The notes under the pieces are model-generated. The model did no database searches and had not been told where the DNA came from. It worked only from the letters and a program-made list of their open reading frames with translations. Positions 1 to 45,178 of a stretch of DNA of 45,178 nt are shown here, piece after piece. Each line of letters starts with the position of its first letter. Within the stretch, counting starts at the first letter, position 1. Source of the stretch: Williamsia faeni (lineage in GTDB: Bacteria > Actinomycetota > Actinomycetes > Mycobacteriales > Mycobacteriaceae); NCBI GenBank assembly GCA_003202005.1, contig QJJF01000020.1:1-45178 (forward strand), in the 5' to 3' direction. Position numbers and translations under genes: made by a program.

Positions 1-525
1 CTCGAACTGACACTGGACGGGTTTTGAACTGGTGGTTGTGGTTGTTTGCAGATCGTTGGCGCTATTGAGTACATTCGGATCATGTAGTGGGGGAGCACCT
101 TTCGTGTTTGGGGCGTTGGATAGTGTTGGGCGGTTTCGGTGCTACTGCGTACCCTCTGCGTACCGGGCTCCGAGTCTTCGGATGAACGAGGGCTCTCATG
201 AAAAGATACAGCTGTTGACCTTCGTCCCAGTGAGACCGGCGCCGGGGTCGTCCATGACGGTGTCGAGGCCGTCGTCCAATCGAGCGAGCTGTTGCGAGGT
301 TCTGGCCGAGGTCCTCGACCTTCCGTCGATCGGCGTGGACACCTCGTCTTCGACATCGGCGCGCACTCGCTTGCTGCGACGAAGGCCGTTGCCCAGCTCA
401 GCGCCCGCGTGGGCTGACCCGACCTGCCGCATCGCAGAAACCTGGACTGCGAGCTTGGACGACGCACATGGTTCCACCAGAACGCGCCGGGCTGCCTGCT
501 GCGCTAAATCCAATCAGCGCAGGAG
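1..525. repeat. Left terminal direct repeat of the island (attachment-site copy)
   Basis: This stretch matches 44133 to about 44575 at high identity, with base 1 aligning to base 44133. It begins inside a tRNA 3'-half sequence (minus strand) cut by the window edge, followed by sequence specific to the island end. The copy at the right lacks about 87 bp present here (around 252-338) and carries compensating 1-bp indels near 366-395. A minus-strand reading frame across the repeat (196-513) therefore stays open in both copies, but it has only a TTG start and I do not recognise the product. The copies most likely mark the distal ends of two related islands in tandem. Confidence 0.85.
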
Positions 526-707
526 ACCGCCGCCTCACCTGCAGATATTATTAGCATCATTGCCACAGAATGTGGGTGCGACCTGCGTGTCGGCTTGGTT
601 GCGGTTCGCCGGGCGTGTTTGGCCCGGTGGAGGAACGAGTACGGTCACGCCCAGACTGGCGGTGCTCCCACGCCGGGCGCCGGCCGAAGCTCGGACCCCC
701 AGCGGTC

Positions 708-1160
708 TCAGGTGATTGGCGAGAACGTTTTCATGTCGCGGACTTCTCGCAGTGGCGTTTCTCGGATGGTCACGGTGGAGTCGATATCGTCGATGGTCCT
801 GCATCCGGCAAGCGCCATGGTGCTGTAGAGCTCGACCCGGAGAATGTCGATGACGCTTTCAACTCCGGCCTCACCATAGGCGCCCAGCCCGAACATGTAC
901 GGCCGCCCGACGAGCACAGCCCTGGCTCCGAGCGAGAGTGCCTGGAACGCATCGTGCCGCGGCGGACGCCACCATCGAGGTAGACCTCTATGTGGCTGTC
1001 AGCGGCTTCGACGACCTCGGGAGTGTCGAGGCTCGAGCGCGCTCATCGACATTGCGGCCCCCGTGGTTGAAAACGACCACACCATCAATGCGAAGGCGTG
1101 CAATTGGCAAGTCTCCATCGAGGTGCCAGCGAGCGCTCCACGCGGAAACGGTTCGAGAGT
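708..1160 (-). pseudogene. FMN-dependent 2-hydroxyacid dehydrogenase remnant (lactate/mandelate dehydrogenase family)
   Basis: Three reading-frame pieces on the minus strand join into the C-terminal third of an FMN-dependent alpha-hydroxyacid dehydrogenase. The first has the family signature DGVVVFNHGGRNVD, near 1080. The second reads PEVVEAADSHIEVYLDGG, near 980-1030. The third starts at DAFQALSLGARAVLVGRPYM and runs to the stop at 708 through ALAGCRTIDDI. Two frameshifts separate them and the N-terminal two thirds are missing, so no active enzyme can be made. Family members oxidise lactate, glycolate or mandelate; which one this was cannot be read from the fragment. It lies just inside the island end, where debris is common. 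Confidence 0.8.
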
Positions 1161-1457
1161 ATCGCTCACTAACGGGACCGATTGTCTGGTGGTCGGTGAA
1201 CAACCCGTAACAGAGATGCCGGGGTCGAGCGCCTCACTCTGGGTGGGGCGGCGGTCTAAAAGACCTACGTTGCAGACGTAAGTCCGGGTGGTTGGGTTCG
1301 GACCACGCACTCGCTCACCCTAAGCTAAGCACCAACTGTCCACGTCATACGTAGTCCGCTCCAGCAAATCGACGCAACTCGCATCAGAGGTCACTGATTG
1401 GCCGACTGCGCCAGTCAATCCGCCCTTGAAGGCGCCCCGTGTCTTCGCAGCTGCCGG
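1161..1457. other. Intergenic, nothing recognised
   Basis: About 300 bases between the dehydrogenase remnant and the end of the cobalt transporter gene. I see no convincing frame, RNA or strong hairpin here. Confidence 0.5.
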
Positions 1458-2528
1458 TTACACCAGCGTGCTGTCGGAAGCGTCGGACCGGCGTGCGACC
1501 ACTAGGGCACTGCCCCAAATTACTACGAAGGTCCCCGCTATTGCGTAACCAAGGATCTCGAAGTTGTCCGACATCGCGCCAACAGGAGCGAGCCAGCCGA
1601 ATCCGCGCACCTGATAAAGCAGACCACAAATGTAGATGCCAGCGACAAAGAACCCGATGGCCACAGTGGCGCCGGTTGTCAAGGTATTGAAGCGGAGCCG
1701 ACGTACGGGACTGCCATTCGACCATGAATAGGCGCGGGTCATGACGAGTGAGTCCGCAGTATCGAACGTGCTCATCCCGGCGGCGAAAAGAATTGGCAGA
1801 CTGAGTATCGCCCCCCAGGACAAATGACCCGTCGTGGAGGCTGCGGCAGTTAGCGCCAGAAGTGACACCTCCGATGCTGTTTCCAAACCCAACCCCATCA
1901 ATAGTCCCACCGGATACATGTGCCACGAACTGCGAATGAGTCCCCGCAATCGCCCGCCGAGCATGCGCGCCATGAACCCACGATGGGACAGGTTGTGCTC
2001 GAGTTCGTCCGAAATATCATGGCCTGCACGTTGCTTCTTCGACAGCATCACAAGTTCCCGCAGCACGACGCTGTTCATAGTCGACACGAGCACGAGGAAA
2101 ATTACAGCTATGACCATCGCTATGTACCCGCCGACCTGCTGCACGCGCGTCAGATCCATCGCTTTCACGACCGCGCCACCTAGAGCGACAAGTAGTGCGA
2201 GAATCAGTACCACCGTCGAGTGACCCATCGCGAAAAAGAAACCCACCCCCACAGGGCGACGGCCACGGAGCAGCATAATCCTTGTAGTGTCGTCGATTGC
2301 GGCAATATGGTCAGCATCGAAGGCGTGCCGCATGCCGAGCATGTATGCCAGCAGACCGGAACCGGCGATACCGCCACCCGTGGCAGGACTACCCGAGAAG
2401 CCAAGGTAAAGAACGACTCCCAATATATGCAAAAACAATATTGAACCGAGAATTCCCGCAAGGCGGCGGTGTTCGGCCCTCGACCACGGGCCGACCAATG
2501 GCTTCGATGATTCCGCAATAATCGTCAC
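1458..2528 (-). CDS. nhlF: Cobalt transporter NhlF (NiCoT/HoxN family)
   Basis: Integral membrane permease of the nickel/cobalt transporter (NiCoT) family, last gene of the nitrile hydratase locus, expected to supply Co for the hydratase. The family signature HAFDADHIAAIDD (H-X4-DH) is present, followed by GFFFAMGHSTVV, LGLETASEV and LPILFAAGMSTFDTAD, with about eight hydrophobic segments. The frame is open further upstream to a TTG at 2648, but I place the start at the GTG at 2528. That gives about 356 residues, close to the known NhlF length, and an N-terminus with the usual WSRAEHRRL segment. A purine-rich GAGAGA lies about 10 bases upstream, so the start is uncertain; an ATG at 2576 is the alternative. 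Cobalt rather than nickel specificity is inferred from the cobalt-type hydratase next door. Confidence 0.9.
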   Translation of the reverse strand: MTIIAESSKPLVGPWSRAEHRRLAGILGSILFLHILGVVLYLGFSGSPATGGGIAGSGLLAYMLGMRHAFDADHIAAIDDTTRIMLLRGRRPVGVGFFFAMGHSTVVLILALLVALGGAVVKAMDLTRVQQVGGYIAMVIAVIFLVLVSTMNSVVLRELVMLSKKQRAGHDISDELEHNLSHRGFMARMLGGRLRGLIRSSWHMYPVGLLMGLGLETASEVSLLALTAAASTTGHLSWGAILSLPILFAAGMSTFDTADSLVMTRAYSWSNGSPVRRLRFNTLTTGATVAIGFFVAGIYICGLLYQVRGFGWLAPVGAMSDNFEILGYAIAGTFVVIWGSALVVARRSDASDSTLV

Positions 2529-2660
2529 GTCGTTGATCTCTCGTATCGAACTCGAGCGGCGCGCCGCCGCATCCATCAACTGGGTTGCGCACGTGCACCT
2601 TATTGGGGCGTGTTTGTGCTCCCCAGGCACGCGTGTGTGGGCCCGCAAGAGGCGGATCGA

Positions 2661-3074
2661 CTATCGAGATGCCGGTGAAATAGCCACGGGTTCGCGGTGA
2701 GCCTCGTGATGGTTGGCGTTGCGAGGCGTCGCAAGAACCTCCCTGGTACGTTCGTCCAAAACTATCGAATCCGATAAGGCGCCATTCGCCGAGAGTACGG
2801 TTTCCAGCGCATTGAGCCAGTGTTGGTAGTAGCTCCACCGCTCCGTGCGGTCACCGCGCTCCCATCGCCGAATCGATTCGGTCAATGACAATTGAAATTC
2901 GCTCCACTCATAGTGGCCTTCATGATAAGCGGCGACAGCCAGAGCGAATGCGCGCAACTCCCACGGCTCGTCGAATGCACGCGACGCCGCGTCACTATTG
3001 GGGAGGTCGCATACCAACTTCTCGATCCGGCGACGTGTGTCATCGAGCTCGATTGAGTCCGGCCGGACGGTCAT
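2661..3074 (-). CDS. nhlE: Nitrile hydratase accessory/activator protein (NhlE type)
   Basis: A 137-residue protein containing [27 protein letters not shown] in pieces ([29 protein letters not shown]) and [13 protein letters not shown]. These are hallmarks of the nitrile hydratase activator/beta-like family. In cobalt-type systems this subunit forms a complex with the alpha subunit and delivers the cobalt-loaded alpha chain by self-subunit swapping (established for NhlE). The frame is open upstream, but the ATG at 3074 is the right start: it overlaps the alpha-subunit stop as ATGA, the spacing expected for translational coupling. Gene order beta-alpha-activator-transporter supports the call. 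Confidence 0.92.
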
Positions 3075-3688
3075 TTTGCAGCCTCCATCACGGGCCCGAC
3101 GCCGATCATCGAATCCCGTGTAACGAGAGTTGCAAGGTCGTCTTCGCTCATGCCCTCGGTCCCGGTCGGACGTTGCGGCAGTACCCAATAACGTAATTCC
3201 GAGCTTGAATCCCAGATACGAATTTCGATAGTGTCCGCAATGGAATAGTTGAAATCTTCGGCCAGCACCTTTCGTGGCTCGCGCGTGATGCGCGCACGGT
3301 AAGCAGGCGCTTTGTACCAGTTGGGCGGCAGTCCGAGTACAGCCCACGGATAGCATGAACATAAGGTACAGACAATGGCGTTGTGCACATCGTCGGTATC
3401 CTCCACGACTACCATATGCTCACCCTGCAGGCCTCCGACTCCAAGTTCTGCGCAAGCCGCCGTTGCATCTGCCAGAAGCTTCACTTTGAATTCCGGGTCG
3501 GTCCAAGCCTTTGCGACGACTTTGGCACCCAGTTGCGGACCGACCTCGTTCTCGTAGGCATCCGCCATCCTATCTACGGCCTCCGTTGTCATGACACCTT
3601 TTTCGATCATCAGCGACTCGAGCGCCTTTACTCGGGCCGCAATTTCTTCATGACTGCGCAGCTTGGTGTCAGTTCTTTGTTCGTCCAT
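3071..3688 (-). CDS. nhlA: Nitrile hydratase alpha subunit, cobalt type
   Basis: Catalytic, metal-binding subunit of nitrile hydratase (nitrile + water to amide, cytoplasmic alpha/beta hetero-oligomer). The metal claw reads V-C107-T-L-C110-S-C112-Y. Threonine at the second position of CTLCSC is the cobalt-type signature; iron-type enzymes have serine. In active enzymes two of these cysteines are oxidised after translation. Length is 205 residues, typical for the family. The start at 3688 is preceded by AGGAG (reverse complement of ctcct) a few bases upstream; the longer open frame upstream is read-through of the beta gene region. It begins 2 bp beyond the beta-subunit stop and its stop overlaps nhlE by 4 bp, so the three are co-translated. 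Confidence 0.96.
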
Positions 3689-3689
3689 G

Positions 3690-4397
3690 TCAAACTCCTG
3701 CTGTGATGTTGTTGGCGGCGTGAGTAATGTACGGCTCCCAAACGTCGAAACACACTGACGAAGCAGGGTCGGCTGTTTTCTCGCCCCATAGCTCGGTAGC
3801 CGTGAACTTGACGGTGTACACGTGTTCCGGGCAGTCGCCCAGTCCGTTGCCAGAGGTGTCCGGGTAGACGTAAGCACCTGGTGCAGCGGTCACCACACCT
3901 GTTCTTCCCCTGATGTAACCCGCTCTGCGCGTGTGGCCGGTCGGACTGTCGGACGCCACCGTGACGCCGTCACCGACCTTGAAGGCTCGTACCTTTGAGG
4001 TGGAGCGGGCGGCAGAAAAGCCGCTCGTAATTGCACCGTTCACAAACTCAAGGATGTCGGGATCCGCACGTTTTGGGAGGGGCGCGTCCGGATTGGCAGT
4101 GTAAAATTGGATGCGCTCTTCTAATTCCGAGGCATCGAACAAATCGTGCTCCTGGCACATGTGCTCGAGCACATGGGTCCAGTGTTCGTAGTAGTTTGAC
4201 AATAGATACTCGGCTGGATCCATTTTCTCGATGCAATGGCGGAATTCGTCGATGTTGAACAGGCCTGCGCGGGCACCCTGGGCAAACATTGAAAATGCCG
4301 CCTTCTCCCATTCGGCACGAAATACCGGTTCGGATCCTTTGTCACTCTGTACTGGACCCATTCCGTCTGTCCCGGCCAAGTCAAAAACGCCGTTCAT
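3690..4397 (-). CDS. nhlB: Nitrile hydratase beta subunit
   Basis: A 235-residue partner of the alpha subunit. It opens with the classic beta-subunit start [16 protein letters not shown] and contains [13 protein letters not shown] and [15 protein letters not shown]. The C-terminal SH3-like barrel has [18 protein letters not shown] and [17 protein letters not shown]. Beta lies before alpha, the order found in cobalt-type rhodococcal loci; the iron-type order is alpha then beta. Its start overlaps the amidase stop by 4 bp (ATGA), so amidase and hydratase are coupled on one transcript. Confidence 0.96.
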
Positions 4398-5938
4398 GCC
4401 ATTTCTCCTACTGTCTGTGCAGGTTTGAAAGTGGGGAATCCGCCGCGGGCCTGCTCGTATGTGTTAGCGACACGCAGAACCGTGGAGTCGTCAAACCGTT
4501 TACCGATAATCATGAGTCCGGCGGGCCGGCCGTCAACAAGTTCCGTCGGGACCGAACACGCGGGGTGTCCGCTGACGTCGAAAGGTGCGCAATTGCCGAC
4601 CATGCCTAACGCGACATTCAGGAAGTCCGCCAGAGGAGCGCCTTCGGGAAGAAATTTGCGCGCCGTGTACGGCACAGTCGGCATCACCAGCACGTCGTAT
4701 TCCGCCAACGCCTGGTCGTAGGCTTTGCGCAGTTCGAGAGCTAGATTGCGTGCCATGGCGTAATACTTGCCGCCGCCGAGTTCGAAGGTGTACCGCCCCG
4801 ACAAGCCGACGAGCTTGACCGATTTGGACAGTTTCGCCCCGTGGGTGATGCGGTTGGCGGCGTAGTGGGCGATCAGTTCCGGGTCGTATTCCCCTTGCGA
4901 GTTCATGCCGTACCCGTTGCCATCCAGCATCTGGAAAGCGGCGCCCTCGGTTCCGATGACGTTCCACACCGCGAGGGCGTCTGAATGCCATGGAATCGAC
5001 ACGTTGTCCGCTGTCATGCCCTCCCCGCGCAGTACGTCGACCGCGGCCAAAACAGCTTCGTCGATTCCGGTTTCGGTATTGAGCGCGCCGAATCCTTCGC
5101 CGACGATGCCGATCTTGAGGCCGGCTGTCGATTCGTTCAGGTCACCCACATAATCAATGAAGGGTGTGGTGTCGGGCTGACGCGGGTCGAGTCCATCGAC
5201 CCCTGCGATGGCGGTGAGCATCGATGCTGCATCGTGCACGGTCCTGGTCATGGGACCCAGATGGTCAATGGTCTGTTCGATGGGAAAGGCGCCGGTGTAC
5301 GGGACCAGTCCGTATGTCGGCTTGTGACCAACACACCCACAGAACGAACTGGGAATGCGTACGGATCCACCCTGGTCACCTCCCACAGCAAGATCCACCG
5401 CACCGGAGGCCACCAGCGCTGCACTCCCGGAGGAAGAACCACCAGCATTTCGCGAGTGGTCCCATGGGTTGAGCACCCGCCTCGGTTGCGAGGTCATGCT
5501 GCTGCCAGAGAAACAGAGGTCCTCGCATACCGCTTTGCCCGTGATCGTCGCTCCCGCCGCAAGCAATCGGGTGACAACCGTCGCGTCGCGTCGTGGTATG
5601 TGGCCCTCCACGGTGCGCGAACCGTTCATCATGGGAACACCGGCGACCGAAATGTTGTCCTTGATCGCAACGGTTTTGCCGACTAGAGGTCCGTTCGCCG
5701 CACCTTCGATTTCGGTTGTGACGTACCACGCGCCTAAAGGGTTGTCGGACGGCTCCGACCAGGCCCGCCCGGGCGCGGTTGGCGCTGTCTCGTTGTACAG
5801 CTCCTCAACCCGTTCGGACGAGGCCAGCGTAGCGGTGACTGCCAGAACGTACTCGTCGATCTCGGCGGCCGACAGCCCGTAGTTGTAATGGGCGTCGAGG
5901 TCAGCCAGGCGGGTCGAGTCAGGGGAAGGTATGGACAT
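4394..5938 (-). CDS. amdA: Amidase of the amidase-signature family (nitrile-pathway amidase)
   Basis: Hydrolyses the amide made by nitrile hydratase to carboxylic acid and ammonia. The amidase-signature triad is visible: Lys93 in VAIKDN, the cis-Ser168 in the GGSSSGSA loop, and the nucleophile Ser192 in GGDQGGSVRIPS. Numbering is from the chosen start. Spacing matches the well-studied rhodococcal enantioselective amidases, and the length of 514 residues is normal for that subgroup. The ATG at 5938 has GAGGAG upstream; an in-frame GTG two codons earlier is less likely. A separate promoter (5969-5997) sits just upstream, so this gene heads the structural operon amdA-nhlB-nhlA-nhlE-nhlF, with overlaps or 1-bp gaps up to nhlE. 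Confidence 0.95.
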   Translation of the reverse strand: MSIPSPDSTRLADLDAHYNYGLSAAEIDEYVLAVTATLASSERVEELYNETAPTAPGRAWSEPSDNPLGAWYVTTEIEGAANGPLVGKTVAIKDNISVAGVPMMNGSRTVEGHIPRRDATVVTRLLAAGATITGKAVCEDLCFSGSSMTSQPRRVLNPWDHSRNAGGSSSGSAALVASGAVDLAVGGDQGGSVRIPSSFCGCVGHKPTYGLVPYTGAFPIEQTIDHLGPMTRTVHDAASMLTAIAGVDGLDPRQPDTTPFIDYVGDLNESTAGLKIGIVGEGFGALNTETGIDEAVLAAVDVLRGEGMTADNVSIPWHSDALAVWNVIGTEGAAFQMLDGNGYGMNSQGEYDPELIAHYAANRITHGAKLSKSVKLVGLSGRYTFELGGGKYYAMARNLALELRKAYDQALAEYDVLVMPTVPYTARKFLPEGAPLADFLNVALGMVGNCAPFDVSGHPACSVPTELVDGRPAGLMIIGKRFDDSTVLRVANTYEQARGGFPTFKPAQTVGEMA

Positions 5939-5968
5939 CAGCACTCCTCAGATACGGATCTGAAGAGA

Positions 5969-5997
5969 ACGCTAAGGAGATACCCGCGACATGTCAA
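5969..5997 (-). promoter_or_regulatory. Promoter of the amidase/nitrile hydratase operon
   Basis: On the minus strand, TTGACA (5997-5992) and TAGCGT (5974-5969) are separated by exactly 17 bases, a good match to a sigma-70/SigA-type promoter. It ends about 30 bp before the amidase start, with GAGGAG in the leader. A GTCAA/TTGAC inverted pair around the -35 box (about 5993-6016) is a candidate NhlC/NhlD-dependent control site; that last point is inference. Confidence 0.6.
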
Positions 5998-6023
5998 CGA
6001 TTCATGACGCATTGACTCAAAAT

Positions 6024-7475
6024 TTAACTCGTAACATCCAGTGGTAACAGTGCGTCGAAGGTTCCACCGTGGGCTTCGGCGAGGTACAGATGCCGGCCGA
6101 CGGACCCGTGGTCCGACAAAGCGACGCGACCTCGCGGTAGGTCATACGTACTCGACCGGATCTGCTCTGCAATGCGCTGTGGTTCACTGCCGCCCGCACT
6201 TCGGGCCGCCGAACCCCACACCGTCAGACCCTCAAAAACCGCCTCGGACAACGTTGACAAAGGTGGCGCCCACCGACCAAATACGTTCCGATAGCGTGCG
6301 ATCAGCCGGTCGTTGCCCACTGTCTGCAATCCCTGGTAGTAGGCGGATACGCCGTATATACCAACCGACGCTTCGGTCCCGATCCGAGCAAGTGTGGACT
6401 CGTCCATTGCGGGCCCAAGGCTCAGCGCACGGTTCCGTAGACCCATTGCGTAGCATCGACGTTCGAAGGCTGCCGCGTCTGCTCCGACGAACGTATTGAG
6501 CACTATGTCAGCCTTCGATGATTGGATCTTGTCGATAAGTTCGGAGAAATCCTCGGTGCCGAGGGATGCGTAGCTCTCGCCAACGATGCAGCCCCCAAGG
6601 TCGGGCAATAAGGAGTGGGCAACAGAGTTCACCCTTCGCGGCCAGCTGTAGCTGTTGCCGGCCAAAAACCATCGATTACCGTCAGCGAGCTTCATCAGGG
6701 GCCGGGCTGCGGCAAGGACTTGTTCCCTTGGCCGTTCGCCGAACTCGAGTCGCAGTGGATGTGCCGGCCCACCCTCGCTCATCTGCGGTTGCACAATCAA
6801 CGTCGGACTGGCCCACAGCGCCGTCGAGACTGCGTCGTAAGTCGCCGAGGTCGTCATGACGAAGATGGTTCGGCACCCGGCTCGAATCAATCGGTGTGCT
6901 TCGCGGACCCCGGTAGCAGGATCAGTCTCATCGTCTGCGACGAGAAGTTCGACCGGATAACCGTCGACTCCGCCGTCCGCGTTAATCTCTTCGACCGCCA
7001 GCGCTGCCAGGTTTTGACTCGCCGCAGCAAAGAGGCTTCCCGAGCCCGATTTGCTGGTGATCAGGCCAACCCTCGGCCCGCGCGCCTCGCTGCGCGGTAC
7101 GGGTAGTCCTTGCCGGCGCATCAACCACTCGATGCCCCCGGTATCCACTTCCGCATGTACACGCACCCGCGTACCTGCACTAACCGGAGCAAACCGAATT
7201 CGCACACGCCCTCGCCAGGGTTGATCGTGCGAGATGTCTATCGCCTCGGGCGGACGCACTCCACTCACACGCCCGAAGATGTCGACGGGGCCGGCACCTC
7301 CGAGCGGTATACGCATCGAAATAAATGCCCCGGCCGCCAGCCGATCGCACGAAGCACCAAAAAGCCAGCCAGCGTCGGAGTCGGCCCCGAACCGGGCGAA
7401 AACCTCCACCGGTGGTGCATCAATGAAGTCTTCGGCAGTTACCGCTACGGATCCACCCGACGCTAACCCCGCCAA
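6024..7475 (-). CDS. nhlC: NhlC-type regulator: SRPBCC-like domain fused to an AmiC-like ligand-binding domain
   Basis: A 483-residue protein. Residues about 135-480 have the type I periplasmic-binding fold of AmiC and branched-chain amino-acid binding proteins: GPRVGLITSKSGSGS, then AVEEINADGGVDGYPVELL, then TDPATGVREAHRLI. Here it should be a cytoplasmic sensor, since there is no signal peptide. In R. rhodochrous J1, NhlC resembles AmiC and is a positive regulator of amide-induced hydratase expression. Residues about 10-125 look like an SRPBCC/START-type fold (VTAEDFIDAPPVEVFARF at the start, then GRVRIRFAPVSAGTRVRV), a domain that binds hydrophobic ligands. The frame has no ATG or GTG near the start; the call uses a TTG behind GGAGGCAGGA, 7 bp after the nhlD stop. 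The start is uncertain but the domains are not. Confidence 0.85.
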   Translation of the reverse strand: MAGLASGGSVAVTAEDFIDAPPVEVFARFGADSDAGWLFGASCDRLAAGAFISMRIPLGGAGPVDIFGRVSGVRPPEAIDISHDQPWRGRVRIRFAPVSAGTRVRVHAEVDTGGIEWLMRRQGLPVPRSEARGPRVGLITSKSGSGSLFAAASQNLAALAVEEINADGGVDGYPVELLVADDETDPATGVREAHRLIRAGCRTIFVMTTSATYDAVSTALWASPTLIVQPQMSEGGPAHPLRLEFGERPREQVLAAARPLMKLADGNRWFLAGNSYSWPRRVNSVAHSLLPDLGGCIVGESYASLGTEDFSELIDKIQSSKADIVLNTFVGADAAAFERRCYAMGLRNRALSLGPAMDESTLARIGTEASVGIYGVSAYYQGLQTVGNDRLIARYRNVFGRWAPPLSTLSEAVFEGLTVWGSAARSAGGSEPQRIAEQIRSSTYDLPRGRVALSDHGSVGRHLYLAEAHGGTFDALLPLDVTS

Positions 7476-7482
7476 CTGGGAC

Positions 7483-7824
7483 TCATCCTGCCTCCGCGGC
7501 CCTCGGCATCGTCTTGCTTTCGACTGCAGTCCGCATCGGCGACAGCGACGCCTGGAACACGTCCTGCAGGAGGGTCAGAACTTGCGCAGCAGATCCGGAG
7601 GAGTCTACTGAGTAGAACCGGAATCTACCCTGTTTCCGCTCGGCAACGAGGCCCGCCACCCGCAGCAAGCGCAAGTGGTTTGACACTGCGGTGCGCCCCA
7701 CTGTCGTTATCTGGTCGGCAAGCGCACCAGCGCTGCACTCGTCGACATCGGCAAGGATAGAAAGTATTTCGCGGCGAATCGGATCCGCGAGCGCCTCGAA
7801 AGCCAGCGCTGCACCGTCATCCAT
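7483..7824 (-). CDS. nhlD: ArsR-family winged-helix regulator (NhlD type)
   Basis: A 113-residue ArsR/SmtB-like repressor: FEALADPIRREILSIL, then the recognition region VGRTAVSNHLRLLRVAGL and the wing RKQGRFRFYSV. The metal-sensing ELCVCD box of classical ArsR proteins is absent and only one cysteine is present, so it is unlikely to sense metal directly. In R. rhodochrous J1, NhlD is the negative regulator of the L-type nitrile hydratase and NhlC relieves it in the presence of amide. The identical gene order here supports the same roles. The ATG at 7824 follows GGGGAGAAG; it heads an nhlD-nhlC transcript. Confidence 0.88.
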   Translation of the reverse strand: MDDGAALAFEALADPIRREILSILADVDECSAGALADQITTVGRTAVSNHLRLLRVAGLVAERKQGRFRFYSVDSSGSAAQVLTLLQDVFQASLSPMRTAVESKTMPRAAEAG

Positions 7825-7959
7825 TCGACTTCTCCCCTAATGACCTGCCACGCTTGCCTGACACATAGACTAATGTAGCGCGCTTCGCACTCGCCTCCAA
7901 GCGCAACAGACGACAGATTCCGGACATCACCGTCCCGGGTGAGGCTTCGGAAGGAAGGC

Positions 7960-8262
7960 TCAGTTTGTCTGCATTGCCCGGGGGAAACCTCTTTATCTCA
8001 CCGTCGACCGCGACAACTGCCCGAAACTCTTCGGGCTGTTCGCGGGTGGCAGGGGCGGAGTGGGTAACTCCGGCATTGTTGACCTGAACGTCGAGGCGGC
8101 CGTATTTATTGAACACGGCGGCCGCGGGAACAACGCAGTCTGCTGGGTCGGTCACGTCAATGAGAACGATCAAGTATCAACGCCCCAAAGCTTCGGCGGA
8201 GGCGCCTAGAGATCACTTCCGGCCCCAGTCACGGCTGCGACCCGTCCGGTTAAGTCTGAATC
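7960..8262 (-). pseudogene. Short-chain dehydrogenase/reductase (SDR) remnant
   Basis: Minus-strand pieces join into the first half of an SDR. LTGRVAAVTGAGSDL (8262-8209) is the cofactor-binding N-terminus. In another frame come LIDVTDPADCV and GRLDVQVNNAGVTHSAPA, which include the family NNAG motif. The catalytic YxxxK half is missing and the first piece ends in a stop, so the gene is dead. It lies directly upstream of nhlD on the same strand. Frame pieces further upstream (8263-8470) look like debris of another gene that I cannot name. Confidence 0.75.
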
Positions 8263-8471
8263 CTGTCGACGATCGTCGACTGATGTTGCACCGCGAAACG
8301 CATCACCATCGTCGTTCCGGTCACAGCGTGCGGGTCCACTGCGAAATTCGTGCGCAGGCATCCGATCAGGGCTTCGTACGAGGCGGGGCCACCAGATTGA
8401 AGTTTCGGTTGGTGATCTGCGTGGACTCGAACGCCGGGCGCTCTGCTGTTTGGACTGCCGCAAGCTTCTAA

Positions 8472-8502
8472 CCGTGGGCGGCCTCAGAGGTGCCGCCCAC
8501 GG
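8472..8502. terminator. Hairpin, likely transcription terminator
   Basis: A perfect 11-bp stem, CCGTGGGCGGC (8472-8482) with GCCGCCCACGG (8492-8502), and a 9-base loop. No long T run follows, which is usual for actinobacterial terminators. The strand it serves is unclear because both flanks are gene debris. Confidence 0.55.
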
Positions 8503-8614
8503 GTTCATAGTTTCGTCAGTCATTCAGTTCATGAGTGCGGGCCGGCGATGTGTGCGCTGAAAAACCGCCGTCCGGTGTAAGGCACCATTGGGACGTTGTT
8601 GAAACTCACGGAGC

Positions 8615-8791
8615 CTTAGCCTGGATCGGTAGATTTGACGTGGAGTTGACGGGGTGTCGATTTTACGAAAGTGCCCTCTGAACTGGGATGATTGATGTTG
8701 TTGAGGCAACAATCGGACAGTTCAAGAAAGGCACTTTCTCTATTGCAATACCGATAAGAATCCCCGGGTCAGTCCACGGATCCAGGCTTAG
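8615..8791. mobile_element. MITE-like internal-deletion derivative of an IS1380-family element
   Basis: A 177-bp unit. Its left end (cttagcctggatc, from 8615) and its right end (reverse complement ctaagcctggatcc, ending 8791) match the inverted repeats of the full IS1380-type element at 39173-40846. Inside, 8650-8745 aligns with the left leader of that element (gaaagtgccctctga... to ...gcactttc). The transposase gene is gone and the sequence jumps to the right terminal repeat. It could only move with a transposase supplied in trans. Confidence 0.65.
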
Positions 8792-8793
8792 TA

Positions 8794-10203
8794 CTACAGC
8801 CGTAGATAGGGCTCATTGTTGTTCTGAACTGCGTTGATAGTGGTGTTGTTGGGCTCGAAATTGGTGTTTTCGTCGCCGGAGTGACCAGCCAAGGGGTCGG
8901 CGATGGCGTGCAGTGGTGTGAGTACGAGAATCGTAAGAGTTGGCGGAACTCGTTGACCGACAACCGGATCAGTCCAGGTTCTGGGTTTGGCCAGGCGTTC
9001 GGTGGCGGTGTGCATGGCCAGGACGGCGTGCGCGGCCATGACCAGGGTGATCCAGCGGTGCTAGGAAACCGGAGTCCGCACTTGATGCTGATCCAGACCG
9101 GTCAGGCCTTTGCTGGTCTGGAACGATTCCTCGACCGTCCACCACCGCCTGCGACCCGCACGTACAGGTGCGGCGGAACTGGCGTGGGGCTGTAGCAGCG
9201 GTGGAAGGCGAGCTCGTGAGTGTTGTCGGTGCGCCGCACCAGCACGTGGCAGCCGCCGATGTCGGGGCGTTCGGTGGTCGCGATCAGCGCAGAGAAAAAC
9301 CAGCGGTGTCCTTTGCTGCCCGGACTGGCAGACATTTTGTGCCAAGCTCGTGGGGGTAGAGCCGCAGTGAGCGCATCGACCCTCACTTTTCGTGCTTCTG
9401 TGGGGACTTGCCGGTTGCATCCGACGGCCAGTACGTAGCCGATCTGTCTGTCGTGCAATGCTTGTCGGAGGTTTGGGTCTGCGCCGTATACTCCATCGCC
9501 GGCAACCCCGGAGGCGGGTACATCGGCGTCGAGGGCCGCCTCGATCAGTGAGGTGGCCAGGGCTGGTCTGGTGGCCAACTCTACCGTGTCGGGCACCCCG
9601 GCCTTCGCTCGGCGGGCCGGGTCGGTGGCCCAGGTGTGCTGCGGTAGGTACAGGGCTCGGTCGATCAGGGTGTGCCCACCGGCGGCGGCGTAGGTCAGGT
9701 AGACCGCGACCTGGCAGTTCTCGGTACGTGCGGCGGATCCGGTGTACTGGCGTTGTACGCCAACGGTGTTGGTTCCTTTCTTCAGGTCGCCGGCCTCATC
9801 AACGACGAGCACCGCTTCGGGGTCGGCGAGGTGGTCGATGACATAGTTGTGAAGGTCATCGCGGACCAGGTCAGCGTCCCATCGGCGCGGGACAACAAGT
9901 GCTGCAAACGATCAGGCGTGCCATGACCCGATAGTTAGGCGATCGTCCAGCAGTTCTTGGAACCTATACCGGCCAGCAAACCGAGCACCAGAGCTCCTGC
10001 GTTTCGTCGTGCTTCGACCCGCGCCAACCGCGCCGCGAACGATTCCGACAGACCATCTAGGCCCGCATGCCACCGCTCATGGTCTACCCCTCAATGCTGC
10101 GGTTGCCGCAGCTGATTTGGATGTCTTCACAAACTCGAGATCATACCGCGGCAACCGCGCCTACCAGCACAAACACGCCGAAGCTACATAACTACGGCTG
10201 TAG
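8794..10203 (-). mobile_element. IS701-family-like insertion sequence with a dead transposase
   Basis: Terminal inverted repeats CTACAGCCGTAG at 8794-8805 and its complement at 10192-10203 bound 1410 bp. The transposase on the minus strand ends with its stop codon inside the left repeat. Pieces recognisable as an IS701-type DDE transposase include DHLADPEAVLVVDEAGDLKK, VGVQRQYTGSAARTENCQV, ASGVAGDGVYGADPNLR and VEESFQTSKGLTGLDQHQVR. They are split by frameshifts near 9840 and 9150 and by a TAG that replaces the tryptophan in VSWHRW near 9060. The upstream piece RLARVEARRNAG (about 10010) is the N-terminal part. It inserted directly against the right end of the MITE-like element. I see no clear target duplication. 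Confidence 0.8.
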
Positions 10204-10219
10204 GCAGTCCGTGGTCGGC

Positions 10220-10735
10220 TCAGTGATCTTGGCCGTGTGTCGCGCTTGCGGAGGTGCGCGCGCTGTTTCGCTGGGTTCCTGCGCGTCTTCGGCTCGTATC
10301 GACCACAACGACGTCGCCCTCGATCGTCACCGCATATCCCTCCATGACGTGCGGTCCCTGCTGCAGGCCACCGTCAACATCCGTGACATCCTCGGGGGAG
10401 CCCGGCACCACTTCGACAGCGTACTTGCGTACTTTGGCGTTTCGGGGGTCGTACCACGAGACGCCGGTCTGGATGTCGAATTCCCATTGATGCCAGGGGC
10501 ATCGGATTGATCGACCGCGCTCGTATTCGATAGCTTGGTCCGGTCCTGTGGCCGACGAGACCCCGAATATGGTGCCGTGTGAGCACAAAGCGGCGCCCGC
10601 GTGAGGGCATTGATCCAGCAGGGCGTAGTAGTTACCGTCGACGTTGAAGACCCCGATGGAGCGGCCCTCGAGCACGACGATTTTTCGTTGTCCGGGCTTG
10701 ATTTCGGTGGCGTCGGCCACGATAAATTTGCTCAT
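10220..10735 (-). CDS. Rieske [2Fe-2S] protein (ferredoxin-size)
   Basis: A 171-residue protein with a complete Rieske cluster site: C43-P-H45 in DQCPHAGAALC and C79-P-W-H82 in RCPWHQWEF. Beyond the cluster domain there is only a short charged tail, so it is not an oxygenase alpha subunit, which would need about 350-450 residues and a mononuclear iron site. It is more likely an electron-transfer ferredoxin. Its start overlaps the upstream amidohydrolase by 4 bp, so it is the last gene of a three-gene operon. The shared promoter box with the PDR-type reductase at 22112 suggests they exchange electrons. The terminal oxidase partner is not visible in this window. Confidence 0.85.
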   Translation of the reverse strand: MSKFIVADATEIKPGQRKIVVLEGRSIGVFNVDGNYYALLDQCPHAGAALCSHGTIFGVSSATGPDQAIEYERGRSIRCPWHQWEFDIQTGVSWYDPRNAKVRKYAVEVVPGSPEDVTDVDGGLQQGPHVMEGYAVTIEGDVVVVDTSRRRAGTQRNSARTSASATHGQDH

Positions 10736-11874
10736 TGCACTGCATCCATGGGGAGTTGGAAGAATCGCTTGCCGTTTTCCCGCAAGATCTTGTTCTTGAG
10801 CTCAGTCGAGAAACTCCGCGGAAAGGCGGTGTCGGGTGAGTCGAAGTCGAAGTGCGGGTAGTCGGAGGCGTAGAGGACGTTGTCCGAACAGAACTCCTCG
10901 ACCATCTCGGTCAAGTGAGTGGGGTCGGTCGGCTCGTCAATGGGCTGAGTTGAAACCCACACGTGGTCACGAATGTATTCGGACGGCTTGCGCTGGAGGT
11001 CGGGGATCTCACTGCGCAGATTAGACCAGTGGTAGTCCAATCGCGCTAGGAGCGGGGCGAAGTGAGCTACGTTCCCTTCCACAAACATGACCCGAAGTTG
11101 CGGGAACCGATCGAATGTTCCGGACAGGATGAGGCTCAGGAGCTGCGACTGAAAGCTCTGCACGTGCCCGACGTGGTACTCCGGATGGTAAGACGTCCAC
11201 CCCGTTCCGGTGTTGGGGTTGCCACCGCCCGTCGACAAGTGGAATTGGAAGGGGAGGCCGGCCTCGATGGCTGCCTCAAAGACCGGCCAGTAGCGGCGGC
11301 TGCCGAGCGGTTCCAGAGTCTTGCTCAGCCCGAGAATGGCGATGACGCCGGGATCAGAGCCGACACGCTCGATCTCTTTGACGGCAAGCTCCGGACTATC
11401 GAGAGTGACTGGCATTGCAGCTCTGAGCCGGGGCTCCGGGTAGACAAGGTGTTCGAGTTGCCAATCATTAATGGCACTGCACAGCACCGCACCGAGCTCA
11501 GGATTCAGTGCCTGAGAAGCCGGATTGAGGGTCTGGCCACCGGGGGAAAGGCACTGCAGCACACCGAGCTCGACATCATGCAGATCGAGGAGCTGCTTCT
11601 GGATCAGTGTGAGATCAGACCCAGGGTAGCCAGAGTCCGGCCACGCATCTGCCCGCATCGCGGCCCCATACATCTGCGGGTACTCACCGATGGATTGCAG
11701 ACCGTTTGTGGTGCGGACTCCGTATTCCTTGATGTGCGCGCTCCATTTGGCAGGAAGGTAGGAGTCAATCAAACCGACTTTAGGAAGGGGATGGATATCG
11801 ACATCGATGACACCCCTGCCGACTTTGGGCGCACCGAGAGTACCTAGCGTGGGGGGAGATTCGATGATGGTCAT
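10732..11874 (-). CDS. Amidohydrolase-2 family metal-dependent hydrolase/decarboxylase, copy 2
   Basis: A 380-residue TIM-barrel protein of the amidohydrolase-2 (ACMSD-like) family. It has the N-terminal metal motif D26-I-H28 in VIDVDIHPLP, the strand FQFHLSTGGG, the segment VMFVEGNVAHFAPLLARLDYHW, and the C-terminal LYASDYPHFDF carrying the conserved metal Asp. The family contains both C-C decarboxylases of aromatic acids and true hydrolases, and substrate cannot be told from sequence. It overlaps its paralogue upstream (4 bp) and the Rieske gene downstream (4 bp). Paired amidohydrolases in one operon suggest either a hetero-oligomer or successive steps. Confidence 0.88.
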   Translation of the reverse strand: MTIIESPPTLGTLGAPKVGRGVIDVDIHPLPKVGLIDSYLPAKWSAHIKEYGVRTTNGLQSIGEYPQMYGAAMRADAWPDSGYPGSDLTLIQKQLLDLHDVELGVLQCLSPGGQTLNPASQALNPELGAVLCSAINDWQLEHLVYPEPRLRAAMPVTLDSPELAVKEIERVGSDPGVIAILGLSKTLEPLGSRRYWPVFEAAIEAGLPFQFHLSTGGGNPNTGTGWTSYHPEYHVGHVQSFQSQLLSLILSGTFDRFPQLRVMFVEGNVAHFAPLLARLDYHWSNLRSEIPDLQRKPSEYIRDHVWVSTQPIDEPTDPTHLTEMVEEFCSDNVLYASDYPHFDFDSPDTAFPRSFSTELKNKILRENGKRFFQLPMDAVQ

Positions 11875-13004
11875 GACTGGTTCACCTTTCCGGAGCTTGC
11901 CGGCACGGCAAGGTTGTAGAGGTCCTGGGCGTTGAGGCGGTAGATCCGCTCAAGCAGCGCCGAGTTAGCGGTTCCGTGTTCGATATCGCGCGGCGCGGAG
12001 GTGTGCTGGTGCGGGTAATCGCTTGAGTAGACCAACATCTGGTCTGACCCCAAGCGGTTGACAGCACTATCGAGGCCGCCTGGGCGTTCGGCACCGTCTG
12101 ACGGCGCGGTAGTGAGTCGGAAGTGTTCGCGGATCAGCTCCGAGGGGAGGCGGTCGATCCACGGAACGTCAGGGCGGTAGCTCTTCCACAGTTTGTCGAA
12201 CTTCCACATGAACGGCGGTAGCCAGTTGAAGCCGGCTTCGGTGAGCACGACCTTCGTGGCCGGAAACTTCTGGAGGACGCCTTCCGAGACGATGGAGGCG
12301 ACTTGGGCCTCGAAGTTCGACTGTTGACCTACGTACCACTCGAGGTGCGTTGTTGGCCAGCCGACTGACGTCGGAGCCTGTCGGAAGACGCCGCCGATGT
12401 GAATTGCGACCGGAATGCCGGCCTTCTCTGCCGCTTCCCAGATCGGCCAATTGATCTCGCGGCCCAACAGTAGTTCGGTCTGCCCGAGGACGAGTGCCTG
12501 GACGAATCGCTTGTCCTGCGACCAGAACTCGATCTCCTCGGCCGCTGCGCGTGGTGATCCCATCGGCACGACGATCGATGCGCGAAGCCGGGGATCGCGA
12601 TCGAGCCATTCCCGCGCAATCCAGGTGTTCAGCGCTCGGGCGTGTGCCACTTCGCGGCGGGGTTGGTGGATCTGCTGGACTGCGTAAAGGCAGTTCACGA
12701 CGGCGAAATCGGTAAAGCCGTCTGCGAAAACGTCGTTGATCAACGCGTCGGCCGACGTCGCGGCCCTACCGTCAATATCGAGTACCACTCCCGGTCGCTG
12801 AGCGATCGCGGAGTTTCGAGGGTGATAGTTCGGCTCGTAAGAAGGGGTCAACGCGGCAACCAGTTGATCGGCCCAATACTCGTCGAGGTAGGGCAGCAGC
12901 GAAGCCGACGACGGCAATACCGCGTGCACATCGCAATCGACTACTGCCGGACTGATATCCTGCGCCGCACTGTCGACGGGCTCGGCCACTGAAGTTGTAA
13001 CCAT
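11871..13004 (-). CDS. Amidohydrolase-2 family metal-dependent hydrolase/decarboxylase, copy 1
   Basis: A 377-residue paralogue of the next gene in the operon. It has D25-V-H27 in VVDCDVHAVL, the strand VAIHIGGVF, VVLTEAGFNWLPPFMWKFDKLW, and the C-terminal LVYSSDYPHQHT with the metal Asp. The start at 13004 (ATG) has AGAAAGG upstream; the frame is open 30 codons further up, but those codons are arginine-rich and implausible. It heads the operon amidohydrolase-amidohydrolase-Rieske and is divergent from the MHS transporter at 13309, with a shared regulatory region between them. Confidence 0.88.
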   Translation of the reverse strand: MVTTSVAEPVDSAAQDISPAVVDCDVHAVLPSSASLLPYLDEYWADQLVAALTPSYEPNYHPRNSAIAQRPGVVLDIDGRAATSADALINDVFADGFTDFAVVNCLYAVQQIHQPRREVAHARALNTWIAREWLDRDPRLRASIVVPMGSPRAAAEEIEFWSQDKRFVQALVLGQTELLLGREINWPIWEAAEKAGIPVAIHIGGVFRQAPTSVGWPTTHLEWYVGQQSNFEAQVASIVSEGVLQKFPATKVVLTEAGFNWLPPFMWKFDKLWKSYRPDVPWIDRLPSELIREHFRLTTAPSDGAERPGGLDSAVNRLGSDQMLVYSSDYPHQHTSAPRDIEHGTANSALLERIYRLNAQDLYNLAVPASSGKVNQS

Positions 13005-13192
13005 GCTGAACCTTTCTGGTCTCCCGCATCGGGGGAGGTGGTGTTTCCCTCTGCGAACCGATCGCCCGCGGCGGGTTGGGTGAGTTTCTGTCACCGTGTC
13101 GTTGGTCCCGGAGTCCAGATCTATGGCGAGCCGGACTTCGAACCCCGGTCCATTGACGTGATCTGCTTCTCACTGTTAGCCTCATCACGTTG

Positions 13193-13216
13193 TGGATCCA
13201 GAGGCCAGGATACACA
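13193..13216 (-). promoter_or_regulatory. Bipartite operator/promoter box of the Rieske-amidohydrolase operon
   Basis: Read on the minus strand this is TGTGTATCCTGG, four variable bases, then TGGATCCA. The identical arrangement, same spacing and orientation relative to the gene, lies at 21988-22011 upstream of the reductase gene. Downstream bases (ACAG followed by GAG about 25 bp later) are also similar. The palindromic half TGGATCCA recurs at the centre of the 36-bp palindrome ahead of the GntR gene. It sits between two divergent genes, so it may control both. Confidence 0.65.
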
Positions 13217-13308
13217 CATTCGATGTTTTTCGACAAGGTGTGACCGCAACCCAGTTCGTCGGTTCGAGAAACAAGCCAGAAGTTATTACCTCTGAGGAGT
13301 TGACCAAC

Positions 13309-14724
13309 ATGTCAGATCTTTACGAACGGTCGCATGACCTGCAAAAACCGGATCATCGTCCGACAATGACCGCCGCCGGCAACGATCCGCCCGAGCGTAG
13401 GTCGCTCAAACGCGTCGCCGCGGCCAGTTCGATCGGAACAACCATCGAGTACTACGACTTCTTCATCTACGGGACTGCCTCAGCACTGGTGTTTCCCACG
13501 GTATTCTTCCCGGGCGCCGACCCTGCCGTTGGCACGATCGCCTCATTCGCCACCTTCGCGGTGGCCTTCTTCGCGAGGCCGGTGGGTTCCGTAGTGTTTG
13601 GCCACTACGGAGATCGGATCGGCAGAAAGCGGACGTTGGTATGGACGCTGCTGATCATGGGGTTTGCCACGGTCGGAATCGGGTTCATGCCCGGCTACGA
13701 AGTGGGTGTGTTCGGATTCTTCGAAGACGGGATTGGGATCGTCGCGCCAATCTTGTTAGTTGCCATGCGATTTCTGCAAGGTTTCGCTGTAGGTGGGGAG
13801 TGGGCCGGAGCAACGTTGCTGACTGCCGAATATGCGCCGGAGGGCAAACGCGGCAAGATGGCAATGTACCCCCAGCTGGGCTCTGCATTTGCTTTTTTCC
13901 TCGCCAGCGGAACGTTCGTCATCGCATCGGTGACCGTGGGCGCGACAAGCGACGCATTCATGACGTACGGGTGGCGGATTCCCTTCCTCGCGTCGTTCCT
14001 GCTCGTATCCGTCGGCCTTTGGATTCGCTTGGCGATCGAGGAGACACCGGTCTTCACGGAGGCCCAAGAGAAGCAATCGATCGAACGGGCACCTCAGAAG
14101 CTTCCGATTGCGGAGGTTTTGCGTGTGCAGCGGCGTGAGATTCTGCTCGCCTCAGGGGCAATGGCTACGCTGTTTTCCCTCTTCTACATGGGTACCGCGT
14201 TCCTCACGAGCTACGGGACCGGTGAACTCGGCTTCAGTCGGACGAAGATCTTGGCGATGGGGATGCTCGCCGCGGTTGTGTTCGGCCTCGCCACAGCGAT
14301 CTCCGCAATCGCTTCAGACAAGCTCGGTCGCAGAAAAATCATCATCGGCGTGTTCATCGTCGCGATTCCGTGGACGTTACTGCTGTTCCCGATGCTTGAC
14401 ACTGGATCGCCGATTGCCTTCTTTGTGGCGGTCACCGGAACATTGACGCTGTACGGGACTGCAAACGGACCCATCGGTGCTTTCCTGCCTGAACTGTTCG
14501 CAGCCAAGTTCAGGTACACGGGCGCTGGGCTGAGCTACAACCTCGGCGGGATCATCGGTGGCGCGATACCGCCACTGGTTGCCGCAAAAATTGTTGCTGA
14601 CGGGTCGAGCTTCTGGGTCGGCGTGATGCTGGCGGGCCTGGCGTTCTTCTCGCTTGTGTGCGCCTATTTCATCTCGGAGACCAAAGACGCTGACATCGAG
14701 AGGGGTTTGGCAGCGGATGTCTGA
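13309..14724 (+). CDS. MHS-family metabolite:proton symporter (MFS)
   Basis: A 471-residue twelve-helix permease of the metabolite:H+ symporter family (ProP/ShiA/KgtP-like). The opening helix contains SIGTTIEYYDFFIYGTAS, followed by FFARPVGSVVFGHYGDRIGRK in pieces (RPVGSVVFGHYGDRIGRK is the loop 2-3 MFS motif) and FLQGFAVGGEWAGA. These are typical of the family. Members take up small acids, osmolytes or aromatic acids. The ATG at 13309 has GAGGAG nearby; the open frame extends further upstream without a start of comparable quality. Divergent from the amidohydrolase operon, it probably imports that pathway's substrate. Confidence 0.92.
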   Translation: MSDLYERSHDLQKPDHRPTMTAAGNDPPERRSLKRVAAASSIGTTIEYYDFFIYGTASALVFPTVFFPGADPAVGTIASFATFAVAFFARPVGSVVFGHYGDRIGRKRTLVWTLLIMGFATVGIGFMPGYEVGVFGFFEDGIGIVAPILLVAMRFLQGFAVGGEWAGATLLTAEYAPEGKRGKMAMYPQLGSAFAFFLASGTFVIASVTVGATSDAFMTYGWRIPFLASFLLVSVGLWIRLAIEETPVFTEAQEKQSIERAPQKLPIAEVLRVQRREILLASGAMATLFSLFYMGTAFLTSYGTGELGFSRTKILAMGMLAAVVFGLATAISAIASDKLGRRKIIIGVFIVAIPWTLLLFPMLDTGSPIAFFVAVTGTLTLYGTANGPIGAFLPELFAAKFRYTGAGLSYNLGGIIGGAIPPLVAAKIVADGSSFWVGVMLAGLAFFSLVCAYFISETKDADIERGLAADV

Positions 14725-14842
14725 CCCGGGGCTACCAGGTTTGCAGGCTTAGCTCTCGAGTCGGGTGTCGACTTCTCGCGGTGTACTCAGCACCCGGGCG
14801 ATGGGGGTGAACTTGCAGCTGGCCGCGGAGGCGGCTACGCAA

Positions 14843-14878
14843 CGTTCCCAGGATCGTGGATCCACGATCCTGGGAACG
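14843..14878. promoter_or_regulatory. 36-bp perfect palindrome upstream of the GntR gene
   Basis: Every base from 14843 to 14860 pairs with 14861 to 14878, centred on TGGATCCA (14857-14864) and flanked by CCCAGGATCG and its complement. It lies between the transporter stop (14724) and the GntR start (14967). A possible -10 TATACT (14884-14889) follows closely. Two readings are possible: an autoregulatory operator of the GntR protein or a bidirectional terminator. The shared TGGATCCA and CCAGGAT elements with the boxes at 13193 and 21988 favour an operator. Confidence 0.65.
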
Positions 14879-14966
14879 GGGTTATACTCCGGATGAACCA
14901 AGGTAGGGGTCGCTGGCAGCGATTTGCCTAGGCGCCAACGCTGGAGTAACAGGATCTGGAGGATCG

Positions 14967-15722
14967 ATGACTGACAGTCTTATCGGACCGGGGGCGGGCT
15001 CAGAGGTAGTTGGTTCGGTGCTGGGTCAGATGCCTCCGCGCGACACCACTGCGCTGGTACGAGGAGTGCGGGATCGTATTCGATTGGCGATCATCCTTGG
15101 CGAGATTCCTGGTGGTTCCCGCCTCAATCAGGTGCAACTCGCCAAGCAGCTTGGTGTGAGTCGGATGCCGGTGCGTACCGCGACGGCAGAGTTGGCTACC
15201 GAGGGCTTGCTCGAGATCGTGCCGGGCGGCGGCGTCACGGTTCGATTGCTGACTGCGAAGGACCTGCGGGATGTGTACGAGGTGCGCGTCGCCCTCGAGT
15301 CACGAGCAGTGCGTCATGTGGCCGAACGGCAGCCGCCATGGGGTCTGGCACGCATCGAACAAATCGTGGCCACCCACAAACCCAGGGTACCCACCTACGG
15401 TGCTGCCGCGATGCTGGAGGCCGACAGGGACTTTCACATGGCGATACTGGATGCGACGGAAAACTCGTTCTTTCGTCAGGCGATTGTTCCGGTGTGGTCG
15501 ACGGTTGAGCGAGCGATGGTGCAATTACTCCACATGGAGGGCGTTTTCACCCGGGCATGGGACGAGCACGAGAGGATTGCCGCGGCGCTGCGGGCCGGCG
15601 ACCCAGACCTCGCTGAGCTTCGGATACGCGAACACCTAGACAACGCCGCCGCGGAACTCGCTACAGTGTTGCCTGACTCCGGCGACGCTCATTCAGTTGT
15701 CGCCGGAGGCGGCACTCAGTAG
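14967..15722 (+). CDS. GntR-family regulator, FCD (FadR-like) subgroup
   Basis: A 251-residue regulator. The N-terminal winged helix is at residues about 30-95 (VRDRIRLAIILGEIPGGSRL, then QLAKQLGVSRMPVRTATAEL), followed by the all-helical FCD ligand domain (VYEVRVALESRAVRHVAER, then EADRDFHMAIL). The D-x-x-F-H pattern is part of the metal/ligand site in this subgroup, whose members usually sense small acids. It stands alone between the MHS transporter and the convergent oxidase/ligase/thiolase operon. The 36-bp palindrome just upstream is its likely operator. Confidence 0.92.
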   Translation: MTDSLIGPGAGSEVVGSVLGQMPPRDTTALVRGVRDRIRLAIILGEIPGGSRLNQVQLAKQLGVSRMPVRTATAELATEGLLEIVPGGGVTVRLLTAKDLRDVYEVRVALESRAVRHVAERQPPWGLARIEQIVATHKPRVPTYGAAAMLEADRDFHMAILDATENSFFRQAIVPVWSTVERAMVQLLHMEGVFTRAWDEHERIAAALRAGDPDLAELRIREHLDNAAAELATVLPDSGDAHSVVAGGGTQ

Positions 15723-15738
15723 ATTTCCAATCGCCGCG

Positions 15739-17145
15739 TTACTGCTCCTCAGATTCGAAAAGCACAGAGGGGCTGAGGGTCCCGTTCGGATCCAGCGCCT
15801 GTCTCACGGCTCTGTGGACGTCCATGCCCACGGGCCCCTGTTCTTCTGCCAACCATCGCTTTTTCAGGTGACCCACGCCGTGTTCACCTGTGACCGTGCC
15901 CCCGAGCTCCAACGCACGGCTGGTGATTTCGTCGAACGCGTTCAGAGCGGATTGTTTGCTCTCAGTGTCTTTTTCGTCGTAGATGATCGTAGGGTGCAAG
16001 TTCCCATCGCCCGCGTGACCGAAGACGCCGATCGTCAGTTTGGTGCGGTCGGCGATTTCCTGAATCGATGAGATGAGATCGGCAATCTGTGTCCGAGGAA
16101 CACACACATCGTCCAGCAACCAGTCACCAAGGCGCTCCAGGGCGGGCAATGCCATCCGCCGAGCTTCCAGCAGCATCGAACCTTCGGCCGGATCGTCGCT
16201 GGCGACGACATCGGTAGCACCGGCCGCGACGCAAATCTTCTCGATCCCGGCGAGGACATCGGTCGCATCAGGGTCGTCACTCTGCGCAAGGATCAACGCT
16301 TCGACGTCTGTTCCAAGACCCATCTTGGTGAGGTCGTCGACCGCACGGATCGTTGTTCGGTCGAGTATTTCCAGCATGGACGGCGTGAATCCCCGTTCGA
16401 CGATGCCGCTGACGGCCACACCCGCGGACTCGAGCGATGGAAAGGACGCCACGAGTGTCTGAGCCGGACAGGGTCGCGGGACAAGCCGAAGGGTCGCCTC
16501 GGTGACGACGCCGAGAGTCCCTTCGGACCCGACAAACAGCCGGGTGAGGTCATACCCGGCGACGCCTTTGACCGTGCGGCGTCCGGTTCGCAAAACTCGT
16601 CCGTCGGCAAGTACGATTTCGAGCCCCAACACGAAGTCGGCGGTGACGCCGTATTTCACGCAGCACATCCCGCCGGCGTTGGTCGCGATGTTCCCACCAA
16701 TGGTGCAAAAATCGACACTTCCGGGATCGGGAGGGTAATACAGACCGGCTTCGGCGACAGCGGCACGGAGATCAGCGGTGACAACGCCGGGCTCAACGAC
16801 GACGGTGCGATTTCCCGGATCGATCGCGGTAATGCGGTTCATTCGGTGCAGACTCAGCGTCACCGAGTCGCCGCGGCCGTTTGCCGCGCCGCTGAGTCCG
16901 CTTCCGGCGCCGCGAGGAACGACTGTGACGCCAAACTCGTGTGCCAGTTCCATACACGCCACTACTTGGTCTCGTGTCTGTGGTGCGACAACAGCCGATG
17001 GCCGGTGGCTGTGGGTGAACCGAGACTCGTCGCGCTCGTACCCGACTGTGATGTCCGGGTCGGTGATGATCACGTCAGAGCCGAAGGCTTGCTCCAGCGA
17101 GTGTAGGAGTCGATCGGTGGACTGCTGCGTTGCTTCGACCGTCAT
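15739..17145 (-). CDS. FAD-linked oxidase, GlcD/D-2-hydroxyacid dehydrogenase type
   Basis: A 468-residue flavoprotein of the FAD-binding PCMH plus FAD-oxidase C family (glycolate oxidase subunit D, D-lactate and D-2-hydroxyglutarate dehydrogenases). The FAD site reads VVPRGAGSGLSGAANG and CTIGGNIATNAGGMCCVKYG. The C-terminal metal/substrate motifs are GHAGDGNLHPTI and GTVTGEHGVGHLKKRWL. I place the start at the ATG at 17145 because it overlaps the ligase stop as ATGA; an ATG twelve codons earlier is possible. It is the last gene of the thiolase-ligase-oxidase operon and probably oxidises a D-2-hydroxy acid. No GlcE or GlcF partner is present. Confidence 0.9.
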   Translation of the reverse strand: MTVEATQQSTDRLLHSLEQAFGSDVIITDPDITVGYERDESRFTHSHRPSAVVAPQTRDQVVACMELAHEFGVTVVPRGAGSGLSGAANGRGDSVTLSLHRMNRITAIDPGNRTVVVEPGVVTADLRAAVAEAGLYYPPDPGSVDFCTIGGNIATNAGGMCCVKYGVTADFVLGLEIVLADGRVLRTGRRTVKGVAGYDLTRLFVGSEGTLGVVTEATLRLVPRPCPAQTLVASFPSLESAGVAVSGIVERGFTPSMLEILDRTTIRAVDDLTKMGLGTDVEALILAQSDDPDATDVLAGIEKICVAAGATDVVASDDPAEGSMLLEARRMALPALERLGDWLLDDVCVPRTQIADLISSIQEIADRTKLTIGVFGHAGDGNLHPTIIYDEKDTESKQSALNAFDEITSRALELGGTVTGEHGVGHLKKRWLAEEQGPVGMDVHRAVRQALDPNGTLSPSVLFESEEQ

Positions 17146-18740
17146 GACTGAAGCGCCGAAGGCGTAGGTACCGGTGGCCATGCCGAAGCCTCGAGCTGTT
17201 CGCGGAGCGTTCTTTTCACGACTTTTCCGTAACCCGACTTGGGCAGTTCGGTCCAGATGAGTACGTGTCGCGGCATCTTGTACCGTGCGACTTTGGGCTC
17301 AAGCCATTCTTTTAGCTCTTCGGCATCGCATTCAGCGCCCGCTGCGGCAACGCAAATCGCGACACCGATCTCACCCCACTTGGCGTCCGGCATTCCGAAT
17401 ACCGCCACTTCGGACACCGAGGGGTGCTGGAGCAACTTCTCCTCGATGTCGCGAGGGTAGATATTCGATCCGCCCGAGATGTACATATCAGAGGCGCGCC
17501 CCGTCACATACAGGAAGCCGTACTCGTCGAGCAGACCGAGATCACCGGTCCGGAACCAGCCATCGCGAAACGCAGCGTCATTGGCGGCTTCGTTCCGCAG
17601 ATAGCCTGTGAACACTGCTGGTCCGGCTACGCAGATCTCGCCCGTGTGCCCGGCTTCGACTTCGTTGCCGTCATCATCCTGGATGCTGACTTGCATCCCG
17701 GTACGCGGGAAACCACAGGTCCGGATGTCTGTGCTCGACGGTGTCGGATGGTCGTGCAGCGCGGGCGGCAGAACCGTGATGTTGCCTGTGACCTCACCCA
17801 ATCCGTAATACTGCGTCAGGACTTCGCCCAGTACCTCGCGTGCGTGCTGCTGGTCGGCAGCTCCCATCGGTGCACCTGCGTAGATGACGAACCGCAGTGA
17901 CGAGTGGTCTCGAGTGACTGCGTCGGGGTGTTCGGCAATCACCTTCAGGATTGTCGGAACGGTGAACATGTTGGTGACTCGTTCGCGTTCGACCAGTTCC
18001 CACACTTCCGCGCCGTCGAGTCGTCCCGCTTGGGGCAGTACCGTTGCTGCACCTGCGGCGATCTGTGGCAGCAGATGAATTCCTGCCCCGTGGGACAGCG
18101 GGGCAACGACGAGCGAACGGTCTCGGTCAGTAGTGCCTGGCATCAGGTCACAGAGGTGATTGGTGACCACGAATCCCATCTGATCATGCGTCAACACAGC
18201 GCATTTGGGTGCGCCGCTGGTACCGGAAGTGAAGAAATACCAGGCATGGTCGCCGACCTTGACCGCCGCATCTTTGAACTCACCCTGGTACTGCAGGCCC
18301 GCGACGGAAGACGGATCCTCGGTGCTGCCACCCAGCCACAGAATGCCGCCCGGCACGTCCAGCTCATCGGTCACGGCTGCCGCGTGTTCTGTGAAGTCGC
18401 GGTCGCACAAAATCACCGTCGGACGGCAGGTCTGTGCAATCACCAGAATGTCCGAAGGTGTGAGCCGTACATTGGTCGGGGCCATGACTGCTCCGGCACG
18501 CCAAGTAGCCAGCATCGCTTGGATGTACTCGATGTGATTCGTGCCGTGAATCAAGACGCAGTCGCCGGTCTTGACTCCTCGGTCGCGTAGTGCATGCGCC
18601 AGAGTGCTGACAGCATTGTCCAGCTCGCGCCACGTGACCGTCACGTCCCCGCTGATGATTGCCGCCTCATCTGGAAGGCGGCGAGCGGTTTTGGTCAGTA
18701 GATTCGCGAGGTTGACCGCGCGTTGTACTCGTTGTGTCAT
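17142..18740 (-). CDS. Acyl-CoA synthetase (AMP-forming, ANL superfamily)
   Basis: A 532-residue acid:CoA ligase: acid + ATP + CoA to acyl-CoA + AMP + PPi. The P-loop-like motif TSGTSGAPK is at residues 171-179. Then come YYGLGEVTG, the GWFRTGDLG hinge region and YISGGSNIYPRDIEEKL. The C-terminal catalytic lysine lies in SGYGKVVKRTL. It shares ATGA overlaps with thiolase upstream and oxidase downstream. Specificity (fatty, aromatic or branched acid) cannot be read; the operon context suggests activation of an acid intermediate that is later cleaved thiolytically. Confidence 0.93.
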   Translation of the reverse strand: MTQRVQRAVNLANLLTKTARRLPDEAAIISGDVTVTWRELDNAVSTLAHALRDRGVKTGDCVLIHGTNHIEYIQAMLATWRAGAVMAPTNVRLTPSDILVIAQTCRPTVILCDRDFTEHAAAVTDELDVPGGILWLGGSTEDPSSVAGLQYQGEFKDAAVKVGDHAWYFFTSGTSGAPKCAVLTHDQMGFVVTNHLCDLMPGTTDRDRSLVVAPLSHGAGIHLLPQIAAGAATVLPQAGRLDGAEVWELVERERVTNMFTVPTILKVIAEHPDAVTRDHSSLRFVIYAGAPMGAADQQHAREVLGEVLTQYYGLGEVTGNITVLPPALHDHPTPSSTDIRTCGFPRTGMQVSIQDDDGNEVEAGHTGEICVAGPAVFTGYLRNEAANDAAFRDGWFRTGDLGLLDEYGFLYVTGRASDMYISGGSNIYPRDIEEKLLQHPSVSEVAVFGMPDAKWGEIGVAICVAAAGAECDAEELKEWLEPKVARYKMPRHVLIWTELPKSGYGKVVKRTLREQLEASAWPPVPTPSALQS

Positions 18741-19906
18741 CGGGTGCGCTCCAACACTGAGGCGTAGTTGGCGACAGCGGCGCCGCCCATGTTGAACACG
18801 ACTGCGCGGTCTGCCTTGCTCAGCTGCATCTCGCCCGCCTCGCCGGTCAATTGCATTGCAGTGACCACATGTTGAGAGACGCCGGTAGCCCCAACGGGGT
18901 GACCCTTGGCCTTCAGGCCGCCGGATACGTTGACCGGGAGCGCTCCGTCGCGCTGGGTTGTCCCTTCCTCGAGAACGATTGCGCCCTTGCCCTGTTCAGC
19001 AAGTCCGAAGGCCTCGTACTGCATCAGTTCAGCCTGAGTGAAGCAATCGTGCGTCTCGATCAAGTCGAGATCCCCGAGCGTGAGGTGCGCTTCCTCGAGG
19101 GCACCAAGGAACGCAGCCTGCGCTCCATCGAAGAAGAGGCGATCACGTCGACCTGCCAGCGGCAACGGTTCATTGGCTTGTTTACGGCCGCGGAACGACA
19201 CGGAACGGCGGGCCCGGCGAGCAACATCAGGATTGGCAATGACCAACGCCGCGGCTCCGTCCGAGACGAGCGAGCAGTCGGTCCGCAGGAGCGGCCCTGC
19301 CACTCTGGGGTTGCGATCGGATTCAGTCGCGCAGAACTCGTATCCGAGGTCCTTGCGCATGTGAGCGAACGGATTCCGCACGCCGTTGAGGTGGTTCTTT
19401 GCTGCGATGCGGGCTAGTGCCTCCCGCTGATTGCCGAAGCGTTCGCCGTAGCCTTGCGCCAACTGCCCAAAAATGTCCGGGAAGCTGCCGGCGGCTCCCT
19501 CGGTTTTCCGGTGGGCGGCACCGAGCAAGATGTCGCCCACGTCGACTCCGGGTCCGGTCATCTTTTCGGCGCCGATCACCAGTGCCACTTTGCCTCGTCC
19601 GGCCTGGACGTGGTCGAGTGCGGAGAACAGCGCGGCGCTGCCAGTGGCACAGGCATTTTCAACGCGAGTAGCCGGTATCCGGGCGAGTTCGGGGTGGCCG
19701 ACTCCGACGAGTGCCGCTTCGAAACTTTGCCTGGAGAATCCGTTGTTGAAAACACCTACGTAGATTGCGTCGACGTCGCTTGGGGACAACTCGGCGTCGT
19801 CGAGCGCCTTGATGGCGACCTCCGCGATCAGGTCTTCCACCTCAGGAAGTTCCGATTTTCCGAACTTGCTGTGGGACCAGCCGATTATTGCGGGTCGATC
19901 AGGCAT
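18737..19906 (-). CDS. Thiolase-family protein (SCP-x/acetyl-CoA acetyltransferase type)
   Basis: A 389-residue thiolase fold protein with the nucleophile Cys86 in RVENACATGSAA, the DLIETHDCFTQAEL loop and the C-terminal GGLKAKGHPVGATG. It belongs to the SCP-x-like branch, whose members often work with a small DUF35/OB-fold partner, as in steroid side-chain aldolases and thiolases. No DUF35 gene is nearby. The frame is open 100 codons upstream, but the ATG at 19906 has a near-perfect AGGAGG and is clearly the start. It heads the three-gene operon and is divergent from the dehydrogenase at 20267. Confidence 0.9.
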   Translation of the reverse strand: MPDRPAIIGWSHSKFGKSELPEVEDLIAEVAIKALDDAELSPSDVDAIYVGVFNNGFSRQSFEAALVGVGHPELARIPATRVENACATGSAALFSALDHVQAGRGKVALVIGAEKMTGPGVDVGDILLGAAHRKTEGAAGSFPDIFGQLAQGYGERFGNQREALARIAAKNHLNGVRNPFAHMRKDLGYEFCATESDRNPRVAGPLLRTDCSLVSDGAAALVIANPDVARRARRSVSFRGRKQANEPLPLAGRRDRLFFDGAQAAFLGALEEAHLTLGDLDLIETHDCFTQAELMQYEAFGLAEQGKGAIVLEEGTTQRDGALPVNVSGGLKAKGHPVGATGVSQHVVTAMQLTGEAGEMQLSKADRAVVFNMGGAAVANYASVLERTR

Positions 19907-20266
19907 TCGTATTCCTCCTGGGTCGAGGGGCAAGGATCCATCGATTATCGGCCCGTCGACCCGAGTGAAACGACCGCCGCTTGTCGTGGGCTGAGATCCG
20001 GCGTTCCTCTCTGAAGAGGAATGCGCTGGTCGGGGCACCGTTCGCAGGATTTCTTGCCCTCGAAGTGCGGCCAACCGCGGAACCCAGGGTTGGGACAACC
20101 AGTCATTTTCGACAAAACGAGGAATGCGATACCGACGAGCCCTTCGCAGGGCGGTGGTGATTGGCGCGTGCTGCAGGAATGCTTCGAAGGCGCGTGGGCT
20201 TCTCATATCTTGCAGAGTTGGCCAGCGATCTCGGACCGCACGGCCAGCCCCCAGGAGGACGTTTCA
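19907..20266. other. Divergent intergenic region with a hairpin
   Basis: About 360 bases between the divergent thiolase operon and the 3-hydroxyisobutyrate-dehydrogenase-like gene; both promoters should be here. The only clear structure is a 7-bp perfect hairpin TTCCTCT-ctga-AGAGGAA at 20004-20021. A GGATCCA at 19935 resembles half of the regulon box seen at 13193 and 21988 but lacks the second half. Confidence 0.5.
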
Positions 20267-21151
20267 ATGAACGCGGAAGTACCGCCGTTACAAGAGATCG
20301 TGTTCGTCGGGATCGGCGCCATCGGGCTGCCCATGGCTGCACGGATCGCCAGCGCCGGGATTCGCGTGACGGCGGTGGATCCATCCGAGGACCAGCGCGC
20401 AGCGGCGCGCAGATTGGGGTTCGCGGCGGTTGCTGGGATCGAAGGGGTTCATGGACCGTGGGCGATTGTTGTGATGGTGGCAACCGCCGAACAGCTGTAC
20501 GAATGTCTTTGTGGATCTGGCCTTCTCGACACCATGCCAAAGGGATCGCTATGTGTCGTCATGTCCACTGTTGGCCCTGAGGTGGTTGCCCAGGTCGCTG
20601 CAGTGGCTGCCGAGAAGGGGGTCGACGTCGTCGATGCACCAGTCACCGGAGGCATCTCCAGTGCGGAGTCCGGCGACCTCACGATCTTCACTGCGGGCCG
20701 CTCGGAAGCACTTGATCGCAGCCGCGATCTTCTCGAGGCCATGGGTTCGACGGTGTTCTGCGGCAACGACCCTGGAAAAGGACAGAGCTTCAAGTTGGTC
20801 AATCAATTGCTCTGCAGCGTCCATCTCGTCGTAGCGGCGGAGGCTCTTGCATTTGCTGAACATCTCGAACTCGATCCGGAGACCGTTCACCGTGCAGTCG
20901 TCGGGGGCGCGGGATCGTCCTGGATGCTCGCAGATCGCGGTCCACGGATGCTTGCAGACCGCAGTATCGCCATGGGAACCGCACTGGACATATTCGTCAA
21001 AGACTCGGCGCTGGTCAGCGGCGCAGCGCAAGGAAGTGGATTCGAGGCTCCACTGCTCATGGCGGCGACCGAGGTCTTTAGGAAGGCGGCCGACCTCGGC
21101 CTGGGGCGGCACGACGACTCACGCGTGCGCGACGTCTACGGCAGGCACTGA
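20267..21151 (+). CDS. 3-hydroxyisobutyrate dehydrogenase / tartronate semialdehyde reductase family
   Basis: A 294-residue beta-hydroxyacid dehydrogenase. The Rossmann start is IVFVGIGAIGLPMAARI, with the substrate motif DAPVTGGISSAESGDLTIF and the catalytic-lysine helix GKGQSFKLVNQLL. The family oxidises 3-hydroxyisobutyrate, tartronate semialdehyde or related short hydroxy acids with NAD(P). The glycine-rich motif reads GxGxxG with Ile where the family often has Leu or Met, which is acceptable. The ATG at 20267 has AGGAGGA about 6 bp upstream; the open frame upstream is in the promoter region. It probably forms an operon with the SDR 76 bp downstream. Confidence 0.9.
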   Translation: MNAEVPPLQEIVFVGIGAIGLPMAARIASAGIRVTAVDPSEDQRAAARRLGFAAVAGIEGVHGPWAIVVMVATAEQLYECLCGSGLLDTMPKGSLCVVMSTVGPEVVAQVAAVAAEKGVDVVDAPVTGGISSAESGDLTIFTAGRSEALDRSRDLLEAMGSTVFCGNDPGKGQSFKLVNQLLCSVHLVVAAEALAFAEHLELDPETVHRAVVGGAGSSWMLADRGPRMLADRSIAMGTALDIFVKDSALVSGAAQGSGFEAPLLMAATEVFRKAADLGLGRHDDSRVRDVYGRH

Positions 21152-21227
21152 CGTCGTCGACAACCGCGTAGCGGTCTCAAACGCTCGTGTTCACCACAAT
21201 TTTCAGTTCTAACAGAAAGCGACAACG

Positions 21228-21965
21228 ATGAATATCAGCTCTGATGAAAGTTTGGCCCGGCCGTCTGTTGTGATCGGCGGTGGGAGTGGCATCGGACTCA
21301 CTGTGGTTTCGAAAGCGGTTGAGCATTCGAAATCCGTGTCGGTCATGGATTTACACGCACAACGGCCGGCTTCCCTGTCACCGTTCCCTGACGTCGAGTA
21401 CGTACAAGCCGACGTGCTTGATCTCGAGGCCCTGTCCGCTGGTTTCGCCGCTCTGGCCGAACGCGGACCTATCGCCAACGTATTCGTGTCTGCGGGCATC
21501 ACCTTGCCGGCGCCTATCGACCAAGTGGATCCATCCGACGCTCAACGGTGTCTGATGATCAACCTCATGGGATCGATCAACACGATCAAGGCTGTGTTGC
21601 CACATCTGGCTAACGATGCATCGATCGTTCTGGCTGCCTCGGCCGCCGCATACACCGGGGGTGGATATGTGGGGGGATCGATCTACGGGGCATCCAAGGC
21701 GGGAGTGATCGGTCTTACTCGAGGTACCGCCCGAGAGCTCGCCGGCCGCGGTATCCGAGTGAACTGCGTTGCGCCCGGAGCGACGTCGACAGGGATGGTG
21801 GGTGACGACCCGGCAATCGTGGCTCGCCTGACGGAAGGAACGCTTCTGAAACGTCTCGCCACTCCCGATGACATCGCAAATGGTGTTGCCTTTCTCTGGT
21901 CGTCGGCGGCTTCCTACATGACAGGTGCAACGCTCGACATCAACGGTGGCTCCCACCTCGGTTGA
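21228..21965 (+). CDS. Short-chain dehydrogenase/reductase
   Basis: A 245-residue classical SDR: cofactor loop GGGSGIG, VFVSAGI in place of NNAG, an active-site serine in IVLAASAAAY, and the Tyr/Lys pair in YGASKAGVIGLTRG. It ends with the usual YMTGATLDINGG. The acidic residue after strand 2 (VMDLH) favours NAD. It follows the hydroxyacid dehydrogenase and precedes the reductase gene, which has its own regulatory box. The substrate is unknown; oxidation or reduction of a hydroxyl in the same pathway is the simplest reading. Confidence 0.92.
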   Translation: MNISSDESLARPSVVIGGGSGIGLTVVSKAVEHSKSVSVMDLHAQRPASLSPFPDVEYVQADVLDLEALSAGFAALAERGPIANVFVSAGITLPAPIDQVDPSDAQRCLMINLMGSINTIKAVLPHLANDASIVLAASAAAYTGGGYVGGSIYGASKAGVIGLTRGTARELAGRGIRVNCVAPGATSTGMVGDDPAIVARLTEGTLLKRLATPDDIANGVAFLWSSAASYMTGATLDINGGSHLG

Positions 21966-21987
21966 GTATTGTCGGACCGCCAGCTCT

Positions 21988-22011
21988 TGTGTATCCTGGT
22001 TACTGGATCCA
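21988..22011 (+). promoter_or_regulatory. Bipartite operator/promoter box of the reductase gene
   Basis: TGTGTATCCTGG at 21988-21999, four bases, then TGGATCCA at 22004-22011, about 100 bp before the reductase start. Twenty fixed bases and the spacing are identical to the box at 13193-13216, which faces the Rieske operon in the same relative orientation. Outside these blocks the two regions differ, so this is a selected site and not a recent duplication. Confidence 0.68.
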
Positions 22012-22111
22012 CGGTGTGACTCCGATTACAGCGAGTCCGATCCTGAGAAGTCCGGCCAAGCAGACGGTCGTGTCAGCCGATCAAGGCGATACTAGAAAGC
22101 CAGGTACAGCA

Positions 22112-23101
22112 ATGACGACGTCCATGACTGGGTCGACTACCCGTGACAGCGGCACGGCGGTGGTCGAATTGGAAGTGACGGTCGTGGGGATCGTCGATGA
22201 GGCAGATGGCATTCGGTCGCTGAAGTTGTCAGCCGGGGACGGTGCGACTTTGCCGCGCTGGCTTCCAGGCGCTCACATCGACCTGATTCTGTCGTCCGAT
22301 CTGGAACGTCAGTACTCACTATGCGGCGATCCCGAAGACCAGGGCACATGGCAGGTAGCGGTTCTGCGCGAAGCGGATGGCCGAGGCGGGTCGATCTGGG
22401 TGCATGACCGGATAGCGGTTGGAGATCGCCTTCGGGTACGTGGTCCGCGCAACAATTTTCCGCTGGGGGATCAGCCGGAGTACCTCTTCATAGCCGGCGG
22501 AATTGGAATTACGCCGATACTGCCCATGATCGCCAGCTGTGAGAAGGCCGGTGTGCCATGGAGGCTGGTGTATGGCGGACGCAGCGCAGACTCGATGGCA
22601 TTCACCAAAGACCTGGCCGTATATGCCGACAAGGTGACCCTGTGGCCCCAGGACCGGAACGGCATCATCGATCTCGAGGCTCTGCTGGGTGAGCCGCGTG
22701 ACGGCGTTGCGGTGTACTGCTGCGGACCTGGTGTCCTGCTTGACGCTGTCGAAGAACGGTGCGCCCACTGGCCTGTGGGCGCCCTCCACCTCGAACGCTT
22801 CCGACCGAAGGCCGGTGCCCTCGACGGTCCTAACGAAGTCTTCGAGATTGAACTCGATCAGAGTGGGGACGTCCTGACGGTCGGCGCCGAGGAGTCAATC
22901 GTCGACGTGCTTGAAGCTGCAGGAATTCACGTGCCCACTTCATGCCGAGAGGGTACGTGCGGTACCTGCGAGACCGTGGTCTTCGAGGGCGAGCCCGACC
23001 ACCGTGACTCATATCTGACAGACGAGGAGAAAGCCTCCAACGAGGTGATGATGGTTTGCTGCTCGCGGGCCAAGTGTGACCGGCTCGTCCTGGACCTCTA
23101 G
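22112..23101 (+). CDS. PDR-type oxidoreductase (FMN reductase with C-terminal plant-type [2Fe-2S])
   Basis: A 329-residue reductase of the phthalate dioxygenase reductase/VanB family. It has a flavin domain (WLPGAHIDLILSSDLERQYS), an NAD(P) domain (EYLFIAGGIGITPILPMI, then RLVYGGRS) and a C-terminal ferredoxin (C-REGTCGTC and VMMVCCSRAKC supply four cysteines). It carries electrons from NAD(P)H to an oxygenase. No Rieske oxygenase alpha subunit is in the window; the only candidate acceptor is the 171-residue Rieske protein at 10220, whose operon carries the same promoter box. The ATG at 22112 has only a weak AGAAAG; an ATG five codons later is possible. Confidence 0.92.
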   Translation: MTTSMTGSTTRDSGTAVVELEVTVVGIVDEADGIRSLKLSAGDGATLPRWLPGAHIDLILSSDLERQYSLCGDPEDQGTWQVAVLREADGRGGSIWVHDRIAVGDRLRVRGPRNNFPLGDQPEYLFIAGGIGITPILPMIASCEKAGVPWRLVYGGRSADSMAFTKDLAVYADKVTLWPQDRNGIIDLEALLGEPRDGVAVYCCGPGVLLDAVEERCAHWPVGALHLERFRPKAGALDGPNEVFEIELDQSGDVLTVGAEESIVDVLEAAGIHVPTSCREGTCGTCETVVFEGEPDHRDSYLTDEEKASNEVMMVCCSRAKCDRLVLDL

Positions 23102-23192
23102 GGCTCACGTGCCGCCATTATTCGGCACCGATGACACTCGGCGCTATCGCACCCATACAGGGCGTCAAGTAAGGCCGAAGAAAGAAGATCTC

Positions 23193-24479
23193 ATGTCCGT
23201 CAGCTTGATTCAGAGCCTTGTCGACGAATTGGCGGAGGGTCTGAGTCGCGCAGTGGTGGTTGACGATCCCGAGATACGGTTGATCTGCGCCAGTAGGCAC
23301 TACGGGGACGAGGATCAACAGCGAATTCGGGCAGTACTTCAGCGGACCGTCGGACTGGAAGCCACTCAACACATCCTGAGTCAGAATCCGTCGCGGTGGG
23401 CAGGTGCGGGTGTCATTCCAGCCAACACCGAACTGGGAATGGGCACTCGCTGGTGTGTTCCGATCCGGTACCGGGGAAAAATGCTGGGCCTCCTTCTGGT
23501 CATTGACGTCGAGGAGACACTGACGGACGCTGAAAAGTCTGAAATAAACCGAGTCGCAGCTGAGATCGGTGGACATCTTTATGCAACGTACCTCGAAGCC
23601 GCTGATCGTCGGGCGTCACAGGAGCGAGCGGTCGAGGACCTGTTGAGTAGTGATGAACTTGTCCGAAAGACGGGTTTGCGTAATCTCGATGGCGTTGATT
23701 GGCTGGCAGGCGCCGGCTCAGTCTTTGTCACGGTTCTTCGTGTCATGGACCAATCGTCAGACAGTTCTCTGACTGCACGAGAGGCGCTTCGGACGGCCCT
23801 CAACGAGGTAGCCGAGTCAGCCGGTCCACACCGGTTTGGAATTACCATTGATCACTCGCGGGCATGTCTCGTCGAGTCGTGCGGTCGCTCGTCGGCGATC
23901 GGCGAAGTTCGCAAGCGGGCAGAACTACTCGTCGACGCGGTCGAGCAGGTTCTCGGTCACGGAGCGTTGTGTGTGGCAGGTATCAGCGGGTCCGTTACTT
24001 CGCCTGAAGAAGCATGGTGCGCCTACGAGCAAGCGACAATAGCGGTCGACGCGGCAACGGCGACATCGTCTACCGACAAGGTCGCATCGTGGGATGAGCT
24101 GGGGGCATACTCACTTCTCGCACAGCTACCGCCTCGTGCCTTCTCTCCGGCCCTGCTGCCTCGCCCCGTTCGACGGCTCTTGGAAGCGGACGACGTCGGC
24201 TGGATGGTCGAAACGCTCACCAGCTTTCTCGACCACGCCGGTTCAGCTCCCAGAACTGCTGCGGCACTGCATATGCATCGCACATCGCTCTACTATCGGC
24301 TGGATCGTATACGTGAGGTGACCGGGCTGGATTTGGATGATGGCGACACAAGGTTGTTGCTGCACATTGGCGTTCGGATTATTGCTATGAATCAGTCACG
24401 GGCACGGGGCGCGATCGCCGGTGATCAACCGCTTCGTCCGCTGGGGCGACAGGACAAGACTCCACCACTTCGGAGATAG
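23193..24479 (+). CDS. PucR/CdaR-family transcriptional regulator
   Basis: A 428-residue regulator. The N-terminal half is a GAF-like sensory region (DDPEIRLICASRHYGDEDQQ, then PIRYRGKMLGLLLVIDVEE). The middle matches the CdaR GGDEF-like module. The C-terminus is the PucR helix-turn-helix: LLEADDVGWMVETLTSFLDH, then TAAALHMHRTSLYYRLDRI. Proteins of this type control purine, amino-acid and aromatic catabolism. The ATG at 23193 has AAAGAAGA upstream. It lies 91 bp after the reductase and 119 bp before pyruvate carboxylase, and could act on either. Confidence 0.9.
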   Translation: MSVSLIQSLVDELAEGLSRAVVVDDPEIRLICASRHYGDEDQQRIRAVLQRTVGLEATQHILSQNPSRWAGAGVIPANTELGMGTRWCVPIRYRGKMLGLLLVIDVEETLTDAEKSEINRVAAEIGGHLYATYLEAADRRASQERAVEDLLSSDELVRKTGLRNLDGVDWLAGAGSVFVTVLRVMDQSSDSSLTAREALRTALNEVAESAGPHRFGITIDHSRACLVESCGRSSAIGEVRKRAELLVDAVEQVLGHGALCVAGISGSVTSPEEAWCAYEQATIAVDAATATSSTDKVASWDELGAYSLLAQLPPRAFSPALLPRPVRRLLEADDVGWMVETLTSFLDHAGSAPRTAAALHMHRTSLYYRLDRIREVTGLDLDDGDTRLLLHIGVRIIAMNQSRARGAIAGDQPLRPLGRQDKTPPLRR

Positions 24480-24598
24480 TGCCGGGTCCTGTCTCGAAAA
24501 TTGTTGTCTTGCAGAGGTTTTGATAGCGCAACCTACATTTACACAGTCTCGAGCCGTGGCCGTGTCCCGAAGTTATCAAACGATTGAAGAGTGGGTAG

Positions 24599-27500
24599 AT
24601 GTTTCGTAAGGTGTTGGTGGCCAATCGTGGTGAGATCGCGATCCGGGCGTTTCGTGCGGCGTATGAGCTGGGTGCAGGCACGGTGGCGGTGTATCCGTAT
24701 GAGGACCGTAATTCTGTTCATCGGTTGAAGGCTGATGAGGCGTATCAGATCGGGGAGCCGGGTCATCCGGTGCGGACGTATTTGTCGGTGCCGGAGATCA
24801 TCGCCGCGGCTCAGCGGGCGGGTGCGGACGCGATCTATCCGGGCTACGGCTTCTTGTCGGAGAACCCCGACCTGGCCGCAGCTTGCGCCGAGGCGGGAAT
24901 CACCTTTGTCGGGCCGTCGGCGGAGATTTTGGAGCTGACGGGCAACAAGTCGCGGGCGATCGCGGCGGCGAAAGCGGCGGGGTTGCCGGTGTTGGCGTCG
25001 TCGGAGGCGTCGGCGGATGTCGATGCATTGATGGCATCGTCGGAGTCGATGACGTTCCCGGTGTTCGTCAAGGCTGTCGCCGGTGGCGGGGGTCGGGGGA
25101 TGCGGCGGGTCGCCGAACCGGCGGAGTTGCGTGAGGCGATCGAAGCCGCAGCGCGGGAGGCCGATTCGGCGTTCGGGGATCCGTCGGTGTTCTTGGAGCA
25201 GGCGGTCATCGAGCCGCGTCATATCGAGGTGCAGATCCTGGCCGACAGCCAAGGCAATGTGATGCATTTGTTCGAGCGGGATTGTTCGGTGCAGCGCCGT
25301 CATCAGAAGGTCATCGAGCTGGCGCCGGCCCCGAATTTGCCGCCGGGGTTGCGGGAGAAGATCTGCGCTGATGCGGTCGCGTTCGCGAAGAAGATCGGTT
25401 ACACCTGCGCCGGGACGGTCGAGTTTCTGGTCGACCGCAATGGCAATCACGTCTTCATCGAGATGAACCCACGCATCCAGGTCGAGCACACGGTCACCGA
25501 GGAGATCACCGACGTGGATCTGGTGCAGTCGCAGATGCGCATCGCCGCCGGCGAGAGCCTGTCTGATCTCGGTCTGTCCCAAGACACCATGCAGATCCGG
25601 GGCGCGGCACTGCAATGCCGGATCACGACGGAGGATCCGACGAACGGGTTCCGTCCTGATACCGGGCGGATCACCGCCTACCGCACTCCCGGCGGGGCCG
25701 GCGTCAGGCTCGATGGCGGCGCGACCCTCGGTGCTGAAGTGTCGGCGCATTTTGATTCGATGTTGGTGAAGTTGACGTGCCGGGGCCGGGACTTCGAGAC
25801 GGCGGTGTCGCGGGCGCGGCGGGCGGTGGCCGAGTTCCGGATCCGTGGTGTGGCGACCAATATTCCGTTCCTGCAAGCAGTGTTGGACGATCCGGACTTC
25901 CGGGCCGGGCATGTCACGACGTCGTTCATCGAAGGGCGCCCGCAGTTGTTGACCTCTAGGGTGTCGGCCGACCGCGGCACCAGGATCCTGAACTATTTGG
26001 CCGACGTCACCGTGAACAAGCCACACGGGGAACGCCCGGCGACGGTGTATCCGCGCGACAAGCTCCCTGATATCGACGTGACCTCGCCGCCGGACGGGTC
26101 GCGGCAACGGCTCCTGAAACTCGGTCCCGCTGGGTTCGCGGCCGACCTGCGGGCATCAAAAGCCTTGGGTGTCACCGACACCACCTTCCGTGACGCCCAT
26201 CAGTCGTTGCTGGCGACCCGGGTGCGGACCAGTGGTTTGGTAGCGGTGGCGCCGTATGTGGCGGCGTTGACGCCGCAGCTGTTGTCGGTGGAGTGTTGGG
26301 GCGGGGCGACTTATGATGTGGCGCTGCGGTTTTTGAAGGAAGATCCGTGGGAACGGCTCGCGGAGTTGCGTGAAGCGATGCCGAACATCAACCTGCAGAT
26401 GCTGCTGCGCGGCCGTAACACCGTCGGGTACACCCCGTATCCCGAATCGGTGACCACCGCATTCGTCAAGGAGGCGGCCGCAACGGGTATTGATATTTTC
26501 CGGATCTTCGACGCCCTGAACAACGTCGATCAGATGCGGCCGGCGATCGATGCGGTCCGCGAGACCGGCACCACGATCGCCGAAGTCGCCCTGTCCTACA
26601 CGGGGGATCTGTCGAACCCTGGCGAAGATCTGTACACCCTGGACTACTACCTGCGCCTGGCCGAGCAGATCGTCGAGGCGGGCGCGCACATCCTGGCGAT
26701 CAAAGACATGGCCGGACTGTTGCGCCCGCAGGCCGCGGCGACCCTGGTCTCGGCTTTGCGTAGTCGTTTTGATCTGCCGGTGCACGTGCACACCCATGAC
26801 ACGCCGGGCGGGCAGTTGGCCACGTACCTCGCGGCGTGGCAGGCCGGCGCCGATGCCGTGGATGGTGCGTCGGCGGCGATGGCCGGGACCACCAGCCAGC
26901 CGGCGCTTTCAGCGATCGTGGCCGCGGCGGCACATACCGAGTACGACACTGGTCTGGATTTGGCTGCGGTGTGTGATCTGGAGCCGTATTGGGAGGCGTT
27001 GCGGAAGGTGTACGCGCCCTTCGAATCCGGGCTCCCCGCCCCGACTGGTCGGGTGTACACCCACGAGATTCCCGGTGGTCAGTTGTCGAACCTGCGCCAG
27101 CAAGCCATCGGGTTGGGTTTGGGGGATCGGTTCGAGGATGTCGAAGGCGCCTACGCTGACGCCGACCGGATGCTGGGCCGGCTGATCAAGGTCACCCCGT
27201 CCTCGAAGGTTGTCGGGGACTTGGCATTGACGCTCGTGGGTAAGGGCATCTCGGCCACAGAGTTCGCCGAGGATCCCACCGCCTACGACATTCCTGATTC
27301 GGTGATCGGGTTCCTGCGCGGGGAGCTGGGGGATCCGGCCGGTGGCTGGCCCGAACCGCTCCGCAGCCGCGCGCTGGAGGGCCGGGCTGAGCCCAAACCG
27401 GTTGTCGCACTGACCGACGTGGAGGAGAAGGAGCTCGACGCCGGTGATACGGCAACCCGTCGCGCGCTGTTGAACCGCCTGCTGTTCCCCGGCCCCACCA

Positions 27501-27988
27501 AGGAATACGAGGAGCACCAGAAGGCCTACGGCGACACCTCCCGGCTCTCGGCGAACCAGTTCTTCTACGGTTTGCGCTACGGCGACGAACACCGCGTCGA
27601 ACTCGAACCCGGCGTCGAACTGCTCATCGGATTGGAAGCGATCAGCGAACCCGACAAACGAGGCATGCGGACGGTCATGTGCATTCTCAACGGACAACTG
27701 CGTCCGGTGCTGGTGCGGGACCGTTCCTTGGATGCCGTCGAAGCCGTCGCCGAAAAAGCGGCACCGGGGAACCCCAGGCATATAGCCGCACCCTTCGGTG
27801 GCGTCGTCACGATCGTTGTCGAACCCGGCGAGACACTCGCCGCCGGCGCCGCGATCGGGTCCATCGAAGCCATGAAGATGGAAGCCGCCATCACCGCACC
27901 AGCGGGCGGGACCGTCAAACGCGTTGCCATCGAATCAGTCACCAGCGTCGAAGGCGGCGACCTCCTGGTCGAGCTCGAGCAAGCGTAG
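24599..27988 (+). CDS. pyc: Pyruvate carboxylase
   Basis: A complete 1129-residue single-chain pyruvate carboxylase (pyruvate + bicarbonate + ATP to oxaloacetate). The biotin carboxylase domain starts MFRKVLVANRGEIAIRAFR and has the ATP-grasp loop VKAVAGGGGRGMR and EMNPRIQVEHTVTE. The carboxyltransferase domain has TDTTFRDAHQSLLATR and VHVHTHDTPGGQ. The C-terminal biotinyl domain has IEAMKMEA with the biotin lysine at about residue 1093. The start has GAAGAG upstream. Its third positions look more uniformly G/C than those of its neighbours. Its presence inside an island, between a PucR regulator and a broken whiB, is unusual because this is normally a single core gene. Confidence 0.97.
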   Translation: MFRKVLVANRGEIAIRAFRAAYELGAGTVAVYPYEDRNSVHRLKADEAYQIGEPGHPVRTYLSVPEIIAAAQRAGADAIYPGYGFLSENPDLAAACAEAGITFVGPSAEILELTGNKSRAIAAAKAAGLPVLASSEASADVDALMASSESMTFPVFVKAVAGGGGRGMRRVAEPAELREAIEAAAREADSAFGDPSVFLEQAVIEPRHIEVQILADSQGNVMHLFERDCSVQRRHQKVIELAPAPNLPPGLREKICADAVAFAKKIGYTCAGTVEFLVDRNGNHVFIEMNPRIQVEHTVTEEITDVDLVQSQMRIAAGESLSDLGLSQDTMQIRGAALQCRITTEDPTNGFRPDTGRITAYRTPGGAGVRLDGGATLGAEVSAHFDSMLVKLTCRGRDFETAVSRARRAVAEFRIRGVATNIPFLQAVLDDPDFRAGHVTTSFIEGRPQLLTSRVSADRGTRILNYLADVTVNKPHGERPATVYPRDKLPDIDVTSPPDGSRQRLLKLGPAGFAADLRASKALGVTDTTFRDAHQSLLATRVRTSGLVAVAPYVAALTPQLLSVECWGGATYDVALRFLKEDPWERLAELREAMPNINLQMLLRGRNTVGYTPYPESVTTAFVKEAAATGIDIFRIFDALNNVDQMRPAIDAVRETGTTIAEVALSYTGDLSNPGEDLYTLDYYLRLAEQIVEAGAHILAIKDMAGLLRPQAAATLVSALRSRFDLPVHVHTHDTPGGQLATYLAAWQAGADAVDGASAAMAGTTSQPALSAIVAAAAHTEYDTGLDLAAVCDLEPYWEALRKVYAPFESGLPAPTGRVYTHEIPGGQLSNLRQQAIGLGLGDRFEDVEGAYADADRMLGRLIKVTPSSKVVGDLALTLVGKGISATEFAEDPTAYDIPDSVIGFLRGELGDPAGGWPEPLRSRALEGRAEPKPVVALTDVEEKELDAGDTATRRALLNRLLFPGPTKEYEEHQKAYGDTSRLSANQFFYGLRYGDEHRVELEPGVELLIGLEAISEPDKRGMRTVMCILNGQLRPVLVRDRSLDAVEAVAEKAAPGNPRHIAAPFGGVVTIVVEPGETLAAGAAIGSIEAMKMEAAITAPAGGTVKRVAIESVTSVEGGDLLVELEQA

Positions 27989-28033
27989 CAGTTTCGAACC
28001 AGACACCGCGTTACAGAAAGGAACAGCTGCGGA

Positions 28034-28282
28034 ATGTCGGTTGACGCAATGCTGTCAAGATATCGGAGGCAGAAGCCCACGTTGCCCGCACCGTTGGTTT
28101 TGCACTGGGATCGGCAGCGAGAAGCTCGTTGCCGCGGTGTCGATCCATCGACCTTCTATTCCTCAAGCCGCAAACGTGGCGCGGATCGAGCGATCGCAGA
28201 GTGGCGGGTGAAAGCGATCTGTCAGCGATGCGTAATCACCGTGCCCAGTCGTGAATATGTTCTGAAAAGTAATGAGCCATAA
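28034..28282 (+). pseudogene. WhiB-like gene, degraded
   Basis: The 82-residue frame matches a WhiB-like iron-sulfur regulator. REARCRGVDPSTFY carries the first cysteine and AEWRVKAICQRC the next two. The fourth cysteine of the CxxCxxxxxC pattern is replaced by serine (TVPSREYVL), and proline after the CxxC is lost. Right after SNEP, a TAA stands where family members have the tyrosine of EPYGIWG, and the next codons still read G-I-W. A four-cysteine [4Fe-4S] cluster cannot form, so this is most likely a pseudogene, or less likely a non-cluster derivative. Confidence 0.75.
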
Positions 28283-28346
28283 GGAATTTGGCGCGCAACG
28301 ACGCTTCGCGATCGGGCGCTGTGGACCCAATGATCCTGTTCTCGGC

Positions 28347-28382
28347 ACTATGCATGCATAGTATCGACTTCTATGCATGCAT
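28347..28382 (+). promoter_or_regulatory. Tandem operator of the GntR/MFS operon
   Basis: A perfect 16-bp palindrome ACTATGCATGCATAGT at 28347-28362, and a second TATGCATGCAT at 28372-28382. The repeats start 23 bp apart, about two helical turns, and end 17 bp before the GntR start codon. The palindromic form and position fit an autorepressor site for the GntR protein encoded immediately downstream. Confidence 0.7.
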
Positions 28383-28398
28383 GAATTAGAGTGGACCC

Positions 28399-29085
28399 AT
28401 GGATGCCAGCGACGCTCTTCGCCAGTCTCGTACCCGTTCGCCCGTCAACGGTTCCGCGCAGGTGCTTCCGGCAGCCACCCGTGCGTATGACTACGTCAAG
28501 GCCGCGATCATCAAGGGGGACTTCGCCTCAGGCACGCTCATCAGCGAGGGTCTCGTCTGTCAGCAGCTGGATATCAGCCGTACTCCAGCGCACGAGGCGT
28601 TCTTGCGTCTGGCAGCTGAGAACTTGCTGAACATGCAATCTCGCAAAGGGGCAATCGTGCGTCCAATAGCTCCCAGCGAAGCCGAAGACGTACTCCAGAT
28701 GCGAGAAGCCATCGAGTCGGCTGCTGCTGCGCGTGTCATACGAGATGGGCTGACAACGGATCTGCTGCCGCAGCTGAAGGAGCTGATCGCACGACAAGAA
28801 GAAGCTGTCATGACCCAAGATGTGGATCAATATCTGGTTGCCGACGATCTTTTTCACACGGGGGTCGTCGAGGCATCGGGAAATCGTATTGCCGTGCATT
28901 TCACGTATCTCCTGCACGATCGGCAGCAGCGACTGCGTCATCAGCTCATGAGGGTGCGGCCGGCTCAGCTGATCCCCGCCTTGGCGGAGCACAAACAACT
29001 TCTCAGTGCGCTCACTCAAGAAGATTCTACTGAGTATGCGGCTGTACTTCGACAACATGTCCTGTCACACAACGGTGCTCTGTGA
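28399..29085 (+). CDS. GntR-family regulator, FCD subgroup
   Basis: A 228-residue regulator. The winged helix is at residues about 25-90: AYDYVKAAIIKGDFASGTLI, then CQQLDISRTPAHEAFLRLA. The FCD domain follows (VLQMREAIESAAAARVI, then YLVADDLFHTGVVEASGN). It differs in sequence from the GntR at 14967 and has a distinct operator. No good ribosome-binding site precedes the ATG, and the operator is so close that the transcript is probably leaderless or nearly so. It overlaps the MFS gene by one base (TGATG), so regulator and transporter are co-expressed. Confidence 0.9.
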   Translation: MDASDALRQSRTRSPVNGSAQVLPAATRAYDYVKAAIIKGDFASGTLISEGLVCQQLDISRTPAHEAFLRLAAENLLNMQSRKGAIVRPIAPSEAEDVLQMREAIESAAAARVIRDGLTTDLLPQLKELIARQEEAVMTQDVDQYLVADDLFHTGVVEASGNRIAVHFTYLLHDRQQRLRHQLMRVRPAQLIPALAEHKQLLSALTQEDSTEYAAVLRQHVLSHNGAL

Positions 29086-30320
29086 TGAGCGCACTGAAGG
29101 CGACAGGCCCGAAGCGGTCTCAACCAAGCGAGTTTCGGCGCCCGTGGCTAGGGGTGTGGGGCGCGATATTCGTGTGTTGCTGGGGCGGAAACCAATTCAG
29201 CCCCCTGCTACTGATGTACGAGGAGCGTGCGCACTACTCATCGGTGGTGGTTAACGCCTTGCTTGCCACCTACGTCTTTGGCCTGATACCTGCACTGCTC
29301 GTAACAGGTTCCATGTCTGACAGGCACGGACGTAAGGTGTGGATGCTTGTCGGGGTGGCATCAACGTTGCTCGGGAGCGCGTTGTTGGCCTGCGGCACAT
29401 TCGGTGTCATATTGTTGGCCGCGGGCCGATTATTCTCAGGGGTAGGCGTCGGTGTTGCGATGGCGGTGGGCGTCAGCTGGCTGATCGAGCTATCGTCAGC
29501 CCCCTCGGATCCTCACGCGACAAGCGGATCTGGGGCCCGGAGGTCATCGGTGGTCTTCGGATTCGGTTCAGCTACAGGGGCGCTCGTTGCGGGCAGTTTC
29601 GCCCAGTGGGGCCCAAGTCCGGAGGTCTTGCCCTTCGTCATTCACATTCTCGCGACGCTTCCATTTCTCTGGATCGTCACCCGGGTCCCCGAGACCGACC
29701 AAGCCGGCGGTGTGCGAACTTCTCTGTGGAGGCAATTGCGCATTCCAGGTGTTGGCCACAAACGGTTCATCCGTGTCGTCGTCATCGCGGCTCCTTGGCT
29801 GTTCGCGTCCGCGTCCATCGGCTACGGGTATCTTCCCACTCAGGTGGATGCAGGCTCTTTCGGCCTGATCTTTGCCACCACGGCTTCGATCATCACTCTC
29901 GGAACCTCATCGCTGGTGCAACCGTTCGCCCGTTCGATCCACTCTCGCAACTCGGCACGCGGTCTGATCGTTGCCGTTTCGGTGATTGGTGCCGGTCTCG
30001 GTGTCGTGACTTTGAGTCTCGCCTTGCAGTCGATCGCCATGGCACTGATTGCGAGCCTGGTACTCGGCGTGGGAATCGGTATCGGACAAACGTCAGGATT
30101 GCTCGAAGTCCAACGGATTGCCGGTCCTGGTGAGCTCGCGGCCCTCAACGGGGCGTTCTACGCCTTGGCATATTCGGGCTTCCTGGTCCCGGTAGCGATA
30201 GCCGCGTTGGCAATTCACGTATCTGCCGTAACCGTTCTCTGTACCATCGTGACCTTGGCGGCCGTGACCTGCCTCTTGCTGATGATGTCCTCGCGAAGGT
30301 ACCTGGCGGTTTCGCAGTGA
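29085..30320 (+). CDS. MFS transporter
   Basis: A 411-residue major facilitator with about twelve hydrophobic helices. The loop 2-3 motif is GSMSDRHGRKVWMLVG and helix 5 contains GVGVGVAMAVGVSWLIE. A repeat of hydrophobic Gly/Ala-rich helices follows through residue 400. A single-operon pairing with a GntR-FCD regulator suggests uptake or efflux of the regulator's ligand, probably a small acid. The ATG at 29085 shares its A with the GntR stop; an in-frame GTG lies one codon earlier. Direction and substrate cannot be told. Confidence 0.88.
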   Translation: MSALKATGPKRSQPSEFRRPWLGVWGAIFVCCWGGNQFSPLLLMYEERAHYSSVVVNALLATYVFGLIPALLVTGSMSDRHGRKVWMLVGVASTLLGSALLACGTFGVILLAAGRLFSGVGVGVAMAVGVSWLIELSSAPSDPHATSGSGARRSSVVFGFGSATGALVAGSFAQWGPSPEVLPFVIHILATLPFLWIVTRVPETDQAGGVRTSLWRQLRIPGVGHKRFIRVVVIAAPWLFASASIGYGYLPTQVDAGSFGLIFATTASIITLGTSSLVQPFARSIHSRNSARGLIVAVSVIGAGLGVVTLSLALQSIAMALIASLVLGVGIGIGQTSGLLEVQRIAGPGELAALNGAFYALAYSGFLVPVAIAALAIHVSAVTVLCTIVTLAAVTCLLLMMSSRRYLAVSQ

Positions 30321-30351
30321 CTGTCAACCAAGCGGATATGATCACCACCTC

Positions 30352-30368
30352 GAGCCGATAATCGGTAA
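30352..30368. repeat. Dispersed 17-bp repeat (copy 1 of 2)
   Basis: GAGCCGATAATCGGTAA occurs here and again exactly at 41465-41481; a related form lies at 39079. The core CCGATAATCGG is palindromic. It sits at boundaries between gene blocks, which suggests a scar or a recombination/binding site. Confidence 0.5.
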
Positions 30369-30431
30369 TTGCGTCAGCCCCCATGCGGAGTGGCCGCCTC
30401 CGGTGTGCGGGTTGTGGGTTGGACCAGCGGG

Positions 30432-30868
30432 TCACCGTTGGGTGATGCGTTCGACGAGTAAGTCGATGATTTCCTGTTGTTCGGTTTCGTCGTCGGGATG
30501 TGTGAGTAGACCTTCGACCACGAACGTGATGATGTGGCTCGCGGGCTGCGCATCGTCGGGCGGCAGTCGGCGCGGGTGAGTGCGTCGGCCGTTGCGTGAA
30601 AACCGGTGTGCCATTGATCGATCACTGGTGAGGTAGTGCGTCGCGAATGGACGGTGTCGACGAGGTTGCGCATCGCTGACAACTCTTCGACTGCGAACAT
30701 GATTCTGTCCGCCAGCGGACGTTGCGCCATCGGTTCGTACCGCGCCATTGCCTCGCCCAGCAGTTCTTCTAGGACGGCCACCAGCAGGTGGTCTTTGTCG
30801 GGGAAGTACCAGTAGACGGTGTTCGCGGTGACGCCGGCGCGCCGTGCCGAGCGATAGCGAGTACACCT
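30432..30868 (-). pseudogene. TetR-family regulator, frameshifted and truncated
   Basis: The N-terminal piece reads RRAGVTANTVYWYFPDKDHL (recognition helix of TetR) and continues through VLEELLGEAMARYEPM to about 30560. The frame then shifts to DDAQPASHIITFVVEGLL and LLVERITQR, ending at 30432. The first helix of the DNA-binding domain is missing upstream. It was divergent from the alpha/beta-hydrolase remnant at 30916, a common regulator/target pair. Confidence 0.75.
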
Positions 30869-30915
30869 AGGCAGAGGAGTTCTTCTCCAGCGGCGGGGTC
30901 AGGTGCGCTGCGACG

Positions 30916-31708
30916 GTGTATCGGCCGAGCTCACCTGTGGGCCCGGTGCCGGTGGTCGTGATGGCTCATGGCTTCGCTGCGACGCGGGGGATCCGGTTAC
31001 CGGCCTACGCCGAGTGTTTCGTGGCCGCGGCTTATACCGTGGTCGTGTTTGACTACCGCTACTTCGGTGACAGCGAGGGTGAGCCGCGCCAATTGCTCGA
31101 TGTTCGTTCGCAACTCGACGACTGGCGTGCCGCCATCAGGTTCGCCCGTTCTCTGCAGTTCGCCGATGCCGACCGTGTCATCGCTGGGGCACATCGTTTG
31201 CCGGAGGTCATGTGTTGACGTTGGCCGGCCGTGGTGAGCGGTTGGCGGCGGTCATCGCTCAGGTTCCCCACGTCAGTGGCCCGGCGGCGGTGCGCGCCAC
31301 GGGTCTGCGGCAAGTGCTGCGGCTCGCGCCGGTGGGTCTGACCGACCTCGTCGGATCTTTCCTTCGGCGACCGCCTCGTTCGAGCGACTGATCGCCGAAT
31401 CAAGCGTAAGCGTGGGGATTACCCAGAGACCGTGGCCGCGCGGATCCTGGTGAAGATCGGGCTCTACTCTCCCCGCGCGAACTGCCCGGAGGATCACCTG
31501 TCCGGTCCTGATCCAGGTGGCAACGTTAGCCAACATCGCGCCGGCTGCGGCGGCAGCGAAAGCCGCCCAGGCCATCCCGGAGTCGACGCTGCGGCGCTAT
31601 GAATGCGGTCACTTCGATCCCTACGTCGATCCCATTTTTCCCCGAGTGGTCGCCGACCAACTCAAATTCCTGAACGAGACTGTGCCTGTCAGCGCCCGAC
31701 AGGCCTGA
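30916..31708 (+). pseudogene. Alpha/beta-hydrolase, multiply frameshifted
   Basis: Frame pieces in order: VPVVVMAHGFAATRG (oxyanion region), AAYTVVVFDYRYFGDSEG and LLDVRSQLDDWRAAIRFARS (to about 31190), and after a shift GGHVLTLAGRGERLAAVIAQ. After further breaks comes the C-terminal ECGHFDPYVDP, with the catalytic histidine, to the stop at 31708. The G-x-S-x-G nucleophile elbow falls at the first frameshift. It resembles dienelactone-hydrolase- or X-Pro-peptidase-like hydrolases. It is not functional. Confidence 0.78.
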
Positions 31709-31986
31709 GGGTAAGGGTGCTTCAGGCCTACATGTGTGCTCGAGACCCGATATCCTGGGGGGGCGATTCGAGATGCCCTTTTCGTCACTGGTAGCAAAAT
31801 AGGTTGCTGGACAACGACTTTAGTCGATACGCACCTACGTCACCTAAGGCTGACGGTTGCCCAGTGCCTGGGCACCCCCAGCGTTGCGTAGGACGCCGGC
31901 GCCACTTGCGAGTGTGCGGGAACAGCGCGAGTCGGTCGGTGTGTGACCGAATAGAAGCGGTCCGACGTCGTGCCACCGCGTTGTGT

Positions 31987-33753
31987 TCAGACGCCGATAA
32001 TCGCGTACGAACGAATTTTTCGGTACAGCGAGCTCCGTGAAATTCCCAGAGCTGCCGCAGCCTGAACTCGGTTACCGGCCGAGTGTTCCAATGCCCTAAC
32101 GATCGCATCGCGTTCGGTGATTTGCAGGTTCGTCAGTGCCTGGGTTTTGCTGGTGCGGCAATAGCCTGGTAGGTCTTCGGCTTGGATTTCGCCGGCCGGT
32201 CTGCGGTGCGCGGCCGCTGTGAGGGCTTCGCGCATCTGAGTGATGTTTCTCGGCCACTGGAAGGTCTGCATGATACGAAGGGCCTCAGGGCTTAATCGGA
32301 TCGGACGACCGGGCGCAATTGTTCCGAGAATGGAGGTGGCAATCGCTTCGATGTCTTCGCTTCTGAAGCGTATCGGCGGGACTGAGACCGACTGATCGAA
32401 GTGGATTAACAGCTTTTCGTATTCGGCTTTGGCATCCGGCCCGTCGCCGTCGCCGGTGGTGGCAGCCACCGACGCGCCGGTGAGCTTCGCAGCCGCAAGG
32501 AGTGCCGTGATTTGTGGGTAACTCGAGAGGGTGAGAGTGTCAATGTGGCAGAACATCACAAGACTAGATTCACTCAGGTTTCGAATCGATTCGAGCACGG
32601 TTGGATAGTCGAAGTGATCAACGTCGACCACCACGATGCGTGCTGTAGGTGCGACAACCCGAAATGCCGTGGTCAGCGATGTACGTTTGCCACTTCCTGA
32701 TTCGCCGACGACGAGCACGTCCTGGTTCTGGCTGAACGTCTGTACCAATTCGTTGTGCAGCGTACGTGCTGCATTGGTTCGCATGTCTGGCATCACGCCA
32801 GGAGAAGCCAATGACGACGATGGTAACGCCGGCTGCTGAGTGGCGGCGATTCTCTCGTTGACAACGATGACAAGTCCCAGGACATCAGAATCGTGCACGA
32901 TGGGTGTCCACCGAAGCTGGATAGTCCGGCCGTCTTCCAACTCCAAATGATGGGCACCCCGGCGCCCCCGTTGTAGCTGGAACTGGGCGTAGTCGCGGAC
33001 AGATGCCTGCTCGGCGGGGTTCAGCAAGGCTCCCGCGCGCGAGTTGACGATAGTGCCATCACCGACGGCGATCACCGGCTGATTGCGTGCGTCGGCGAGC
33101 AGGTAGGCCTCAAACAGAGCGCGCTTGCTGCGGCTCCGATCCTGGGTGAGGTTGTGGGCAATCTCCGCGGCCGCGGAGGACAGAAGCGGTTGAAATAGGG
33201 GACTCCAACTTTCCGCGAGTGTGCTGACGTCCAGCACACCCGCGACCCGACGGGTAAAGGGATCGATGATCGGCGCTCCCGAGCACGCAAACGGGATAAG
33301 CGCCTGGTTGAAATGCTCCGCTCCGACCACACTGACCGGGGCTCCGACCTCGAAAACGGTACCGACGCCATTGGTGCCGACCCCACCTTCGTCGAAGCTG
33401 CACCCGGGCTGGAAATTGACTCGATCAAGCACTCGCCCAACCGCACTCGAGCAATCTTTGCGAGCAATCAGACGTGCCTTCGCGTCAGTCAACGCGATCG
33501 TCACCGGCACCTCGGCCATATCCTGCGCGAGTCGCTCCAGCACGGGACGCGCGCACCGGGCAAGCCGCGAATCGAAGTCGACATCCTCGTAATGGGTCAC
33601 CCGATAGACGTCGGCATCGACCCCCGCAGATTGAGACCGTGCCCACGAGGCCGCCACGACAGGTGCGACCCCGACGGAGGCGGCCGCGCCGAACTCGAGG
33701 AAATCTGCTCGAGCGGCGGCAACACGTAGAGGATCACCCCGCAAGTTCGTCAC
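31987..33753 (-). CDS. AcoR-like activator (GAF, AAA-like, Fis-type HTH)
   Basis: A 588-residue regulator. A GAF domain (residues about 50-200) contains the AcoR hallmark SFDEGGVGTNGVGT. The AAA-like domain has the Walker A VGESGSGKRTS at 349-359 and a Walker-B-like VVVDVDHFD. It lacks the GAFTGA loop needed to contact sigma-54, which these actinobacteria do not have. The C-terminal Fis helix-turn-helix is NRVQAAAALGISRSSLYRKI. Such proteins activate alcohol, ketone and alkane catabolic genes in actinobacteria (MimR is the known example). I choose the GTG at 33753, preceded by GGAAGG; the open frame upstream overlaps the promoter region. It is divergent from the monooxygenase it presumably controls. 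Confidence 0.88.
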   Translation of the reverse strand: MTNLRGDPLRVAAARADFLEFGAAASVGVAPVVAASWARSQSAGVDADVYRVTHYEDVDFDSRLARCARPVLERLAQDMAEVPVTIALTDAKARLIARKDCSSAVGRVLDRVNFQPGCSFDEGGVGTNGVGTVFEVGAPVSVVGAEHFNQALIPFACSGAPIIDPFTRRVAGVLDVSTLAESWSPLFQPLLSSAAAEIAHNLTQDRSRSKRALFEAYLLADARNQPVIAVGDGTIVNSRAGALLNPAEQASVRDYAQFQLQRGRRGAHHLELEDGRTIQLRWTPIVHDSDVLGLVIVVNERIAATQQPALPSSSLASPGVMPDMRTNAARTLHNELVQTFSQNQDVLVVGESGSGKRTSLTTAFRVVAPTARIVVVDVDHFDYPTVLESIRNLSESSLVMFCHIDTLTLSSYPQITALLAAAKLTGASVAATTGDGDGPDAKAEYEKLLIHFDQSVSVPPIRFRSEDIEAIATSILGTIAPGRPIRLSPEALRIMQTFQWPRNITQMREALTAAAHRRPAGEIQAEDLPGYCRTSKTQALTNLQITERDAIVRALEHSAGNRVQAAAALGISRSSLYRKIRSYAIIGV

Positions 33754-33875
33754 TGTGAAACCTTCCCGCGGCGCCCTCGAGTCCGGGGCAACTGCCGCCC
33801 GTCGGGCTGTGACGCACGCTACATCCAGTATGGCCTGCCCTGGCGCATCGCTGCCCCTCGCAAGGCCAGTTCCTT

Positions 33876-33912
33876 CTGTCCCAAATTGGCACACGCGGCC
33901 TGCGTGGGACAG
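33876..33912. promoter_or_regulatory. Inverted repeat in the monooxygenase promoter region
   Basis: CTGTCCCA (33876-33883) and TGGGACAG (33905-33912) form a perfect 8-bp inverted pair 21 bp apart. A smaller CACGC/GCGTG pair is nested inside (33892-33906). It lies 50-90 bp before the monooxygenase start, in the divergent region with the AcoR-like gene, and is the best candidate binding site for that activator. Confidence 0.6.
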
Positions 33913-33963
33913 CTCAAAGATAGTCCTACGAGTGATGCCAGTCACATCTCAGGAGGATTAATT

Positions 33964-35565
33964 ATGGCTGCTAATAAGTTGGATGCGCTGATCATCGGTG
34001 CCGGGGTCGCTGGGCTGTATCAGCTGCACATGCTGCGCGAACAAGGCCTTGCGGTGCGCGCCTACGACACCGCTTCCGACGTGGGGGGAACCTGGTACTG
34101 GAACAGGTACCCGGGCGCGCGCTTTGACTCCGAGGCGTACATCTACCAGTACTTGTTCGACGAGGACCTGTACCGCGGCTGGAGCTGGAGCGAACGGTTC
34201 CCAGCACAGCCCGAAATCGAGCGTTGGCTGCACTATGTCGCCGACACCCTCGACCTGCGACGCGACATCCAGTTCAACACGACCATCGTGAGCGCCCACT
34301 TCGATGAGAACACAGACCGCTGGACCGTCACTACCGGAGACGGTGAAGTTATCGACACCCAGTTCCTGATTACCTGCTGCGGCATGCTTTCTGCTCCGAT
34401 GGCAGATCTGTTTCCGGGGCAGAGTGAGTTCAGTGGAGAAATTTTCCATACAGCTCGGTGGCCCAAAGAGGGTGCGGAACTGGCGGGCAAACGCGTCGGG
34501 GTCATTGGCAACGGTGCCACCGGCATCCAGGTCATCCAAACCATCGCCGGCGAGGTGGGAGACCTGACGGTCTTCATTCGCACACCGCAGTACGCGATAC
34601 CTATGTCGAACCCGACCTACAGCGAGCAAGACGTCGAAGCGTACAAGGCGCGCTTCAGCGAGCTGCGGGACACACTTCCTCATACATTCACTGGTTTCGA
34701 ATATGACTTCGAAGAAGAGTGGAGCGCGTTGACCGCTGAGCAACGCACTGAACGCCTCGAACGGATTTACAACGAGGGGTCCTTGCGGTTGTGGCTCGCA
34801 TCGTTCGGAGAGCTCTTCTCCGATCAGCAGGTCAGCGACGAGGTATCTGAGTTCGTGCGAGAGAAAATGAGGGCACGCCTGGACGACCCCGAGCTGTTCG
34901 AACTGCTCGTACCGACCGACTACGGATTCGGAACGCACCGTGTTCCGTTGGAAACGAACTATCTCGAGGTTTACCACCGCGAGAATGTGCACGCCGTGTC
35001 GGTACGCAACAACCCCATCGCACGCATCGTCCCCGAAGGAATCCTCCTGGAGGACGGGACGCTGTACGAGCTTGACGTCATTGTCATGGCCACCGGATTC
35101 GACGCCGGCACAGGCGCTTTGACCCGGATCGACATCCGCGGCCGAGGTGGACGGTCGTTGACCGAGGATTGGAGCCGCGACATCCGGACCACCATGGGAC
35201 TCATGGTGGAGGGATACCCGAACATGCTCACCACGGCTGTCCCGTTGGCGCCGTCGGCAGCCCTGTGCAACATGACCACGTGCTTGCAGCAGCAGACCGA
35301 GTGGATCGCCGCTTGCATCCAGCATATGAACAGCAATGGCCTCGGTATCATCGAGCCAACGATCGCCGGCCAGGATGCCTGGGTCAACCATCACGATGAG
35401 ATCGCGAACGCCACCCTCGTATCCAAAACAAACTCGTGGTACATGGGATCAAACGTGCCCGGCAAGCCCCGACGCCTGTTGTCCTACATCGGGGGCGTGG
35501 GTGCCTACCGCGATGCAACGCTCAAAGCGGCCGCCAATGGCTACGAAGGATTCGTGCTGCGGTGA
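33964..35565 (+). CDS. Baeyer-Villiger monooxygenase (FAD, NADPH)
   Basis: A 533-residue flavoprotein that inserts oxygen next to a ketone to give an ester or lactone. The type I BVMO fingerprint F-x-G-x3-H-x3-W-P is exact: F156-S-G158-E-I-F-H162-T-A-R-W166-P167. Two Rossmann motifs flank it: GAGVAG at 12-17 for FAD and GNGATG at 182-187 for NADPH. The conserved [13 protein letters not shown] is near residue 380. The length fits the cyclohexanone/cyclopentanone monooxygenase class. The start has a strong AGGAGG. The esterase 40 bp downstream would hydrolyse the ester product. The natural ketone cannot be told from sequence. Confidence 0.94.
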
Positions 35566-35605
35566 ACGACTACAACCGCCGCACTCCCGGGAAAAGGTAA
35601 ATGAC

Positions 35606-36814
35606 ATGACACAGACACAAAGACCGCCGAAATTTGATTCGCGGGCATTCGGTGTGAACGCCGACAGAATCCTAGGTGCTGCCACCACGGATCCGGCTCC
35701 AGTGGCCGGAGTGGTCGCCATGGTCACCAACCGCGATGTCAACGTGTACGAGGGGTCCGCCGGCCGACGGCGCATCGACGGCGATGACGCGGTCGGCCTC
35801 GACGACGTCTTCGCGATCTTCTCGACGACCAAGGCCATCACCGCGACAGCTGCGCTGCAACTGGTCGAGGCCGGAGAACTCGACCTCGACGCTCCCGCAA
35901 AAGAGTATGTGCCGGACCTGAACGATGTTCAGGTCATCGAAGGTTTCGACAGCAACGGCGAACCACAGTTACGTGCCCCGAAGTCCCACCCAACGACACG
36001 CCAATTACTGACTCACACAGCGGGATTCGGCTACGATTTCTTCGACGAGCACTACAAGAGGCTCGCCGAAGACTTCGGGCAGCCCAGCGTCATCACCGCT
36101 ACGGCAGAGGCGCTGCGCACCCCGCTGCTCTTCGACCCGGGTAGCAAATGGCAGTACGGCACGAATATCGACTGGGCAGGGCAAGTAGTCGAGCACATCG
36201 AAGGCGCTCGCCTCGGGGACGTGTTCGAGACGAAAGTCTTTGCCCCACTCGGCATGCATAACACCAGTTTTGTTCTGCGAGACGATTTCCGTCCGCGCCT
36301 GGCGACCATGCATGCGCGCGAGGCCACGGGTGAGCTGACAGCGATGGAGTTCGAGCTGCCGTCACCGCCAGAGGTCGACTTCGGTGGGCACGGACTCTAC
36401 GGAACCGTCCGCGACTACATGAAGTTCATCCGCATGTGGCTCAACGATGGCCTGGGAGAACATGGGCAGGTGTTGCGTCCAGAGACGGTCGAGATGGCGG
36501 TGAAAAATCATCTCGGTGACCTACCGGTCACCATGCTTCCAGGTGTGATTCCGTCGCTGTCGAACGACGCCGAATTCTTTCCCGGACAATCGAAGTCGTG
36601 GTCGCTGCCCTTCATGATCAACAATGAGAAGGCGCCGACCGGCCGGCCGGCCGGAGGTCAGGGCTGGGCAGGGCTGGCCAATCTCTTCTACTGGATCGAC
36701 AGAGAAAACGGGTTTGGTGGGTTCTGGGCAACGCAGATCCTTCCCTTCGGCGATCCGACGTCGTTCACGAAATACATGGAGTTCGAAACAGCGTTCTACG
36801 ACGCGCTGGGCTGA
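35606..36814 (+). CDS. Serine hydrolase, class-C beta-lactamase-like esterase
   Basis: A 402-residue cytoplasmic hydrolase (no signal peptide) of the beta-lactamase/EstB family. The S-x-x-K nucleophile is S73-T-T-K76 in [13 protein letters not shown]. The Y-containing motif is [10 protein letters not shown], and a GGQGWAGL segment near residue 350 takes the place of the KTG box. It follows the BVMO by 40 bp with GAAAAGG as ribosome-binding site; an ATG at 35601 hits a stop after two codons and is ignored. Co-transcription implies it cleaves the ester or lactone made by the BVMO, as in known ketone pathways with paired monooxygenase and esterase. Confidence 0.9.
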
Positions 36815-36909
36815 GCGGTCCACAAGACGCCGAATCAGGCCATCGCGGTCGGCGGCGGCGAGTGATCCCACGCGGGAACGTGCAACTCACCTCCCACTAT
36901 CGACACAAG

Positions 36910-36941
36910 GATGTGCCTCGGACGACGGTCCGAGGCACATC
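36910..36941 (+). terminator. Intrinsic-type terminator of the BVMO-esterase operon
   Basis: A perfect 14-bp stem, GATGTGCCTCGGAC with its complement, and a GACG loop, 96 bp after the esterase stop. There is no T tract, as usual in high-GC actinobacteria. Confidence 0.75.
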
Positions 36942-37592
36942 GTTGTGCGCGGCGCCGATGATCAGATCAGAAAGTGTTGCCAATCAGAATCTGGCTTCGC
37001 GGCGTCTTGCTCTGGCCCATGTGGGGCTAAATTGTCTCCTCGGGCACCGACGCGCTACGGGAGCGTTCCCACTGTGTCGGCGTGGATTACCTTCTGGTCG
37101 ACCCCCGCTCGGCGACGGAGGGCACCCAGGGCTTGGGGGTGGGGACCAAACGACAGCGGCTGCGACCAATCACTACTGCTTTACTCCTCGCCCCGCGAAT
37201 CCACGCTGAACCATCACCGCTGTGATCGCCCGCGGGTGCGATCAGGCCCACTCGCTGCCCAAGCAAGGGCACCTCGGCGCCGTGACTCGGGCGTCGCCAT
37301 CGACACAGGCAGCCTCATCCACGACAACAATCCGGCACTGCTCTCTGACCACCAAACCGCCGCCTACGCTGAATAGCCCAGCAGGCCCACTCGGTAAAAG
37401 GCGGGACTGTCAGATTAACGGCGGATCCGACCATGGCATCTGTTAGTCCCCATCGCATCGGATAGGAAGGCTGGTAGAGTCGATCGCCGGTAGGCACGAG
37501 ATCGCGATCGTCGCGCCAAGCGCCGGCCGTACGTCGTCAGTGGCATTGAGTCACCGCCTATCCGAACGAAACATCATGTCTAACAAATGATG
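36942..37592. other. Gene-poor stretch with a dispersed repeat
   Basis: About 650 bases without a convincing gene. The only feature is 37401-37442, which matches 44919-44961 at roughly 90 percent identity (shared core CAGATTAA followed by GGATCCGACCATGGCATCTG). Both copies also share a caggccca run about 10-20 bases upstream. This looks like the end of an element or of a displaced gene start; I cannot name it. Confidence 0.5.
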
Positions 37593-38225
37593 TTAGCTCT
37601 GAATCGGACCTGAACACTGCACTTTGGGGCTCCCGTGCACCCTCGTGGGTGAGGTCATTCTGCGCCTGGTCTCGACGATGGCCGCGATGGTCGTGGCGAC
37701 GACGATCACGTAGGCGGGGAACAGCCAGTCGATGACGCGCCACGAGTCGAGGGTCAGGATCGCGATGACTCCGTTGAGCACGGCAAGAATGTAGTAGTCC
37801 GACCGTTCAGAGCGTGGAGATTGCCAGCTCTTCACCACCGTCGGTAACGCGGCGACCGAGTCTGCGGCCACGACCATGACGACAGCCATCGTGGGGTTGT
37901 CCAGCAGCAGCCACACCGTGATTGCGGCCACCGAGATCGCGCCGCACGCCAGGTCGAGTGTGGTGATTTGCCAGTAGCTCGCCCGATTGACGAACGAGGA
38001 TGCCAGGACGAACGCTGGGCCGAGGCCGACGGACAGAGTCAGGATCGAAGCAAGTCCGACTCCCTGGTCGAGCTGTGCCAGGAAAGCGATGATCGGCATT
38101 GCGGCCCAGAGAAACCACGTGACCTTGTTGGGGCTCGCTGAACCCATCAGCACTGCACGGACGTAGAACGAGCTGCCGACCAGGCTCAGCAGTGCGCCGA
38201 GCAGAACGAAGTGCGGGTCGATCAT
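37593..38225 (-). CDS. Integral membrane protein of unknown function
   Basis: A 210-residue protein with six to seven hydrophobic segments: FVLLGALLSLVGSSFYV, WFLWAAMPIIAFLAQL, ILTLSVGLGPAFVLASSF, ACGAISVAAITVWLLL, MAVVMVVAADSVAALPTVV and AYVIVVATTIAAIVE. The pattern NKVTWFLWA and DSVAALPTVVKSWQSP is reminiscent of small PQ-loop-like membrane proteins, but I do not assign a family. It has a plausible AGAAGATGAG upstream of the ATG at 38225. It lies 68 bp downstream of a TetR gene on the same strand and is probably its regulatory target. Confidence 0.7.
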   Translation of the reverse strand: MIDPHFVLLGALLSLVGSSFYVRAVLMGSASPNKVTWFLWAAMPIIAFLAQLDQGVGLASILTLSVGLGPAFVLASSFVNRASYWQITTLDLACGAISVAAITVWLLLDNPTMAVVMVVAADSVAALPTVVKSWQSPRSERSDYYILAVLNGVIAILTLDSWRVIDWLFPAYVIVVATTIAAIVETRRRMTSPTRVHGSPKVQCSGPIQS

Positions 38226-38293
38226 CGTGGACTCATCTTCTGAATTGGGGGAGCAAAGCTGTCAGGGGCCCTGGCTGGGTACGGGGGTGTGGG

Positions 38294-38893
38294 TCAGGCC
38301 GTGGTGGTCAACGAGCCGAGCATCACGGTGGCACAGCGCGTGAGGAGACGTAGTTGGGTGTGGGCGGGGTAGGTTTCGGAGTCCAGAATGGCCGTCAAAG
38401 CTAGACCATTGACGTTGGCGGACAGCGACTTCGCGATATCACCACCATCAACCACGCTCCCGGTTGGGCTCAGGTCGTCGACGAGGCGGGTGATGCGTGA
38501 GACCCACCGGCGGTGGTGGTCGACGTGGATCTCTTGCAGTTGCGGCTCAGCCAGGGCAGTCGCGGCGAAGCCTGCCCATACGCGAACCTCGTCTATGCGG
38601 TCGTGATCAAGTGGCAACACGACAGCGAGCACATCCACCAGCATGTCGATGCTCGGCTCGCGGCCGGCCTCTATCGCATCGGCCCGTGCGGCGACCCGAC
38701 TGTACATCGTCCTGCAGGCGTGAATCAGAACCTCTGCGCGCGAACCGAAATGGTGAGTAATCAGGCCAGTTGTGCAGTCAGCGCGGGCGGCAATTGCCCG
38801 CATGGACACGTTCTCCAGCCCGCAGTCCGCGGCCACAGCCCAGACGGCGGCGGAAATCCGGTCGACAACGGCTTGAGCCGGTTCGGCGGTCAT
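38294..38893 (-). CDS. TetR-family transcriptional regulator
   Basis: A 199-residue TetR repressor. The DNA-binding domain, residues 10-57, ends in the recognition helix region CTTGLITHHFGSRAEVLIHA, and MRAIAARADCTTG precedes it. The C-terminal helical domain resembles BetI/TetR_C-type ligand domains (IDEVRVWAGFAATALAEPQL). The ATG at 38893 has AGGAG close upstream; a longer frame start at 38923 would run into the operator and is rejected. The operator upstream implies autoregulation together with the membrane protein gene that follows. Confidence 0.9.
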   Translation of the reverse strand: MTAEPAQAVVDRISAAVWAVAADCGLENVSMRAIAARADCTTGLITHHFGSRAEVLIHACRTMYSRVAARADAIEAGREPSIDMLVDVLAVVLPLDHDRIDEVRVWAGFAATALAEPQLQEIHVDHHRRWVSRITRLVDDLSPTGSVVDGGDIAKSLSANVNGLALTAILDSETYPAHTQLRLLTRCATVMLGSLTTTA

Positions 38894-38914
38894 CTGCACT
38901 CCTATCCCGACGAT

Positions 38915-38954
38915 GCGTAACACGCGTTACGCGAGAAGCGTAACACGCGTTTTG
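38915..38954 (-). promoter_or_regulatory. Tandem TetR operator
   Basis: GCGTAAC-acgc-GTTACGC at 38915-38932 is an inverted repeat with 7-bp arms. A second copy, GCGTAAC-acgc-GTT, starts at 38938, 23 bp on. They lie just upstream of the TetR start and fit cooperative dimers on tandem sites. Confidence 0.75.
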
Positions 38955-39172
38955 TGTCCGGTTGGAATCGCCGGCGCGATCATCGATCGCCCAGTGGGCG
39001 CAACCCCCCACTCTCACGCCCGACGTCCTAATGGCAACCCGGCCCATCGCTTCGGGGCCAAATACTGCTGAGCGGTTGGAGCCGATCGGCAATTACGGCA
39101 GCCGATCCGAGGCTGCCGCACGGTGAGTCGTCGGTCGGTGGCGGTGTCAGGTCAGTGCGACCGATGTCGTGG

Positions 39173-40846
39173 CTTAGCCTCGATCCACCGATGAAATCCG
39201 CGGGTAGGCGTGTGTCGAAATGAAGAAAGTGCCCTCTGAGCTGGAAAGATTTGAGTTCTCACACAACAAATCGAACAGCCCGAACAAGGACACTTTCAGT
39301 GCGATCCTCCCACACGTTCCGCAGCGATTCCGCAGCGTTCGACGACGACACGCTCGTGTCCTGCGCCGGCTTGCTCCCGATCATGACTCTGGCCCGGCAG
39401 ACACAGCTGACCGATCTTCTCGCCGACAAGGTGTTGATCACGACGCCGAACGTCGCCTCCGGGGCGGCGAACCTCGCACCGAAACTGACCACTGTGATTG
39501 CAGCGATGTGCGCCGGAGCCGACTGTATTGACGACGTCGACCTGCTGCGATCAGGTGGTATGAGCCACCTCTTCGCATCGGTCTACGCGCCCTCGACCGT
39601 GGGAACATTGCTGCGCGAGTTCACCTTCGGACACAACCGCCAACTCGAATCGGTCCTGCGCGAGCACCTCGTCGCACTCGCCGACCGCACCGACATCCTT
39701 CCCGGAATTTCCGACCGCGCGTTCGTTGACATCGACTCACTGCTGCGCCCGGTGTACGGCCACGCCAAACAGGGCGCCTAATACGGCCACACGAAGATCG
39801 CGGGAAAGCAGATTCTCCGCAAGGGCCTGTCACCGCTTGCGACGATCATCAGCACCGCCGGTTCGGCTCCCGTGATCGCCGGAATGCGGCTGCGCGCAGG
39901 TAAAGCCGGATCTGGTAAAGGCGCACCACCCATGGTCGCCCAGGCGATCGTCACTGCCCGCATGGCCGGCGCCACCGGCACGATCATGGTCCGCGGCGAC
40001 TCCGCGTACGGCAACAGCGGTGTGGTCCGTGCCTGCACCAACGCCGGTGCAGAATTCTCGGTCGTCTTGATCAAGAACTCACTCGTGCACAAAGCGATCG
40101 ACTCCATCGCCGACTCGGCGTGGATACCGGTGAAATACCCCGGTGCGGTGCGTGACCCCGATACCGGAGCCTGGATCTCCGATGCCGAAGTCGCCGAAAC
40201 ATCCTTCACCGCTTTCTCTTCCACCAAATACCCGGTGACTGCGCGGTTGATCGTCAGGCGAGTCAAGGACGCAAAGTTCCCCGACGCACTCTTTCCCGTG
40301 TGGCGGTATCACCCGTTCTTCACCAACACGAACCTTCCGACCGCGACCGCCGATCTCACCCACCGCGGCCATGCCATCGTCGAGACGGTGTTCTCCGACC
40401 TGATCGACGGACCACTGGCACATTTGCCGTCCGGATCGTTCGGGGCGAACTCGGCGTGGGCGCTGTGCGCGGCGATCGCCCACAACCTCCTGCGCGCAAC
40501 CGCAGTCATCGCCGGCGGACCTCACACCAAAGCCCGCGGCGCGACCCTCCGACGCAAAATCGTCAACGTCCCCGCCCGCTTCGTCCGCCCACAGCGCACA
40601 CCAACACTGCGGCTCCCACACCACTGGCCGTGGGCAGATGCATGGCTTCGGCTGTGGAGCAACATCATCGGATTCAGCCCACCCAAGCTCCCCTGACACT
40701 GACCGCCCCGCCACCTCAGGCCCGTTGAACAGCAACCGTGAAAAAGCTGGGCACACCAGCGGCCCCCGCACGCCCTACGGCGACAGTCACCGCCTCCGGC
40801 CCAACACATCGGCGGCGGCCAAATCGGTCGGTGGATCGAGGCTTAG
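39173..40846 (+). mobile_element. IS1380-family insertion sequence
   Basis: A 1674-bp element. Left end CTTAGCCTCGATCCACCGA from 39173 and the complement of CTAAGCCTCGATCCACCGA ending at 40846 match at 18 of 19 bases. Between them lies one transposase gene of the IS1380 type, interrupted by a stop codon. I see no obvious 4-bp target duplication. The left leader, up to the transposase start, is conserved in the 177-bp derivative at 8615-8791. Confidence 0.88.
39299..40696 (+). pseudogene. IS1380-family transposase with one in-frame stop
   Basis: The reading frame runs from a GTG at 39299 (AAGGA upstream) to 40696, about 465 codons, and is broken only by a TAA at 39779-39781. The same frame continues directly on both sides: AFVDIDSLLRPVYGHAKQGA before it and YGHTKIAGKQILRKGLSPL after it. 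Serine (TCA) is the likely ancestral codon. DDE-type segments are visible: DIDSLL, IMVRGDSAYGN and GHAIVETVFSDL. Apart from the single nonsense mutation the gene looks intact, so the inactivation is recent. Read-through would restore a full transposase. Confidence 0.85.
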
Positions 40847-40917
40847 AGGATGGCGACCGTCGACGATCACCGTGCGGGTCCACGCGAGCACCCTGTCTAG
40901 ATCGACGCAACTCAATC

Positions 40918-41093
40918 CAACGCTTACTCAACACATTGATGGTGGACACAGGGCGACGATTCTGGTCGATTCTGGACACCTGACCCTGTAACCGCAGGTC
41001 AATATATTCAACGTTTACCCAACACTTGACGTTGGACACCTGTCGACGGCTTTGGTTGATATTGGACACCTGATCAACATAACCGCAGGTCAA
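40918..41093. repeat. Two 85-bp direct repeats carrying phased TGGACAC boxes
   Basis: 40918-41002 and 41009-41093 are degenerate direct repeats with a 91-bp period, both ending in AACCGCAGGTCAA. Within them TGGACAC occurs at 40943, 40973, 41033 and 41063. The distances are 30, 60 and 30 bp, all on the same helical face. Three of the four boxes extend to TGGACACCTG. No frame is conserved, so this looks like a binding-site array. Confidence 0.7.
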
Positions 41094-41140
41094 CGCGACG
41101 CGCATGGATGATTATGGACGGCAGGAGATGCAGGAGGCGA

Positions 41141-41177
41141 GATCAGAGGTTAGGGGTTCGAATCCCTTCGGGCGCAC
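41141..41177 (+). other. tRNA 3'-half remnant, tRNA-Arg-like (attachment-site scar)
   Basis: The T arm AGGGG-TTCGAAT-CCCTT is followed by a 3' acceptor strand CGGGCGC and A, and preceded by GATCAGAGGTT, as in actinobacterial tRNA-Arg(ACG). The 5' half and anticodon loop are absent. A tRNA cut at the anticodon stem is the usual att core left by a tyrosine integrase. Confidence 0.75.
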
Positions 41178-41606
41178 AATGTTACGGCCCGGACCCGCAC
41201 ATACGTGTGGTCCGGATCGTAACTATTCCGCTGAACGCAACTCGAACTCATCAATTTGTCGCCAAAGTGTTAAGTGGCTGTGGATCGTGGCGAACTTCAT
41301 TCCAACGGCGATGTGGTATTTCGGCGGCCCGATTGTGATCAAAAGTTCGCGACGGGCACGCGAATAGGACGGGCAGGTCGCGAATCGACCGATCTACGCC
41401 ATTGAAGCCGGTGGAGTAGATGCTGCTAAAACCAGTTAGCGCAGCTCGATTGTCTGAGCGGGTGGAGCCGATAATCGGTAACTACTGAGGTCGTAGTTCG
41501 CGCGGCACGCCGTCGGGCATCCGGGCGGTTGCAATGGCGCGGGTGTTCGGGACATGTGTCGGTGGTGGGGTTTACGGTTTGGCGTGTGATTGGTACGTGG
41601 TAGGCG
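41178..41606. other. Intergenic with second copy of a 17-bp repeat
   Basis: No gene recognised. GAGCCGATAATCGGTAA at 41465-41481 repeats 30352-30368 exactly. Confidence 0.5.
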
Positions 41607-41843
41607 ATGGGCAATGTGCTCGACGAGAAGCAAGGCGATCACGCTGTGACCTGCTGGGTCCGCTGCGCCCGTAGGAGGTGGGGTGTGGTCGGACCGATTT
41701 CGGCAGGGCAGTGCAGCGTGTATCGCGGTAACGGGGACTCATGCACACGGGTGGCTATCAAGGGTTGGGAAGGTTGCGGCAGGCACGGGGGTCGGGCTTC
41801 CCAGGTGAAGGCGAAGTGTTCGGCCACTTGGCTTTTGGCTTAG
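41607..41843 (+). CDS. Small Cys/His-rich protein, putative zinc finger
   Basis: A 78-residue protein with Q-C-SVYRGNGDS-C-TRVAIKGWEG-C-GR-H-GGRASQVKAK. Three cysteines and a histidine are spaced like the small phage/island zinc-finger motif that ends in C-x2-H-GG, often followed by QVKAK. That motif is frequent near integrases and terminases of actinobacterial phages and islands; the function is not established. It ends 11 bp before the next small gene and is in the same direction as the integrase, so the three look like one operon. The start is the ATG at 41607, with a weak ribosome-binding site. Confidence 0.6.
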   Translation: MGNVLDEKQGDHAVTCWVRCARRRWGVVGPISAGQCSVYRGNGDSCTRVAIKGWEGCGRHGGRASQVKAKCSATWLLA

Positions 41844-41854
41844 TGGACTGTCTG

Positions 41855-42139
41855 ATGACGACGAGGTTTGACCGGTTGGAGCGGCGGTTGTTCGCGGTTC
41901 GGACCGAGGTGGCGTTCGCCGCGACGAGGGCCGAGGCCGTGAGGTTCGGTGGGCCGTGCCGGGTCACTCGCGTGGTGGCACTGCGCATTGTGGGGATGCG
42001 GGTCCAGGGGGTGTGTTGCGGGGCCATCGCGCAGCTCATTTCGGCCGGCGACGTGAGCCCGGCTGGACGGACTGCCCGTCAACGGTCCACTGTGCGCCGT
42101 GACTGCGAGTCCATCGGGCTGGGGAAGGTGGTGACCTGA
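41855..42139 (+). CDS. Small basic protein coupled to the integrase, possible excisionase
   Basis: A 94-residue basic protein beginning MTTRFDRLERRLFAVRTEVAF. Its C-terminal half, LRIVGMRVQGVCCGAIAQLISAGDVSP then ARQRSTVRRDCESIG, could form a helix-turn-helix. I do not recognise the family. Its stop overlaps the integrase start by one base (TGATG), which implies co-translation. Position and size fit a recombination directionality factor, but that is inference from context. Confidence 0.5.
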   Translation: MTTRFDRLERRLFAVRTEVAFAATRAEAVRFGGPCRVTRVVALRIVGMRVQGVCCGAIAQLISAGDVSPAGRTARQRSTVRRDCESIGLGKVVT

Positions 42140-43527
42140 TGGCATGGGTGAAGGCGTATGAGACCAAGCAGCGCCGCGGCGGCAAGCCTGTGAAGACGTA
42201 CCGGGTGATCTGGAAGGAAGTGGAGCGCGACGGCGACGGGCTGCCGATCCCGGAAGACCCGGACAAGCCGCAGGGCCGTAAGAAGACCCGCAACCGGCAG
42301 GAGTCGTTCACCACCCGTGAGGCCGCGGAGTCTCGCCGCGACGAGTTGAACGTCGCTAAGCATGTCGGTGGTACCAGCGCTTTGGCGCAGCAGCGCAAGG
42401 CGGGTGATGTGCCGTTCGGTTTCTACGGTCGGGCGTGGCTGGACAGTAAACGCGTGAAGGTGGCACAGGGCCGATTGAAGCAACGCACCCTGGACGACTA
42501 TGAGAACGTCCTGCAGCGGTATTCGCTGGATCGGTTCGGCGGCACGGCAATTGCCGGCATCACGGCGCACGATTGCGACGAGTTCCTGGCGCAGTTGGTC
42601 GGTCGTGGCCTAGCGCCCAAGACGGTGACGCACGCCTGGCTCGCGTTGCGGTCGGTGTTCAAATATGCGGTGCGCCATGGAGCCCTCGCATCAAGCCCGA
42701 CCGATCAGGTGGACTTTGCGACCGGGCATTCGATGGGCGACCACGACAAGTTCGAGCACCACCCGCTGACCGCACAGCAAGTGGGTGAAGTCGCTGCGTT
42801 GGTGGGGGAGCGGTACCCGATCTATGAGGTGATGACGCTGTTCCTTGCCTATTCCGGTTTGCGCAAGGCTGAGTGTGCGGGCCTGGAGGTACGTGATCTG
42901 GAGTTCACCACCGCGCCCGGTCAAGACACCCGATGCGTGGTGGCGGTCCGCCGGACCAAAGACCGCACCGGTGGGCAGTGGATCACGAGCACGCCCAAGT
43001 CCCGGCGGTCGCGTCGGTCGGTGCCGTTGCCGCCGTGGTTGGCCGAGCGGCTACACCAGTACGTCGCGGCCGATCATCCCCGCGCTGATGAAGCGGATGC
43101 ACCGTTGTGGCCCAGTAGGAGCAACGGTGGGGGACACCGCGAAGCGGGGCGGCGGTATGCGGTGCCGTTGGATTGGTCGCAACCGCTCGAGCTCGGGACG
43201 TTCTTCGAGACGGTGCTTGCGCCGGCGCTGGTTGAGGTGGGTTTGCCGGTAAGTCGGCCGGCGACCGAGACGGAACCCGCGGTGCGGGGGGTGCGTCTGC
43301 ACGATTTCGGGCGGCATACGTTTGCGACGATGCAGCTGTCGGCGGGTGTGCACTTCATGCAGGTGTCGAAGTGGCTGGGGCATGGGTCGTACACCCTGAC
43401 TCTGGATACGTACGGTGAGTGGATCCCGGAGGAGGACGGCGGCGCGGGCAACACCCTTCCCGAGCCGACCTCGGTGCACGAACCAGCGCCGGGGCGATCG
43501 AATGTGATCGAGCTATTCGGCCGGTGA
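42139..43527 (+). CDS. int: Tyrosine recombinase/integrase
   Basis: A 462-residue phage-type integrase. It has an N-terminal arm-binding region (MAWVKAYETKQRRGGKPVKTY in pieces), a SAM-like core-binding domain at about 95-185, and a catalytic domain at about 205-430. Catalytic residues are visible: R242 in YSGLRKAE, a Lys/Arg-rich beta-hairpin at 286-293, H388 and R392 in LHDFGRHTFA, H415 in KWLGHGS and the nucleophile Y425 in TLDTYGEW. The box is H-D-F-G-R, one residue longer than the common H-x-x-R. It lies 590 bp from the tRNA attachment core at 44116, at the expected end of the island, and is the enzyme that would excise 1-44115. Confidence 0.92.
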   Translation: MAWVKAYETKQRRGGKPVKTYRVIWKEVERDGDGLPIPEDPDKPQGRKKTRNRQESFTTREAAESRRDELNVAKHVGGTSALAQQRKAGDVPFGFYGRAWLDSKRVKVAQGRLKQRTLDDYENVLQRYSLDRFGGTAIAGITAHDCDEFLAQLVGRGLAPKTVTHAWLALRSVFKYAVRHGALASSPTDQVDFATGHSMGDHDKFEHHPLTAQQVGEVAALVGERYPIYEVMTLFLAYSGLRKAECAGLEVRDLEFTTAPGQDTRCVVAVRRTKDRTGGQWITSTPKSRRSRRSVPLPPWLAERLHQYVAADHPRADEADAPLWPSRSNGGGHREAGRRYAVPLDWSQPLELGTFFETVLAPALVEVGLPVSRPATETEPAVRGVRLHDFGRHTFATMQLSAGVHFMQVSKWLGHGSYTLTLDTYGEWIPEEDGGAGNTLPEPTSVHEPAPGRSNVIELFGR

Positions 43528-44115
43528 AAAGTTAAGCGCCCCCTGAGGTTTCGTCGCGGCGTACCGCACCCGAGCCTTTTCGAGCTCGCTGCGAACGGCA
43601 TTGCACGGAGATTCACGATCAACGGGTGAGTGAACTGGGCGATGGTGTCGTCGTCGGCGGCGCACACGTTGGGTAGCACGGGGGTAGCACGGGGTGGCGC
43701 GGTTTTCCGAGCTTCGGTATCTGATCTAGCGACCCTGTGCCAGAGGCGGGGATTTGATGTCTCGCCCTCGAGATGATCTGCGGCACGTGCGAAGGTGCTG
43801 AGCGCCTTCGCGTGCGGGGTTTGCGCCGGCGGTGCGTGTCCGCGACGGATAGTACCTGTGGAGTGGGAGTTTGCGGCTGAGCACTGGCCGCGCCGACGGA
43901 GAGAATTCCGTTCACCCTGCCCCCGCAGCGCCGCCTCGGACCCTGGAACACCGTTCGGCGTGGGCTGTGAAAGCGAGTAGGGGATGCAATAGGGATCGTG
44001 TCACTGGGCTTGCAGAACGCTGCCGCGCGACGCGCGGTGGGTAGCATGGGGGTGGTATTTGGGCCGGTTCTGGTAGCATTGGAAGCAGGGTTACCACGTC
44101 TGACCAGCGCGAATG
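43528..44115. other. Attachment region with repeated GGTAGCA sites
   Basis: No convincing gene. GGTAGCA followed by C or T occurs at 43672, 43683, 44040 and 44072, on one strand, between the integrase gene and the att core. The first two are an exact 11-bp tandem (GGGTAGCACGG). These are candidates for integrase arm-type sites. Confidence 0.5.
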
Positions 44116-44161
44116 TGGTGCCCCCGGTCAGACTCGAACTGACACTGGACGGGTTTTGAAC
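44116..44161 (-). other. Attachment core: tRNA 3'-half (Leu CAA-like)
   Basis: Read on the minus strand: loop TTCAAAA (would give anticodon CAA), stem CCCGT, T arm GTCAG-TTCGAGT-CTGAC, acceptor strand CGGGGGC, then ACCA. The 5' half of a tRNA does not follow at higher coordinates, so this is not a gene but the 3' duplication left by site-specific integration. The same sequence, truncated, begins the window at base 1. Confidence 0.85.
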
Positions 44162-44575
44162 TTGTGGTTGTGGATGTTTGCAGATCGTTGGCGTTGTTGA
44201 GGGTTGTTGGATTGTGTAGTGGGGGAGCACTTTTCGTGTTTGGGGCGTTGGACATTGTTGGCCAGTTTCGAGGCTACTGCGTACCCTCTGCGTACCGGGC
44301 TCCGAGTCTTCGGATGAACGAGGGCTCTCAGCAAATAATACAGCTGTTGACCTTCGTCCCAGAGAGACCGGCGCCGGGGTCGTCCACCTCATCTTCGACA
44401 TCGGCGCGCACTGCTTGTTGCGACGAAGGCCCGCCGCCCGGCTCAGCGCACGCGTGGGCCGACGCGACCTGCCGCATCGCAGAAACCTGGACTGCGAGCC
44501 TGGACGACGCACATGGTTCCACCAGGACGCCCCAGGCTGTCTGCTGCGCTAAATCCAATTAGCGCAGATGGCCCG
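44133..44575. repeat. Right copy of the terminal direct repeat (distal end of a second island)
   Basis: Matches 1-525 base for base apart from point differences, an 87-bp deletion and small compensating indels. It includes part of the tRNA core and about 415 bp of island-end sequence. Homology stops near 44575 (AGCGCAG), after which the two copies diverge, so the islands share ends but not contents. Confidence 0.85.
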
Positions 44576-45178
44576 CGGCCAAGCAGGGCGAACACCGATC
44601 TTGCGACCCTCACTCTGACTGCAAACCTTCTCGACAGCTCCGCGCTGTGGGGTGGGGGCAATATCGCGCACCTTCTGGTCGGTTCCTGCCCGCATACGAG
44701 CCAATGGAGCGGCCAGAGGGGACCGACATGACCTAGCCGACGCTGACCACAAAGTCTTCGACGATGCGTGCGTCCGCTGATCACGTCGATTCGAACGCCC
44801 CTGCGGGGACGCCACCGTAGTCGCTGGGAGGGAAACTCCAGTGAGGCCGTCTATCAGCGATGGCCAGGGACCGAACGGTTTAGGGCAGACCACCCGACCG
44901 AATCTTTACTCAGGCCCAGCGGGGACAGTCAGATTAAAGGTGGATCCGACCATGGCATCTGACGGTCCCGGTACAATAGCGTCTGCTTTGTCCGGGGTGT
45001 TTCTAGAGTTGGTCGCCATTGCTACCCGAGAGTCGGGCAGCACAGTCCTACCCGAGAGTGGGTTGTGCAGCGTTTGCCCGCGTGTGCGGTTCAGAGTTGT
45101 TTGGTCAGTGAGGTTGTGGCGTCACTGACCGGCAAGAGTGGGAAATGGCAGGCCGCGTACTGTCCGGGACGGACTTCG
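44576..45178. other. Start of the neighbouring island, no gene recognised
   Basis: About 600 bases to the window edge. It contains the second copy of the dispersed repeat (44919-44961, partner 37401-37442) and a short imperfect tandem (CTACCCGAGAGT at 45023 and 45049). Frames here are short and not recognisable. Confidence 0.5.

Follow-up and report, generated by a model that had tools for sequence, protein, structure and literature searches.

The stretch of DNA analysed here (the window, 45,178 nucleotides of Williamsia faeni) comprises the entire contig C20, and hence only 28 of the 44 bases of the left of its two tRNA-derived repeats are visible. The following features were identified.

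1–28, minus strand: left (tRNA-distal) core, the 3' half of tRNA-Leu(CAA), running off the contig; its 28 bases all agree with the tRNA of other Williamsia
29–522: distal end of the window's island, with a 19-bp arm-type signature at 146–164; matches 44161–44567 (in two pieces) and C22:16225–16745
1458–7475, minus strand: nitrile-use cluster (Pfam/NCBIfam) of NicO nickel/cobalt transporter, NHase-beta-N-like small ORF, NHase alpha, NHase beta, amidase and periplasmic-binding-type protein
9102–9812, minus strand: DDE_5 transposase fragment (Pfam)
10220–36814: catabolic-type cargo (Pfam), with Rieske protein, two amidohydrolases, MFS transporters, FAD oxidase, acyl-CoA synthetase, thiolase, dehydrogenases, ferredoxin-type reductase, pyruvate-carboxylase-like biotin enzyme, flavin monooxygenase, beta-lactamase-fold protein, and GntR, PucR-type and Fis-type regulators
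39299–40696, plus strand: transposase pieces (DDE_Tnp_1_4, Pfam), two ORFs
41141–41258, plus strand: 3'-end fragment of tRNA-Arg(ACG) with its downstream sequence, 80% to C7:160308–160426
41741–42139, plus strand: remains of a serine resolvase (C-terminal part), whose stop codon overlaps the start of the integrase gene; 44% over residues 94–215 of the L213 resolvase
42139–43527, plus strand: tyrosine integrase, 462 aa, box II HDFGRH (HxxxR), assigned by Pfam, alignment and tree
43671–43696, plus strand: direct repeat GGGTAGCAC, 11-bp-spaced, a candidate arm site, with a third copy at 44039–44053 (3 matches against 0.23 expected)
44117–44160, minus strand: right (tRNA-proximal) core, 3' half of tRNA-Leu(CAA), 44 bp, from its match to the tRNA
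44161–44567: distal end of the next island rightward, by sequence match, with the signature at 44278–44296
45084–45178: assembly overlap of 95 bp, found unchanged where C28 begins and where C3 ends (contig-end comparison)

An initial annotation had taken the two repeats for tRNA 3'-half attachment cores, and this is borne out, as the right copy equals bases 33–76 of the intact tRNA-Leu(CAA) in seven of eight other Williamsia genomes and differs at the last base only in the eighth. The right core had been placed at 44116–44161 and is in fact slightly shorter, as listed. The same island-end sequence does follow both cores, bases 1–254 and 44133–44386 being identical at 230 of 254 positions, and 340–522 matches 44385–44567 at 91%. 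An intact tRNA at either copy, which would have spoken against the annotated boundaries, is absent: ARAGORN found zero tRNAs in the whole window, and neither core is an intact gene, because the island end occupies the right side of each, the place required for the tRNA 5' half. The 3' side of the right core was correctly described as facing an integrase gene, which converges on that core from 589 bp away (590 bp in the annotation). The window thus shows two marks of a tRNA-bounded genomic island, a direct repeat of the tRNA 3' end at the two boundaries (the left copy seen for the 28 bases mentioned) and an integrase gene beside a boundary.

The Pfam scan covered 33 window proteins (32 of the 38 predicted and one added ORF, with six small predicted ORFs left out). 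Among these 33 it found neither tra or rep genes (conjugation, translocation, replication), by which an AICE or ICE would be recognised, nor the structural or packaging families of a phage. The last result bears on the idea that these elements are prophages, or satellites of phages, and carry catabolic cargo, which we regard as very improbable. Compact relatives do have replication-type genes (AAA_25 in L037, D5_N in L038), and among the 26 loci obtained by scanning IMG/VR contigs two are close (L230, 58% over residues 1–459; L231, 64% over 211–462) and located on 55- and 57-kb contigs called viral; but the integrase had 35 matches in 50,697 phage records, all below 60% identity and none spanning 80% of it. 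Plasmid records gave two matches, the better being 68% over 23% of the integrase (Rhodococcus koreensis). An integrase cassette was also suspected at the tRNA-Arg gene on C7 and was not seen on inspection of that stretch, where the frame present is, we assume, Hsp20-like.

The integrase and the adjacent serine resolvase

The integrase scores above the Pfam cut-off for PF02899 (25.1 vs 22.3 bits) and below it for PF00589 (23.9 vs 27.1), has profile matches to solved tyrosine recombinases, and retains the catalytic residues. A genome-wide search with PF00589 missed it, and its relatives were therefore found with the integrase protein itself as query; several of those outside Williamsia likewise have a tRNA-Leu on one side and a second core on the other. 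Its catalytic box II, longer by one residue, departs from the H-x-x-R spacing canonical for tyrosine recombinases. The same HDFGRH is found in the integrases of C20, C22 and C26, and the insertion occurs in 8 of 25 rows of the tree, with HDLRH in the other 17. The HxxxR subclade at tRNA-Leu(CAA) comprises Williamsia and, putatively, Gordonia and Tsukamurella, and is under purifying selection (dN/dS 0.09–0.23). That the insertion marked a switch to tRNA-Leu(CAA) was considered and rejected, as G354 and G108 combine a CAA site with an ordinary HxxR; the carriers of the insertion are thus a nested part of the CAA group. It could have reduced activity; the predicted structure (mean pLDDT 72, pTM 0.49, residues 402–437 below 50) is too weak to judge it.

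The resolvase remnant upstream has no Pfam match of its own, while complete resolvase relatives match PF00239. Within the window integrase's Mycobacteriales family, a serine resolvase gene lies directly upstream in 21 of 22 N-terminally complete loci, and one genome has an uninterrupted reading frame that runs through both resolvase and integrase. We tentatively propose, as a reading that comes close to being probable, a working natural HxxxR integrase lineage at tRNA-Leu(CAA), within a wider family that acts as a pair with the adjacent serine resolvase.

The window unit may instead be a fossil that was once integrated and is now immobile owing to its degenerate resolvase, the altered box II and the insertion sequences inside it, a possibility to be taken seriously even if we think it rather unlikely. 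The resolvase is cut down to its C-terminal remnant in C20, C22 and C26, box II carries the insertion, transposase pieces lie within the cargo and the C26 integrase is frameshifted, all of which would fit such decay; yet the integrase frames of C20 and C22 are intact, R242, K274, H388, R392, H415 and Y425 are invariant in a 14-row alignment, dN/dS is 0.17 and the cores are free of substitutions in their visible parts. The window's integrase probably moves the island. Excision of the unit by recombination between its two cores would be expected even today, because the integrase frame is intact and reads toward the proximal core, candidate arm sites lie on both sides, and the cargo is of catabolic type.

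Island ends across the genome

The initial annotation envisaged two islands in tandem, a model that proves too small. The 19-bp signature GGTAYGCAGAGGGTAYGCA, allowing up to two mismatches, occurs 14 times in the 5.52-Mb genome (C11 6, C14 2, C20 2, C22 2, C26 1, C7 1), and a reversed control pattern not once. Cores or island ends are present on five contigs (C11, C14, C20, C22 and C26). Copies elsewhere without integrases had been named as a sign of ordinary dispersed repeats, and such copies do exist on C11, where only fragments of integrases were found; but since one weak end on C7 is the only core or end match outside these five contigs, the C11 copies are read as old islands. When C11:160001–180000 was compared with other Williamsia, none of the matches listed exceeded about 1 kb.

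The units on C20, C22 and C26 share a 3-kb integration module at 88–89%, a 3.3-kb stretch of the window's cargo (24608–27897) has a 75% relative on C11, and contig ends have longer repeats in common. These similarities could be taken to mean that the repeats stem from duplication of DNA blocks, homologous or IS-driven, and not from repeated site-specific integration. We consider such an origin highly unlikely, as the cargo outside that one stretch varies from unit to unit, the matches end near the tRNA 3'-half boundary, and sister species differ by a clean insertion at exactly this boundary. There, G006:15689–29085 matches G008:10105–23495 at 95.7%, beginning at tRNA base 33, and G006 therefore corresponds to G008 with an additional 5.6-kb unit exactly between the tRNA and the second core. 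G002 compares with G001 in a similar way, its C87 core matching the tRNA 3' half of G001 and the sequence after it. No integrase was detected in the G006 island, which therefore does not show that the window's integrase family performs the insertion. The empty sites thus seen, which the initial annotation had suggested seeking by alignment of strains, belong to islands at this tRNA other than the window's unit.

The sole intact tRNA-Leu(CAA) found in the genome is on C14, with an integrase gene 45 bp away. An intact tRNA with a second integrase had been predicted beyond the right edge of the window; both exist and are adjacent, but this integrase belongs to another family (28–29% identity to that of the window), and the right edge runs into C28 (3.6 kb), which also follows C3. 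Upstream of the C14 tRNA, all eight Williamsia relatives are syntenic, and synteny ends at the tRNA 3' end. At its left end the window has its last 95 bases in common with the right end of C22. Joining contigs via such 95-base ends gave no unique path and was abandoned; the end overlaps of C14, C24 and C26 are also compatible with an inverted C26, in which case the units would not all share one orientation. C17 was dropped as the chromosomal flank past the stack, as only G004 and G005, among the relatives' stretches examined, have the C17 operon beside the tRNA; C17:1–36277 resembles ordinary chromosome. We infer that a single run joins C11, C20, C22 and C26 to C14, and likewise the order of insertions.

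We favour the view, with considerable confidence, that repeated site-specific integration at one tRNA-Leu(CAA) built up a stack of many islands, and that the window represents a complete unit of it, measuring 44,132 bp from one core to the other. Insertion by a tyrosine integrase would leave a tRNA whose 3' half is supplied by the island, and each insertion would displace the previous 3' half outward, where it stays as a core.

Known tandem islands and significance

Tandem islands at tRNA genes are already known, and the resolvase–integrase module looks like a new variant. In the excerpts considered of the account of the Dehalococcoides ssrA stacks (PMC3146451), many tandem islands follow one RNA gene and are ended by a repeat of its 3' end, many have an integration module beside one boundary and conserved bases adjoining the repeat, the cargo is niche-specific and catabolic, and some units are without integration genes, all much as in Williamsia. 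Those stacks differ in that a serine (Ccr-like) integrase acts at tmRNA, with 20-bp repeats within 100 kb, whereas Williamsia has tyrosine integrases, a 44-bp tRNA-Leu(CAA) core and a 44-kb unit. Tandem actinobacterial ICEs, as far as described in the portions used of PMC3218068, include Fean5518/Fean5534 at tRNA-Lys, a Frankia pair that excises singly and together, and Sav3708/Sav3728 at tRNA-Arg. They resemble the present case in host phylum, tyrosine integrase and tandem placement in one tRNA; they are conjugative, with rep and tra functions, none of which was found among the 33 window proteins scanned, and they form two units where Williamsia has many cores. The same portions describe AICEs of Mycobacterium, which come from related hosts and have serine recombinases (eight mycobacterial ones in that paper) and a tRNA-Leu target; complete members of the window's integrase family also have a serine recombinase gene. 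Integration is credited there to the serine enzyme, whereas the loci described here have a tyrosine integrase just downstream; the two sets may or may not be the same elements. An excised element of Rhodococcus jostii RHA1 (PMC12169178), for which its authors, in the part consulted, report no integrase, was set aside as unrelated.

Islands that insert at one leucine tRNA gene have thus left many relics in a Williamsia strain, stacked or scattered, and the window holds one island whole. The stack shows how an actinobacterium collects catabolic-type islands (nitrile use, oxidation, acyl-CoA metabolism) at a single tRNA gene. The integrase family is a natural test of how much variation is possible in the HxxR motif of tyrosine recombinases, with its strict spacing. 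With serine and tyrosine recombinase genes side by side, the serine recombinases credited with integration into mycobacterial tRNA-Leu, a reported oddity, can also be read in another way: if the proposal made above is true, that integration may be the work of the neighbouring tyrosine integrase.

The window-end repeats and the target tRNA

The window comprises contig C20 in full, the host genome being assembled in 44 contigs (5.52 Mb; C plus a number denotes one of these). The initial annotation had proposed a tRNA 3'-half repeat at both window ends, and sequence alignment confirms that this repeat is real: positions 1-254 and 44133-44386 are identical at 230 of 254 positions. The core of the repeat is 44 bp long, the 3' half of a tRNA, and at the left end it is visible over 28 bases only. 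ARAGORN detected no tRNA in the window. The lower G+C content of the window (61.1% vs 62.8% in C14:40001-76455) is a weak sign. The intact target is located elsewhere in the genome:

C14:76456-76531, intact tRNA-Leu(CAA), with an integrase frame ending 45 bp away

All eight other Williamsia genomes are syntenic upstream of tRNA-Leu(CAA), and synteny stops at the tRNA 3' end. The 3' half of the C14 tRNA has AT at two adjacent positions where other Williamsia tRNAs read CC; the CC form occurs in the cores of the window, C22 and C26, the AT form in one core of C11 (34310). The simplest reading is that the newest island would have rebuilt tRNA-Leu(CAA) with its own 3' half.

Two comparisons among the other Williamsia genomes bear on the insertion site. 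In G006 a second core lies 5.6 kb past the start of tRNA-Leu(CAA), and from this core onward the genome matches G008 at 95.7% over 13.4 kb, the match beginning at base 33 of the G008 tRNA. In G002, where the tRNA is on a separate contig, the core on its contig C87 and the sequence following it correspond to the tRNA 3' half and following sequence of G001. By these sequence matches, Williamsia islands other than that of the window are shown to have inserted precisely at the tRNA 3' half. No integrase was detected in the 5.6-kb unit of G006, which carries a 1322-residue open frame (L073:11568-15533), possibly an anti-phage gene, that has a phosphorylase domain and matches a STAND NTPase below the cut-off.

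Number and placement of island units

Whole-genome DNA searches found matches to the core or the island end on C11, C14, C20, C22 and C26, and one weak end on C7. The end signature, GGTAYGCAGAGGGTAYGCA, occurs 14 times genome-wide when up to two mismatches are allowed (six on C11, two each on C14, C20 and C22, one each on C26 and C7), while the reversed pattern, used as a control, gave none; an nhmmer profile search, over the contigs that it covered, added further truncated copies. The closest relatives of the 3-kb integration module of the window are those on C22 and C26 (88-89%). On C11 the search for an integrase yielded only fragments of the C14 type, and for this reason we read the C11 units as older. 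The five contigs total ~298 kb, with C14 counted only after the tRNA, and C11 may be only partly island.

Contigs of this assembly overlap by 95 bases. The left end of C20 has 95 bases in common with the right end of C22, its right end leads to C28 (3.6 kb), which also comes after C3, and contigs C29-C44 consist of N. Given these shared overlaps, the assembly does not prove which contigs adjoin the window, how the units are ordered or that they share one orientation. In genome G000, the last 95 bases of each end of contig C15 (87 kb) are common to two other contigs, as if this stretch were present twice.

Fragments of a second tRNA adjoin the integration modules, and in C20, C22 and C26 they lie ~3 kb from the tRNA-Leu core:

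Window 41141-41258, tRNA-Arg(ACG) 3'-end fragment
C14:91856-91970, tRNA-Arg(ACG) 3'-end fragment
C22:19560-19660, tRNA-Arg(ACG) 3'-end fragment
C26:6981-7094, tRNA-Arg(ACG) 3'-end fragment
C11:51007-51057, tRNA-Arg(ACG) 3'-end fragment

The real tRNA-Arg is at C7:160271-160347, and 3.3 kb beyond it the tRNA-Leu island end recurs in diverged form. Next to the C14 fragment, the minus strand has three adjoining ORFs (L030:9063-11603, equivalent to C14:89063-91603), of which the second encodes a tyrosine recombinase; we take this set to recall recombinase-trio elements.

The tyrosine integrase and the upstream serine resolvase

The window integrase (462 aa) matches a SAM-like integrase domain above the Pfam cut-off and PF00589 below it, and a profile of its family hits five different sequences of solved structure, which bear the names Int, integrase or XerA. 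Residues R242, K274, H388, R392, H415 and Y425 are invariant in a 14-row alignment, and their roles are assigned from established knowledge. Box II reads HDFGRH in C20, C22 and C26 vs HDLRH in relatives. PMC8371274 gives the tyrosine recombinase motif as HxxR, with variants KxxR and YxxR, and PMC8138268 describes other subgroups with shifted or substituted catalytic residues. A literature search found no paper pairing HxxxR with a recombinase, which is no proof of novelty.

Integrase matches (threshold 1e-60) occur in 19 of 401 genomes of the family, the window's own counted, and include five further insertion-bearing integrases, from genomes that probably belong to Gordonia and Tsukamurella. 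A tree was built from 25 rows, 24 of them different, using complete or long copies and omitting truncated and split ones. In it the tRNA-Leu(CAA) rows group together (n=10, support 100/99), and inside this group the insertion rows form another (n=8, support 98/95). An intact tRNA-Leu(CAA) lies within the stretch examined at all five insertion loci outside the window's genome. The other rows are not all at tRNA-Leu(TAA): a tRNA-Met is near L043 and L225, and L044 contains no tRNA. A broken integrase copy beside the tRNA-Leu(CAA) of W. limnetica also reads with the extra residue. Among the insertion-bearing pairs computed, dN/dS was 0.09-0.23, and 0.07 in the sole canonical pair. As a caveat, gene conversion among the Williamsia copies could have spread the box II insertion.

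Of the 22 distinct loci with an integrase match beginning at residue 1, 21 encode a serine resolvase upstream, on the same strand and within ~0.8 kb; the remaining one, L228, is close to a contig end. Where the integrase is truncated (15 of 15 loci), no resolvase was found. Seven duplicate records were dropped from this count and the stray archaeal hit L060 was left out; the L034 and L217 proteins have the same sequence and come from two genomes. All five resolvase frames submitted to Pfam matched PF00239. In G108, resolvase and integrase form one uninterrupted 824-residue open frame (L226:1481-3952), and in the window the resolvase is reduced to its C-terminal part (41741-42139), which overlaps the integrase start.

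Cargo, relatives and standing of the island

The Pfam scan covered 33 window proteins (32 of 38 predicted, six small predictions being left out, plus one added ORF). Nitrile hydratase alpha and beta, an amidase and a NicO metal transporter are among them, as are numerous enzymes of oxidation and acyl-CoA metabolism. The scan turned up no family for conjugation or phage structure. One stretch of the cargo, 3.3 kb long, recurs on C11 as a 75% relative, and its gene is common in Williamsia.

Searched against phage records, the window integrase gave 35 matches, all below 60% identity and none covering 80%; plasmid records gave two partial matches and IMG/VR 26 loci. Close integrase relatives (58% and 64%) occur on L230 and L231, IMG/VR contigs of 55 and 57 kb that are called viral. 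The island has compact relatives at tRNA-Leu(TAA), L037 and L038, with genes of replication type (AAA_25 and D5_N, respectively); these relatives may be satellites of phages or plasmids that have integrated.

PMC3218068 records tandem actinobacterial ICEs and credits eight mycobacterial serine recombinases with tRNA-Leu integration. No paper joining tRNA-Leu, genomic island, Gordonia and integrase was found, again no proof of novelty. The nearest known stack is that of the Dehalococcoides ssrA islands (PMC3146451). The window island is real and well bounded, and the structure that holds it, a stack of islands at a tRNA, is of a known kind, here unusually extensive; what may be new is the integrase module.
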